64,000 nt of DNA from Tridacna crocea. Its lineage: Eukaryota; Mollusca; Bivalvia; Cardiida; Cardiidae. Positions 1 to 64,000 of this stretch are shown here, piece after piece. Each line of letters opens with the position of its first letter. Positions within the stretch are counted from its first letter, which is position 1. The position numbers and the translations under genes are program-made. The stretch lies in contig OX031058.1 in assembly GCA_943736015.1 (NCBI GenBank), positions 16,455,001-16,519,000 on the forward strand, in the 5' to 3' direction. The notes beneath the pieces are model-generated. The model was not told the DNA's origin. It made no database searches and saw only the letters and a list, made by a program, of their open reading frames with translations.

Positions 1-197
1 AAATTGTGTGTGCCCAACAACCAGATGGAAATAGGATGTCATTGACCTTACATTTCTCCCGCTTGATGTAATATTGTAATGTGTTGCTATGCGGGAAGGG
101 TATGTCACAGGGGATAACAGAAAAGAACTGCACTGGATTTTGATAAAGCTTCTCCTAGAAAGGGTTAAAAGCATGAAATAAACAGAATATTTGTTAT

Positions 198-913
198 CTC
201 TACTGGCTGAAAGCCAGCAGAGCTTATGTCATGGTATGGTTTCCATTGTCCAACTGTCCCATCTGTCTGTCCGTCTGTTAGTCTTTTTCTTGTTTACCCG
301 ATAAAGCCTGCTTTTATTTTCAGATTTTCATGAAACTTGCACAGTTTGTTTATCTCATAAATAGCTTGAACCCTATTGATTTTGGAAAAAAATCCAACAA
401 ACTGTATGGGAAAAGTAGCCATTTCAATTTTAAAATTTCCATTTATTGTTTACATGATAAAGTCTCCATTTGGGATCAGATTTTACTGAAACTTGCACAG
501 TGTGTTTATCTCATCAATAGCTTGAACCATATTGATTTTGAGAAATATTTGAAAAACAGTGTGGGAAGAGTAGCCATTTGAATTTGAAAATTTCCATATC
601 TTGTTTAGGCAATGAAATCTAGACTTTTGATCCAATTCTTTTGAAAATTTGATAGATTGTTCTGTTCACCAAGGGATTGACCTCTATTAATAGTGAAGAA
701 AATCTAGTAATCTGTTCAGGAAAAGCAGCCATTTGATAAATTATTATCATTTAATCAACAAAGTTCGAGTTATTTGTCACATTTTTTTGAAGTTTTCTGG
801 GATTGTTTGTAGTTTTTTGTCTTTTTGCATCATGAATTCATAATATATGCTAACATAGAAACAAAAATTCTACGAGTAGAGCAATTTCAGGCCCTTCAGG
901 GCCTTCTAGTTTT
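198..913 (+). mobile_element. Tandem-repeat non-autonomous element (CTCTACTGGCTG family)
   Basis: Starts at CTCTACTGGCTGAAAGCCAG (hairpin), continues with a CTGTCTGTCCGTCTG microsatellite and degenerate repeats of about 150 bp (ACTTGCACAGTTTG, AACCCTATTGATTTT, ATGGGAAAAGTAGCC), and ends CCCTTCAGGGCCTTCTAG, a second hairpin. The layout is that of Helitron-like (Pearl/HINE) elements of bivalves; that class is inference. Confidence 0.6.
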
Positions 914-947
914 TTTCCATGAACAATTGAAATTTTTTTCATCTCGT

Positions 948-1037
948 GAACACCATCGGTAATATTTTCGCTTGTTACCAATGTTGTTAACTCAATGAAA
1001 TAAATTTTGATCTTTCATTGAAAAAAACAAATATCCT
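948..1037 (+). repeat. Short repeat next to an element end
   Basis: Contains ATTTTGATCTTTCATTGAAAAAAAC after a CACCATCGGTAATATT segment. Related copies occur at 8085-8160 and 39272-39350, each just after a tandem-repeat element ending CTAGTTT. Confidence 0.5.
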
Positions 1038-1611
1038 TTGTATCTCTGTTTTATTCTGAAATGAAAATATCCGTTTGGTTTGAATGGTGCTTTAAGGATT
1101 AAAGGATTGGAATCATTTTCCTTTTTCAAAAATTATTTTGTGTAAAATTTCCCTTAAGTAGGGAAACATATTTCAGTTGCACATTAATTTGCAGAATTGA
1201 TGTTTTTTTTCTTTTGTAGAATGAATTATACTGTCAAAAAGAGCTGCCTAAATAAAACACCAATTTGTAATTGATCAGGGTACCAAATAAATATTAAGCT
1301 GCATAATAGAAAATAACTTACCGTATCATGTCATCTTGATGTACCTAAATCTACTGATAGTAACATAAATGTAAATTATGAAAATTTAATCTGACAGTGT
1401 TTAAGTTTTTTGCAACCTATCATCTTCAAAAATGAAAGAATTTGTTTACTTGTGTAAATGAGGGCTATATAGATCAACTCTTTACTTTCCAATTCTTATA
1501 TTTTAGATATAATGATGTTATAATCATGTAATTATATTGTTTGTTTCATGAAATTAGGACATTTCCTAGGTCATCAAAAACAGAATTTAACTTTCTGTTG
1601 TCAGTTAATGA
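1038..1611. other. Non-coding stretch, nothing recognised
   Basis: AT-rich sequence without long frames, recognisable repeats or splice-bounded basic exons. If the CTLD gene starts upstream, this is intron. Confidence 0.5.
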
Positions 1612-1618
1612 CAACTCT

Positions 1619-2973
1619 TTAGCTTACTTAAGCACAAAGTTCTCAAGGTGAGCTTGTGTGATCTTCCTGTGTTAGGTGTCTGTTGTTAACCTTTACCTTG
1701 TGTAAGCTCTAGAGGCCACATTTTCAGTCCAATACTCATGAAACTTGGTCAGAATGTTTGTCTACACAATGTCTCGGCCAAGTTTCATAATGACTAATGT
1801 CGGGTCAAAAACTAGATCACTGTGTCAAATTTTAGAAATACTTTGTGTACCCTCTAGAAGCTACATTTTCTGTCCAAAACTCTAGAAAGTTGGTCAGAAT
1901 ATTTGTCTTGGTAATACCTCAAACAAGTTTGAAAATGGGCCGTGTTAGTCAATAACTTGGTGAGCAGGTCAAGTCTTCATAAAACCTTGTCTATGCTCTA
2001 GCCACAATGTCAATGAAAAATCTTTATGGTTAGTCAGAATGTTTGTCTTGATGATACCTTGCATGGGTTCAAAAATGGGTCATGTGGGTTAATAACCATG
2101 TTACCAGGTCAAATCTTAAAAAACCTTGTGTATGCTCTAGAGACCTTATTTTCTGCCCCAAAACTCTTGAAAGTTGATTAGAATGTTTGTCTTGATAGTA
2201 ACTCACAAATTTTGGAATGGGCAGTGTTCGTCAAAAACTTGGTCACTAGGTCCACTCATCATAAAACCTTGTGTACACTGTAGTCACAATTTCAGTCCAA
2301 AAACCTTGAAAGTTAGTCAGAATGTTTGTATTTATGATACCTTGCTTGAGTTCAAAAATGGGTAATGTCAAGTCATTGTGTCAAATCTTAGAAAAAACAT
2401 GTGTACGCTCCAAAAGCCACATTTTCTGTCCAAAACTCTAAAAAAGATTGTCAGAATGTTTGCCTTGGTCTTATCTCAAATTGAAAACAGGTCATATTGA
2501 GTAAAAAACTAGGTCACTAGGTCACTTCTTAGAAAAACCTTATGTATGTCAGAGGCCTTATTTTCAGTCCAAAACTCTAGAAAGTTTGTCAGAATGTTTG
2601 TCTTGATAATATCTCAGACAAATTTAAAAGTGGGTCATGTCTGATTAAAAACTAGGTCACTGGGCCAAATCTTCCAAAAAACCTTGTGTACTTTCTAGAG
2701 GCTGCATTTTTTAGTGCAATTCTCATGAAACTTGATCAGAATGTTTGTACTAATAATTTCTTCGACCATTTTACAAAGGCGTCATGTCGAGTCAATAAGT
2801 AGGTCACTGAGTCAAATCTTTGAAAAATCTTGTGCAGCTCCAGAGGCCACATTCATACTCATGAAAATCTTGGTTTACATGTTTGTCATTATATCTCAAT
2901 AGAGACTGAAAATGAGTCATGTTTAGTCAAAAGAATCAGATGAGCAACATCAGGGCCATCATGACCCTCTAGT
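1619..2973 (+). mobile_element. Tandem-repeat non-autonomous element (TTAGCTCACCTGAGC family)
   Basis: Begins with a decayed TTAGCTTACTTAAGCAC hairpin and ends GGGCCATCATGACCCTCTAG. Between them are degenerate repeats of about 150 bp carrying CCACATTTTCTGTCCAAAAC, GGTCAGAATGTTTGTCTTG and AAAAACTAGGTCACT. The same unit, inverted, forms the 42-49 kb block. Confidence 0.6.
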
Positions 2974-3513
2974 TTGATGGTTTCTAAATCCTGGGTGCCT
3001 TATGTTTCACAAGATATGAATTTAAAGATATCTATTCTCCAGACTTACTTCTCTGCAAAATTAGATAGGTACACACGAAAATATTTTTTTCTGGTAAATT
3101 AGGAACATAAAGATCTATGTGAAAATTAGTAATAAGCTACAGGGACATACATAAAATATCTCTCTACATGAGCTTTTAAAAGTGCAACTCTGCATGGAGA
3201 CATCAAGTAAATAGCCTTTTTCAATTACTCTATCACATTTTTCATGTACATTTTTTATGTTGCAAAGCTTTATGTGATTTTGCTATTCCCTACATATTAC
3301 GTCAAAACTTCTGACCAGATAACAATGTCCATATCTGTGATTTAAATATTGTTGATATCCGGAGAAATCTAAAACACTGTTTTGGTCCATTTTGTTGAGA
3401 TTGGCTGATAAATTTATCATCATCATCATTATCATCAGAAAGACTGTTTTTAGACATATTAGTGGTTTTGTGACACAAAGCATAGATATTTGGAGTGTAG
3501 AAAAATGTCTCAG
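2974..3513. other. Non-coding stretch, nothing recognised
   Basis: No frame, repeat or splice-bounded exon that I can support. The short minus-strand frame 3483-3283 crosses a CAT microsatellite and looks like chance. Confidence 0.5.
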
Positions 3514-3737
3514 TTAACCCTTTACTCCATAGATACTAATTTCTACGCATTGCTTGTAGGAGCCTTTGGAAAACATTGTGGTAAAAGATGATATTGCTCG
3601 TGATGTGCAATTTCACTTTTTGTCACAATATTTTCTATGCTATCAAAAAGTGTTGTATACACATAAGAAACGGCTTCATCCTTGCTGTTATTTAGGGTGA
3701 GTTAGAGATACCATAGAAATGCCTTATGGGGTAAAAG
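3514..3737 (-). mobile_element. Hairpin MITE, family B
   Basis: Left TTAA then CCCTTTACTCCATAGATAC; centre GAAAACATTGTGGTAAAAG…ATTGCTCGTGATGTGCAATT. The right end reads CCTTATGGGGTAAAAG with TTAA lost. Confidence 0.7.
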
Positions 3738-3836
3738 ATGTGGTAATGCAGTGGGAAGAGGTGCAGTTGCTTATAACATGTTAATACAAGCTGATGACAA
3801 GCATTATCCCCCTTATCCACAATGTTTTCTACCCCA

Positions 3837-4064
3837 TTAACCCTTTACAACACAATGATGAGTTTCAACAACCCTGGAAGACAGGCCTTTGGAAAACATT
3901 GTAGGAAAAGGCTAAAATGTTGGTAGCCAGCATTTTCTCCTTTTCCCACAATGTTTTCTAACCTTTCAGAGATAGTTCTAATTATTCCATTGCCATGTAA
4001 TAAGTCGCTGAAAATACCTTTGATTTGGGAAAGTCTAAAATTGTGCGATGTGGTAAAGGGTTAA
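3837..4064 (+). mobile_element. Hairpin MITE, family A
   Basis: TTAA at both ends with CCCTTTAC and GTAAAGGG termini; the central hairpin around 3900-3960 is diverged. Confidence 0.75.
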
Positions 4065-4161
4065 ACCTTTACCAAACTAAGAAACCCCAACATTTTTTCA
4101 AATTGAAAAGGCATATGTATTTGGTATCAAGGGATTCATGTGTAGGTGTTCTTTTTTGAAG

Positions 4162-4257
4162 CTCAAAGAAGGAGAAGACTTAGAGAAAAGCAGAGATTGG
4201 CAAGGTGGAAAAGAAAATTAAGAAAAGAAAGGAAACATCACATCCAAGCAAGGAAAG
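4162..4257 (+). CDS. Basic exon 1 (first recognised exon of the Lys/Arg-rich CTLD gene)
   Basis: The acceptor follows CTTTTTTGAAG and the donor is GTGTAT. The 96-bp exon enters and leaves in phase 1 and encodes 31 full codons, rich in Arg/Lys with RRRRLREK and KRKLRKERK stretches. It looks like the flanking basic exons and is free of recognisable repeats. There must be at least one earlier exon because it enters in phase 1 without a start codon. I searched 1-4161 by eye and found no convincing partner. Confidence 0.7.
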
Positions 4258-7200
4258 GTGTATCAAGACAGAATGCACAGAGTAGGTGATCCCCATTATC
4301 TCCCGCTGGATGGCATTCTATAAATACTCATCTATCTAATTTGGGCATCCTGGGTACAGAACTGAACCACTTTCCTACACGACAACAGTTACTTTGAATT
4401 TCAAACTAAAATAACCTTTACTCAATAAAAGGCTACCTCATGCAATTCACCCAGCTATGATCAGCAGTTTAGAGAAATCTGGAGCTAAAGCAGGTCTCAT
4501 TTCTCCTCAAACGTATTGATAAAAGCTATTTTCTGCATTACTACTTTATAGTGCGTAATATTACAGTCTGCCAGCTTTTGTGGCTAGTGATGCGTCATAT
4601 AAGACAGTCGAATCTTCGAAGAATATGACATGCGCAAACAACGAAGTGATTCAGACTCATAGCTGGATAAGTATCCTGTGGGAAAAGGTCAAGAAAACAA
4701 TGAGGTATTGTCATAGTCAAATCGCCATTGTCTGCATTGTAGTTGTTGTGCAAAAACTGACATTTTGTTATATTTCAGGTTCTACTCAACACAGGCACTT
4801 GAAATTTGGCATAATTGTCCATTAGTAAAAGATCAGTGCATACCACAAGGGCAGATGACTCTAAAATTATTGTGTCCAAATTATGCCCTTTTTTTGGCTT
4901 AGAATTTTAACTTATTATCCAGCACCCAATAGCCAATCAATGGCACCTGCATGCAGTGCTCTTGTTCGACTTAATTATACCCCTGCAAAAGAAGTTTGTG
5001 GGGGGTATACTGGAATCAGCATGTCAGGCGGTCGGTCTGTCTGCAAAATCTTGTCCGGACAACTCCTCCTACAGTTTCAGTCCAATTTGCTTGATACTTT
5101 CCAGAAGTGTTCATTAGGAGCTGTAGATGTGCAAGACGCAAATTTTGTGAAAATTCTATGGAGAATTTACCCATTACCACACAATCCCTAATTTTGACGC
5201 CCCTGAGAAAGAAGCCTTTAGAAAACATTGTGGGAAAAGGAGAAAATGCTGGTAACCAGCATTTTCTCCTTTTCTCACAATGTTTTCTACCCTTCACAAA
5301 ACAAATTTCAAATTTTCAGTCACTTTTATTTTGTTGTCTGCAAATGCTTTCAATTTGGACCAGTCTAAAATATTGTTGTTTGGTAATGGGTTAATGATTT
5401 ATTGCCTGTGATTCACATTTAAAATGCTTGTCCAGACATCTCCTCCCACAGTTTCTGTCTGATTCACTTTAAACTTTGCAGAAATGTTCATCAGGAGTTG
5501 TAGATATGCAAGACGCAACTTTCGTGAAAATTCTATGAAGAATTAATATGTTATTACCCCTGATTCACATTTAAAATGCTTGTCCATACAACTCCTCCTA
5601 CAATTTCAGTACGATTCGCTATATACTTGGCAGAAGTGTCCATTTGGAGTTGCAGATGTGCAAGACGCAAATTTTGTGAGTTATTGTCCCTGATTTGACT
5701 TGAAAATGCTTGTCCGGACAACTCCTCCTACAGTTTCTGTCTGATTCACTTTAAACTTGGCAGAAATGTTCATTAGGAGTTGTAGATGTGCAAGATGCAA
5801 TTTTCGTGAAAATTCTATAAAGAATAGATAAGTTATTGCCCCTTATTTGACTTGAAAATGCTTCTCCGTACAACTCCTCCTACAATTTCAGTTTAATTCA
5901 CTTTACACTTGGCAGAAGTGTCCATTTGGAGTTGTTGATCTGCAAGAATGAAATTTTGTGAAAATTTCATCAAGAATTACTGAGTTATTGTCCCTGATTT
6001 GACTTGAAAATGCTTGTCCAGACAAGTCCTCCTACATTTTCTGTCTGATTCACTTTAAACTTGGCAGAAGTGTTCATTAGGAGTTGTAGATGTGCAAGAC
6101 GCAATTTTGGTGAAAATTCTATGAAGAAAAAAGGAGTTATTGCCCCTCATTCATATTTAAAATGCTTGCCCAGACAACTCCTCCTACAATTTCAGTCCGA
6201 TTCGCTTTACGCTTGGCAGAAGTGTCCGCTCGGAGTTGAAGATGTGCAAGTCGCAAATTTTGTGAAAGTTCCATCAAGAATTACTGAGTTATTGTCCCTG
6301 ATTACTTGAAAATACTTGTCCGGACAACTCTTCCTACATTTTCTGTCTGATTCACTTTAAACTTGGCAGAAGTGTTCATTAGGAGTTGTAGATGTGCAAG
6401 ACGCAATTTTTGTGAAAATTCTATGAAGAAGAAAGGAGTTATTGCCCCTGATTCATTTTTAAAATGCTTGTCAAGACAACTCCTCCTACAACTTCAGTCC
6501 AATTTGCTTTACACTTGGCAGAAGTGTCCATTCGGAGTTGTAGATGTGCAAGACGCAAATTTCGTGAAAATTCTATGAAGAATTACTGAGTTATTATCCT
6601 CGATTTGACTTGAAATTGTCCGGACAACTCCTACATTTTCTGTCTGATTCACTTTAAACTTGGCAGAAATGTTCATTAGGAGTTGTAGATGTGCAAGATG
6701 CAATTTTCGTGAAAATTCTATAAAGAATAGATAAGTTATTGCCCCTTATTTGACTTGAAAATGCTTCTCCGTACAACTCCTCCTACAATTTCAGTTTAAT
6801 TCACTTTACACTTGGCAGAAGTGTCCATTTGGAGTTGTTGATCTGCAAGAATGAAATTTTGTGAAAATTTCATCAAGAATTACTGAGTTATTGTCCCTGA
6901 TTTGACTTGAAAATGCTTGTCCAGACAAGTCCTCCTACATTTTCTGTCTGATTCACTTTAAACTTGGCAGAAGTGTTCATTAGGAGTTGTAGATGTGCAA
7001 GACGCAATTTTGGTGAAAATTCTATGAAGAAAAAAGGAGTTATTGCCCCTCATTCATATTTAAAATGCTTGCCCAGACAACTCCTCCTACAATTTCAGTC
7101 CGATTCGCTTTACACTTGGCAGAAGTGTCCGCTCGGAGTTGAAGATGTGCAAGTCGCAAATTTTGTGAAAGTTCCATCAAGAATTACTGAGTTATTGTCC

Positions 7201-10200
7201 CTGATTACTTGAAAATGCTTGTCCGGACAACTCCTCCTACATTTTCTGTCTGATTCACTTTAAACTTGGCAGAAGTGTTCATTAGGAGTTGTAGATGTGC
7301 AAGATGCAATTTTTGTGAAAATTCTATGAAGAAAAAAGGAGTTATTGCCCCTGATTCATTTTTAAAATGCTTGTCAAGACAACTCCTCCTACAACTTCAG
7401 TCCAATTTGCTTTACACTTGGCAGAAGTGTCCATTCGGAGTTGTAGATGTGCAAGACGCAAATTTCGTGAAAATTCTATGAAGAATTACTGAGTTATTAT
7501 CCTCGATTTGACTTGAAATTGTCCGGACAACTCCTACATTTTCTGTCTGATTCACTTTAAATTTGGCAGAAGTGTTTATTAGGAGCTGTAGATGTGCAAG
7601 ACGCAATTTTCGTGAAAATTCTATGAAGAATTAATGAGTTATTGCCCCTGATTACCATTTAAAATGCTTGTCTGGACAACTCCTCCCACAATTTCAGTCC
7701 GATTCGCTTTATACTTGGCAGAAGTGTCCATTTTGAGTTGCAGATGTGCAAGACGTAAGTTTTGTGAAAATTCCATCTAGAATTACTGAGTTATTGTCCC
7801 TGATTTGACTTGAAAATGCTTGTCAGGCCAACTCCTCCTACAGCTTCTGTCTGATTCACTTTAAACTTGGCAGAAGTGTTCGTTAGGAGTTGTAGATGTG
7901 CAAGACGTAACTTTCATGAAAATTCTATGAAGAATTAATGAGTTATTGCCCCTGTGACATGAAATGTAGGGGCGGGGGTATTTAACACCTTTAGTGATAG
8001 TTATTCTAGTTTTTTTAGTCACTATCTGCATGTGCTCTTTTTTAAGAAGTGTGCCTTGGGTGATTTTCACTCATGGCTGCACAACTTGTGAAAATATCAC
8101 CGATGGTGTCCACTCGATGCAATAAATTTCAATCTTTCACCGAAAAAAATATCCTCTATGTATTTGACTATTGTATTGCTGGTATTTTTCAGGGAGAATG
8201 AGACAGAAAAAAAGATGGAGAAAGAGGAAACTTGCAAAACAGAGAAAGAGGAAAATAATGAGAAGAAAGATGTTAATGAGAAAGAGGAAACTTGCAAAAA
8301 TTAGAAAGAGAAAGATGATGAAAAGGAAAAACCTACAGAAGAAAAGAATAAGAAAGAGGAACATGAGAAAATGGAAAATTCTACAGAAGAGGAAACTTGC
8401 AAAAAAGAAACTGATGAGAAAGAAAATGCTACAGAGAAAAAGAAAACTTGCAAAACAGAGAAAAAAGAAAATGATGAGAAGAAAAATGTTACAAAGAAAA
8501 AGAAATCTTGCAAAACAGAGAAAGAGGAAAATGATGAGAAGGAAAAGGCTACAAAAGAAGAGAAGACTTGCTAAAATGAGAAAGAGGAAAATGATGAGAA
8601 GGAAAATGTTACAGAGAAAAAGGAAACTTGCAAAACAGAGAAAAAAGAAAATGATGAGGAGGAAAATGTTACAAAAAAATAGAAAACTTGCAAATCAGAG
8701 AAAAAAGAAAACGATGAGAAGGAAAATGTTACAGAACAAAAGTGAACTTGCAAAGCGGAGAAAAAAGCAAATGAGGAGGAGGAAAATGTTACAAAGAAAA
8801 AGAAAACTTGCAAAACAAAGAAAGAAGAAAATAACAAGGAAAATGTTACAAAGAAAAAGAAAACATGCAAAACAGAGAAGACTTGCTAGAATAAGAAAGA
8901 GGAAAATGATGAGAAGGAAAATTTTACTGAAGAGGAAACTTTCTAGAAGGGAACGGATGAGAAGGAAAATGCTGCAGAGAAAAAAAAAACTTGCAAAACA
9001 GAGAAAAAAGAAAAGGATGAGAAAGAAAATGTTGCAGAGAAAAAGGAAACTTTCAAAAATGAGAAAGAGAAAGATGATGAAAAGGCTACAGAAGAGAAGA
9101 TTTGCTAGAATAAGAAAGAGGAAAATCATGAGTAGGAAAATGTTACAAAACCAAAGTGAACTTGCAAAACGGAGAAAAAAGAAAATGATGAGGAGGAAAA
9201 TGTTACAGAGAAAAAGGAAGCTTTCAAGACAGAGAAAAAAGAAAATGACGACAAGGAAAATGCTACAAAGAAAAAGGAAACTTGACATACAGAGAAAAAA
9301 CAAAATAAAGAGAAGGAAAATGTTACAGCAAAACAGGAAGCTGAGGAAGAAAAAAATAATGAAAAGGAAAAAACTAGAAAAACAGAGAAGACTTGCCAGA
9401 ACACGAAAGAGGAAAATGAGAAAATGGAAATCTTTACAGAAGGTGAAACTTGCAAGAAAGAGGAAAATGTTGAGAAGAAAAATGTTACTGAGGAAGAGGA
9501 AGCATGCAAGAAGTAGAAAAAAACATGTTAGAATGAGAAAAAAGTTGTTGAAAAAAATTTCCATATTGGAAAATAACAAAATGTGGATTAGAAAAATTTT
9601 GCATAAACTGAAGAAACTTGTCAGAATGAGAGACAAAAAATGTAAGGGAAGGAGACTTTCCAAAAAAACACAAGCACAAAGGAAGCAAAAGAAAAAAAGA
9701 ATGAATACAAAACAGAACAAGAGAAAACTTGCTAAATTAAGACAGAGAAAAAAAATGCTGAAAAAGAGGAAGCTAGCAAGACTGAGAAAGAAAAATATAA
9801 GAAAAAGGAAAATGTTAAACAAAAAACTTGCTAGAATGAGAAGGAGAAAATTGAAGAGGAGAAAACTGTTACAGAAAAAGAGAAAAGAAGCCCAAAGGAG
9901 AAGAAAAAATATGATGAGAAGGAAAATAATGAATAGAAAGATAAAACTTGCTAGACTAAGAAAGAGAAAAAAGATTCAGAAAAAAAGAAAACTTGCAAGA
10001 TTAAGAAAAAGGAAAATGTTACAGAAGAAAAGAAACCAAGCTCAAAGAAGAAGAAAAATTATTATGAATAGGAAAAAAATGCAAAAGAAGAGGAAACATT
10101 TAAGAGGGAGAAAAAAAAAAGGGAGGAATTTTTCTATGAAAGAGCTTGCAAGAATGAGGCAGAGGAAAAGTAGGAAAAGGAAAATGATGCAAAGAAAGAG

Positions 10201-13200
10201 AAAATTTGATAGGTTAAGGAAAAAAAAGAAACTGTCTAAGAAAGAGCTTAAAAAAAGAATGAGGCAGAGGAAAAAAACGAAAAGAAAAATGATGCAGAAA
10301 AAAAGTAAACTTGCTAGATTAAAGAAAAAGAAAATGTCACAGAAAAAGAGAAATCAAGCGAAAAGGAGAAATAAAAATATGTCGAAAAGGAAAAAAATGC
10401 AGAAGAAGAGGAAAAACATCAAAAAGGAAGGGAGAAAAAAGAAGAGAAAAAAACTTTCAAAGAAACAGCTTCAAAGAATGAGGCAGAGGAATAAAAGGAA
10501 AAGAAAAATGATGCAGAAAAAGAGAAAACTTGCTAGATTAAAGAAAATTATGCAAAGCAACAGAAAACATGATAGAAGAAGAAAGAGAAAAAACAAAGGT
10601 AAAAAACTTTCTAAGAAAGAACTTGCAAGAGTGAGACAGAGAAAAATTAGAAAAATGAAAACATTACATAAAAAGAGAAAACTTGCTAGACTAAGGAAAA
10701 GGAAAAAGAGGAAACAAGCAAGGCAAACATTGAAGAAAAAGAGAAAACATGCCAAAAAGAGTAAGAATAGAAAGAGACAGCCTGTGAAAAAGATCATGAA
10801 GAGAAAGAAGTTGAAGGAAAAAGGAAAAGTTTCTGAGAGGAAACAGAGAAAGAATAATATTAAGAAGAAGAGTAGGAGGAAAATTGCAAGAAAAAGACAA
10901 AAGAAAGGGCAGGGTCAGAGGCAAAGAAAAATGAAGAAAGTCAGAGCTAGAAGAAAAATGAAGAAGCAATCCTTGAAAAAAAGACGAAGAAAAACTGGAA
11001 AAATGAGAAAGGGCAAACAGGAAACCAGAGGTAGAACAACCACAGTTCGGATAAGTGAGTACATGTAGTAATATCATTTGATTGAATTCCAAATAACAAG
11101 TGCCACTATACTTAGGCTAAGTAAGGAAAATAAAATGTACAAAACAACTTGAAATTAGGAAAAATTAGCATTCAACTGATTGATCATTTGTTGATGGTAT
11201 GGTGTTAAACAGTTTTCAACATTATTTCAGTTGTATTTCAGTAGCCAGTGCACCTACCCATGTTTTATGGTAGTTTTTTTTTTTACCAGTACTCCACATA
11301 ATTTTCTTTCCAACCGACTGGCTGCTTTCCCATATCAACATTGTCAAAACAATGGTCAAAAGTGGAAGGGTAAATAATCGTGTCACGCTATTATCAGTTT
11401 AGAAAGAAATTGGACAAGCCAGGGGTCGAACTGGCGACCCCATGTTCTAAAGTCCTGTATGCTTCCACTGAGCTTCCGGGGCTCAGCTTGACATTCAGAT
11501 TATTTTTTCCCCCTAATATAACAAATGTACAGGTGTCCGGAAAGTAAGGTAACACTTTTGTATACCTTTAATTTGGCTTTAGATATCAGATAAAGAGGTA
11601 GAATTAAGCATATATGTACATAAAATATGCAAGTTTTTTGTTTGGTAATTTCACTTAATTTTCTTAACAATATGCTCTTTTATAGAGATTTCAAATCAGA
11701 AGTACCTTTTTTTTGTGATTGGCGTCATTTTAGTAACTAATGACGTTTTCAATTTGATGGCCTTTTATGCTCTTTCTTTTCCAAACACATGCAATGAAAT
11801 TGTCAATCACTTTAGGACACATTTAAATATCAATGACATTGATTTACTTGATAGATTTTTAAACAACGTGTCTGTGTTGTCTGGGTAGGGATCATAAACC
11901 TTCGACCTCAAAGTAATGCAAAGGAAGAAGTTACGCAGCTTGAGGTTGGGACTGTGTGCAGGAAACGATGTTCAGCAATCTGTGACCTTCGGAATATTGC
12001 CTTGATATTTCATTTATATTATCACGGAACGTACTATATAAAATGTCTTTCACAGATTTAGATGTGTGTATACCTAAGCACCATCCAGCATGTACTAAGT
12101 TTTTAGCATATCTGGATGACTTCATCCCGACTTCGACGTCTGCGACTTCTTTCTATGGGGTTATGTGAAGTCAAAGGTCGACATTCCAAACCAGACACCA
12201 CAGATATGTCATTAAAGAACACATAAAGTGAAATCAAGAAGATTGATATTGAAATGTATGCTAATGTGATTGATAATTTTATGGTGCATGTTCGGCAAGG
12301 AAAGAGCATAATTGGCCATCACTTTGAAAACATAATTAATTATTAAAATGACGCCAATGACCAATAAAGCACTGTTGAATTAACATCTGTATAAAAAATG
12401 CAAAATGTAATGAAATTGGATTAAATTATCACACAAAAAACTTACACGTTTTATATATGTACATGTATATATATTTTTTATCTCTTTAGCTTATATTCTA
12501 AGTCAAAATATAAATGTATGATAGTGTTACCTTACTTTCCGGACACCCTGTATAAATGCATCACTTAAAAAATAATCCAAAAGAAGTATTTGTATATCCC
12601 TTTATCCCATATCAGGCATTCTATTTTAACCCTTTACCAAACAATCCCAAAGATCCTGGGGTAGAAGCCTTTTGAAAACATTGTGGGAAAAGGAGAAAAT
12701 GCTGGTAATCAGCATTTTCTCCTTTTCCCACAGTGTTTTCAAAGGCTTCTTTCTCAGGGTCATTAAAAGTTGGAAATGAGTGGTAAAGAGTTAACTATTC
12801 ACTCACAATCACAGCTTTTAGCAAATTTGACAATGAAAGCTTTTGAAAACATTTTATGGAAACCAACATTTTCTACTTTTCCATCATTTTTTCTTACTTT
12901 TTGAAAAAAAACTTTTTTTGAATCACATTTTACTTTGTCCACAGCAAATACTTCTAATTTTTCTTAATTTTTTTATGCTCCCGAAACATTTCGGGGGGAA
13001 CAGATAGTTGCCAAGCTGTGTGTATGTCCGTTCATCCATGTGTCTGTTTGTCTGTCTGTCAGTCCAAAGCCATTTCTCCATAACCCCTGGACCAAATTTT
13101 ATGAAACTTCATATCTAAACTCTTTGGAACAATGCACAAATACCTCTTTCCCGGTTTCTCAATTTGAGGCTGTGTCATGGAAAAAGGTTTTTTTTTCACT

Positions 13201-16200
13201 AATATCTCCTACATCAGTGCTCAAAACTGTGAAATTTCAAATCTGAGCTTGTTAGAACGTTGCCCAGATACCTCTTTCCTAGGTTCTCAATTACAGGCTG
13301 CGTCACAGAAAAAGGGTGCTTCATGTAAAAAATTGTTTTTCTCCTACATTTGTGCTCAAAAGTGCATGAAATTTCAAATCCGCACTTGTTGGAACATGGC
13401 CCAGATACCTCTTCCCAGGTTTCTCAAGTTCAAGTTGCATCACGGAAAAAGGGGGCTTGATGTAAAATATCGTTTTAAGCTATCTCTTCCATGGTTTCTC
13501 AATTACAGGCTGTGTCGTGGAAAAAAGAGGCTTGATGTAAAAAATGTTTTTCTCAAATATTGGGAATATCTCTAAGATAGTAATTGCCTTTTGACTTCAA
13601 TTTTTGGGGGGGCATGAACAGGTCCTTTTAGGATAAAAGAAGTGAATTTATGTTAATTTCATACATTTTATGACAAGCACTTGTTTTGGGAGCATAACCC
13701 TTCTCTGACGGCTCTTGTTTCTTTGGTAAAGGTTTGAAAATTGTTTTTAGCTCTACTGGCTTCCAGCCAGCAGAGCTTATGTCATGGCGTGGTTTCCATT
13801 GTCCGTCCATCCATCCATCTGTCCGTCCGTTAGTCTTTTTCTTGTTTACGCGATAAAGTCTTCATTTTGGTCAGATTTTCATGAAACTTACACAGCTTGT
13901 TTATCTCATCAATAGCTTTTACCCTATTGATTTTGAAAAAAATCCGACAAACAGAATGGGAAAAGTAGCCATTTCAGGTTTAAAATTTCCATTTCTTGTT
14001 TACGCGATAAAGTCAGTATTTGTGGTCAGATTTCCATGAAACTTGCAGAGTTTGTCTATGTTATCAATAGCTTCAACTCTATTGATTTTGAAAAAAATCC
14101 AACAGACAGTATGGGAAAAGTAACCATTTCAAGTTTAAAATTTCCATTTCTTATTTATGGGATAAAGTCTGTATTTGTGGTCAGATTTCCATGAAACTTG
14201 CAGAGTCTGTTTATCTTATCAATAGCTCCAACCCTATGAATTTTGAAAAAAACCCAATAAACAGTATGGGAAAAGTAGCCATTTGAAGTTGAAAACTTTC
14301 ATTTCTTGTTTATGCGATAAAGTCTGCATTTGAGGTCAGATTTTCATGAAATTTGTATAGCTTGTTTATATCATCAATAAGTTAAACCCTATTGATTTTG
14401 AAAAACATCCAACAAACTGTATGGGAAAAGTACTCATTTCAAGTTGAACAATTTCATTGCTTGTTTACATGGTAAAGTATTTATTTGTGATCAGATTTTT
14501 GTGAATTTTTCAGCTTATTTATCCCATCAATAGCTTTTTAACCCTGTTGAGTTTGAAAAAAATCAACGAACAGTAATGGAAAAGTAGCCATTTTGAGTTG
14601 AGAATGTCAATTTTTTGTCTCTTTGCATAATGAATTCCTAATGCATGCTTGATTTAAAAGCAAAATCTCTGCCAGTAGAGCATATTCAGGCCCTTCAGGG
14701 CCTTCTAGTTTGAATTCTTGACACTGTTCGTCAACAGAAATGAAAACAGGGAGAAGAAAAAGACGCTCTCTAAGGCCCAGCAGAAGAAGATGTAGATACA
14801 GGCATCTCCTTTGTGAGTTTTTAGCTCACCTGAGCACAATGTGCTCAAGGGGAGCTTTTAGGATCATCCCGTGTCCGCCATGAGTAGACCAAACTTGGCT
14901 GGAATGTTCCTTGGGAAGTCATCTTTTAAAATTGTTCTCAGATATTGGTTCCATCAAAAACTCTGGTTGCCATAGCAACCAAATGGAATTTTTTAGCAAA
15001 TTCTTTAAAAATCTTCTCCTTTTATCGGGTTTTGAAATAATTTCACAGATATGTTCCTTGGGTGACCATTTTCAAAACTCGTTTGTGAAATTTTGATCCA
15101 TCAAAAAATGTGGCTCTGGTGAATGGGGGCTACTTGCACTATACAGAAATGAAGGAATTCTTAAAAATTATTCTTCTCTGACACCGCTGGTCAGATTTTG
15201 AAATAATTTCACAGAGATATTCTTTGGGTGACCCTTTTCAAAAATTGTTCGCGAAATTTTGATCCGTCAAGAAACATGCCTCTGGTGAATGGGGGCTTCT
15301 TGCACTATACAGAAATGAAGAAATTCTTGAAAATTCTTCTTCTCAGAAACCGCTGGTCAGATTTTAAAATAATTTCTCAGGGATGTTCTTTGGGTGTCCC
15401 TTTTCAAAAAGTGTGCGCGAAATTTTGATCCGTCAAGAAACATAGCCCTGGTGAATGGGGGCTTTGTGCAGAAATGAAGAAATTCTTGAAAATTCTTCCT
15501 CTCAGAAACCGCATGTCAGATTTTAAAATAATTTCACTGAAATGTTCCTTGAATGATCCTCTTCAAAAATGTTTAAGAAATTTTGATAGGTCAAGAAACA
15601 TAGCTCTGGTGAATGGGGGTACTTGCACTATATGGAAATTAAGATACTCCTAAAAATTCTTCTTTTCTGAAACTGCTGGTCAGATTTTGAAAGGACTTTT
15701 ACATGTGACCTTTTCAGAATTGCTTGGCAAAATCATGATTTTGTTTCCAGTGTTTCAATACCTCAAAAAAAAAAAAATTGGCTATGGTCCTCTCAAAAAT
15801 TCAGGTGAGCAATCCAGGGCCATCTTGGCCCTCTTGTTTTCCATCCATGTTCAAGCAACAATATCAACACTGTTTTTATAATGTCTTTCAAATCTATAAC
15901 GTTTCCAAATATTCTGAAGCAATACCCTTTATAAAACAATCCCTGCTTTTTATGGCTGCAAAGAAGTAGCCCACTGGAAACATTGTGGGAAAAGGAGAAA
16001 ATGCTGGCAACCAGCATTTTCTCCTTTTCCCACAATGTTTTATACTCTTCCAAAATCAAGTTTCAATTTTTGAGTCATGTTTATATTGTTGACTGCAAAT
16101 GCTTTCAATTTGGACAAGCTTGATATTTCGTTGTTTGGTCAAAAGTTAAACCATGTTGAATAACTGTATAATTATTATGTACATGTTTATAATGATAAAT

Positions 16201-19200
16201 TCTCTTTATTCATATCTATTTTATTTTCACAAGACAGAAACTATCCCTTGCAAAGCAAAGCAAGAAATTGTACAGGAAAATAATAAAAAAGGGATCAATA
16301 TTCTATACTTTAAGTAGCCTTTTTGACAGTAACCTTACTCATAGTTTTACTCTCAAATAAATGACAAAACTTTAGCCTTGCTTAAGTTCAAAGCTGATGC
16401 CAACAACGAATTAAATGTACCTATGATGAAACTTTTAATAGTTCTAAAATCATTGAAAACATTGTGAGAGAAAGAGTAATTGCTGATTACAATGATTTTC
16501 ACCTTTTTCCACAGTGTTTCGATAGATTTTTTTCTTGGTTAAGATGAAACAGGATTGCTTGGTATAGAGTTGTAGACAAGTCTCAATAATGAGATGCTTC
16601 AGTTATTTTTTTTTCATATTTAGACAATTATTGTGCACTGTACTGTCTCAAGTCCACTGTAAATTAGAGAGAGCGCTATACTGAGTTTCTGTTTTGTTGG
16701 TTTAAATCTGCATTGCAGCGAAATAAGATTAACTTTAAGTAATAAACAGTCATCTTAAAAGAAAAATAATTATACCTTTTATTACCTTTTTTAAAAGAGC
16801 TTGGAAATGTCATTAATAACATGCAAATCTCAAGAAAAAAACTGACAAAATCTATTATGTGTGGCAGCCATTTTGTGTGTTTCGGGGAACGAAAATTACT
16901 CAAGTAACAGAATGAAATAAACTGTTTTTTCTTATGTGCAACATTTAAGATGAAAATATTTGTATTTCAAAGGATTATTGAATACGCAAGCAATAGGTAT
17001 GTTCAAATCCTAGGTTGTTGCTCTGCACTCGGCAAAACTTCTAAACAGCCACTTTCATCTTTTCTGTAAATTTGACCAAGTAAAAGAGCTGTAAATAAAA
17101 CAAGCCATAATTTATGTCTGGATGTTAGACATTGATTCTAATGAAAAGATTCACAATTTTGCTGACAAAAGACATCTCTTTTTTCAAAAAAGGGAAAAGA
17201 CATGGTTTGCACATGTGCACCATGTCTATCAGACATCCTGGTTAACTCATTATCTTACAACAAAATTTTAGATTTGTCTAAATAGAAAGCATTTGCAGAC
17301 AACAAAATAAAAATGACAGAAAATTTGAAACTTGTTTTTTGAAGGCTAGAAAACATTCTGGGAAAAGGAGAAAATTGTGGTTACCATCATTTTCTCATTT
17401 TTCCACAATGTTTCCTTAAGGCTTCTCTCTCAGGGTCATCAAAAGTAAGGATTGTGTTGTAATGGGTGAAAAGGAAAACCATGATTGACTATCATTGTAC
17501 ATTACTGAAATTTTGTCAGCATTAAGGAAAAATGTGATTATCTTTTTTCTGCTTTAAAAAATAAACCAGGAGAAGGAGGGTGAAGTTTTCAAAAAAAAGG
17601 ATTTTGAAATCTTCAATGTTAATTGAATGAATGTTTAATAATTTCATTTCAATAGAACAAGGCAACAAATTCTTCTCAAACTTAGGGTGGAGTATGCCTA
17701 TACAGTGGTCAGTTATTCTCCAAAACATGAAACTAAATGAACTGCCTATTTTCTAGACAGCGAATACCAGAAATGGTTTACAGGGAATTTCAGGCTTAAA
17801 AGTGGCCCTTGAGAAGTTTAGTTTAGTGCATTTGTAAAATTATGAGATTTCAAACTTGCGCACAAAATCTGTGAAGAAATTTCAACTGCTTTTGTCTTGA
17901 TCGTCTCTGCACCCGGAGGCAACCACTAAAAAGAATGGGTTTTGGGTACAGTTATCTGTACTAGGTTATAAACTATCTTTACAAGAAAATTTAAAGGTGG
18001 CCCTTCAGATCTTGGGACGAAAATAAGATGCAAAAAAATCATCCTTATACTCCCCAAGCCTTTTAATTTGCCTTCATAAAACCCCAGGTTGACACCAACG
18101 TGAGACACGTTCTATTTTTAGATGATCAATTCGCTCATTTATATACAGGAATACACACATAAAGTTTCAAACATAGAGTTCGAAAAAGACGTTATGGAAA
18201 ATAATTATTACATGACTGTGTGTTATGAAATGGAATTTAAGCGTTATAAGTCAAGTGCCAGTGAATTGAGATTCCCAAAATGCTTTATTGATTTTTGGCG
18301 GGAAATCTAAAAATACCTTAAGAGGCTACGTAGCCTTTTAACTCTTTACCACACAAGAAAATTTTAGACTGGTCCAAATTGAAAGCATTTGCAGACGACA
18401 AAATAAAGGTAACTGAAAAATAGAAATTTGTCCTGGGAAGGGTAGAAAACACTGTGGGAAAAGGAGAAAATGCTGGTTACCAGCATTTTCTCCTTTTCCC
18501 ACAGTGTTTTCAAAAGGCGTCTTTCTCAGGGACGTCAAAAGTAGGGATTGTGTGGTAATGGGTTAAGGGAACACCATCAAAATAAATTTTTTTTGTGATT
18601 TTATGAGTCTTACTTATTGATGATTTGTATTATTTTTTCATATAAATTTTAGTGATATATATGTTTTTTAATTTGGTGAGATGTAAAAATTCTAAATACC
18701 CACCTTTAAATGTAAAACATCAGTTTTTTAGGGTTTTTTTTGTGTTTTAAGATTTGCAAAATGTAATCATGTGTCTCTTTGAACTACAGGAAAAACAAAT
18801 GCAGTTTGAAGGCTGCATTGGCAAAATAATGCAAAAATGCTAAACAGCATAGGTCAAGAATTAAAAATGCACTCATACATTGATGCAATGTCTGCAAGAA
18901 AGGTAGCAGATGCTGCCCTTTGCAAATTTTGAATTCAGTCTTTTTCAGCCTTTCTTCAGAAAAATCTGTCCTGGACCCTTTACCAGGCATTATACGAGTT
19001 AACCCTTTCCCAAACAACAAATTTCAGACTCTTCCAAACTGAAAGAGTTTGCAGACGACAATTTTAGATTTTGAGAAAATGGCAGAAAGTTCTCAAAAAG
19101 GGTAGAAAACACTGTGGGAAAAGGAGAAATTGCTCGTTACGAGCAATTTCTCCTTTTCCCACAGTGTTTTCAAAAGACCTTTACTGCAGGCACGTAAAAA

Positions 19201-22200
19201 CAAGGGCTTGTTTGGGAAAGGGTTAAAGAAGGCTTTTGAAAACACTGGAAAAAAAAAAATTCTGGTTTCCAGTCTTTTAACTCCTTACCAATCAACAACG
19301 TTTTCGACTGGTCCAAATTGAAAGCATTTGCAGATGACAAAATAAGCTTAACTCCAAAACTGAAATTTGTTGCAAACAGGTTAGAAAACATTGTGGGAAA
19401 AGGAGAAAATGCTGGTTATCAGCACTTTCTCCTATTCCCACAATGTTTTCAAAATGCTTCTTCCTCAGGGTCGTTAAAAGTCAGTATTGTGTCATAAAGA
19501 CTTGAGGACAAGTCCCATAATTTGAGCTAAATATAATTTGGCATCTGCATATGCTTTTTATATGGACAAGTAGGAAATTAAGTTGCATGTTAAAGAGTTG
19601 AATTGATTACTTCAAATCAGGTATTCACTTCTAAAGTGTTGCAACAAAGGCAAGATGTAAAGGATATGGCAAAAAAAAGGTATCTTGGATGAAACATTAT
19701 GGATCTTGCATAAACTTGTGAGTCTTGGTGAGTTTGGTTTCTTATTTTTTCCTAATAACATTATGTAATGTATTTCAGGGAAATTGAAAATGCAACACAT
19801 TAAAACTCTTGCGCAGTACAAGAAAAGAAAGAAGGAAAGAGCAGAAAGGTTTCGTAAACTTGGTAAGTTAAAAATCTTTAATATTAGACTTCAGCATAAC
19901 GTAGGATAGACTTTGAGCTTTTGTTTTGTGTTGCTGCAAACCTGGTTATTTAGCACACTATATAATACAATTATACCTAACAACTACTTTAGGAAGATAT
20001 CTATTTAGCTCAGTGGTTAAGGTATTTGCCATTCATGTCGGTGTTTTAGGCTTCGAATCCTGCCCGATACCTGTATTTCTGCCATGTATTTGTTCATTTG
20101 TTTCTTTGTTACGAACTTTCATGTACAATAGCCAAATGAAAGTTTCTTCGGAACTATTTTTCATTCATAACATATTCTTATGAACACGAAAGTATGTATG
20201 AAGTAGTGGTCTTCTGTACCACTATCAAAAAAGCAAATGGGCTTCATGTGAATTTCATTACACAATATACATACTGCCCATGTTTTAACACATTACAGCT
20301 TGAACAGCTATGTGATAAAAAGAATCTGACATTTGTTGGCTTTTGAGGTAAAAGTTCATTAAACTTGTCTACAAAAAACACTATTAAGCTAACCAAAGTC
20401 TTGCTTTATGACATTTTTGTAGAGTCATTTAACCCTTTACCAGAGGACAAAATTTTAGCCCTGTCTAAATTGAAAGCATTTGCAGACAACAATTTCAGTG
20501 TGGCTCAAATGGTACAATTGTTTATTGATAGAGTAGAAACATTGTGGGAAAAGGAGAAAATGATGGTTTCTCCTTTTCCCACAATGTTTTCTAAAGGCTT
20601 CTTTCTCAGGGTCTTCAAAAGTAGGGATTGTGTGGTAATGGGTTAATGAAATTTTATCTTAAACACCAACTCATGTCAGATCCTATATATCTGCAAATGC
20701 ATTGAAAACGGCCAAGTCTAAATATCTTGTTGTCTGGTATAAGATTTCTTTGTGGTCTATAAACGAATTTGTTTCTCTTACAGCCAAACAGAGAGCTCAG
20801 AGAAGGAAGGCTAATCCATTAAATTCCAGAATTAGAGAGGTACAGAAACTTAAGCAGCTAGCACAAAGTAAGTATAGAAGCATGCATTGTACTTGATGTT
20901 GTATCAACCTTTAAAAAACAAATCAAAGCAATAGATGTTTTGCAGTCTGTGCAAATCAGGTCAGACAGCAATACAATTCGTGAATTTTTTCTTTTAATCA
21001 CAATGGGAACTGTTCAGCTTGTGTCTGTTTTGTGCTATATGATTGAAAACAAAATAATTCCATGATTTTAACATAGATTTTTACATATTTTTAGCTCTAC
21101 TGGCTGAAAGCCAGCAGAGCTTATGTCATGGTGGGGTTTCCGTCGTCCGTCTGTCCGTCCGTCTGTTAGTCTTTTTCTTGTTTACGCGATAAAGTCTGCA
21201 TTTGTCGTCAGATTTCCATGAAACTTACACATATTGTTTATCTGATCAATAGCTTCAACCCTATTGTTTTTGAGAAAAATCCAACAATCAATATGGGAAA
21301 CGTAGCTATTTCAAGTTGAAAATTTCAAATTCTTGTTAAGGTGATAAACTCTGCATTTCTCTTCAGATTTTCACGAAACTTACACAGTTCATTTATCTGA
21401 TCAATAGCTTCAACCCTATTGATTTTGAGAAAAATCCAACAAGTAGTATGGGAAAAGTAGCTATTTCCAGTTGAAAATTTCCAATTCTTGTTTATGCGAT
21501 AAAGTCTGCATTTGTTGCTAGATTTAAGTGAAACTTGCACAGTTTATTTATCTCATCAATTGCTTCAATCCTATCGATTTTGAAAAAAATCCAACAAACA
21601 GTATGGGAAAAGTAGCCACTTCAAGTTGAAGATTTCAAATTCTTGTTTACACGATAAAGTCTGCATTTCTTGTTTTTGTTGGCATGCTGATTTCTTTAAA
21701 AAGCAATTTAATTTTGAGCCACAAGGTAAAATTGCCAGTATTACTGTCCTTTTTTTTCTTTTGTCACAATATTTTCAAAACCTATTATCTCAGACTCTTT
21801 TAAATATATGAGATTGTTTGATAAATCCTTTACCAAAGACTCGAGGGTTTTGAAGACATTGAGGAAGAAGCCTTACGAACACATTTAAGGGATATATGAG
21901 AAAATACAAGTGTTCAACATTTCCTTCTTTTCCCACAATGATTACAACCCTTTCAAAGAAAGAATTCAATCTTTTGATCAATGTCTACCTTGTTGTTAGC
22001 AAATGCTTTCAATACATAAGTTTAAAATTCCTTAGTTTGGTACAAGGTAAACGATTTACACATTAACCCATTACCACACAATACCTAATTTTGACGCCCC
22101 TGAGAAATAAGCCTTTGGAAAACATTGTAGGAAAAGGAGAAAATGCTGGTAACCAGCATTTTCTCCTTTTCCCACAATGTTTTCTACCCTTCACAAAACA

Positions 22201-25200
22201 AATTTCAAATTTTTAGTTACTTTAATTTTGTCGTCTGCAAATGCTTTCAATTTGGACCAGTCTAAAATATTGTCGTATGGTAATGGGTTAATGATTCAAA
22301 ATACTAGAGAATAATTTTTAGAAAAAGGATGGATTGTTCTTTGTAAACAATTTTTATATGCTCAAAGGGTATTATTAGGTTATGGCTCTGGTTGTCTATC
22401 TGTCCATCTGTCCATTTGTCTGTCCATTAGCAATTTCTTATGTGCCCAACTCCTGCAGTTTTCATAGAATAATTTGAAACTTTCCACAATGAATCTCTGT
22501 GATGTATAGTTGTACATTTGACTCTTCCAATCTTCCAATTAGGATCTCTGTAGGCATTTTCACGGACAAGCCCCTTTTGGCATATATATATGTCACTCTG
22601 CAAAGCATTAGTTACTTTTTGCTACAAAGTTTTCAAGAGTTTTTTTTGCAAGGCAAAATAGTTTTCTGCAAAAGGTAATGATATGTAAAGTTAATAGTTA
22701 AAGTAATTCAGCATGTAAAACTTAAAAATGCAAATGCACTCAGCATGTAAAATTTAAAAATGCAAATGCACTGATTGAAATTGTTAATACCCTTTTTATG
22801 GGAAAAAAGAATGATTTACACCTTTATTTCTTTTTCAAAGCTCTGAGACAAAGAAGACGTGAAGGGAGTAAGTAGACATTTTCTATAGTATGAACCTTTA
22901 TAGCTTTAAATATATATAAAATGCATACTTTTTCATTTGGTTAAAAAAGATCTGTTGGTTCTATATTAACCAAACAGTGTAAACTGTATTCTTAGACATG
23001 GTCTTTGTTAAGAAAATACTAGAAATTTTGCTTGCCTAAGCATTTCATTTTGCCAAACAGATATTCTGTTACTTATTAACCCTTTACTAAACATCCCTGG
23101 CTTTTATGACGCTGTAAAAGAAACCTTTTGAAAATATCTTGGAGAAAAAGAGAAAATGCATTTTCTCCTTTTCCCACAATGTTTTCAGAAGGCTTCTTCC
23201 TCTGGGTCCTAAAAAGCAGGGATTGTCTGGTAAAGGGTTAAATCCAATACCCGGTGAACAAAAACAACTGAAAGAACTCTCATATGAGCTATTTCTCTCT
23301 TTTCATTCACTTAAACTCATACTAAATTAAAGAAAGATTGATATTTAGGTATTCCTATGATTCTTGCTAAATTTGAGATGTGGGTATTGCTAAATTTGAG
23401 ATAGATTGATATGTAGAACTTATTTGTTAAAGATCATGTTTGATTTGAGATAGGTTGAGATGTTTGTGATTTCTAAAACTGTTGCTAAATCTAGGACAAG
23501 TTGAGATGAAGATATTCTTTATATCTCGTTCCAAATTTCAGAGCATATAAGTCCAAAGATGGTCAGGCAATATTCAACTCTGCTTTCCAAACATATGTGG
23601 CTACAGAGACTCAAAAAAGGTAAGTGCAGATTGCCGGGATATTATCACTTTACCATTTACCAAAGAAATTCATTACCATTTACCAAAGAATTTCATTTCT
23701 TTATCCCAAAAGTTGTTTGTTTGTTTTTTTTGGAGAGTAGAAAATGCTGATAAACAATAGATATTCCTTTTCAATAATCTTCACTGAAAGTAAATCCATT
23801 ATTGATGCCATTTCATATCAAGTCATTTAGCTTTTTACCACAACAGAATTTCAGATCAAATCAGATCAAAAGCATGTGCTCATGACAACATAGATGTTGC
23901 TCGAATGATGACTTCTGTCTGTAATATGGTAGAAAATATTACAGAAGAAGGAAAAAAATGTTGGTTACCCACATTTTCTCATTTTTCTACACTGTGTTAA
24001 GTATTTTCTTTATCAAAGATTGTTAAAATTCAGGATTGTGTGATAAAAGGTTAGGTCATTCAGCTTTATGTAGCTGCCAGGAAAAGGTGATTTCCTTTTT
24101 ACATTGAGTATTCCTTAAATTCATTGTGTGTCTTTTTTGCAGCCAGTTAATTTGTATGTTGTTCCTGTGTTATAGATTAGTATACTGGGACAAATGTGAC
24201 TAATCATAATGAATAATATTTGAAGAAATTGTTTGTCTATTCTTTTTATACATAGGCAAAAAGAAATACAAATGGAGACGTAGATACCAGTATCATAGGA
24301 GGAGAAATAGGAGAAGGAAAAAACACAAAAATAGAAGGAGTGAGTGAAACATTATTTTAATTCATTTTGCAAAAAGTATAGATCAAGATCAGCCTGCATT
24401 ATGTGCATGTATACATTCTGCCTGTTTATGATCAACACAGTCCACTTCTCTTAAATCTTTGCCACACAATTCTGACTTTTAACGACCCTTAGAAAGAAAG
24501 CCTGGTTACCAGCATTTTCTCCTTTTCCCATCATGTTTTCTACTCATCCCAAATCAATTTTCAATTTTTGATTCACATTTATTTTGTCGTCTCTGCAAAT
24601 GCTTTCAATTTGGAGTAGTCCAAAATTTTGTCATTTGGTAAAGAGTTAAAATGGTTTTGGTCTTTTAATACTCTGTAGTATACCCAATAAATGCCAATAA
24701 ACAATGTATTGTAGATAGATCTGTAGCACATTTGAACATATAGCGCTTTGTGAGAGCTTTAGCCTGAATAGAGATAGTGGGCTTTGTTGCCTGTGACAAT
24801 CAAAACCAAACTGCACATGACATGTTTTCTGATCTAGAATGTACCGGTACATTGTCTGGTTTGTAGAGACACTTTGGACAAGAGGAAGCTCTACATTTCA
24901 ATTACTATTCTCAACAAAGGTGGAGGAATATAGTTTTTATATTGTCTGTCTGTCTGTCTGTCTCTTCTTTGTATGTCTGTCCATTCATCTGTCCGGAAAG
25001 ATATCTTCTAAAACCCTTGATGAAAATTTATGAAACTTCATGTATTCCTACTTATAGTCTCCCATATATTTTTTTCCTTTTATTTCATACCTCTGGCTTG
25101 ATGTATATTTCCATTATTGATTTCTGATATTGATATCATTATTGATATCTCATAACTTGTCAAAATGCCTGTTAGGTTTTATTTTAGACTATAAGGTTAA

Positions 25201-28200
25201 TTTCATAATGGAATTTTCAGAGACAAGTCTTACAAACCAAAATCACCAAAAAAATGTATTAAGAAGGGGAAGAAGTAATAACAGACAATTGTCAAAGGGG
25301 AGAGGTCATTATGGGAGGAGGGAAAGTTTTACCCCTTTAATCCTTTATCAAATGACAAAAATAAAGACTTGTCCAAATTGAAAGCATTTCCAGATGACAA
25401 ATTAAATGTTACTGAAAATTTAAAATTTGTTAGCAAAGGGTAGAACACATTCTGGGAAAAGGAGAAAATCCTGGTTACCAGCATTTTCTCCTTTTCCTGC
25501 AATGTTTTTAAAAGACTTTTTTTTGTGGGAAAAGGAGAAAAAGCTGGTTCACTATGTTTTTTCAAAAGTGTTCTCCAATTGAGTCGTTAAAACTCGTAAT
25601 TTTTCAGTATAGAATTAATCTTTGAAACAACCCCATTTTTTTACAACAGCTTTTTGGTAAACAGTATTTTCTCCTTTCCCCATGTTTTCAACCCTTTCAA
25701 AGGTAAATCGCATAATTTCAGTCACATTTGTACATACTTGCAAACTAAACGTGTCGGTAGTTTTGTTGCATGGTAAATACCTAGGCGATGCATGCATGGT
25801 ATCAGCTTTGTGAACAATTTTAGTTTTCTTCTGGAATTTCACAAACTATTTAGGATTATTAAGCCTGTAAAGTCTTAAAATATTAGACCCTTTTCTTTAT
25901 GGTGCTGAGGTGATGTGTTAGAAATAGTAAGGAAAAATCAAGCATTACTGTAATATTCAAGTCTAGAAACAGCAAAGAAAAAAGCCTGAGAAAAGGAGAA
26001 GTTAACTGCTTATAATGCAAGTTTCTACATTTGTATATGTTTTCATAATTATTTCATCTACAGCAGATATTTCAACACATGCAAAACTACTCCGCATATA
26101 TATGCATGTCAAATAATTTGCAAAATCGCAAAAGTTTCCACTTGTATAGTATAACTATACAATTTTAGTATAACTATACATGAAAATTGTTGCTATTTTG
26201 AATGATGGACAAAAGACAGAATAACTTTCAGACATTTCTGTTTGCCTTACAATAGAAATTGTCAGCATAATTGGTGCATCTCAAATATGGATTTAGAACA
26301 ACATGAGAAAATGTATAAAATGTAGTTAAGAGGGCTGTCCCAAGATAGCATGGACAACTAATTATTTTCCGGAACCCGGCTTTTTTTTTCATGATGTTAT
26401 TTCAATCATTTGCGCATCTGAAAAAGAAATTGTGAGGTGGTTAAATACAGTGAAGTACATTTTACATGCAAATATTATTTACAGATTATGTTTTGTGGCC
26501 CCACCCAAGATTTTATCAAAAGTTTTAACTGTGTGGTTACTGTAACCTTCAATATCAGAGGTTTCAATAGAATTGCGAGAAAGTAAATAATGCATGTTGC
26601 CGTTATCAAGTATGACATCATTCCTGAAAAGAAACCATTTGTGTGGCCTTACTTTGAAAATTTCAAGGTGTAAACACAAATGGTAGCTTATTTGGAAATA
26701 TTAAAAAATGTTGATATCAAAGAAAATGGTGGCCCACCAAAATGTGATCGAGTTTTGTGTTGACTTAAAAATGACACAGGCACAGATGTTTAAACAGTTG
26801 CAAACTACGGAGAAGTATAAATTTGTTTCTCGCTCACTCATATTCATATGGCACAAAAGATTTTGTGAAAGATGGAGAGTGGCAAAATGTGTGGACTCAG
26901 CTAGACCAAAAGAAATAGCCAGCTGTATAGAAGACAGGGTCAGGAACATCAAAGGGGATTGGCAAATAGCTGTGCGACAGATTGCGGAAACTGTCAGAAT
27001 CAGCAAGTCATCTGTTTATTAATCTGTCCACACTTTACACTTATTTCCATTTCATTCATGAACGGAAACCGCTTCTAAATAATTTGTTCATTCAAACAAG
27101 TCCGCAGTTTGAACTCGTTTTTACTTTCAGGTCATCAGACAAGAGACCTCATACTTGCAATTCCAAAAAAGCGACCTGGGCTTATTTACAACTTGGAAAA
27201 TATTATCTTCCACCCGGATACCAGGATAACGCTCCTTGCCACACTTCTAAACACACTTATGAAACTGGATCTTTTGAGTTTTCAAAGACTTGAGCATGCC
27301 CCTCATAGCCCTGTCCTAGCCCCTCTAGATTATGCTTTCTTTCCTTATCTTAAGTCACAGTTACGAGAAAAAAAGTTCGAAAACCTACATGAGCTTAAAC
27401 AAGAAACAATTAGTGTTTTGCAGACTACAGACCAGTTGGTTTACCAAAGTATACAACAAGTGGATTGTGAAGCACTAAAAATGCATCGATCACCATGGCG
27501 AGTATTTCAACAAGTGGACCATGATGGTCCTATATCGCTCACCTGAGTATTTAGCTGTAAAATAAAACTTGTGGACCCTGGGGCTGGGCCAGTTTGGACC
27601 CCAGGGGCATCCTAAGAAAAAACTTGGTAGAGGTCCACTAGGACATGCTACTTACAAAATATCAAAGATCTACAACTTCTAGTTTCAGAGAAGTAGAATT
27701 TTAAAGTTTTCCTTCTTTGTCCCTATGTTTCGAACTTGTGATCTCTGGGCAGGGCAAGTTTTGATCCCAGGGGCATCGTATGAAGAAACTTTGTAGAAGT
27801 CCACTAAGAGATGCCACATACCACATATCAAAGCTGTATGCCATCTAGTTTCAGAGAAGAAGAATTTTGAAGTTTTCCTTCTTTGTTCCTATGTTTCAAA
27901 CTTGGGACCCACGGGACAGGGCAAGTTTTGACCCTAGGGACATCATATGAATAATCTTGATAGAGGTCTACTAGGAGATGCTACATACCAAATATCAAAG
28001 CTCTACACCTTCTAGTTTCAGAGAAGAAGATTTTTAAAGTTTTCCTTCTTTGTTCCTATGTTTCAAACTTGTGACCCCCGGGGCGGGGTCAGTTTTGACC
28101 CCAGGGGCATCATATGAACAATCTTGGTAGAGGTTTACTAGGAGATGCTACATACCAAATTTCAAAGCTCTACACCTTCTAGTTTCAGAGAAGAAGATTT

Positions 28201-31200
28201 TCAAAGATTTTGCAATTTTCTTTCCTTTTGGTTGCCATGGCAACCAGAGTTTTGGGTGGAATTTAATCTCTTGAACAACTCTGGTAGAGCTTCACCTAAG
28301 AAACATCCCAGCCAAGTTTCATCACAATTGGCCCTGTGGTTTAGGAGGAGAAGATGTTTAAAGAAATTGTGGACGATGCACGACGGACGCCCGACATTGG
28401 GCGATCACAAAAGCTCACCATGAACACTTTGTGCTCAGGTGACCTAAAAAGGAGTAAGCTAATTATGACATTGACTCCATATTATTATGAAAGTGTGGGC
28501 TGGGATTATACAACGTGCATATTAAACTTCTCTGTGCTTTTTGTATTGTAAGCTAGAAGGTTGAAATATTTCACATAGTCTATCATAAATCCTGTGTTCA
28601 TATGCTCTTAAGATAGTTTGTCTCTAATGTTATTATAAATAACTTTATTAGAAGAATCCAGTCCATGCTATTTTGGGACAGCCCTTGTACATGTTTGCAT
28701 TTTTGTGTGTGTTTTACATTTTATTCCTTTGAGGAGAATCTGTTTGCAGCCTTTGAAGATTAGAAACATTTCATTTATATTGTATGAGCAATATACATAT
28801 TTTATTTACTGTTTGTTTTTCCAGTAAGATGCAGTGAAAATGAGTATATGTTTAAACATGGCAAATTAATAGTTCCTAAAAGATGTTCAAATGTCAAGAG
28901 AGGAAAACTAAAGAGGATGAGAAGGTTGAATGTACGAAACAAGACTGCAGGTGAGCCTCATGAACTTGTCAACATTTAGACTGTTTGATAATAAACCTTT
29001 ACCACACAATCCTGACTTTTACCAATATTGAAGAAAATGACCTTTGAAAACATTGTGAGAAAAAGAGGAAATGCTGCTTACTAGCATTTTCTCCTTTTCC
29101 AACATTGTTTTCAACCTGTCAAGATCAAATTCCATTATTTGAGTCAGATTTAAATTTTTTGTCATCTGCGGATGCTTTTAATTTTCAGGTAAAGACTTAA
29201 CGCCACAGTAAAGCCATAGAATAGGTATTTTTCACCATTTATAACTCAAAAATATAATGATGTACCAATCACAACACACATACATAAGATTGGAGAAAAC
29301 CGGAACATGTCAGTTACTGCACTGGTTGCCATGATATACATGTGCAAAAAATGCAAAGAGAAGTCTGTCGATTTCAGGGACGTCATTGATCGTTTGTGTA
29401 TATTTGAACTAGGTCTTCGAGAACGTCATGTGATTACACTGCATCTCATTAGTGCTATGTGTAGTAGACAGGACTATTGTTTACAATTCCAACATTATGT
29501 CATCGGAGAGTAAGATTGCTCATTCTGAAACCGTTTTCTTACTTAGATGTCGTTGCTGTTTGCAATGTCGATAAACTTAGTTTTTCAAGCCTAGAATGGG
29601 GACAAGACAATCAAGTGAATGAAGGGTTTGTTTTGACACTTTGATTAATCATGTGGTGTTTAAAACACTAACATGTCACTGCATACATTTACGACGAAAA
29701 ATTGGCTAATCGTCGGTGATCATTTATGTAAACAAACAGATAAAGCGGCATGGTAGGATCTGTTCTAGTTTCAAAATGCTTTTTGCTGCCACTGACTGGC
29801 GTTTCTGCGAACTGCACCTTTACATATTGTGAAAGTCATAATAATCACCATATTTTTATATGGTAAAAATGAAATTTACTTCTGTTATATAAACAGGTTA
29901 TTTATTCAGTTGTGACGCTACTGAGACTTTCAACAGTATTTAACCCTATACCAAACAATCCCTTGTTTTTACGACCCTGGGATAGAAACCTTTTGAAAAC
30001 ATTGTGGGAAAAGGAGAAAATGCTGGTAACCAGCATTTTCTCCTTTTCCCACAATGTTTTCTATCATGCTGGAAACAAATTTCAATTTTTGAGTTATGTT
30101 TACTTTGTCGTATGCAAGTGCTTCCAATTTAAACCAGTCGAAAATTTTGTTGTTGGGAAAGGGTTAAAGCATTATGCATGCAGACAGCCTGCTCAGCTTG
30201 CTTCAAGTGAAGACACATGGCTTTGGTAAAAGATAGAACAATATGGAAAAAGAAAAAAATGCTGGTTACCAGCATTCAAAAGCGGTCTTTATAGGGTCAT
30301 TTGAAACTTGGAACTGAGTGGTACAATGTTAACTTTAGTGGCTGCTACAGTTTTGTTTTAGTTTATAATAAAGACTGATAATTTCAGAAGTTTCGTGCCC
30401 AAATCAGTATACTGCAGTGGGTGATGACTGTTTCCTAGCTTCAAACGCCAGATACACTATCACGCAGGCAGCCAGCATTTGTATACATCTGAATGGCTTA
30501 CCAGTGTCAATTCACACTGCCAAGAAACAGATCAATATTATGCAGTTTTTGAATGGTAAATTAACTTTTCACATTCAAATCCAAAAAATTGGTAAATTTT
30601 TTACATTGTAATTTCTTTGTGGACAAAATCATAGCTACAAGTGAAATTGACTTTTTCAATCAGGAAAGAATAGCTGCAGTAATACAACTTACAGTAGATT
30701 TGCTCTGAAAATATTACAAAGAAGCAAAGAGTATGGATAAAAGTCTGATCTTGAAATACAGTGCCACCAAAAGCAATATTCATGATGCATGGAAATCTTA
30801 GGATTTATAATGATTGATTGATTGTATGATGATTAACACTGTTTTCAACATTATTTCATGGGGACAAGTGTACCTATCCACCCTTGCCTTGAGTCTCTCT
30901 TACTAGTGCTCTGCACAATTTTCTTTCCAAGCCACTGGCTGCTGTCCCACGTAACCATCATTGAAGATCAGCAGTGAGAGGGGAATGAATCGGATCAATC
31001 CTAATGACTATCATTAGTTCTTGGAAACAAATTTGCCAAGCCAGTGGTCAAAACTACAACCCCATGTTCTCAAGTTCTGCATGCTACCCACTGAGCTACC
31101 AGGGTACGGCTTTTGAGTTAACCCTTTACCCCATAAGGCATTTCTATTGTACCTCTAATTTATCCTAAAACCAGCAAGGATGAAGCCGTTTCTTATCTGT

Positions 31201-34200
31201 ATATGACACCTTTTGATAGCATAGAAAACATTGTGACAAAATGTGAAATTGCTTGTCACGAGCAATTTCACATTTTGCTACAATGTTTTCCAAAGGTTCC
31301 TACAAGCAATGCGCAGAAATGAGTATCTATGAAGAAAAGGGTTAATAAAGTTAAACCTGTAAATGGCAGCCACATGAGAGAACATTCAGTGCTGACCTCT
31401 TAACTTGTTTACCAAACAACAAAATTTTAGACTGGTCCAATTTGAAAGTGCTTGCAGATGCTAAATTAATTGTAACTCAATAATTGAAAATTGTTTCCAG
31501 CAGGGTAGAAAACTTTGTGGGAAAAGGAGAAAATGCTGGTTACCAGCATTTCTCCTTCTCCCACGATGTTTTCAAAAGTCTTATTTGTCAGATAAAGGTT
31601 GGGATTGTGTGGTAATGGGTTAAATGATCACATGCATAGGTTTGGCTGTATTTGTGTTCTGGAATCACAGATGAGAACAATATGTTTTACTAAGAAATTT
31701 CTGTATGACAAGTAAGATATAGAGGAAACCTTTTGTTTCAGTATAAGAACATGATTTTACATAGATAACATCATTTATTTCTGCCTAAAGGGTTGTCTTA
31801 TATTATGGCCATGATTGTCTGTCTGTCTGTCTATCATCAACTTTTTGTGTACGCAATTCCTCCTACAGTTTTCATTGGAATAAACTCAATCTTATCACTA
31901 TGAATCTATGATATATAGTTGTACATGTTATTCTTAGAATTTGGATATATACAGGCAATCTAGATTTTAACCAATCTCACTTGCAAGCCCCTTTGGGAGT
32001 ATATGTGTCGCTTTGCAAAGCTAACATTTTTTGTTTGTAAGTAGCAAAGCAATTTTAGTCAGTGGTACAATGTTCATGATTGATATAAAATACAGATTGT
32101 AAGGAATTGTGTGAAACTGATGCTTTTATTCATGTGAACATTTTAGCTTTGGGTTTCAACCAACCTCAGACATTCTGGCTGGCTCCTCTTCATTATGAGA
32201 CTGGTAGATTTTTGTGGACATCTGATAGTAGACCCATAACATACAGCAACTTTGAGGTTTGTTTTACCTGAATGAGTCAAGTCACATTGAAACAAGTTAC
32301 TTATAGCAGTATCGTAACCACTGAGGCAGCTCTTACCAATAAAGTTGGCTATGTGGGTAATGTAGATCAAGATGAGGTTGCACAAACCATGCAGTTTTAT
32401 CTTTAATTTACTCTGTCCACTTTTCTGAGACATTCTATACTCATTACGAAACGACAAACTTGTAGACGGGTCCAAATTGAAAGTACTTGCAGACGACAAA
32501 ATAAACTCAAAAATTTAAATTTGTTTCCAGCAGGCTAGAAAACATTTTGGGAAAAGGAGAAAATGCTGATTATCAGCATTTTCTCCTTTTCCCACAATGT
32601 TTTCTAAAGACTTCTATCCCAGGGTTGTAAAAACCAGAGGATGTTTGGTAAAGTGTTAAGAAAGGAATCTACATTACTGCAAGTATTTGGCTTTGTTTTT
32701 AGCGTAGAATTACATATATTGACTTTACTCAGCTCTCGGAGGGTTGAGATTTATAAGAATTATCTATACATTTATAGTAAGTTTTCTGGTAAAAAGATAC
32801 TTTCTTAAATAAACTGGCTGGCAACAGACACGTTTAAAATTCTTGGAGGGAAAATTTGCACTAGTCAACATCAGATACTTAAACATGTTAGAATGTTGTG
32901 ACATAAGACGTTTAAAAATGGGAAATTTATGGTTAATCCTTAAAGCACTTTTTACAGCTTTAATTTCCTTTGCTGCCAGTGTGCATCAAGATCAGACTGC
33001 ACATCAAGTGCAGCCTGATCTTTGATCTACAATGTTTGCTTTGCTGAAACACTTCAGACAAAAGCAACCATAAAATTGATTTGGTGTTTCATTAAGACCC
33101 ACTAGGGTTAACACCGCACTCCACACATGTCATATATGGATTGCAACGTGGGAAAAGGGGCAGGCACTCAGACATTTGTATAAAATGTCACCTCCGATCA
33201 GCAGTCCATGCAGGTTAATCCAAAATGGCACTTTCAGTTCTAATATAACTTTCTGTTTGGTGCAAGTTTACTGAGAATAAATCCCAAGGTAGATGTAAAG
33301 TGTCGTCTTGAATTAGCCTGCTCGAAGTGCACAGGCTAATCTGAGACGACGCTTTACGCAAATGTCTGAATGCCCATTAGCATGTTGCTAAGCCATATGC
33401 AGCTCTTGTTCACCTCGTGAGTCAGATAGCTTGTAGACAAAATGGATTTGCATGGTACTTCGACTTGCTGGATATGGTATATATCGTGAAGATGCGTTAA
33501 ACTACCTTTTCCGAGAGTACCACCCATATACCTGTACAGCTGTGTGGGAAGGGGATTTAACGCACCTGTAGAAAGCTTCGACCCTTGTCAGAGTTTCTGT
33601 GCAGGCTGACATGGATCGAAATTTTCACTATTTGTAAATTCCCTGCATGTCTAAACACCATTCTGCCTCATGATTCAGTCAGTTGTTAAATAAAATGAAT
33701 TTATGGACCCATTACTGTATGTGCTGACTTGCTTGGCATTATTTACCAGAGATGCATTAATCCTTTACCAAACAATCCCTGGTTTTTACGACACTGAGAT
33801 AGAAGGCTTTTAAAAAACATTGTGGGAAAAGGAGAAAATACTGGTAAACAGTATTTTCTCCTTTTCTCACAACGTTTCTCCCCTTCTGGAAACAAATTTC
33901 AATTTTCAAGTTATATTTAATTTGTTGTCTGCAAGTGGTTTGAATTTGGACAAGTCTATAATTTTGTTGTTTGGTAAAGGGTTAACCAATTACCACACAA
34001 TCTCTACTTTTGACAACCCTGAGAAAGAAGCCTTTAGAAAACATTGTGGGAAAAGGAGAAAATGCATGCTGGTAACCCTTTCACAAAACAAATTTAAAAT
34101 TTTCAGTCACCTTTATTTTATCGTCTGCAAATGCTTTCGATTTGGATAACCTAAAATTTTGTCGTTTGGTAATGAGTTAACCATTTTATTCTAGAGTGCC

Positions 34201-34492
34201 TCTCATATTTTCAATTTTTCAGACATTACCACCAAAACTGGATGAAGGCTGCTTGATAATCAACAGCTCAACTTCCAAATGGATACCCCAGTCATGTGAA
34301 AATCCAAATATTAAACATTATATGCTGTGTGAACCTTTGGAAACAAAATTAAAGGAATACAGTCAGCCGCTGAAAACAAGCACTCAAGCTCCAGCACCAG
34401 CTACATCGCCCAAACCTGTCAACTCATCCAGTGCTGGACCAAATATAGCTAGAAGATATGCAGACTTTTATCATGATTACTTTGATTATTAG
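4162..34492 (+). CDS. Lys/Arg-rich repeat protein with C-terminal C-type lectin-like domain (13 exons, 5' incomplete)
   Basis: Exons: 4162-4257, 8193-11054, 14738-14812, 19779-19862, 20784-20867, 22841-22867, 23542-23619, 24256-24339, 25221-25304, 28825-28950, 30388-30555, 32147-32256, 34223-34492. All have AG acceptors and GT donors. Eleven introns are phase 1 and the last is phase 0. Spliced, they give 1,381 codons and a stop with no internal stop at any junction. Residues about 1-1190 are strongly basic; about 33-986 come from one repeat exon. Residues about 1202-1329 form a C-type lectin-like domain with six cysteines, and about 52 residues follow. No start codon or signal peptide exon was found, so the 5' end is probably upstream of the window. 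A CTLD normally acts outside the cell, so a secreted basic matrix, adhesive or polyanion-binding protein is plausible. That role is inference: neither substrate nor tissue can be read from the sequence. Confidence 0.8.
4258..4975. other. Intron sequence, nothing recognised
   Basis: Follows the exon 4162-4257. The 81-codon frame at 4580-4825 has no repeat, phase or composition support. Confidence 0.45.
5167..5394 (+). mobile_element. Hairpin MITE, family A, nested
   Basis: A full-length copy inserted in the tandem-repeat element 4976-8010. The left end is TTAC-CCATTACCACACAATC, the right end GGTAATGGG-TTAA; centre CTGGTAACCAG. Confidence 0.85.
5720..7525 (+). repeat. 903-bp direct tandem duplication
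   Basis: The segment about 5720-6622 recurs about 6623-7525 with few changes. For example, AAGAATAGATAAG and the frames starting at 6061 and 6363 reappear exactly 903 bp later. The copies are much closer to each other than neighbouring 150-bp units are, so the duplication is recent. Confidence 0.75.
8085..8160 (+). repeat. Short repeat next to an element end
   Basis: Carries ATCACCGATGGTGTCCACTC and ATCTTTCACCGAAAAAAATA, related to 948-1037 and 39272-39350. It lies directly upstream of the giant basic exon's acceptor. Confidence 0.5.
8193..11054 (+). CDS. Giant Lys/Arg-rich repeat exon (954 codons)
   Basis: The exon runs from the acceptor TATTTTTCAG to the donor GTGAGT and is 2,862 bp, a multiple of three, phase 1 at both ends. 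It is fully open. The first 1.1 kb is a tandem repeat of exactly 60 bp, giving a 20-residue unit close to MMRRKMLQRKRKLAKQRKKK. From about 9.7 kb the unit becomes longer and more degenerate, with recurring LSKKELARMRQRK and KRKMMQKKRKLARL blocks. Lys and Arg make up most residues; Met, Leu, Gln and Ala recur at fixed positions; Cys is absent and acidic residues are very rare. Other frames contain repeated TGA and TAG codons (from ATGAGA and CTAGAA), so the open frame is not a trivial result of A-richness. Long hydrophobic open frames on the minus strand here are shadows. Confidence 0.85.
11196..11483 (-). mobile_element. tRNA-derived SINE
   Basis: The right end, read on the minus strand, has a tRNA-like A box (AGCTCAGTGGAAGC) and B box (GGTCGCCAGTTCGACCCC). 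The other end has the body motif CAGTTTTCAACATTATTTCA. A second copy with the same order lies at 30828-31113. The layout resembles SINEs I know to be common in molluscs. Confidence 0.7.
11530..12550. mobile_element. 1.0-kb TA-flanked inverted-repeat DNA transposon
   Basis: Left end CAGGTGTCCGGAAAGTAAGG matches the inverse of the right end (…CCTTACTTTCCGGACACCCTG) with one mismatch, and TA flanks both sides (11528-11529, 12551-12552). This is the Tc1/mariner-type arrangement. Two minus-strand frames (12309-12103 and 12125-11931) overlap and may be remnants of a coding region; I cannot match them to a transposase. The size is at the lower limit for an autonomous element, so it is probably non-autonomous or decayed. 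Confidence 0.75.
12626..12794 (+). mobile_element. Hairpin MITE, family A, short symmetric form
   Basis: TTAA-CCCTTTACCAAACAATCC to GGTAAAGAG-TTAA, only 169 bp. Both arms resemble the short arm of the full-length form; centre CTGGTAATCAG. Confidence 0.85.
12975..13713 (+). mobile_element. Tandem-repeat non-autonomous element (ATGCTCCCGAAACATTTCGG family)
   Basis: Opens with a CCGAAACATTTCGG hairpin and a TGTCTGTTTGTCTGTCTGTC tract. About four repeats follow with CCCAGATACCTCTTTCC and TTCTCAATTACAGGCTG. It ends GGAGCATAACCCTTCTCTGA. A related fragment lies near 24925-25060. Confidence 0.55.
13750..14709 (+). mobile_element. Tandem-repeat non-autonomous element (CTCTACTGGCTG family)
   Basis: Same start hairpin (CTCTACTGGCTTCCAGCCAG), TCTGTCCGTCCGTTAG tract, about 150-bp units and CCCTTCAGGGCCTTCTAG end as 198-913. 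Confidence 0.65.
14738..14812 (+). CDS. Basic exon of the CTLD gene (75 bp)
   Basis: Lies between CGTCAACAG and GTGAGT, phase 1-1. It encodes 24 full codons, MKTGRRKRRSL followed by RPSRRRCRYRHLL, and carries one Cys. It sits in a 110-bp gap between two tandem-repeat elements (ending near 14709 and starting near 14821), so it survived insertions on both sides. Confidence 0.75.
14821..15838 (+). mobile_element. Tandem-repeat non-autonomous element (TTAGCTCACCTGAGC family)
   Basis: Begins TTAGCTCACCTGAGCACAAT and ends GGGCCATCTTGGCCCTCTTG. Units of about 150 bp carry CTCTGGTGAATGGGGGCT and GGTCAGATTTTGAAATAATT. An inverted relative runs off the window end at 63329. Confidence 0.65.
15921..16149 (+). 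mobile_element. Hairpin MITE, family A
   Basis: Left end decayed (CCCTTTATAAAACAATCCC); right TTAA at 16146. Centre CTGGCAACCAG in a long stem. Confidence 0.8.
16150..17241. other. Intron sequence, mostly unrecognised
   Basis: A decayed hairpin relative may lie near 16360-16560 (GAAAACATTGTGAGAGAAAG). I see no supported exon; the weak candidate at 16234-16269 is listed among the rejected items. Confidence 0.4.
17242..17467 (-). mobile_element. Hairpin MITE, family A, inverse orientation
   Basis: TTAA-CTCATTATCTTACAACAA, long arm first, centre GTGGTTACCATC. The right end is decayed. Confidence 0.75.
17468..18337. other. Intron sequence, nothing recognised
   Basis: Short frames on both strands only, with no splice-bounded basic exon and no known repeat. 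Confidence 0.4.
18338..18566 (-). mobile_element. Hairpin MITE, family A, inverse orientation
   Basis: TTAA at both ends, 229 bp. The centre CTGGTTACCAG lies in a near-perfect stem (GAAAACACTGTGGGAAAAGG). Confidence 0.9.
18999..19226 (-). mobile_element. Hairpin MITE, A arms with a B-type centre
   Basis: TTAA at both ends. The outer arms belong to family A (GAAAGAGTTTGCAGACGAC), but the centre is GCTCGTTACGAGC as in family B. Confidence 0.85.
19277..19500 (-). mobile_element. Hairpin MITE, family A, inverse orientation
   Basis: Left TTAA-CTCCTTACCAATCAACAA; centre CTGGTTATCAG; the right end (GTCATAAAGA) has lost TTAA. Confidence 0.8.
19779..19862 (+). CDS. Basic 84-bp exon of the CTLD gene
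   Basis: Acceptor TGTATTTCAG, donor GTAAGT, phase 1-1, 27 full codons. The product is Lys/Arg-rich with some acidic residues (QYKKRKKERAERFRKL) and is predicted helical. It is one of four exons of exactly 84 bp in this gene. Confidence 0.8.
19993..20075 (+). mobile_element. tRNA-like sequence, probably a SINE head
   Basis: The A-box-like TTAGCTCAGTGGTTAAGG and the B-box-like GGCTTCGAATCCTGCCC are about 30 bp apart on the plus strand. The flanks do not pair into a good acceptor stem, so a functional tRNA gene is unlikely. Confidence 0.45.
20429..20646 (-). mobile_element. Hairpin MITE, family A, inverse orientation
   Basis: TTAA at both ends. The centre is shortened: one stem side reads GAGAAAATGATGG and runs directly into TTTCTCC. 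Confidence 0.85.
20784..20867 (+). CDS. Basic 84-bp exon of the CTLD gene
   Basis: Acceptor TTTCTCTTACAG, donor GTAAGT, phase 1-1, 27 full codons (KQRAQRRKANP, then IREVQKLKQLAQ). Same length and phase as 19779-19862, which suggests exon duplication. Confidence 0.8.
21094..21672 (+). mobile_element. Tandem-repeat non-autonomous element, 3'-truncated (CTCTACTGGCTG family)
   Basis: Typical start hairpin and GTCCGTCTGTCCGTCCG tract with three to four units, but no CCCTTCAGGGCCTTCTAG end. Confidence 0.6.
21820..22050 (+). mobile_element. Decayed hairpin MITE, family A
   Basis: ATCCTTTACCAAAGACT to TTAGTTTGGTACAAGG. The centre is heavily diverged. Confidence 0.5.
22063..22291 (+). mobile_element. 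Hairpin MITE, family A
   Basis: TTAA at both ends, 229 bp; centre CTGGTAACCAG with a near-perfect stem of 30 bp or more. Confidence 0.9.
22355..22660 (+). repeat. Dispersed repeat (GTTATGGCTCTGGTTGTC family)
   Basis: A microsatellite-like GTCTATCTGTCCATCTGTCC head, then CCTGCAGTTTTCATAGAATA and ATATGTCACTCTGCAAAGC. A diverged copy is at 31795-32045. Confidence 0.5.
22841..22867 (+). CDS. 27-bp micro-exon of the CTLD gene
   Basis: Acceptor TTTCTTTTTCAAAG, donor GTAAGT. It encodes LRQRRREG plus split codons, phase 1-1. It is very short, but both splice sites are strong and phase and composition match the neighbours. Confidence 0.65.
23076..23241 (+). mobile_element. Hairpin MITE, family A, short symmetric form
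   Basis: TTAA at both ends, 166 bp, with arms like 12626-12794 and a partly deleted centre (GAAAATGCATTTTC). Confidence 0.85.
23542..23619 (+). CDS. 78-bp exon of the CTLD gene
   Basis: Acceptor CCAAATTTCAG, donor GTAAGT, phase 1-1, 25 full codons (HISPKMVRQYSTLL, then SKHMWLQRLKK). It is less basic than its neighbours. Confidence 0.7.
23828..24054 (-). mobile_element. Decayed hairpin MITE, family A
   Basis: GCTTTTTACCACAACAGAATT to TGTGATAAAAGGTTA with a diverged stem (TTGGTTACCCACATTTTCTC). Confidence 0.55.
24256..24339 (+). CDS. Very basic 84-bp exon of the CTLD gene
   Basis: Acceptor TTTTTATACATAG, donor GTGAGT, phase 1-1, 27 full codons. Most residues are Lys, Arg or His (KKKYKWRRRYQYHRRRNRRR), with several aromatic residues. 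Confidence 0.8.
24451..24649 (+). mobile_element. Hairpin MITE, family A, internally deleted
   Basis: TTAA at both ends. The left stem arm is missing; CTGGTTACCAGCATTTTCTCC remains. Confidence 0.8.
25221..25304 (+). CDS. Probable 84-bp exon of the CTLD gene with a weak donor
   Basis: Acceptor GGAATTTTCAG is good. The frame is open through TNQNHQKNVLRRGRSNN. A donor GTCATT at 25305 gives exactly 84 bp and phase 1, matching three other exons, but the site departs from the GTRAGT consensus. Composition is Asn/Gln/Arg-rich rather than Lys-rich. Transcript data could move the 3' border or show the exon to be skipped. Confidence 0.55.
25337..25614 (-). mobile_element. Hairpin MITE, family A, with a duplicated stem piece
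   Basis: Left TTAA-TCCTTTATCAAATGACAA. One complete stem (25453-25509) is followed by a second GTGGGAAAAGGAGAAAAAGC arm. Confidence 0.7.
25615..26328. other. Intron sequence with a decayed MITE fragment
   Basis: About 25650-25785 resembles the long arm of family A (AACCCTTTCAAAGGTAAATC). I see nothing else. Confidence 0.4.
26708..27509 (+). pseudogene. mariner-family transposase pseudogene
   Basis: Frame 26708-27022 encodes the N-terminal helix-turn-helix region (VIEFCVDLKMTQAQMFKQL, later IAVRQIAETVRISKSSVY). After a gap that lacks the first catalytic Asp block, the C-terminal catalytic part appears in two shifted frames. QDNAPCHTS is near 27216-27242. HSPVLAPLDYAFFPYLKSQL lies at about 27304-27363. 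The element-encoded part stops near 27509, where another element is inserted; the last residues of the longest frame come from that insertion. Frameshifts and the missing block make it inactive. Confidence 0.85.
27509..28450 (-). mobile_element. Tandem-repeat non-autonomous element nested in mariner
   Basis: Read on the minus strand it starts near GGTCACCTGAGCACAAAG and ends GGACCATGATGGTCCAC. Units of about 170 bp carry CTAGTTTCAGAGAAGAAG and CCAGGGGCATC. The last residues of the mariner frame are encoded by its end, so it truncated the transposase. Confidence 0.65.
28825..28950 (+). CDS. 126-bp linker exon before the lectin-like domain
   Basis: Acceptor TTTGTTTTTCCAG, donor GTGAGC, phase 1-1, 41 full codons. 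The first half has two cysteines 19 residues apart (RCSENEY and PKRCSNV). The second half is basic (KRGKLKRMRRLN). The cysteine pair may form a small disulfide loop ahead of the CTLD. Confidence 0.75.
28990..29200 (+). mobile_element. Hairpin MITE, family A
   Basis: ACCTTTACCACACAATCC to GTAAAGACTTAA; centre CTGCTTACTAGC. Confidence 0.75.
29201..29939. other. Intron sequence, no supported feature
   Basis: A 68-codon plus frame at 29307-29513 has several cysteines (MCKKCKEK), but no usable phase-1 splice borders. Confidence 0.4.
29940..30167 (+). mobile_element. Hairpin MITE, family A, best-preserved hairpin
   Basis: TTAA at both ends. Positions 29995-30061 are a perfect inverted repeat of 33-bp arms around one unpaired base (CTGGT-A-ACCAG). 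The stem would be in the pre-mRNA of the CTLD gene. Confidence 0.92.
30240..30333 (-). mobile_element. Hairpin MITE fragment, family A
   Basis: TGCTGGTTACCAGCATTC then TATAGGGTCATTTGAAACTT; one half only. Confidence 0.55.
30388..30555 (+). CDS. C-type lectin-like domain, N-terminal half
   Basis: Acceptor GATAATTTCAG, donor GTAAAT, phase 1-1, 55 full codons. The opening CPNQYTAVGDDCF fits a long-form CTLD: a Cys pair at the N-terminal hairpin, then first-helix residues with a third Cys in ITQAASICIHLNG, and a second helix around TAKKQINIMQFLN. Spacing is normal for the family. Confidence 0.85.
30828..31113 (-). mobile_element. tRNA-derived SINE, second copy
   Basis: Shares the body (TTTTCAACATTATTTCA, CACAATTTTCTTTCCAA, CCACTGGCTGC) and the minus-strand tRNA-like head (TAGCTCAGTGGGTAGCATGC) with the copy at 11196-11483. 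The B box is more decayed. A hairpin MITE abuts it at 31118. Confidence 0.65.
31118..31345 (+). mobile_element. Hairpin MITE, family B
   Basis: TTAA-CCCTTTACCCCATAAGG to GAAAAGGG-TTAA. Centre TTGCTTGTCACGAGCAA in a long stem. Confidence 0.88.
31400..31623 (-). mobile_element. Hairpin MITE, family A, inverse orientation
   Basis: TTAA at both ends; centre CTGGTTACCAG. Confidence 0.88.
31795..32045 (+). repeat. Dispersed repeat (GTTATGGCTCTGGTTGTC family), diverged copy
   Basis: Shares GTCTGTCTGTCTATC, CCTCCTACAGTTTTCATTGG and ATGTGTCGCTTTGCAAAGC with 22355-22660. Confidence 0.45.
32147..32256 (+). CDS. C-type lectin-like domain, WIGL-region exon
   Basis: Acceptor GTGAACATTTTAG, donor GTTTGT, phase 1 in and phase 0 out. 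It encodes 36 full codons with TFWLAPLHYETGRFLWTSD, where FWLAP takes the place of the CTLD WIGL motif and FLWTSD is the usual following strand. No EPN or QPD triplet follows before the next exon. Confidence 0.85.
32437..32659 (-). mobile_element. Hairpin MITE, family A, inverse orientation
   Basis: ACTCATTACGAAACGACAAA to GGTAAAGTG-TTAA; centre CTGATTATCAG. Confidence 0.8.
33139..33395. mobile_element. Dispersed inverted-repeat element, family C
   Basis: Begins GGCACTCAGACATTTGTAT, ends AAATGTCTGAATGCCC, and contains TTAGCCTGCTCGAAGTGCAC. Copies also at 57262-57484 and 61520-61755. Confidence 0.6.
33757..33985 (+). mobile_element. Hairpin MITE, family A, first of a TTAA-sharing pair
   Basis: TTAA at both ends; centre CTGGTAAACAG. 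Its right TTAA (33982-33985) is also the left TTAA of the next copy. Confidence 0.88.
33982..34180 (+). mobile_element. Hairpin MITE, family A, second of the pair, deleted centre
   Basis: TTAA at both ends. The right half of the stem is lost. It ends 43 bp before the last exon of the CTLD gene. Confidence 0.85.
34223..34492 (+). CDS. C-type lectin-like domain, C-terminal part, and tail (last exon)
   Basis: Acceptor TTTCAATTTTTCAG, phase 0, stop TAG at 34490-34492. It encodes 89 residues. The first 37 complete the CTLD: EGCLII, SKWIPQSC and YMLCE supply Cys 4, 5 and 6. The WND calcium site is replaced by SKW-I-P. The tail is Pro/Ser/Thr-rich, then ends ADFYHDYFDY, a Tyr/Asp cluster. I saw no transmembrane segment. 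Confidence 0.85.
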   Translation, partial: TLPPKLDEGCLIINSSTSKWIPQSCENPNIKHYMLCEPLETKLKEYSQPLKTSTQAPAPATSPKPVNSSSAGPNIARRYADFYHDYFDY

Positions 34493-34970
34493 TGAATGTC
34501 ACTTTTTTTGTTTTGTGAAACAAAGCTCTATTTTGTTTCAGAATTCTTGATGAATCAACAAGACAGTGATAAATTTTTTTTTATTATTTTTGTGATCTAA
34601 TAATCTGTTATATCTATATATGTTGTTACCATTTAGCTGAATCTTCAAATTGCATCAGTTAGTTCTAATATTATGAACATCTGAAGGATCTTCTTGGACA
34701 GAAAAGAATAACACTTAACCCTTATCCTGCTATGTAACTAAAATTGAATTATTAATTTTAAATTCGATATTGATAACCCAAATATTGCTGTTTCAAACAT
34801 AGGTTTTCGGGAATGATATCTCAATAATGGACAGTGTAGATCAAAGATCAGACTGCACATTCTGAGCAGTCTGATCTTTATCTACTCTGTCCACAAAAGG
34901 TCAGCTTGTCGCGCTTACCAGGCAAAGGGTTAAATTGGTCTGCTGATTGTTAGCCAAGTATCAGTAAAAG
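34493..34970. other. Probable 3' UTR and downstream sequence of the CTLD gene
   Basis: No clean AATAAA directly downstream. A palindromic AGATCAGACTGCACATTCTG with its inverse lies at about 34848-34880, and similar pieces occur near 32985 and 58500. Confidence 0.35.
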
Positions 34971-35200
34971 TTAACCCTTTACCAAGGTTCAAGGCTTTTA
35001 TTACCCCTGTTCAAGGATTCTATTAGCCTAAGGAGGAAGGCTTTAGAAAAAAAATATGGAGAAAGGAGAAAATACTGGTATCCAGCATGTTCTCCTTTTT
35101 TCATGATGTTTAGATTCTGTCAGCCAAATCCCAGTATTTGAGACATACTATTTGTTATCTGCATATGCTATCAAAATGGACCAGTCCAATTTTTTTTTTC
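34971..35200 (+). mobile_element. Decayed hairpin MITE, family A
   Basis: Left TTAA-CCCTTTACCAAGG. The centre and right end are diverged. Confidence 0.6.
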
Positions 35201-35920
35201 AGGTAATAGATGGAAGTAAAAAGATGAAAGTGCAGATGCAGATGCCTGTAACGAGAAATTTGCTTCTTTTCCTATCTATGAATACATGTATTTTACAGGC
35301 ATTTAGTCATAAAGTAACTTCTACCGATTTATTACAACATTGATGTATAAATTTTGCATTTATATGTACTGTTCCAAATCTTTAAGTTATTTTATGTTTT
35401 TTGTTGGAGAACTAGCATTCTGCTGAACTTTTTAATGCCATATTTATTTTTGCAACTGAAAACAGCCATTTGATATGGAACATTTCCGTTTTTTTTTTTT
35501 AATTCAAATGCACTGATAAAATATGGCACTGAAAGGTTGAATATTATTTTTACCAATTGTCTTCAATACCATACCAATTTTCATGACAAGCATTCTGATA
35601 CGTTTACACAAAAGTTGTCAGCCAGTCAGATAACTAGTCTGGAAATTCATTATTGGAACGGCTGAGAAAAAGAGAAAGGATACATGGATGCAGGTGGCTA
35701 CCTTGGTCTTATATAATGTTACAACCAGTAGATGACTGTTTGTCATGCCACTGACATTGCAGAGAAAGGGGAAATTGTATTTGATAAGCAATATCTCCCT
35801 TTACCACAAAACTTTAGGTTGTACTAAATCTTACCAAAAAGATCAAAATGTTAAACATGTCTGTATTGAGAGAATTTTTCATATCACAAACCAAATGTGA
35901 TTGGAATCAGGATTTTTTCT
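35201..35920. other. Non-coding stretch, nothing recognised
   Basis: AT-rich, no long frame or known repeat. Confidence 0.4.
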
Positions 35921-36149
35921 TTAACCCTTTACCCCATAAGGCATTTCTATGGTATCTCTAACTGGCCCTATAGAACAGCTAGGATGAAGCCGTTTCTTAT
36001 GTGTAAAAGACATCTTTTGATAGTGTAGAAAACATTGTGGCATAAGGTGAAATTGCTCGTCATGAGCAATTTCACCTTTTGCCACAATGTTTTCCAAAGG
36101 CTCCTACAAGCAATTCATAGAAATGATTATCTATGGAGTAAAGGGTTAA
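35921..36149 (+). mobile_element. Hairpin MITE, family B
   Basis: TTAA at both ends, 229 bp; centre TTGCTCGTCATGAGCAA. Confidence 0.88.
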
Positions 36150-36990
36150 TATGCAGAAAATGTTGTTGGCAATTGACAAAATTCTGCCAGCCAGTATTTA
36201 GTTCTTTTCCCAAAATATTATCTAGTACTATGTTTCCAAGGGTCATTAAAACAGGATTGTGTGGTTAAGTGTTAAGATTAGTTCATGTTTGTATTAGTCT
36301 TACTGCAAATTTGATTTGGCAGATTAAATGCAACTTTGTGTCATGTATGCGGTAATCTTTTACCACAAAAGGATTTTTATATCCTTTCAATTGTCAACTT
36401 GTGAAAATATTTTAGGAAAAGGAGCAATAGCTGTTCCCATGGTTTCTATGTTTACCTCACTTTAATGCTTTGTCTTTTTGTGCCAATGTTACGTTGACTT
36501 GTGGGTCGATGATATGCTTGTGTGTTTTATGCATTTAACTTGTTACCACAAAATTGTCACTTTTAATGAATCTGACAGAGGTGGAACTTCTAGAAAATGC
36601 TGGTGACCAGCATTTTCTCCTTTTCCAACAATCTTTTCTACTCTATCATAGAACATAAATTTATATGTACCAATTTTTACTTTTTCATCTGCAGATTTTT
36701 CTAATTTGGAAGACTCTAAAATATATTAAAAAGCAAGGGAGCCCATGTACAAATGACAAAATTACATGTATACACTGTTTCAAACTCAAAATACTAACAG
36801 ATGAGATATTGCATATGGCATAATGATGAAAGTTGTATTTGAGGAGAGTAGAAAATGTGTGAAAAGGAGAATGTGTTGGTTACTGGCATTTTCCCCACAA
36901 TGTTTTCAAAGGGTTGCTTCCTTGGCATCTTTAAAATGCAGGATTTTGTGGTAAAGGGTTCAAACTTTGAAAGAGGTGCAGTTGAATGGT
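36150..36990. other. Non-coding stretch with MITE fragments
   Basis: Fragments of family A stems near 36410-36440, 36590-36640 (GCTGGTGACCAGC) and 36850-36960; nothing else. Confidence 0.45.
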
Positions 36991-37216
36991 TTAACTCATT
37001 ACCAAACAACACTATTTTAGGTTTGTCCAAATAAAAGCATTTGTAGACAAACTAAAAGTGACTGATGAAAATTTGGTATTGTTTTGTGAGGAGTAGAAAA
37101 CATTGTGGGAAAAGGAGAAAATGCTGGTTACCAGCATTTTCTCCTTTTCCCACAATGTTTTCTAAAGTCTTCTTTCATAGAGTCGTCAAAAATAGAGATT
37201 GTTTAGTTATTGGTTG
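36991..37216 (-). mobile_element. Hairpin MITE, family A, inverse orientation
   Basis: Left TTAA-CTCATTACCAAACAACA. The stem GAAAACATTGTGGGAAAAGG is near perfect around CTGGTTACCAG. The right TTAA is lost. Confidence 0.85.
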
Positions 37217-37271
37217 AATTTTAAGAGAAGAGAGATAGAGGATTTTTTTTTTTTGGTGAAAGATCAAATTT

Positions 37272-39239
37272 ATTATACCCCCCAAAACTCTGTTTTGGGG
37301 GGGTATATAGGAGTCAGCTTGTCGGTCCGTCCGTCCGTCCGTCTGTCGGTCGGTCTGTAGCTTTTTGTCCGCTCTATTTCTCATAAACTACTGGACGAAT
37401 TTTATTCAAACTTCACAGGTAAACACAGTATCAAGCTGAAATGTGCATATGAAATGTTGGTTATGGTTCATTGATTTTTCACTGAGTTATGGCCCTTTCA
37501 TGAAATTTCTTGTCCGCTCTTTTTCTCATCAACTATTGGACAGATTTGGTTCAAACTACACAAATAGACTCAGTATAAGGCAGAGATGTGCATATCCTAT
37601 TTTGGTTACAGTATATTTAGATTTCATGGAGTTATGGCCCTTTGATGATTCTGGACAAATTTTTTTTTTCATACTTGAATTTTGTCCGGAGCATATCTCC
37701 AAAACTATACTAGCTAGGGTTACGAAATTTAATGGGTTGATAGATCTCATTAAGGGGGAGTGCAGTGCACAGGAATCATAACTCTTGCTAGCTTAATTTT
37801 TGAGTTATTGCCCTTTGTTTTTTTTTTTATACTTGAATTTTGTCCAGAGCGTATCTCCAAAACTATACTAGCTAGGGTTATGAAATTTCATGGGTGGATA
37901 GGTCTCACCAAGGGGGAGTGCAGTGCACAGGAAATATAACTCATGCTTGCTTAATTTTTGAGTTATTGCCCTTTGTCGTTTTTAATACTACATACTAGCT
38001 AGGGTTATGAAATTTCATGGGTGGATAGATCTCGCCAAGGGGGAGTGCAGTGCACAGAAATCATAACTCCTGCTCACTTAATTTTTGAGTTATTGCCCTT
38101 TCATGAAATTTCTTGTCCGCTCTTTTTCTCATCAACTATTGGACAGATTTGGTTCAAACTACACAAATAGACTCAGTATAAGGCAGAGACATTGTGCATA
38201 TCCTATTTTGGTTACAGTATATTTAGATTTCATGGAGTTATGGCCCTTTGATGATTCTGGACAAATTTCTTTTTCATACTTGAATTTTGTCCGGAGCATA
38301 TCTCCAAAACTATACTAGCTAGGGTTATGAAATTTAATGGGTTGATAGATCTCATCAAGGGGGAGTGCAGTGCACAGGAATCATAACTCTTGCTAGCTTA
38401 ATTTTTGAGTTATTGCCCTTTGTTGTTTTTTTTTATATTTGAATTTTGTCCAGAGCGTATCTCCAAAACTATACTAGCTAGGGTTATGAAATTTCATGGG
38501 TGGATAGGTCTCACCAAGGGGGAGTGCAGTGCACAGGAATTATAACTCTTTCTTTGCTTAACTTTTTAGGTATTGCCCTTTGTCGTTTTTAATACTACAA
38601 TTTGGTCTGGAGCATATCTCCAAAACTATACTAGCTAGGGTTATGAAATTTCATGGGTGGATAGATCTCGCCAAGGGGGAGTGCAGTGCACAGGAATCAT
38701 AACTCCTGCTCACTTAATTTTTGAGTTATTGCCCTTTGTCGTTTTTAATACTTGAATTGGGTCCGGTGAATATCTCCAAAACTATACTAGCTAGGGTTAT
38801 GAAATTTCATAGGTGGATAGATCTCATCAAGGGGGAGTGCAGTGCATAGGAATCATAACTCCTGCTCACTTAATTTTTTAGTTATTGCCCTTTGTTTTTT
38901 TTCATACTTGAATTTTGTCCGGAGCGTATCTCCAAAACTATACTAGCTAGGGTTATGAAATTTCATGGATGGATAGATCTCATCAAGGGGGAGTGCAGTG
39001 CACAAGAATCATAACTCTTGCTCGCTTAATTTTTTAGTTATTGCCCTTTGTCGTTTCTCATACTTGAATTTAGTCCGGTGCATGCCCCAGCTTAACAACT
39101 TGGGGTTAGATGGGCGTAATTTGCCGCTCATGTTCAACTCTTACTTTTGTACTCAACCATTCTGCATTCTGTGACAAAGACCTGTTTGGTGGCAAGGAGC
39201 TGGTGGGGGGTATGATCACGTTGAGTGATAGCTCTAGTT
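37272..39239 (+). mobile_element. Tandem-repeat non-autonomous element (TTATACCCC family), 2 kb
   Basis: Opens ATTATACCCCCCAAAACTCT with a GGGGGGGTATA partner and a GTCCGTCCGTCCGTCTGTCG tract. Units of about 150 bp carry CCAAAACTATACTAGCTAGG and GGGGGAGTGCAGTGCACAGG. It ends GAGTGATAGCTCTAGTTTC, like 4976-8010. A block of about 640 bp (from 37495) is repeated from about 38097. Confidence 0.65.
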
Positions 39240-39271
39240 TCATCTGTAATATTTGCACAAGTGGTGCTGCC

Positions 39272-39350
39272 ACATGAGAAAATATTGCTGATGGAGTTCA
39301 CCAGATGAAAAAAATTTTGATCTTTCACGGAAAAAAAATCAAATATTCTA
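39272..39350 (+). repeat. Short repeat next to an element end
   Basis: CACATGAGAAAATATTGCTG, then ATTTTGATCTTTCACGGAAA, as at 948 and 8085. Confidence 0.5.
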
Positions 39351-39899
39351 TTCATTTCATGCTTTTATCCCTTTCTGAGAGGAGCTTTATCAAAATTCAG
39401 TACAGTTCTTTTCCGTTATTCCCTGTGGTGTATCTCTCCTGCATAGCAATGCATTACAATATTATGTCAAGTGCGAGAAATGTGAGGTAAATGATGGCAT
39501 AAACAAGAACATAAAAAACAGTGTTTTCATTTGTGATACCAGTGTAAGATCGAAAAATATTTTCACTGATATATAATGAATGAGCAGCTGCTATCCTCAA
39601 GTGCTACTGTTATGGTTATTTTGTCCTTGTTATTTTATTCATAAAGAATATTTATTACTATATAAATTATTAAAAGTTGTAGAACTTAGTATAGCTGTTG
39701 TTGCTCTCTTATAGATATTTTTGATGGTGACTTAGCATGGAACAGGAGGACCCTGATGGTCTTGAATCAATCATCTAAGCCTGTGTACTTTTAGCGGAAG
39801 TTTAATAAGTACATGTACAGTCACCATATAATAATACAGAAGACCTGGTATGAGTATTTGCTTTATATCATGATGTCTTTATTACAAACAATCTGACCT
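39351..39899. other. Non-coding stretch, nothing recognised
   Basis: No supportable exon or repeat. Confidence 0.4.
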
Positions 39900-40460
39900 A
39901 ATGGTGAGCTATTGTGATCGCTCTAATGTCCGGCATCCGTCATCAGTTTCTTTAAATATCTTCTTTTCCTAAACCACTGGGCCAATCTTGATGAAACTTG
40001 GCAGGGATGTTCCTTGGGTGAAGCTCTACCACAATTGTTCAAAGAATTGAATTTCTCCCATAACTCTGAATGCCATGGCAACAAAACGGAAAAAAAATAT
40101 CTTTGAAAATCTTCTTCTCTGAAACTAGATGGCGTAGAGCTTTGATATTTGGTATGTGGCATTTCCTAGTGGACCTCTACCAAGTTTGTTCAAATGATGC
40201 CCTTAGGGTCAAAACTGGCCCCACCCCGGGGGTCACAAGTTTGAGCAAAGAAGGAAACTTTAAAAATCTTCTCCTCTAAAACTTGAAGGCAATGAGCTTC
40301 CGTTAAATGTTTGAGCATAAGAAAAACTTTAAAAATCTTCTCCCCTCAAACTTGAAGGCATAGAGCTTTGATATTTGGTATGTAACATCTCTTAGTAGAC
40401 CTCTACCTAGTTCATTCACATGATGCCCCAGGGGTCAACACTGGTTGGAATCTTAGGACC
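39900..40460 (+). mobile_element. Tandem-repeat non-autonomous element, fragment
   Basis: Starts GGTGAGCTATTGTGATCGC. Units AACTAGATGGCGTAGAGCTT and ATTTGGTATGT…CTAGTGGACCTCTACC are inverse relatives of those at 27509-28450. The usual end is missing. Confidence 0.55.
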
Positions 40461-40814
40461 GTATCGATGTGTATGAGTTGAATGTTTTGATATTTGTATT
40501 AACATTCTGTGTTAAAAGTTGCCAAAATAAATAAATTGTTACTCGTAATGTTAAAATTTTTGCGGTTGTTATGTTATTACATGCAAGGGAGATCATTAGA
40601 TCGTTACAAAAAATTCAAATTCTTTGAGTGCAGCCTTTAATTCTGTATGATGTAGCTCAACCATACTTGCAATACTTTCATGAAAACGATTCCATCATTA
40701 TTTGATCGTCTCTAAAGACTGTTAGCATGTCGACCTATTAGGTATTTGTTTGTCTTTGGTTCTGGACGTGACTGTGATGACAGACCAAAAGTTAGTATGA
40801 GTTTTCTCCCTTAG

Positions 40815-41052
40815 ACCATTGGTTGTTAACAACCTCGCCAGTGGAAATCAATGGATAAAAAATGCAGTAAGGGAAGCAAAAGGAAGGATAAATAAACAGG
40901 TAAATGAAATTAAAGCATGCTTTGTGTATAGTAACTCATCATTTTTCTCTTTTGTATTATTGGTTGCAATTTCAAAAATAGGTCTGATCAAAGCTAGTGG
41001 AAGCAATTCACCTCTGCAAACAGTAATAGATGATTATATAGAATGCCAATAA
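40815..41052 (+). CDS. Possible terminal exon of an unknown gene
   Basis: In a repeat-free island, an acceptor-like TTTTCTCCCTTAG at 40802-40814 opens a frame to TAA at 41050-41052. AATAAA overlaps the stop region (41048-41053). The frame reads NNLASGNQWIKNAVREAKGR and ends PLQTVIDDYIECQ, with a hydrophobic stretch between. A donor-like GTAAAT at 40900 could instead split it. I found no upstream exon to join, so this may be chance. Confidence 0.25.
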
Positions 41053-41998
41053 AAATCGGTCTCTGCTTACAGTTTCAGAGAGGGAGTGAAGACGGGGCTC
41101 AACCTACCTCAGAAAATGACCTTTATAAATACATGTAATACCACAAAGGTAATCTCGTCATCTGATTCACATTTGATTTGTTGTTTGCAACCTATTACAA
41201 TTTTAATGAGTATTAGATTTTGTTGTTTGGTAAAGTATTGAAGGCCTCCCAGCTGCCAATTCTATACAATTTGGGGTCAAATTTCAGTTGAATTATAATT
41301 CATATGGGGCCTAATACCATTTGAATATTTTGATTATTATGATTGTTATATTTTTTTATTTTTTTCACAACTCTCAGAATGTTTTTGACACAGTTATGCT
41401 TCCTTTTTAAGTAGTAGCATTCCATGCAAGTAAATGAGTGTAAACATTTGTGACCTGTCATGTAAAACCTTCTGGGAAAAGTGTCAACCCTTATAAGACT
41501 GTGCGATTTGCGCAGGCTGACCAGGGTTGAAACTTTTCGACGTTATATTTTCTGTTTGACAAGTGTTCATTCTACCATGTTACACAATCATTTTTGAACC
41601 ATAAACTTAAACTGACGTGCACTATCATTGATCTGTTTTCATCTAATTGAAGAATGAGATTTCCAGATTGTCCCCTATTGCTTGAAGGATCACATTTCTT
41701 AAAGCCACTGCAGTCACACATTAGCTCCCACATACATTGTTTTTAATTCCAAAAGGTGTCTATGATAAGGAAGGCAAAAGCATGTATCAAAAGTGTGTGT
41801 TTCCTGGGTGCCCAACAAAGATTTCAGCAGTATTCCAGTTTAAGTGGCAAATGTACCTATTGGTGCATTTCTAGTTAATCAGTACAAACACAAAATCTTT
41901 TTCCTACAGAATTTTTAAAATCTTTTCTTCAGGTTTGTTAAAACTCGGGATACTGTAGTAGTCCTAAATCTTTTACAAATGGAGGCAAGTTAACACGT
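41053..41998. other. Non-coding stretch with small repeat fragments
   Basis: A MITE arm fragment (TTTGTTGTTTGGTAAAGTATT) lies near 41160-41240; otherwise nothing recognised. Confidence 0.4.
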
Positions 41999-42002
41999 CA
42001 GC

Positions 42003-43583
42003 AAACAGAACAAGTGAGCCATGATGGCCCAGAAATCACTTACCTGAGTCTATTGACCAAACATGAACCATTTTCAATCTAGTTTCCCAGTGACCTAGTT
42101 TTTTATCAGACATTATCCATTATCAAACGCTTTTGATATATCAATAAGACAAACATTTTGACCAAGTTTCATGAGTATTGGACTGAAAATATGGACTTTA
42201 CAGTGTACAAAAGGTTTTCTAAGATTTGACCAAGTGACGTAGTTTTGGATACGACAATTACCCATTATCAAACTCTTTTGAGACATCACCAAACAAATAT
42301 TCTGATCAAGTTTGAACAGTATCAGGCAGAAAATGTAGCCTCTAGAGTGTACACAAGATTTTTCTAATATTTGAACCAGTGGTCTAGTTTTTGACTTCAC
42401 ATGACCCGTTTTCAAACTCATTGTAGGTATCACCAAGTCAAATATTATGAACAGGTTTCAGGAGTATCAGACTGAATATGTGTCCTTAGGGCATACACAA
42501 GGTTTTTATAATGTTTGACCTATTGACCTAGTTTTTGACCCTACATGACCCATTTTCAAACCCATCCAAGATATTATCAAGGCAACCATTCTGACCAATT
42601 TTCAAGAGTGTTGGACTGAAAATGTGGCATCCAGAGCGTATACAAGTTTTTTCTAAGATTTGACCTGGTAACCTAGTTTTTGACCAATTTTCAAACACGT
42701 CTTAGATATAATTAGGACAAACATTCTGACCAACTTCCAAGTGAAAATGTAGCCTCCAGAGCGTACAAAAGGTTTTTTCTAACATTTGACCTGGTGACCT
42801 AGTTTTTGACCCAACATGACCCATTTTCAAACTCACCCAAGATATCATCAAGACAAACATTCTGACCAACTTTCAAGAGTTTTGGACTGAAAATGTGGCC
42901 TAAAGAGCGTAGACAAGGTTTTTCTCATATTTGACCTAGTGACCTAGTTACTGACCTGACATGAGCCTTTTTTTAACTCGTCCGAGATATCATCGAGGCA
43001 AACATTTTGACCAAGTTCCATGAGTATCGGACTTAAAATGTGGCCTCTAGAGCGTACACAGGGTTTTTTCTAAGACTTGACATAGTGACCTACTTTTTGA
43101 CCTCACCTGACCTGACCTGACCAATTTTTGAACTTATCAGAGATATCATAACAAACATTCTGACCAACTATCAAGAGTTTTGGATTGAAAATGTGGCCTC
43201 TAGAGCGTACACAATGTTTTTCTAAGATTTGACCTAGTGACCTAGTTTTTGACCGGACATGACCCATTTCGAAACTCCTCCGAGATTTTATCAAGGTAAA
43301 CATTCTGACCTACTTTCATGAGTATCGGACTGAAAATGATGCTCCAAGAGCGTACACAAGGTTTTTTTAAGATCTTACCTGGTGACCTAGTTTTTGACCC
43401 CACATGACCCAATTTCAAACTCGTCCCAGATTTATCAAGACAAACATTCTGACAAAGTTTCATGAGTATCGGACGAAAAAATGTGGCCTCTAGAGTTTAA
43501 CAAGGTAAAAAGTTGACGACGGACCACACACACAGCACTATCACAATAGCTCACTCTGAGCACTTCATGCTCAGGTGAGCTAA
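42003..43583 (-). mobile_element. Tandem-repeat non-autonomous element, unit 1 of a four-unit block
   Basis: On the plus strand it starts CAAGTGAGCCATGATGGCCC and ends GCTCAGGTGAGCTAAA. Inside are units of about 150 bp with ACAAACATTCTGACCAA, ATGAGTATCGGACTGAAAAT and TGACCTAGTTTTTGACC. It is an inverse relative of 1619-2973. Confidence 0.65.
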
Positions 43584-43745
43584 AAAGACAGTTCCCTTGA
43601 AAACATTTGCAGATAACAAAAGAGATGTGAAAAATCATAATTTGCTTTTGGGAGGGGTTTTAAAACATTGTAGGAAAAGGAGAAAATGTGCTTATTTCCT
43701 GCAATGTATTAAAAAGCTTTCTTTCTCAGGGTCATTTTAGATCAG
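43584..43745 (-). mobile_element. Hairpin MITE fragment between units, copy 1
   Basis: AAAACATTTGCAGATAACAA, GTAGGAAAAGGAGAAAATGT and TTTCTTTCTCAGGGTCATTT: a family A copy without its TTAA ends. The same fragment recurs at 45021 and 47285. Confidence 0.7.
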
Positions 43746-45020
43746 GATCATGGCCCTGAAATCGCTCACCTGAGTCTATTGATCAAACGTGAACCATTTT
43801 CAATCTAGTTTCCCCGTGACCTAGTTTCTTTTATCAGACATTACCCATTATCGAACAATTCTGAGATATGAATAAGACAAACATTCTGACCAAGTTTCAT
43901 GAGTATAGGACTGAAAATGTGGCTTCTACAGCATACAAAAGGTTTTTCCAAGATTTGACCAAGTGACCTACTTTTAGACCCGATAATTATCCATTATCAA
44001 ACTCTTTTGAGACATCACCAAAACAAACATCCTGACCAAGTTCCATGAGTATCAGACTTAAAATGTGGCCTTTAGAACGTACACAATGTTTTTCTAAGAT
44101 TTGACCTAGTGACCTTTTTTTTGACCTGACATGACCAATTTTCGAAGTCGTCTGAGATATTATCAAAACAACATTCTGACCAACTTTCAAGAGTTTTGGA
44201 TTGAAAATGTGGCCTCCAGAGCGTACACTAGTTTTTTCTAAGATTTGACCTAGTGTTTGACCCGACTTGACCAATTTTCGAACTCATCAGAGATATCATC
44301 GATGCAAACATTCTGACCAAGTTCAATGAGTATCGGACTTGAAATGTGGCTTCTAGAGCATACGCAAGGGTTTTTCTTATATTTGACCTAGTGACCTAGT
44401 TTTTGACTCGACATGACCCATTTTAGAACTCGTCAGAGATATCATTGAGGCAAACATTCTGACCAACTTTCATGAGTATCGGACTTAAAATGTGGCCTCT
44501 AGAGCGTACACAAGGTTTTTTTCTAAGATTTGACCTAGTGACCTAGTTTTTGACCCAACATGACCCATTTTCGAACTCGTCAGAGATATCATCGAGACAA
44601 ACATTCTGACCAACTTTCATGAGCATCTGACTGAAAATGTACCTCTAGAGCATACACAAGGTATTTTCTAAGATTTGACTTAGTTTTTGACCGTACATGA
44701 CCCATTTTCAAACTCCTCCGATATTTTATCAAGGAAGACATTCTGACCTACTTTCATGAGTATCGGACGGAAAATGATGCTCCTAGAGCGTACACACTGT
44801 TTTTTTAAGATCTTACTTGGTGACCTTGTTTTTGACCCCACATAACCCAATTTGAAATTCATCCGAGATTTCATCAAGGCAAACATTCTGATTAAGTTTC
44901 ATGAGTATCGGACGAAAAATGTGGCCTCTCGAGTGTACACAAGGTAAAAAGTTGACGACGGACCACACACACAGCACTATCACAATAGCTCACTCTGAGC
45001 ACTTCATGATCAGGTGAGCT
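43746..45020 (-). mobile_element. Tandem-repeat element, unit 2 of the block
   Basis: Starts ATCATGGCCCTGAAATCGCT and ends GATCAGGTGAGCTAAA, with the same internal repeats as unit 1. Confidence 0.6.
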
Positions 45021-45184
45021 AAAAGGACAATTCTCTTGAAAACATTTGCAGGTAACAAAAAAGATGTGAAAAATCAAAATTTTTTTTTGGGAGGGGTTTG
45101 AAAACATTGTAAGAAAAGGAGAAAATGTGGTTATTTCCTGCAATGTATTCAAAAGCTTTCTTTCTCAGGGTCATTTTAGATCAG
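45021..45184 (-). mobile_element. Hairpin MITE fragment between units, copy 2
   Basis: Very similar to 43584-43745 and 47285-47448 across the whole fragment and into the flanking element ends. Confidence 0.7.
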
Positions 45185-47284
45185 GATCATGGCCCTGAAA
45201 TCGCTCACCTGAGTCTATTGATCAAACATGAACCATTTTCAATCTTGTTTCCCCGTGACCTAGTTTCTTTTATCAGACATTACCCATTATCAAACAATTC
45301 TGAGATATCATCTAGACAAACATTCTGACCAAGTTTCATGAGTATATGACTGAAAATGTGTCCTCTACAGCATACAAATAGTTTTTCTAAGATTTGACCA
45401 AGTGACCTACTTTTGGACCGGACAAATACCCATTATCAAACTCTTTTGAGACATCACTAAAAACAAACATTCTGACCAAGTTTGAAGAGTATCAGGCAGA
45501 AAATGTGGCCTTCAGAGCACACACAAGATTTTTATAACATTTGACCTATTTACCTAGTTTTTGATCCAACATGACCCATTTTCAAACTCCTCCAAGATAT
45601 TATCAAGGCAAACATGCTGACCAATTTTCAACAGTATTAGACTGAAAATGTGGCATCCAGAGTCTAAACATTTTTTTTATAACATCTGACATGATAACCA
45701 AGTTTCTGACCCAACATGACCCATTTTCAAATTCGTCCAAGATATCATCAAGACAAACATTCTGACCAACTTTCAAGAGTTTTGGACTGAAAATGTGACC
45801 TAAAGAGCGTAGACAATGTTTTTCTAAGATTTGACCTAGTGACCTAGTTTCTGACCTGACATGACCCATTTTTTAATTTGTCCGAGATACTATCGAGGAA
45901 AACATTCTGACCAAGTTCCATGAGTATCGGACGTAAAATGTAATCTCTAGTGCATACACAAGTTTTTTTCTAAGATTTGACCTAGTGACCTAGTTTTCGA
46001 CCTGACATGACCAACTTTTGAAGTCGTCTGAGATATCAAAACAAACATTCTGACCAACTTTCAAGAATTTTGGATTGAAAATATGGCCTCCAGAGCTTCC
46101 ACTATGTTTTTCTAAGATTTGACCTAGTTTCTGACCTGACATGACCCATTTTTGAACTCGTCAGCGATATCATCGATGCAAACATTCTGACCAAGTTCCA
46201 TGAGTATCGGACTTAGAATGTGGCCTCTAGAGCGTACACAAGGTTTTTTCTAGGATTTGACCTAGTGACCTAGTTTTTGACCTGACATGACCAATTTTCG
46301 AACTTGTCTGAGATATCAACAAATATTTTGACCAACTTTCAAGAGTATTGGATTGAAAATGTTGCCTCTAGAGCGTACAAAAGGTTTTTTCTAAGATTTG
46401 ACCCAGTTTTTGACCCAAGGAAATTTCAAAATGTGTCATGTCCGGTCAAAAACTAGGTCAAACTAAGAAAAACCTTGTGTATGCTCTAGATGCCACATTT
46501 TCTGTCGGATACTCATTTGAGTCGATCAGAAAATTCCACGAGTATCAGACTTAAAATGAAGCCTCTAGTGCGTACACAAGGTATTTTCTAAGATTTGATA
46601 TAGTGACCTAGTTTTTGACCTGAGATGACCAATTTTCGAACTCGTCTGAGGTATCAAAACAAACATTCTGACCAACTTTCAAGAGTTTTGGATTGAAAAT
46701 ATGGCCTCTAGAGATTCCTCTATGTTTTTCTAAGATTTGACCTAGTATTTGATCCGACATGACCCATTTTTGAACTCGTCAGAGATATCATCGATGCAAA
46801 CATTCTGACCAAGTTGTCTTGATGATATCTCGGACAAGTTTAAAAATGGGCCATGTTGGGTCAAAAACTAGATCACCAGATCAGATCTAAAAAGAACTTT
46901 GTGTATGCTTCAGGAGCATCATTTTCAGTCCGATACTCATGAAAGTAGGTCAGAATGTTTTCCTTGATAAAATCTCGGAGGGGTTTCAAAATGGGTCATG
47001 TCCGGTCAAAAACTAGGTGAAATCTAAGAAAATTCTTGTGTATACTCTAGAGCGTACACAGTGTTTTTTCAGGATCTTACCTGGTGACCTAGTTTTTGAC
47101 CCCACATGGCCCAATTTCAATCTCATCCTAGATTTATTCAAGGCAAACATTCTGACCAAGTTTCATGAATATCGGACGAAAAATGTGGCCTCTCGAGTGT
47201 ACACAAGGTAAAAAGTTGACGACGGACCACACACACAGCACTATCACAATAGCTCACTCTGAGCACTTCATGCTCAGGTGAACT
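45185..47284 (-). mobile_element. Tandem-repeat element, unit 3 of the block
   Basis: Same family. Near 46420-46520 and 46815-47045 short pieces run in the opposite orientation (GTCAAAAACTAGGTCA), which marks internal rearrangement. Confidence 0.6.
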
Positions 47285-47448
47285 AAAAATACATTTCCCT
47301 TGAAAACATTTGCAGATAACAAAAGAGATGTGAAAAATCAAAATTTTTTTTTGGGAGGGGTCTGAAAACATTGTAAGAAAAGGAGAAAATGTGGTTATTT
47401 CCTGCAATGTATTCAAAAGCTTTCTTTCTCAGGGTCGTTTTAGATCAG
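47285..47448 (-). mobile_element. Hairpin MITE fragment between units, copy 3
   Basis: As at 43584 and 45021. The next few hundred bases are also almost identical to those after copy 2. Confidence 0.7.
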
Positions 47449-49130
47449 GATCATGGCCCTGAAATCGCTCACCTGAGTCTATTGATCAAACATGAACCAT
47501 TTTCAATCTTGTTTCCCCGTGACCTAGTTTCTTTTATCAGACATTACCCATTATCAAACAATTCTGAGATATCAATAAGACAAACATTCTGACCAAGTTT
47601 CATGAGTATAGGACTGAAAATGTGGCCTCTACAGCATACAAAAGGTTTTTCCAAGATTTGACCAAGTGACCTACTTTTGGACCCGACAATTACCCATTAT
47701 CAAACTCTTTTGAGACATCACCAAAACAAACATTCTGACAAAGTTTGAAGAGTATCAGGCAGAAAATTAGGCCTCCAGAGCACACACAAGGTTTTTACAA
47801 CATTTGACCTATTTACCTAAGTTTTAATCCAACATGACACATTTTCAAACTCATCCAAGACATTATCAAGTCAAACATGCTGACCAACTTTCAAGAGTTT
47901 TGGACTGAAAATGTGGCCTAAAGAGCGTAGACAAGTTTTTTCTCAGATTTGACTGAAAATGTTGCATCCAGATTGTATACATGGTTTTTCTTACATCTGA
48001 CCTGATAACCTAGTTTTGGACCCAACATGAACCATTTTCAAACTCGTCCGAGATATCAAGACAAACATTCTGACCAACTTTAAAGAGTTTTGGACTGAAA
48101 ATGTGGCCTAAAGAGCGTAGACAAGTTTTTTCTCAGATTTGACCTAGTTACTGTTACTGACCTGACATGACCCAATTTTTGACTCGTCCGAGATATCATT
48201 GAGGCAAACATTCTGACCAAGTTCCATGAGTATCGGACTTAAAATGTGGCCTCTAGAGTGTACACAAGTTTTTTTTTCCTAATATTTGACCTAGTGACCT
48301 ACTTTTTTACCTAACATGACCAATTTTCCAACTCGTCTGAGATATCATCAAAACAAACATTCTGACCAACTTTCAAGAGTTTTGGATTGAAAATGTGGCC
48401 TCTAGAGCATACACTGTTTTTCTAATATTTGACCTGGTGACCTAGTTTTTTACCCGACAAGGCCCATTTTCGAACTCGTCAGAGATATCATCGAGGCAAA
48501 CATTCTGACCAACTTTCATGAGTATCCCACAGAAAATGTGGCCTCTAGAGCATACACAATGTTTTTCTAAGATTTGACATAGTTTTGACCGGACATGACC
48601 CATTTTGAAACTCCTCTGAGATTTAATCAAGGAAAACATTCTAACCTACTTTCATGAGTATCGAACCGAAAATGATGCTCTTAGAGCATACACAAGTTTA
48701 TTTTAAAATCTGACCTGGTCACCTAGTTTTTGACCCCACATGACCCAATTTCAAACTCTAGAGCGTACACAAGTTTTTTCTAAGATGTGTCCTAGTTTTT
48801 GACCCGACATGACCCATTTTTTAACCCTTCCGAGAATTCATCAAGGCAAACATTCTGATCAACTTTCATGAGTATCCTACTGAAAAGTTGGCCTCTAGAG
48901 CGACACAAGGCTTTTCTAAGAGTTGACCTGGTGACCTAGTTTTTGGCCCGACATGAACCATTTTTGACCTTGTCAAAAATTTCGAGGCAAACATTCTGAC
49001 CAACTTTCATGAGTATTGGACTGAAATGTGGCCTCTAGAGTGAACACAAGGTAAAAGTTGATAACAGACGACGGACACAGCACTTTCAAAATAGCTCGCT
49101 CTGAGCACTTTGTGCTCAGGTGAGCTAAAA
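47449..49130 (-). mobile_element. Tandem-repeat element, unit 4 of the block
   Basis: Starts ATCATGGCCCTGAAATCGCT and ends TTGTGCTCAGGTGAGCTAAA, closing the block. Confidence 0.6.
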
Positions 49131-49615
49131 AAAGTACATATTTCTTTTCTGTTGGTTTAACAAAACACAAGAGAACACCTTTCTTTTCTTAAAAACGATT
49201 TATTGCAAATATGTCTTACAAAAAGTGAAATGCCATACAGGCATCAAAAACAATAAATACAGGTTTATATATATCATATCATAATGTTCACAGAATATAG
49301 ATATACTACTAGACTCTCTGAGGGTGAGTGGTCTGTAACATAAATCAGGGAAGCAACACTAAGGAATTTTCAAAGGACTATACAAGAGAAACTATCTACA
49401 TTCTTCTGTACAACATTTATCCCCCTTTGAACTTTAGAAACCTTAACACTTTTTCCTTTATACAGACAAATATCTAAAGGCATTGATATTTAAAGCTTCT
49501 AAAGGCATTGTGATAATAAACAATTTCCGCTTTTAGTTAATGTTTTCTAGCCCACAGATCTGTCCATACTTCATAAAGATGTGTGATTTCAAAAAATATA
49601 AAGTTCACCCTCCAT
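49131..49615. other. Possible 3' end of the minus-strand transcript
   Basis: Plus-strand TTTATT at 49199-49204 is AATAAA on the minus strand, just before the repeat block. It could be the polyadenylation signal of the gene whose stop is at 56889, though that would need a very long 3' UTR. Confidence 0.25.
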
Positions 49616-49827
49616 AACTCATTACCAAACAACAAAGTTTTAAGTTTGTCCAAATAATTTTGCAAAATAAAAGTGACTGAAAAAATGAACTTGATTTGTG
49701 AAGAGTAAAGAACATTGTGAGAAAAGGAGAAAATGCTGGTAACCAGCATTTTCTCCTTTTCCCACAATCTTTTCTAAAGGCTTCTTTCTCAGAATCGTAT
49801 AATGTAGGGATTGAGTGGTGATGGTTA
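49616..49827 (-). mobile_element. Hairpin MITE, family A
   Basis: CTCATTACCAAACAACAAAG to right TTAA. Good stem around CTGGTAACCAG; here the arms are in inverse order relative to the central base. Confidence 0.82.
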
Positions 49828-51594
49828 AAACAATGAAATTAGTTTTGCATGAAACAATGGTTGTAGTCAAATTTTCGTTCATAATTATCTCATGAAACTT
49901 ATAGTTACATGTATTAATATTAAGTTTAGCTGGTAAGCCTTAATGTTGTGAGAAAGCATGCTAAAAAGACTATTGTTAGTAATATCCATATAACTATTGT
50001 CATCTATTTCAGAATAGATTCCCCCTCCTGGCAATCCAATATGGTGCTACGAGATATGAAAGAAGTACTCTTTTGTACACTGCAATAAAATTATACTCCA
50101 TAGACAGCAAGCTGGAAATCTTCAAATAATTGTGTTATCTAATACATACAGTGTAAGTATAATAGGGTTAGAAACACCTTTCTTTGATCATGTTAACCCT
50201 TCATCAAACATTCCCCTGTATTAGTGACCAAAAGGGAGAGAGCCTTTGAAAACATTGACGGAAAAGAAGAAAATGGGAGTAACCAGCATTTTCTTCTTGT
50301 CCTACAATGCTTTTTTTCCATTTCAGAAAGCATTTTAATTCATTTATTTAAGTCCAAATTTATATCTAAGGCATCTCTCAATTGGGCAAAGTCTAAAGTT
50401 ATTAAGTTACGGAACAACATTTTAGACTTGCCCAAAATTTAAGCATTTAAATGTGACATGAAATGCAACAAAAAAAAATTAAAGGAAAAATTATCAAAAG
50501 GGTTTCCAAGTCTTCTTTCTCAGTCATTTTAACTTGGGATGTTTTGGTACAGGAAAAGTTTTTGGATGGCTTTTGGTAAAATGAATTCATTTGTGAAAAC
50601 ACAGCACAGTATCTCAAAAAACTAAGGCAAAATTGAATGTGACACTTTCCAAAACATTTTTCATTTTACCATAATATAAACAATTTACCACATATATATA
50701 AACTGATTGTTATTCTTGATTTAAATATACATGGAAAAGTTCACACTTGATTTGACAGATGGGGCATCATAAAGATTATCAACTATACCTGTACAAGTAA
50801 AGTATGGTACAGCCAGAAATAGAACTTCAAAAACCAATGTACATACAAACAACAATCAAAAGTTCAACGAGTAAATTTACACTGTACACATATGTAAACT
50901 TGTTACCAAACAATCCCATCATTTTAGCACTCTTGGGACGAAGGTTCATGATTGCCTCCTGTTATAGCATTGCTGAAAAAATGTTGCTTTGGTCAAAATA
51001 ATAAAGATTAGTATAACTACATAAACATGAAACTGCACTAACAGTTACTGATGACAAGTCTTGTAGGAAGCTACATATTGCTGACTGTATATATATGTAC
51101 ATGGAGAACATCTGTTTCTAAACAGTTACTGATAGTGCTGGCCTTCAGGGTAATTTTTTTTCCTTTTTATTTTAACACTGATAATTGACTGAAAAATAAT
51201 ATAAAAGTGAGCTATTTCTCACAAAATTTTCAAGAAAGGAACAGTTTCAGTGCACAGCACAAGTTTGGTATATCACTTCAATCCACCTAATATGGAGCAA
51301 ATTCTAATGTATTTTCTAATTTCAATATCACATAAAAAAGACATTTTTTTTTTCTATCAAATGTCTTTTCTTTGCATGTGTTGAAGTTTTTGCCAACTCC
51401 AACCATTGCTTGGGTGTTAAGAAAACATCTTGAGGCAAAAGAGAAATGACTTGCTACCAGCCATTACTGCCTCTTTCACCACAATTTTTCCACTAAATCA
51501 ACAATTTTCTTTTCTTAGTCTTCAGATGTTTCCCCAATGTCTAATTTATACTTATCTCAGTAACAGATTACAATCGGTCTTTACAATAATGGGT
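49828..51594. other. Non-coding stretch with decayed MITE pieces
   Basis: A decayed family A copy at about 50193-50400 starts GTTAACCCTTCATCAAACAT; another piece lies near 50905-51000. No exon seen. Confidence 0.45.
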
Positions 51595-51897
51595 TTAACT
51601 CTTTACCAAACCACAAAATTCAAGACTAGTCCAAATTGGGAGCATTGGAAGATGACAAAATAAATTTGCATCTAATTTTGATGATTGTTTTGAGACTAGT
51701 AGAAAACATTGTTTTGAGACTAGCAGAAAACATTGTGTGAAAAGGAGAAAATGCTGGTTACCAGCATTTTCTCCTTTTCCCAGTGTTTTCAAAAACTTCC
51801 TTTTTTGCTGGTTACCAGCATTTCTCCTTTTCCCAGTGTTTTCAAAAACTTCTTTTTCAGGGTCGTTGAAAGTCCAGATTGAGTGGTAAAGGGTTAA
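51595..51897 (-). mobile_element. Hairpin MITE, family A, with internal duplication
   Basis: TTAA at both ends, but 303 bp. The pieces GAGACTAGTAGAAAACATTG and GCTGGTTACCAGCATTTCTC are each repeated, so both stem arms were duplicated. Confidence 0.85.
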
Positions 51898-53635
51898 TTC
51901 AACTTGTACTTGGTTTACACAATTAAAATTCAATCTGGTTCTTGAACAGAGACTCAAACACGATGATATCCATAGGAAGACAGTTTGACACTCGCTAAGT
52001 TTCCATCTATGTCCACTACAGTAAAAAAAATATCAAAAACAAGAATCTATTATACATACATATTATCCCCTCAAATGCTATAAATTTGTCAAAACAAGGG
52101 CTTTTGAAGATGTTATGGAATGATCAAGATCAGTTTGCACAGAATGATCTTAGATCAATACTAATCTTAGATCAATACTATCCACTTGTATGGTCAAAAC
52201 TTTCAGAAACAAAAAAAATCTGAGTTTTAGTAAACTATTGATTCAGCCCTTGGTTAAATATAATTATTTGGCAATGAAAGAATTAAAAAAAAAAATCAGC
52301 AGTTCTTAAAGCATGCATAGGCTATGAATACTTCGGCAATTTCATAAAACTTTGAACAACTTGACACATTGATAAAACTTGATGTGAACTACCTTTTGAA
52401 ATCTCTTTTACTCTTACGAATCCAGAAAGACTTCTAGGTAATTCATCAAATTGATAGTCATTATGATTTTCATGTAGGTACTAGCAATCAAGAAGGCAGA
52501 GAATATATCCAGCTTATTGAATGATTGCATCAACACTGAAATCTTAAGTCACCACTTACAGTATGATGATCTATCACACCAAGTATCGAGGGAATACCAT
52601 AACTATTCACCTGTATAGCTAGTGGCTTTTTTAAATGGCATAAATTAAGCAGTTAAATTTCAATTACACTATTCAGTACTTTTTAAAGTCTTCAAAAAAT
52701 AACCTTTGAAAAAAGAATGCTCCCCCATTTCCAAAAAAGTATGTAACATTCTTCTTTGTATGTACTTGAAATGAACAAGTTCCGTAAGAGGGAATATGGT
52801 ACAAAATATAGTACATCCTGGATCCTTCATCAGCCTGCACAAAATGCGAAGTCTGTCCTTGATTTTTATCAAAGTTTCTTATAAGCAGACAGATAGCTTG
52901 CACCTAAACAACTGATAACAAATTGAGAAAAGGAACCCAAAAAAAGGACAATTTCTCCAAGTAAAAAACAATTAGGAATCAGAAAGTAGAGAAAACATGG
53001 AGCTTGAAGTAATGGTTCAACTTTCAGTATTCTTGCTAGTGTAATTTGGCCTGAAAATCACCTTGGGTCTGATTGCATAAGAAATTAAAGCTATATATTT
53101 ATCTCTGTACATATCTGTAGATGTATTTTGTCAATCACAATAATAGCGGATTTGAGAAAAGACCCAATTCTAAAGTAACAGTCAGCTCAATAGGATCATT
53201 TTTAATCAAAGGCCATCAATTGTTTTGAATTTATCTACATGTACATAAAAGCCTCCAGGTGTTTAAAATTTATACATATTAAAGCAATACACCACCATCA
53301 CATACATTCAGATTATTTTTGTAGCTAGTGAAGATTAATAGTTAATTTAAGGATCATTAAGCACCAGAAGGTTTTTTTCAGGACACACTAATTGAAAAAT
53401 CATATGGGAAATTCCTTTTATCTACAAAAATATATCAAAAAACTTCAGTAAAATACACAAATAAATATCAAACTTCTCTGTTAAACCATTGTTATATTTC
53501 ACCTATAAATGAAGTCAACAACAACGAAAATTGCACAAATCCGAAATATATACGAAGATCATTTTAAGACAAGTAATATTTACTCATTATAACAGCGCAT
53601 TTTGATACCTTTACCTGGTAAATCAGAGACTTGTC
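51898..53635. other. Long non-coding stretch, nothing recognised
   Basis: AT-rich with no MITE, tandem repeat or supportable exon; perhaps 3' UTR or intergenic. It is the longest repeat-free stretch in the window. Confidence 0.4.
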
Positions 53636-53825
53636 TTAACCCATTACCAAAAAACAATATTTTAGACTGGTCCAAATTGAAAGCAAATGTTTTGTGAAGG
53701 GTAGAATACATTGTGGGAAAAAGAGAAAATGCTGGTAACCAGCATTCTCTCCTTTGCCCACAATGTTTTCTAAAGGCTTCTTTCTCAGGGGGGACAAAAG
53801 TAGGGATTGTGTGGTAATGGGTTAA
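53636..53825 (-). mobile_element. Hairpin MITE, family A, one arm shortened
   Basis: TTAA at both ends; a deletion follows TTGAAAGCA in the left arm; centre CTGGTAACCAG. Confidence 0.85.
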
Positions 53826-54157
53826 CAGAGAGTATTCACCAACAATAATTTAGATATGGCTCAATGGATGGATGGAATTTGTCTTAGAAATAGTAGAAAA
53901 TGTTGTAGCAAGTGGAAAACTTGTTCAATGCATTTGCTCCTTTTCCCAATATACTTAACATCTTAATTCTTCAAGGTCATTTAAACATGTGATTGGTTGA
54001 TAAAGTGTTTAAATGCTTTTGCAGATTGTGTAATTGAAGGTCAAATAGCACAAAAAGTGCCATCTTAGATTGATACTGTCATTTAGTTTGTACTCTGAAT
54101 ATGTGCAGGACAGTCTTGAATTTATGAAGCATGCTTCTTTTGTCATCTGGTATAAAA

Positions 54158-54386
54158 TTTAGCTCATTACCCAACAACAACATTTTAGGCTTGTCCAAAT
54201 CGAAAACAATTGCAGATGACAAAATAAAAGTGACTGAAAATTTGAAATTGGTTTTGTGAAGGGTAGAAAAAATTGTGGGAAAAGAAGGAAATGCTGGTTA
54301 CCAGCATTTTCTCCTTTTCGAACAATGTTTGCTAAAGGCTTCTTTCTCGGGTCGTCAAAAGTAGGAATTGAGTGGTAATGGGTTAA
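54158..54386 (-). mobile_element. Hairpin MITE, family A, inverse orientation
   Basis: Decayed left TTTA-GCTCATTACCCAACAA, right TTAA; centre CTGGTTACCAG. Confidence 0.82.
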
Positions 54387-54627
54387 CAAATTTTCATACT
54401 TAGTATTTTTTAAGTAAGTACTAATCTGAGAATAATCAGAAAACATGCTAGGAAGTGGTAAAAAATAGACACCAAAATAGAAGTTGTCTTCTAACTATTG
54501 TAATAGGACATGCAGTAAACACAAACAAAAATACATTTTTTTTTCTGACAGCCTAATGACATATTGCAATTTGTAGAATATCTCACCACATAATTAAACA
54601 GAGTAAATTAAAGTTCAGATGACATAT

Positions 54628-54856
54628 TTAACCCTTTACCCCATAAGGCATTTCTATTGTATCTCCAATTGACCCTAGATGACAGTAAGGATGAAGCCGA
54701 TTCTTATGTCTATATGACATCTTTTAATAGCATAGAAAATATTGTGACAAAAGGTGACATTGCTCGTCACGAGTAATTTCACCTTTTGCCACAAAATTTT
54801 CCAAAGGCTCCTACAAGCAATGCATAGAAATGAGTATCTATGGAGTAAAGGGTTAA
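54628..54856 (+). mobile_element. Hairpin MITE, family B
   Basis: TTAA at both ends, 229 bp; centre TTGCTCGTCACGAGTAA. Confidence 0.88.
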
Positions 54857-54929
54857 AGTAACCTGATCTGGCATCTACACTGATCACAAAGCGTCCTGGT
54901 GTGCCTTTAATTAAAAAGCAACTTCTCCT

Positions 54930-55100
54930 ATTCCCATATTCAAACTTTTACACTAATGTGGGATTTGTCTTTGCAAGGGTAGAAAACATTGTGGGTGAAA
55001 AAGAAAATGCTGGATACCAGTATTTTCATGTTTTCCCACCATATTTTCAAGACGTTTTTTTTTCTCTCTCATCTAAAATAGAATTGTGCTGTTAGGGTTG
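54930..55100. mobile_element. Decayed hairpin MITE, family A
   Basis: GTAGAAAACATTGTGGGTGA and TGCTGGATACCAGTATTTTC; ends lost. Confidence 0.5.
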
Positions 55101-55362
55101 ATTCTTATAAGTTATCCTTTTCCTTCTTGACTGTTGTCACAGCCTTCTGCTGGAGATTTGTTTTGAAAAGCAATAGTAAGTTTAGAGTCAACAAAACATG
55201 AGAAAGGAATGAAGCTGACTGCTTAAGTTTGATTCTATAACTCAGAACAAAGTATTTAACAAAAGAGTATCAAAAATACAAAAGTAAGAGAACTTAAACA
55301 TTAACAAAGATAAAAGGAGAAAAAAAGACGAAGCCATGAAGAGAAACCTTTTTGTTTTCCTT

Positions 55363-55584
55363 TTAACTCTTTACCAAACAACAAAATTTTGGACAAATTG
55401 AAAGCATTTGCAGACGACAAAATAAATGTGACTCAAAAATTGAAATTTGATTTTGGAAGGGTAGAAAACATTGCGGAAAAAGGAGAAAATGCTGGTTACC
55501 AGCATTTCTCCTTTTCCTACAATGTTTTCAAAACCTTTCTTTCTCAGAGTCGTTAAAAGTCGGATTTGTATGTTAAAGGGTTAA
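55363..55584 (-). mobile_element. Hairpin MITE, family A, first of a TTAA-sharing pair
   Basis: TTAA at both ends; centre CTGGTTACCAG. Its right TTAA (55581) is shared with the next copy. Confidence 0.88.
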
Positions 55585-55807
55585 CCCATTACCATACAAT
55601 CCCTACTTTTGATGTCCCTGAGAAAGAAGTCTTTAGAAACATAGTGGAAAAAGGAGAAAATGCTGGTTACCAGCATTTTCTCCTTTTCCCAAAATGTTTT
55701 CTACCCTTCCAAAAACAAATTTCAAATTTTCAATCACTTTTATTTTGTCATCTGCAAAGGCTTTCATTTTGGACAAATCTAAATTTTTCTCGTTTGGTAA
55801 TGAGATA
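55581..55807 (+). mobile_element. Hairpin MITE, family A, second of the pair, opposite orientation
   Basis: TTAA-CCCATTACCATACAATCC to GGTAATGAG-ATAA. It is arranged tail to tail with the preceding copy. Confidence 0.85.
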
Positions 55808-56888
55808 AGGTACATTATTTAATGATCATTGTCCTTCAGGTGGTTATAAAGTTTTCAGTGCAGATGAAACTTCTAAATGACCTTGATATGCCCTGGGTCA
55901 CTAGAGGCTTGCACCTGCACTGTCAACTTTATGTCCATCTGAGAGATCATGATCAAATATTTATGATGGATGGATTACCCTAACTCTCAACCAGTTGACA
56001 GAATTTTACACTACACAGTATTGAAAGCAATGTAGACAAAAACTTAATTGTATCTTAGATCATATGACCTGTCCAATAGATGGAAAACATTGTAGCATAC
56101 AAGAAATGCTAGTAACCATGATTTTTCATGTATCACCACAATTTTTTCAAAAGCCTTCCATAGACAGGTAAAAAGAGTATCATAAGATTCCATAAACTGG
56201 TAGCTAAGGCATACGGTCATCTGGTAGAAGGATGACACGATGAATAATGTTATACATGTCTGTTTATTCACTTGTTCATGCTAACAAAATAGTGAAGTAC
56301 ATAAAATAATCAAAGTACAGTTCAAAAAGGCCTAGCTGCTTGAAATTCTAAAGTTTTACCCATTACAGATAAACTCCTTCATCTTGCAACATCGAATTTC
56401 AAAAAAACCTATGGCAAATGGAGAAATTGCCTGTGATATATCGGTACATTTCTATACAACTTACAATGTGTTAAAACTTTGATAGTAGTATGATGCAAGC
56501 TTAAAAATTAAAATTGTTCTACAAAAGGTAATGTCTCGGGTACTGTTTTCCATAACTATGGTGTCATGTTTCAAGGATCCAATTTTTTAAAACATTGTGC
56601 AAAAGACCAAATTACTGGCGACTTGTATTTTCTCTTTTTGTCAAAAATGTTTTCTTTAGGGATTAATTGTGAAGCATGTTTGCGATGTTGTCTGCAAATG
56701 CTTCCAATTTGGGAAAGTCTGAAATTCTCTTGTTTGAAAAAGAGTGTACATACACAAAGGAAAATATTTTTCTACATATAACTGTCATATAATTTGGTAT
56801 TCAAGCAACTAATACTCTTTGATTGTGCTCAAACAAACAGAAAAAAAAAACAAGCTGTAGTATAGGACAGTTCTGAATTGTTTTCCCA
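55808..56888 (-). other. Probable 3' UTR of the minus-strand gene
   Basis: Directly downstream of the stop at 56889 on the minus strand. Decayed MITE pieces lie near 56080-56160 and 56560-56720. No further exon seen. Confidence 0.4.
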
Positions 56889-57056
56889 TCACACATCAGT
56901 CTTCTTGCGAGAGCGGCAGGAGAAGCACATGAGAAACTTACAGTCGAAACTCCAGTTGCCTCTGTCTACAATATATTGGTCTTTGCCTTTGGGTATTTCC
57001 TGTTCCTGTTTGCCATTCATTATTTCTTTCAGTTTATCATGATTTTTTCTTAATGT
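56889..57056 (-). CDS. Last exon of an unrecognised minus-strand gene
   Basis: On the minus strand the acceptor TTTTTTTGTAG precedes 57056, and the 168-bp exon ends in TGA (56889-56891). It encodes 55 residues in phase 0. The first part continues the charged helix (TLRKNHDKLKEIMNGKQ). The end, GNWSFDCKFLMCFSCRSRKK, has three cysteines as C-x4-C-x2-C in a hydrophobic then basic setting, which could bind a metal or be lipid-modified. The open frame, the splice signal and the in-frame join to 60024-60238 support a real gene end. Confidence 0.75.
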   Translation of the reverse strand, partial: TLRKNHDKLKEIMNGKQEQEIPKGKDQYIVDRGNWSFDCKFLMCFSCRSRKKTDV

Positions 57057-57261
57057 CTACAAAAAAAAGAAAAGCAAGGAAATAAAAGTAAGCATAAAAC
57101 AACATTATGGCTTATTTTATATTTCACCACAACAAACACCAAGCTAAGTCTACTTACATGTACAAGCAATATAGGAAGAAATTTATGAGACAAAACAAGT
57201 CATGATAGCATTAATGGTACAGTTAATATCTCTGCCTTTCCAATATGGCTTGCAACACAAG

Positions 57262-57484
57262 AAAAGGGGCATTCAGACATTCGCGTAAAGTGTCGTCTCT
57301 TACAAGCCTGTGCAGGCCAATCCAAGATGGCACTTTGCGGCTTCATTAGATTTCGTGCTGAAGTAGACTTGGATAAAACAGATATTTACATAAAAAAGGA
57401 AAGTGCAGTCTCGGATTAGCCTGGGTCGACTTCGCAGGCTGACCCGAGACGCCACTTTATGTAAATGTCCGAATGCCCCTTTTA
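57262..57484. mobile_element. Dispersed inverted-repeat element, family C
   Basis: GGGGCATTCAGACATTCGCG to AAATGTCCGAATGCCCC, with CTTTACG/CTTTATG next to each end. It lies in the intron of the minus-strand gene. Confidence 0.65.
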
Positions 57485-57842
57485 GCATGCTGCATGCCAT
57501 ACATAGGCTCATCAAATTTTTCACAGGGAGCGCCACATGCAGATAGCAATATTCTGCTGTAAACCTGTTCTTAGTTCTAAGTTTGAAAAAGGCATAAACA
57601 TGTCAAAAATATTTTGAGAGCTATTTGCTAACTCCACCATCGTTCCCTATTTGATAGTTTACAAATGGCTTGAGTTTAAAAGAGGCTTGAGTTAAAAAGA
57701 AAATATTTATTGACTAAACAAAAGACATCACAAAAACTCCTACATATGGACCGTACCTCAACATTTTCATAAAAATAAGTTAGGCTTAAAACATTTATCA
57801 CTAAGGCTATGTGTTATAACTACCACAAATTTCCAGAAATCC
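57485..57842. other. Intron sequence, nothing recognised
   Basis: Intron between the two minus-strand exons; no repeat or exon seen. Confidence 0.45.
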
Positions 57843-58071
57843 TTAACCCTTTACTCCATAAATACTCATTTCTACGCATTGCTTGTAGGAGCCTTTGGAA
57901 AACATTGGGGCAAAAGGTGAAATTGCTCGTTACGAGCAATTTCACCTTTTGTCACAATGTTTTCTACGCTATCAAAAGGTGTCATATGCACATAAGAAAC
58001 AGCTTTATCCTTGCTGTTATTTAGGGTCAATTAGAGATTCCACAGAAATGCCTTATGAGGTAAAGGGTTAA
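57843..58071 (-). mobile_element. Hairpin MITE, family B
   Basis: TTAA at both ends, 229 bp; centre TTGCTCGTTACGAGCAA, the inverse of the other B copies. Confidence 0.88.
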
Positions 58072-58144
58072 TGAAAGAAAGCTTTTGATTAACAAGCAGG
58101 CTTTAAGTCTGGTGGAATCCTTTGTGGTTTAAAAAAAATTGCTT

Positions 58145-58373
58145 TAAAACCTATTACCTCACAATCCCTACTTTTGATGCCCCCGAGAAAGAAGCCTTCT
58201 AAAAACACCGTAGAAAAAGGAGAAAATGCTGGTAACCAGCATTTTCTCATTTTCCTACAGTGTTTTCTACCCTTCCCGGAACAAAGTTCAATTTTTCAGT
58301 CACCTTTGTTGTCTGTAAATGCTTTCAATTTGGACCAGTCTAAAATTTTGTCGTGTGGTAAAGAGTTTTAACC
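58145..58373 (+). mobile_element. Hairpin MITE, family A
   Basis: CCTATTACCTCACAATCCC to GTGTGGTAAAGAG; centre CTGGTAACCAG; TTAA decayed on both sides. Confidence 0.82.
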
Positions 58374-59576
58374 CTGAGAGCTCTGGACAATTCTAACAAA
58401 CATTTCCAGTCTAACATACTGGTAAGACTCAAATAAGTGTAATTTCAGGTTTGCTCTTGTCAAGAACAGCTCAACAAAGTAGAAAGTTTTTATGAAAGAT
58501 CAGACAGAACATTCTCCACAATCTGATCTTGACAAACAGCCTGCACAGACTACATGTACTTAGTACTATAATTGTGACTGGCACTTTTAGAGTTTATATG
58601 AGTTTTTTTTTTAAGCTATTTACGAACATATTTTTATTCCAGCCAAGTACGTTTGACCCTGATCAGACTTCTCATTTTGGTGTACCTGACCTGGACTACA
58701 GAGTTTGATATCAACTTTTTATAAAGATTTACAGACAGAAAGTGTTAATCCCTCTAGCCATATCTTTCTGCAAGTCTTCAAATACATGTATTATCATAGA
58801 ACTTGTCATGAAGGCAAACAAATGAATACAAATGCATGAAAAGAGATAAAACTCCAAGTGTCATTTTGAAATAATAAAAGAAATATTTATTTTCTTTTGG
58901 AAAAAAAAAACAGTAACTTTTTAATGCTAAATGTCCAAGCATATGTTTTTCTGAACACATTTCTATAAGCATACAACCTTTCAAAGTGTCGCAGAAAGCT
59001 TTTGGAAAAGATGGTAGCTGATAGAATCAAAGTACTGATAGTACTGAAGGCCAGGAAATTGAGGATACGAAACAACACGAAAGGTCAATTTTAATTAATA
59101 CAAACAGGTAGACGGACAGGGATACAAGCATATTCCACTAAGCCCCTGGAATTCTTGGTTTTAACTGGAAATTTTGAACTGATACTAGAAAGCACCAGCC
59201 AGAAACTAATTAAGCCAGCGTAATACCCTTGCAATTCCATGGCATTTTGCAGATGAAAGCTTTGAGGAAAGGAAAGCATTCACACTGTGTGATAAGCAGC
59301 CTCTGTATATACTTGGGAAACTAGTTGTTCTGGCTGACTCAGCGATATACATTGGACACACCGTCCAACATTTTTGTCTGAAAAGGCAGCTTACGATCGC
59401 TATAGGCAAGGGAATCCCTTGAGAGGGATTCCCTGGTCTAAAAATTTATTTCAACAGGGAATTTCTTATTTTGCCACAATGTTTAGGATTAAACTAAACC
59501 CCATTTCACAATGATCATACCTACCTTAACTCCTCTCTAAATGACAAAATTTCACAGTTGTCCAAACTGAAAGAAC
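58374..59576. other. Intron sequence, nothing firmly recognised
   Basis: A plus-strand frame of about 70 codons (about 59209-59421) has no start or splice support. A MITE end fragment is at 59525-59578. Confidence 0.4.
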
Positions 59577-59806
59577 TTAACTCTTTACCAAACAAATCAG
59601 TATTCTAACAACCCTTGGAAAGAAACCTTTTAAGAACATTGTGGGAAAAGGAGAAAATGCTGGTAATCAGCATTTTCTCCTGTTCCCATAATGTTTTTTA
59701 TTTTCACTTTCAAGAACACACTCTGCCATTTCAGCCATCTTAAATTTGTTGTTTGCAAATCCTTCAATTCAAACCAGTCTAAAATTTTGTCATTTGGTAA
59801 AGATGG
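59577..59806 (+). mobile_element. Hairpin MITE, family A
   Basis: Left TTAA-CTCTTTACCAAACAAATC; centre CTGGTAATCAG; the right end GGTAAAGATGG lacks TTAA. Confidence 0.8.
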
Positions 59807-60023
59807 CAAAAAGGAAAGTTTTTGTTTTCTAAGGATGAAACTGTTACCTGAAAGGAGAAATTGGTGTTGACCAGCATTTTCTCCTTTTTCCAAAGTTTTC
59901 AAAAGTCTTTATTCCCAACAGTTGTGAAAACTCTGGATTGTTTGGTAAAACACGTTATGAGGATGAATATAAAGTCATCTACTGCAGTTCTAAAATGAGA
60001 AATTTTAAGAATTATGAACTTAC

Positions 60024-60238
60024 ATCTTCATCAGATCTCAGTCTGTTCATCCGTTTCACATCTTCTGCGTCATATTCTTTGATCTCCAAAGGCTCTTCCT
60101 TCAGTTTCGCGTGTTTCTCTAGTCGTGCAGTAGAGGATGGGCTCAGTCGGGAAATTTTACTTGATGGACTGGATTTCCTGCTTGAAGATTCTGGGCTCTC
60201 TGATGACCTTGCAGGAACTGATCTACTTCGGCGGGTAC
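60024..60238 (-). CDS. Penultimate exon of an unrecognised minus-strand gene (Ser/Arg-rich)
   Basis: On the minus strand the acceptor is CTGAAAAG (60239-60240 is the AG) and the donor GTAAGT starts at 60023. The exon is 215 bp, entering in phase 1 and leaving in phase 0. It encodes a Ser/Pro/Arg-rich low-complexity stretch (RRSRSVPARSSESPESSSRK) and then a charged, probably helical part (EKHAKLKEEPLEIKEYD and DVKRMNRLRSDED). It joins in frame with the exon at 57056-56889. Composition suggests a nuclear or cytosolic regulatory protein rather than a secreted one; the family is unknown to me. Confidence 0.7.
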
Positions 60239-60503
60239 CTTTTCAGTATAAGAGAAGAATATAATTTTGTTTTTTCTACTCTTTACCATGAAATCCTGTA
60301 TTTTCACAATGTTGAAGAATTTGGTTCATGAAAACATTGTGAAATGGTGGTGAAAGGGCTCAAAAAATTAATATATCAACTTCAGATATGCTATAGATAA
60401 AGTTTTCATTACATTCAAGTAACATGATTATATTCTTCCTAGAATGCAAACCAAATGGCCCTAGGAAGGGAGGGGTGGGGGTCTTTACCCCAATCAACAA
60501 TAT

Positions 60504-60732
60504 TTAACCCATTACCACACAATTCCTACTTTTGACGCCCTTGAGAAAGAAGCCTTTAGAAAACATTGTGGGAAAAGGAGAAAATGCTGGTGACCAGCAT
60601 TTTCTCCTTTTCCCACAGTGTTTTCTACCATTCACAAAACAAATTTCAAATTTTCAGTCACTTTTATGTTGTTGTCTGCAAATGCTTTCGATTTGAACAA
60701 ATCTAAAATTTTGTTGTTCAGTAATGGGTTAA
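60504..60732 (+). mobile_element. Hairpin MITE, family A
   Basis: TTAA at both ends, 229 bp; centre CTGGTGACCAG. Confidence 0.9.
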
Positions 60733-61124
60733 GACAATTCAAGTTTGAAAGCACTTGAAGAAAACAAAATTTATACAGTACAAATGTTGGGATTTGTATC
60801 AGATAGTCTAGAAAACATTGTAGTAAAGGAGAAAATGCTGGTAACAAGTATTTTCTCCTTTTCCAACAATATTTTTTGTCCCCCTCAAAGCCAAAGTCCA
60901 TAATTTGTTGTCAACAACTTCTTTCAATATGGATTAGTCTAAAAATTTTTATCAGTCTACTGAATTTCACCCTTGCCAAAACTGAAAGCAATAGTTCAAA
61001 AATTGAATATTACTCATATAGCACAGTCTGCTTTTTGGTGGAAAACTTGGTGAAAAAGGGGCAAATTAATAGTTAACCAACAATCTCTACTTTTCCAACA
61101 ATGTTTCAGAAGCATTTTACCCTT
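60733..61124. other. Non-coding stretch with a decayed MITE
   Basis: GAAAACATTGTAGTAAAGG and TGGTAACAAGTATTTTCTCC near 60810-60860 mark an old family A copy; nothing else. Confidence 0.45.
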
Positions 61125-61353
61125 TTAACCCATTACCACACAATCCCTACTTTTGACGCCCCTGAGAAAGAAGCCTTTAGAAAACATTGTGGGAAAAGGA
61201 GAAAATGCTGGTAACCAGCATTTTCTCCTTTTCCCACTATGTTTTCTACCCTTCACAAAACAAAATTCAAATTTTCAGTCACTTTAATTTTGTTGTCTGC
61301 AAATGCTATCAATTTGGACCAGTCTAAAATATTGTCGTTTGGTAATGGGTTAA
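61125..61353 (+). mobile_element. Hairpin MITE, family A
   Basis: TTAA at both ends, 229 bp; centre CTGGTAACCAG, one mismatch in the stem (CCCACTATG). Close to the apparent family consensus. Confidence 0.92.
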
Positions 61354-61405
61354 GACATGGCACTGTTCAGTATAGGTTATAGAACTGTAACATTTGACAT
61401 GAAGG

Positions 61406-61498
61406 TTAAACCATTACCATACAATCCCTACTTTTGACGACCCTGAGAAAGAAGCCTTTAGAAAACATTGAGGGAAAAGGAGAAAGTGCTGGTAACTG
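61406..61498 (+). mobile_element. Truncated hairpin MITE, family A
   Basis: TTAA-ACCATTACCATACAATCC, ending at the hairpin centre (GTGCTGGTAACTGG). Confidence 0.75.
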
Positions 61499-61519
61499 GC
61501 TAGAATAAATGGCCAATGA

Positions 61520-61755
61520 CACACAAAAAGGGGTATTATGATTTTTTGTAAAGTGTCATCTCCGATCAGCCTGTGCATTCCATGCAAGCCGATTCAAGAT
61601 GGCAATTTAAAACTACCGGTACATTAGATTTTGCCCCACAGCAGAGTTATGCAAAAACAGAATATAATATATGAACGGAAAGTCTGATTTACGATTAGTC
61701 TGCACAGGCTGATCCCAGATGACACTTTATGCAATTGTCAGAATGACCCAGTTCA
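61520..61755. mobile_element. Dispersed inverted-repeat element, family C, diverged
   Basis: GTAAAGTGTCATCTCCGATC and CTGCACAGGCTGATCCCAG with ACACTTTATGCAATTGTCAG, like 33139 and 57262. Confidence 0.5.
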
Positions 61756-62205
61756 TGTGTTGCATGCCAAATAGCAAAAATGGTATTTTCATTAACTGCA
61801 AATACCCCACTTTTAACACCCTAAGGGTTGCTCACTAACTTCTACACCGTAAAGAAATATTTCTGTATCAAATTAGTATATCTGTTTGATGGCAATCAGA
61901 TTACTCACAACAGAAAATCCCGGACCTTCAGGCAAACATTTCCAAAGTACAAAAAAATAGCCTTTTTGCTGTTATATCTTATGAAATGGAAGAAACTCTT
62001 ATTACTGCACATAAAACTTCTGCCATAAAATGTTTACTAGATTAGCGCAATTAGCGCCCTAAGCCAGTATTTAGATTTCGGATTACTAATAAGAAATAAA
62101 CAATATATGAAAAGCTTTCCCCAAAATTAACAACCTTGCGGCTAATGAAGGTTAATTGATAAAACCTGGTTGTTTGTGGCCATGTATAATTATTTTGGTT
62201 TTCAG
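61756..62205. other. Non-coding stretch, nothing recognised
   Basis: No known repeat or supported exon. Confidence 0.4.
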
Positions 62206-62271
62206 GTTTCAAATCAACTTGCTGGTTTCACCTGTAAAAATACTGTTGATACAGCCTGGTTCCCACAGAAA
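62206..62271 (+). CDS. Possible 66-bp exon of an unknown gene
   Basis: A good acceptor (TTTTGGTTTTCAG) and a consensus donor (GTAAGT at 62272) bracket 22 open codons, phase 0-0, encoding NQLAGFTCKNTVDTAWFPQK. It contains one Cys and a Trp. No neighbouring exon was found, so it is offered only on its splice signals. Confidence 0.3.
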
Positions 62272-63328
62272 GTAAGTCATACATCCTGTTCCAATAAAAG
62301 AAAATTTTAGGCTTATCCATTTTGAAAGAATTTGTAGACAAAAAATAGCATGCATGGCTCGAATATTAGAATCATCTTTAACTTTTTACTACACAAAAAT
62401 TTTGCACTTGTCAAAGTTTGAAGCATTTGCAGAAGATAAAATTACTGTGAATCAAAGTTTGACATTTTCTTTCCCCAAAATGTTTTCAATAGCTATCTGC
62501 CTCAAGGTTATTAAAACTTTTGCTACTCTCTTACTATTGTGTATCAGTGGCGTATGCAGTAAAATGTCTTTCTGCCGGTCAATCACTAAGAACTGCTGTG
62601 TACTTTGTTCAAAATCAAGGACACTATGTAAGATGTTTCTGTGACTTTCCAGTGTTTGCAACGAGCTCGAGGGATGTAAAGTACAGCGTACCGAGGTGCA
62701 AGTATGGTGTACGATGCATTGCAATGGGGTAACTACTTTGTTAGGAAGACATTCCTTTCTTATGTGCAGCCCTGACATTGGGTAAATATGGTGGTCACGG
62801 TCAAAAAAAAAAGCTCTGCTCACTTCTTTGCTTTCATTTGTTCAAAAGAAGTAAAATATTTCATGTTAACCAAAACATCCATGTGACATAATAAGTTGAC
62901 ATAATAAGTTGGTTTTTGGGGCTTCACTTCTGGCTGGTTTTCGTCTTTACTATGTATTTGTGACCTAAGCATGATGTATCAGAGCTGCTGTTTGTACTGC
63001 ATATTTTTTAGTCCAGACTTAACAAAATGTAGCACTTCCATGTACAAGGAGATCATGCAACATAGCAAAGAAAATTAGCTATGTAAGTTGAGGTTACTGT
63101 GGCAATGTCACAGCATTCGTTTCTTATCGACATACCCTTTACAAACCCTAGCGGGTACGCAATAGTGAGAGAGCGTCTTTAGCACTATTTGGTGAACAAT
63201 TCATTTGAACAAGTTTGCAGCAACTCATTGTGGAATAATCTATATAAATCTGGATTTAACCCTTGGGTTAACCCCTATTTTAACTATCTTGAGAGAAAAG
63301 GCCTATAAAAACATCCTGGGAAAAAGAA
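62272..63328. other. Non-coding stretch with no supported feature
   Basis: A MITE arm piece is near 62380-62440. Overlapping frames on both strands at 62452-62823 lack splice or start support. Confidence 0.35.
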
Positions 63329-64000
63329 ACAAGAGGGCCAAGATGGCTCTGGATCACTCACCTTAATTTTTGAGATGACCATAGCCTATGTTTTTTTTTG
63401 AGGTATTGAAATATTGGAGCCAAAATACTATTTTGCCAAGCAATTTTCAAAAGGTCACCTGTAAAAGTCATTTCAAAATCTGACCATCAGTTTCAAAAAA
63501 GAACTTGCAAGAATTTCTTCACTTCTGTATAGTGTAAGTAGCCCCCATTCACCAGAGCCATATTTCTTGACAGATCAAAATTTCGCAAACAATTTCTGAA
63601 AAGGGTCACCCAAGGAACATCTCTGTGAAATTATTTCAAAATCTGATCACCGTTTCAGAGAAGAAGAATTTTTAAGAATTTCTTCATTTCCATACAGTGC
63701 AAGTAGCCCTCATTCACGAGAGCCATGTTTCTAGACAGTTAAAAATATCGTGATCAAATTTTGAAAAGGGTCGCCCAAGGAACATCTCTGTGAAATTATT
63801 TCAAAATCTGTCCAGCTGTTTCAGAGAAGAAGAATTTTCAAGAATTTCTTTATTTTCTTATAGTGCAAATAGCCCCCATTTGTCACAGCCACGTTTCTTG
63901 ACGGATCAAAATTTCATGAACATATTTTGAAAAGGGTCACCCAAAGAACATCCATGAGCAATTATTTCAAAATCTGACCAGTGGTTTCAGAGAAGAAGAA
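63329..64000 (-). mobile_element. Tandem-repeat non-autonomous element, cut by the window end
   Basis: Starts CAAGAGGGCCAAGATGGCTC. Units of about 150 bp carry AAGTAGCCCCCATTCACCAG and AATTATTTCAAAATCTGACC, inverse to 14821-15838. Confidence 0.65.

Follow-up and report, generated by a model that had tools for sequence, protein, structure and literature searches.

The window and its upstream flank very probably hold one gene of ~50.6 kb, in which 19 exons, joined by prediction, encode a protein of ~1,837 residues with a signal-peptide-like start, a PAN domain, ~1,550 Lys/Arg-rich residues, a C-terminal C-type lectin-like domain (CTLD) and a Tyr/Asp-rich tail. The exons and their open frame are present in the DNA, and from them we infer the transcript. 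Our working interpretation, held with a little less than even confidence and drawn by analogy, is that the product may be a secreted polycationic protein that gives cohesion to an extracellular glue, a mucus or an organic matrix.

The window is the whole 64,000-nucleotide stretch of Tridacna crocea DNA that was analysed (C3:16455001-16519000). A window coordinate w equals C3 position 16455000 + w, zero and negative numbers denoting the upstream continuation. The sequence was extended by 80 kb on the upstream side and 20 kb on the downstream side (164 kb in total) and scanned in all phases, and the genome searched comprised 1,048,827,098 bases in 31 contigs.

Exon chain and surroundings

The 19 exons give a single open frame from ATG to stop of 5,514 bases and 1,837 codons, in which the sole stop is the last codon and the phases are compatible across all joins. 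An earlier note on this DNA had described 13 exons and 1,381 codons in one frame; the single open frame was recovered, but the counts changed to 10 exons and ~1,343 codons within 4162-34492, with weak extra candidates at 15751-15804 and 23542-23619. The basic exon that the note had placed at 4162 was found again by splice-site and frame scans, with alternative donors at 4257 (phase 1) and 4285 (phase 2). The gene starts upstream of this exon, since the all-phase scan of the added 80 kb gave further exons; nine are predicted between -16145 and -1455, extending the gene span from -16145 to 34492 (C3:16438855-16489492). The predicted exons are as follows.

-16145..-16094, plus strand: first exon, ATG start, phase-1 end, reads MAEFILSLPFTIILLQI; from splice and signal scans
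-14933..-14730, plus strand: upstream exon, picked by eye
-13472..-13285, plus strand: upstream exon, picked by eye
-11851..-11794, plus strand: upstream exon, from splice-site/frame scan
-10241..-9904, plus strand: upstream exon, from all-phase scan
-9314..-9081, plus strand: upstream exon, from all-phase scan
-7918..-7814, plus strand: upstream exon, from all-phase scan
-5019..-4873, plus strand: upstream exon, from all-phase scan
-1608..-1455, plus strand: upstream exon, from all-phase scan
4162..4281, plus strand: exon 10 of 19, basic, phase 1-1, K+R 46%; from splice-site and frame scans
8193..11054, plus strand: exon 11, the giant exon, 953 whole codons, 56% K+R, imperfect 60-bp/20-residue repeats, AG/GT borders, phase 1-1
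14738..14812, plus strand: exon 12, basic, phase 1-1, weak splice scores
19779..19862, plus strand: exon 13, basic, 84 bp, phase 1-1
20784..20867, plus strand: exon 14, basic, 84 bp, phase 1-1
24256..24339, plus strand: exon 15, basic, 84 bp, phase 1-1, K+R 67%
28825..28950, plus strand: exon 16, phase 1-1, a two-cysteine segment and a basic segment directly before the CTLD
30388..30555, plus strand: CTLD exon a, phase 1-1, Pfam and PDB matches, acceptor score below zero
32096..32256, plus strand: CTLD exon b, phase 1-0, Pfam and PDB matches, lowest acceptor score of the chain
34223..34492, plus strand: CTLD exon c, P/T/S-rich segment and Tyr/Asp C-terminal tail (ARRYADFYHDYFDY), stop codon at 34490-34492

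In order, the predicted protein consists of the signal-peptide-like exon, the PAN domain, a Lys-Pro linker, ~345 residues with helical amphipathic periodicity, the 953-codon K/R exon, the short basic exons, the CTLD and the Tyr/Asp tail. Splice sites were scored with home-made matrices, by which four acceptors (PAN -3.3, linker -0.5, 30388 -2.5 and 32096 -5.1) and one donor (linker -0.5) fall below zero. The 3' end of the gene was left unplaced because 34493-37000 contains no AATAAA and only three ATTAAA, all beyond 36 kb.

The clustering of basic exons, like the giant open frame and the candidates in the intron that follows it, is above chance. At thresholds of K+R >= 0.28, length 75-400 and summed splice score >= 4, with no phase constraint, 11 basic loci fall on the plus strand within the 50.7 kb of the gene span, namely 10 chain exons and a locus at 31504 that resembles a dispersed repeat. 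The controls, which total 357.3 kb-strand and combine the span's minus strand with both strands of 63.8 kb upstream, 49.5 kb downstream and four 10-kb stretches, hold three; these thresholds were fixed after the first exons had been seen. Looser settings (K+R 0.25, 60 bp) gave, over the 164 kb, seven off-chain loci on the plus and eight on the minus strand beside the 10 chain exons.

Several other features lie in or near the window. A CRE octamer, TGACGTCA, one of two in the 164 kb, is found at -16224, upstream of the first exon. A probable convergent neighbour gene occupies 60015-60242 (minus strand) and continues beyond the window to ~70174 (minus strand), with a Ser-rich open frame of 1,032 residues at 65331-68426. 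One of its exon candidates, SVPHYNESLQVIQLAARIQRMRRRK, may resemble KIF26/VAB-8 kinesins; Pfam gave nothing above cutoff for this 28-residue piece. Tandem arrays with units of 145-167 bp lie in introns and flanks at 5677-7954 (also 304 bp), 13838-14618, 21175-21670, 27565-28211 and 42089-46407, and the segment 28000-28450, which overlaps the end of one array, has many genome copies at 90-93% identity among the best 40 candidates scored. By eye, a dispersed palindromic element, probably a MITE, recurs across the window as variants of GAAAACATTGTGGGAAAAGGAGAAAATGCTGGTAACCAGCATTTTCTCC (e.g. near 29990-30065, 31505-31570 and 33815-33880). A degraded mariner/SETMAR-like transposase fragment, also seen by eye, lies at 26705-27543 (plus strand) within the large intron; its first piece gave weak helix-turn-helix matches below the Pfam cutoff and its second piece none. 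The window yielded no RNA families at gathering score and no tRNAs.

The basic region

The 953-codon K/R frame reported earlier at 8193-11054 is present as described, bordered by AG and GT and in phase 1 at either end. Its residues are K (32%), R (24%), L (9%), M (8%) and Q (7%), with less than 2% E+D, 1.2% Gly and 0.1% P. Low complexity, 56% A and tandem repeats near 60 bp are what a non-coding purine-rich satellite, open by chance, would also display, and to this explanation we attach next to no probability. The K/R frame contains no stops, against 90 and 46 in the other plus frames, and in Markov chains of order 1 to 4 trained on the exon (300 sequences each) the best of three frames averaged 39 to 51 stops, with a minimum of 25. 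The imperfect repeats also keep frame: when 47 consecutive 60-base blocks were each paired with their best other copy, 46 of the best offsets were divisible by three, and the 37 pairs with at least 42/60 identities differed at 81, 135 and 176 first, second and third codon positions. Between internal copies the synonymous fraction of differing codons was 0.31 (100/318) in the K/R frame vs 0.05 and 0.17 in the other frames, and the 218 of 318 non-synonymous differences comprised 45 K-R swaps, 94 exchanges of K/R with another residue and 79 others. The stop-free frame, the frame-keeping offsets and the synonymous enrichment thus identify the giant exon as coding sequence under selection, not strictly conserved. 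Satellite DNA was rejected on the stop counts, the simulations and the synonymous enrichment, and the K/E frame was discarded for its 46 stops.

Basic residues dominate well beyond this exon. Residues 87-1639 (1,553 residues) include 760 K+R vs 33 D+E, and the whole predicted protein, calculated at 228 kDa, carries a net charge of +724. Residues 150-494 show strong 100-degree hydrophobic periodicity (z 7.5 vs 100 shuffles), a pattern consistent with amphipathic helices. In the giant exon this periodicity is absent (z -2.7), and the peak among nine angles tried lies at 60 degrees, corresponding to a hydrophobic residue about every six. AlphaFold without an alignment modelled the giant exon alone as helical at a mean pLDDT of 53.4, too low for evidence or a fold search. 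Neither the giant exon nor the CTLD gave an NCBIfam family at E<=1, and Pfam returned nothing for the giant exon at E<=10.

Searches of the animal's own genome with the CTLD, the helical exons, the PAN-plus-linker segment and a 227-residue piece of the giant exon each recovered this locus but no close second copy; the search scores the best candidates only, and its counts for repeats are lower bounds. Weaker matches were obtained for PAN-plus-linker on contigs C2 (E 0.0069) and C17 (E 0.0138) and for the CTLD on C14 (E 1.4e-4), all others having E > 0.1. Among the chance-level matches (E 4.1) was a locus in the C13:21886060 region with an open frame given as 4,848 residues, of which the locus read covers 771; it is rich in Leu, Asn, Ser, Thr and Asp and has repeated LNKT-like motifs.

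Terminal domains and the intron between them

Secretion had been proposed in the earlier note, which suggested extending the window upstream for a signal-peptide exon. The extension yielded a candidate with an ATG start at -16145..-16094, followed by a PAN domain, and the protein is probably secreted. The signal exon is only moderately secure: it is the least secure call of the chain, and the signal scan also yields chance matches (10 on the plus strand, 6 on the minus strand). A candidate at -4771 was dropped, as the chain runs on upstream of it in compatible phase. PAN_1 (PF00024) matches residues 30-74 at E 1.9e-7 and 31.3 bits (cutoff 21.4) over profile positions 16-58 of 76, and the exon has four cysteines, including the core cysteines of PAN/apple domains. 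In PDB, the PAN segment gave weak mixed matches only, the best at E 0.22 to an unrelated protein and one to hepatocyte growth factor at E 0.48.

At the other end, the earlier claim of a complete six-cysteine CTLD stands as regards the CTLD exons and the stop codon, and needs amending in that the three exons hold eight cysteines and Lectin_C stays below its cutoff (E 0.0019, 19.3 bits vs a curated 22.6). In the Pfam scans, PAN_1 is the match above cutoff and Lectin_C the one below. Six of the eight cysteines follow, by our reading of the translation, the canonical long-form pattern, with an extra CxxxC. Seven PDB sequences, all of which we take to be CTLD proteins, match the domain at E<=1, the best of them at E 0.0033. 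Its nearest other locus in the genome, on C14, is itself a clear Lectin_C (E 7.9e-10), and the two share FW, G.F.W, C and W.PQ.C positions. In this relative, in the C14:21905542 region, one open frame runs from a CTLD into a long mucin-like stretch rich in Thr. EPN/QPD and WND are the sugar-binding motifs of calcium-dependent C-type lectins. Inspection of the translation found neither, with WIP at the position expected for WND, and the predicted domain is for this reason CTLD-like rather than a canonical sugar-binding lectin.

The weakest point of the earlier model was the link from 11054 to the CTLD. The 17.8-kb gap between 11054 and 28825, together with two CTLD exons whose acceptors score below zero, could indicate that one gene encodes a secreted PAN-basic protein and stops after the basic exons while the CTLD belongs to a second gene, but we consider this improbable. 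The gap (11055-28824) contains, on the plus strand, four basic candidates with phase 1 on both sides (exons 12-15; K+R >= 0.33), and none on the minus strand or in the other plus-strand phases; phase 1-1 basic candidates are likewise absent from both strands of 34493-64000. In 200 dinucleotide shuffles of the intron the mean was 0.02 candidates and the maximum two, so that none reached four, and stricter splice thresholds left three candidates vs none in all 200 shuffles. The partly basic exon 28825-28950 stands directly before the CTLD and enters it in the same phase 1. For a separate CTLD gene with its own signal exon, scans of phase-1 donors from 11 to 30.4 kb gave just two candidates: 21938-22046, in which the hydrophobic run comes late and is preceded by lysines, and 28784-28823, which encodes 13 residues and ends at the exon-16 acceptor; neither is convincing, and this option was rejected within that scope. 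The earlier proposal of a large basic region fused to a CTLD in one gene is thus supported by phase-compatible exons, basic candidates in the joining intron and the lack of a convincing second signal exon between them, the exon joins being predicted.

Possible function and known systems

In the cohesion model, the long K/R stretch would condense with or crosslink sulfated glycans, acidic glycoproteins or other polyanions. Binding to sugars, nucleic acids, mineral or mucins, as suggested in the earlier note, may likewise occur. Specific protein or glycan contacts may come from PAN at one end and the CTLD at the other, which would anchor the polymer at both ends, and the C-terminal tyrosines might allow cross-linking. 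If expressed as predicted, the protein would be, to our knowledge, among the most highly charged secreted proteins of animals.

Other roles have to be weighed against a cohesive one. CTLDs are common in molluscan immunity, and dense basic sites together with the amphipathic periodicity of residues 150-494 (z 7.5) would suit a secreted immune polycation, in which the K/R region would bind bacterial surfaces or nucleic acids, possibly freeing cationic peptides by proteolysis, and PAN and CTLD would serve recognition. We regard this role as unlikely, though worth keeping in mind: 100-degree amphipathicity is missing from the 953-residue region (z -2.7), whose peak is at 60 degrees, no cleavage signal is conspicuous among the ubiquitous basic pairs, and immune effector families often expand, whereas no close second copy was found for the four segments tested. 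An intracellular nucleic-acid-binding or nuclear protein would account for the protamine-like charge, and would require the moderately secure signal exon to be spurious. It is very improbable, as PAN scores above the Pfam cutoff, and the disulfide domains PAN and CTLD belong to secreted or surface proteins. A shell or other biomineral matrix protein is suggested by analogy with the SM50 subfamily of sea urchin spicule matrix proteins, described in extracts of PMC2909932 as alkaline, with a CTLD and a repeat domain; SM50 itself (~50 kDa) is required for spicule formation. The combination of CTLD, repeats and alkaline isoelectric point is shared, but many SM50-subfamily members have Pro-X-Y repeats according to these extracts, whereas the repeats here are K/R, with 0.1% P in the giant exon, and the charge of +724 over 1,837 residues is extreme. 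We give a biomineral role a rather low probability.

For the glue or matrix interpretation speak the cohesive flatworm adhesive protein Mlig-ap1 as precedent and the charged repeats of a limpet glue protein, P-vulgata_4, as far as the extracts of PMC6410801 and PMC7333891 describe them. Against it, the K/R region is low in glycine, unlike the GRK repeats of flatworms, and the usual partners of glue proteins according to the published extracts (vWD, C8, TIL, EGF and TSP) gave no Pfam match in the first 534 residues, in the giant exon or from exon 16 onward, the 110 residues of exons 12-15 lying outside the scan. A more specific version, possible if doubtful, is a separate molluscan polycationic cohesive protein, single-copy and of about +724, whose 953-residue K/R tract, hydrophobic at about every sixth position and capped by PAN and CTLD, would coacervate with sulfated glycans into a matrix or glue, and which would have arisen convergently to Mlig-ap1 or be a very distant relative of it.

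Known proteins resemble the predicted one to different degrees. Eosinophil major basic protein is likewise basic and has the CTLD fold, but it is small, its CTLD is itself basic and its pro-region acidic. No bivalve protein combining PAN, a basic region and a CTLD was found in the open-licence literature searched, as judged from titles and the starts of abstracts. The SM50 subfamily, as excerpted in PMC2909932, is a looser parallel than Mlig-ap1. Among molluscs, P-vulgata_4 is a glue candidate with Arg/Lys repeats as here, but the extracts describe only two short, positively charged ones at its C-terminus (PMC7333891). The flatworm proteins Mile-ap3 of Minona ileanae (PMC6745481) and Tmed-ap3 (PMC9229212) share with the present protein a long K/R-rich low-complexity polycation; both come from adhesive systems and are rich in Gly, Tmed-ap3 in His and Ser as well, and the extracts describe them without CTLD or PAN. 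In Minona and in the polyclad of PMC9229212 the K/R part is a separate protein, ap3, and the authors of the Minona extract suggest that K/R regions could have come about in a mucus protein by enrichment or have been joined to it by fusion (PMC6745481).

The closest parallel found is the very large secreted protein Mlig-ap1 of Macrostomum lignano, which overturns the earlier statement that no named family couples such a basic region to a lectin-like domain. According to extracts of PMC6410801, it has 5,407 residues, more than 3,600 of them in K/R regions whose pI is 14.4-14.6, and besides a C-type lectin domain it contains vWD/C8/TIL and 17 EGF modules. Knock-down of the two adhesive proteins of this species showed both to be essential for adhesion, and flatworm attachment is impaired by the negatively charged sugars heparin or fondaparinux (PMC6410801). 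The K/R content of Mlig-ap1 hampers tryptic mass spectrometry (PMC6410801), and proteins of this kind are easily overlooked for the same reason, as well as through repeat masking, which can hide them. The present protein shares with Mlig-ap1 a very large K/R-rich region, and a putative CTLD, with Lectin_C below cutoff, lies in the same predicted frame. In the extracts, however, Mlig-ap1 carries K/R at both ends with its domains mid-protein, whereas here PAN and CTLD cap the ends; a PAN domain, present here, goes unmentioned for it in those of PMC6410801; and its flanks are Gly, Arg and Lys rich (PMC9229212), compared with K/R/L/M/Q and 1.2% Gly in the giant exon. Because the other modules, the domain order and the glycine content differ, the present protein is best described as one that would work like Mlig-ap1, not as a member of its family, the comparison being one of published descriptions rather than sequences. 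If expressed as predicted, it would carry the flatworm-glue plan of a K/R polymer plus CTLD into another phylum, allow the electrostatic-cohesion model of flatworms to be tested in an animal unrelated to them, and provide a natural polycation as a scaffold for wet adhesives.
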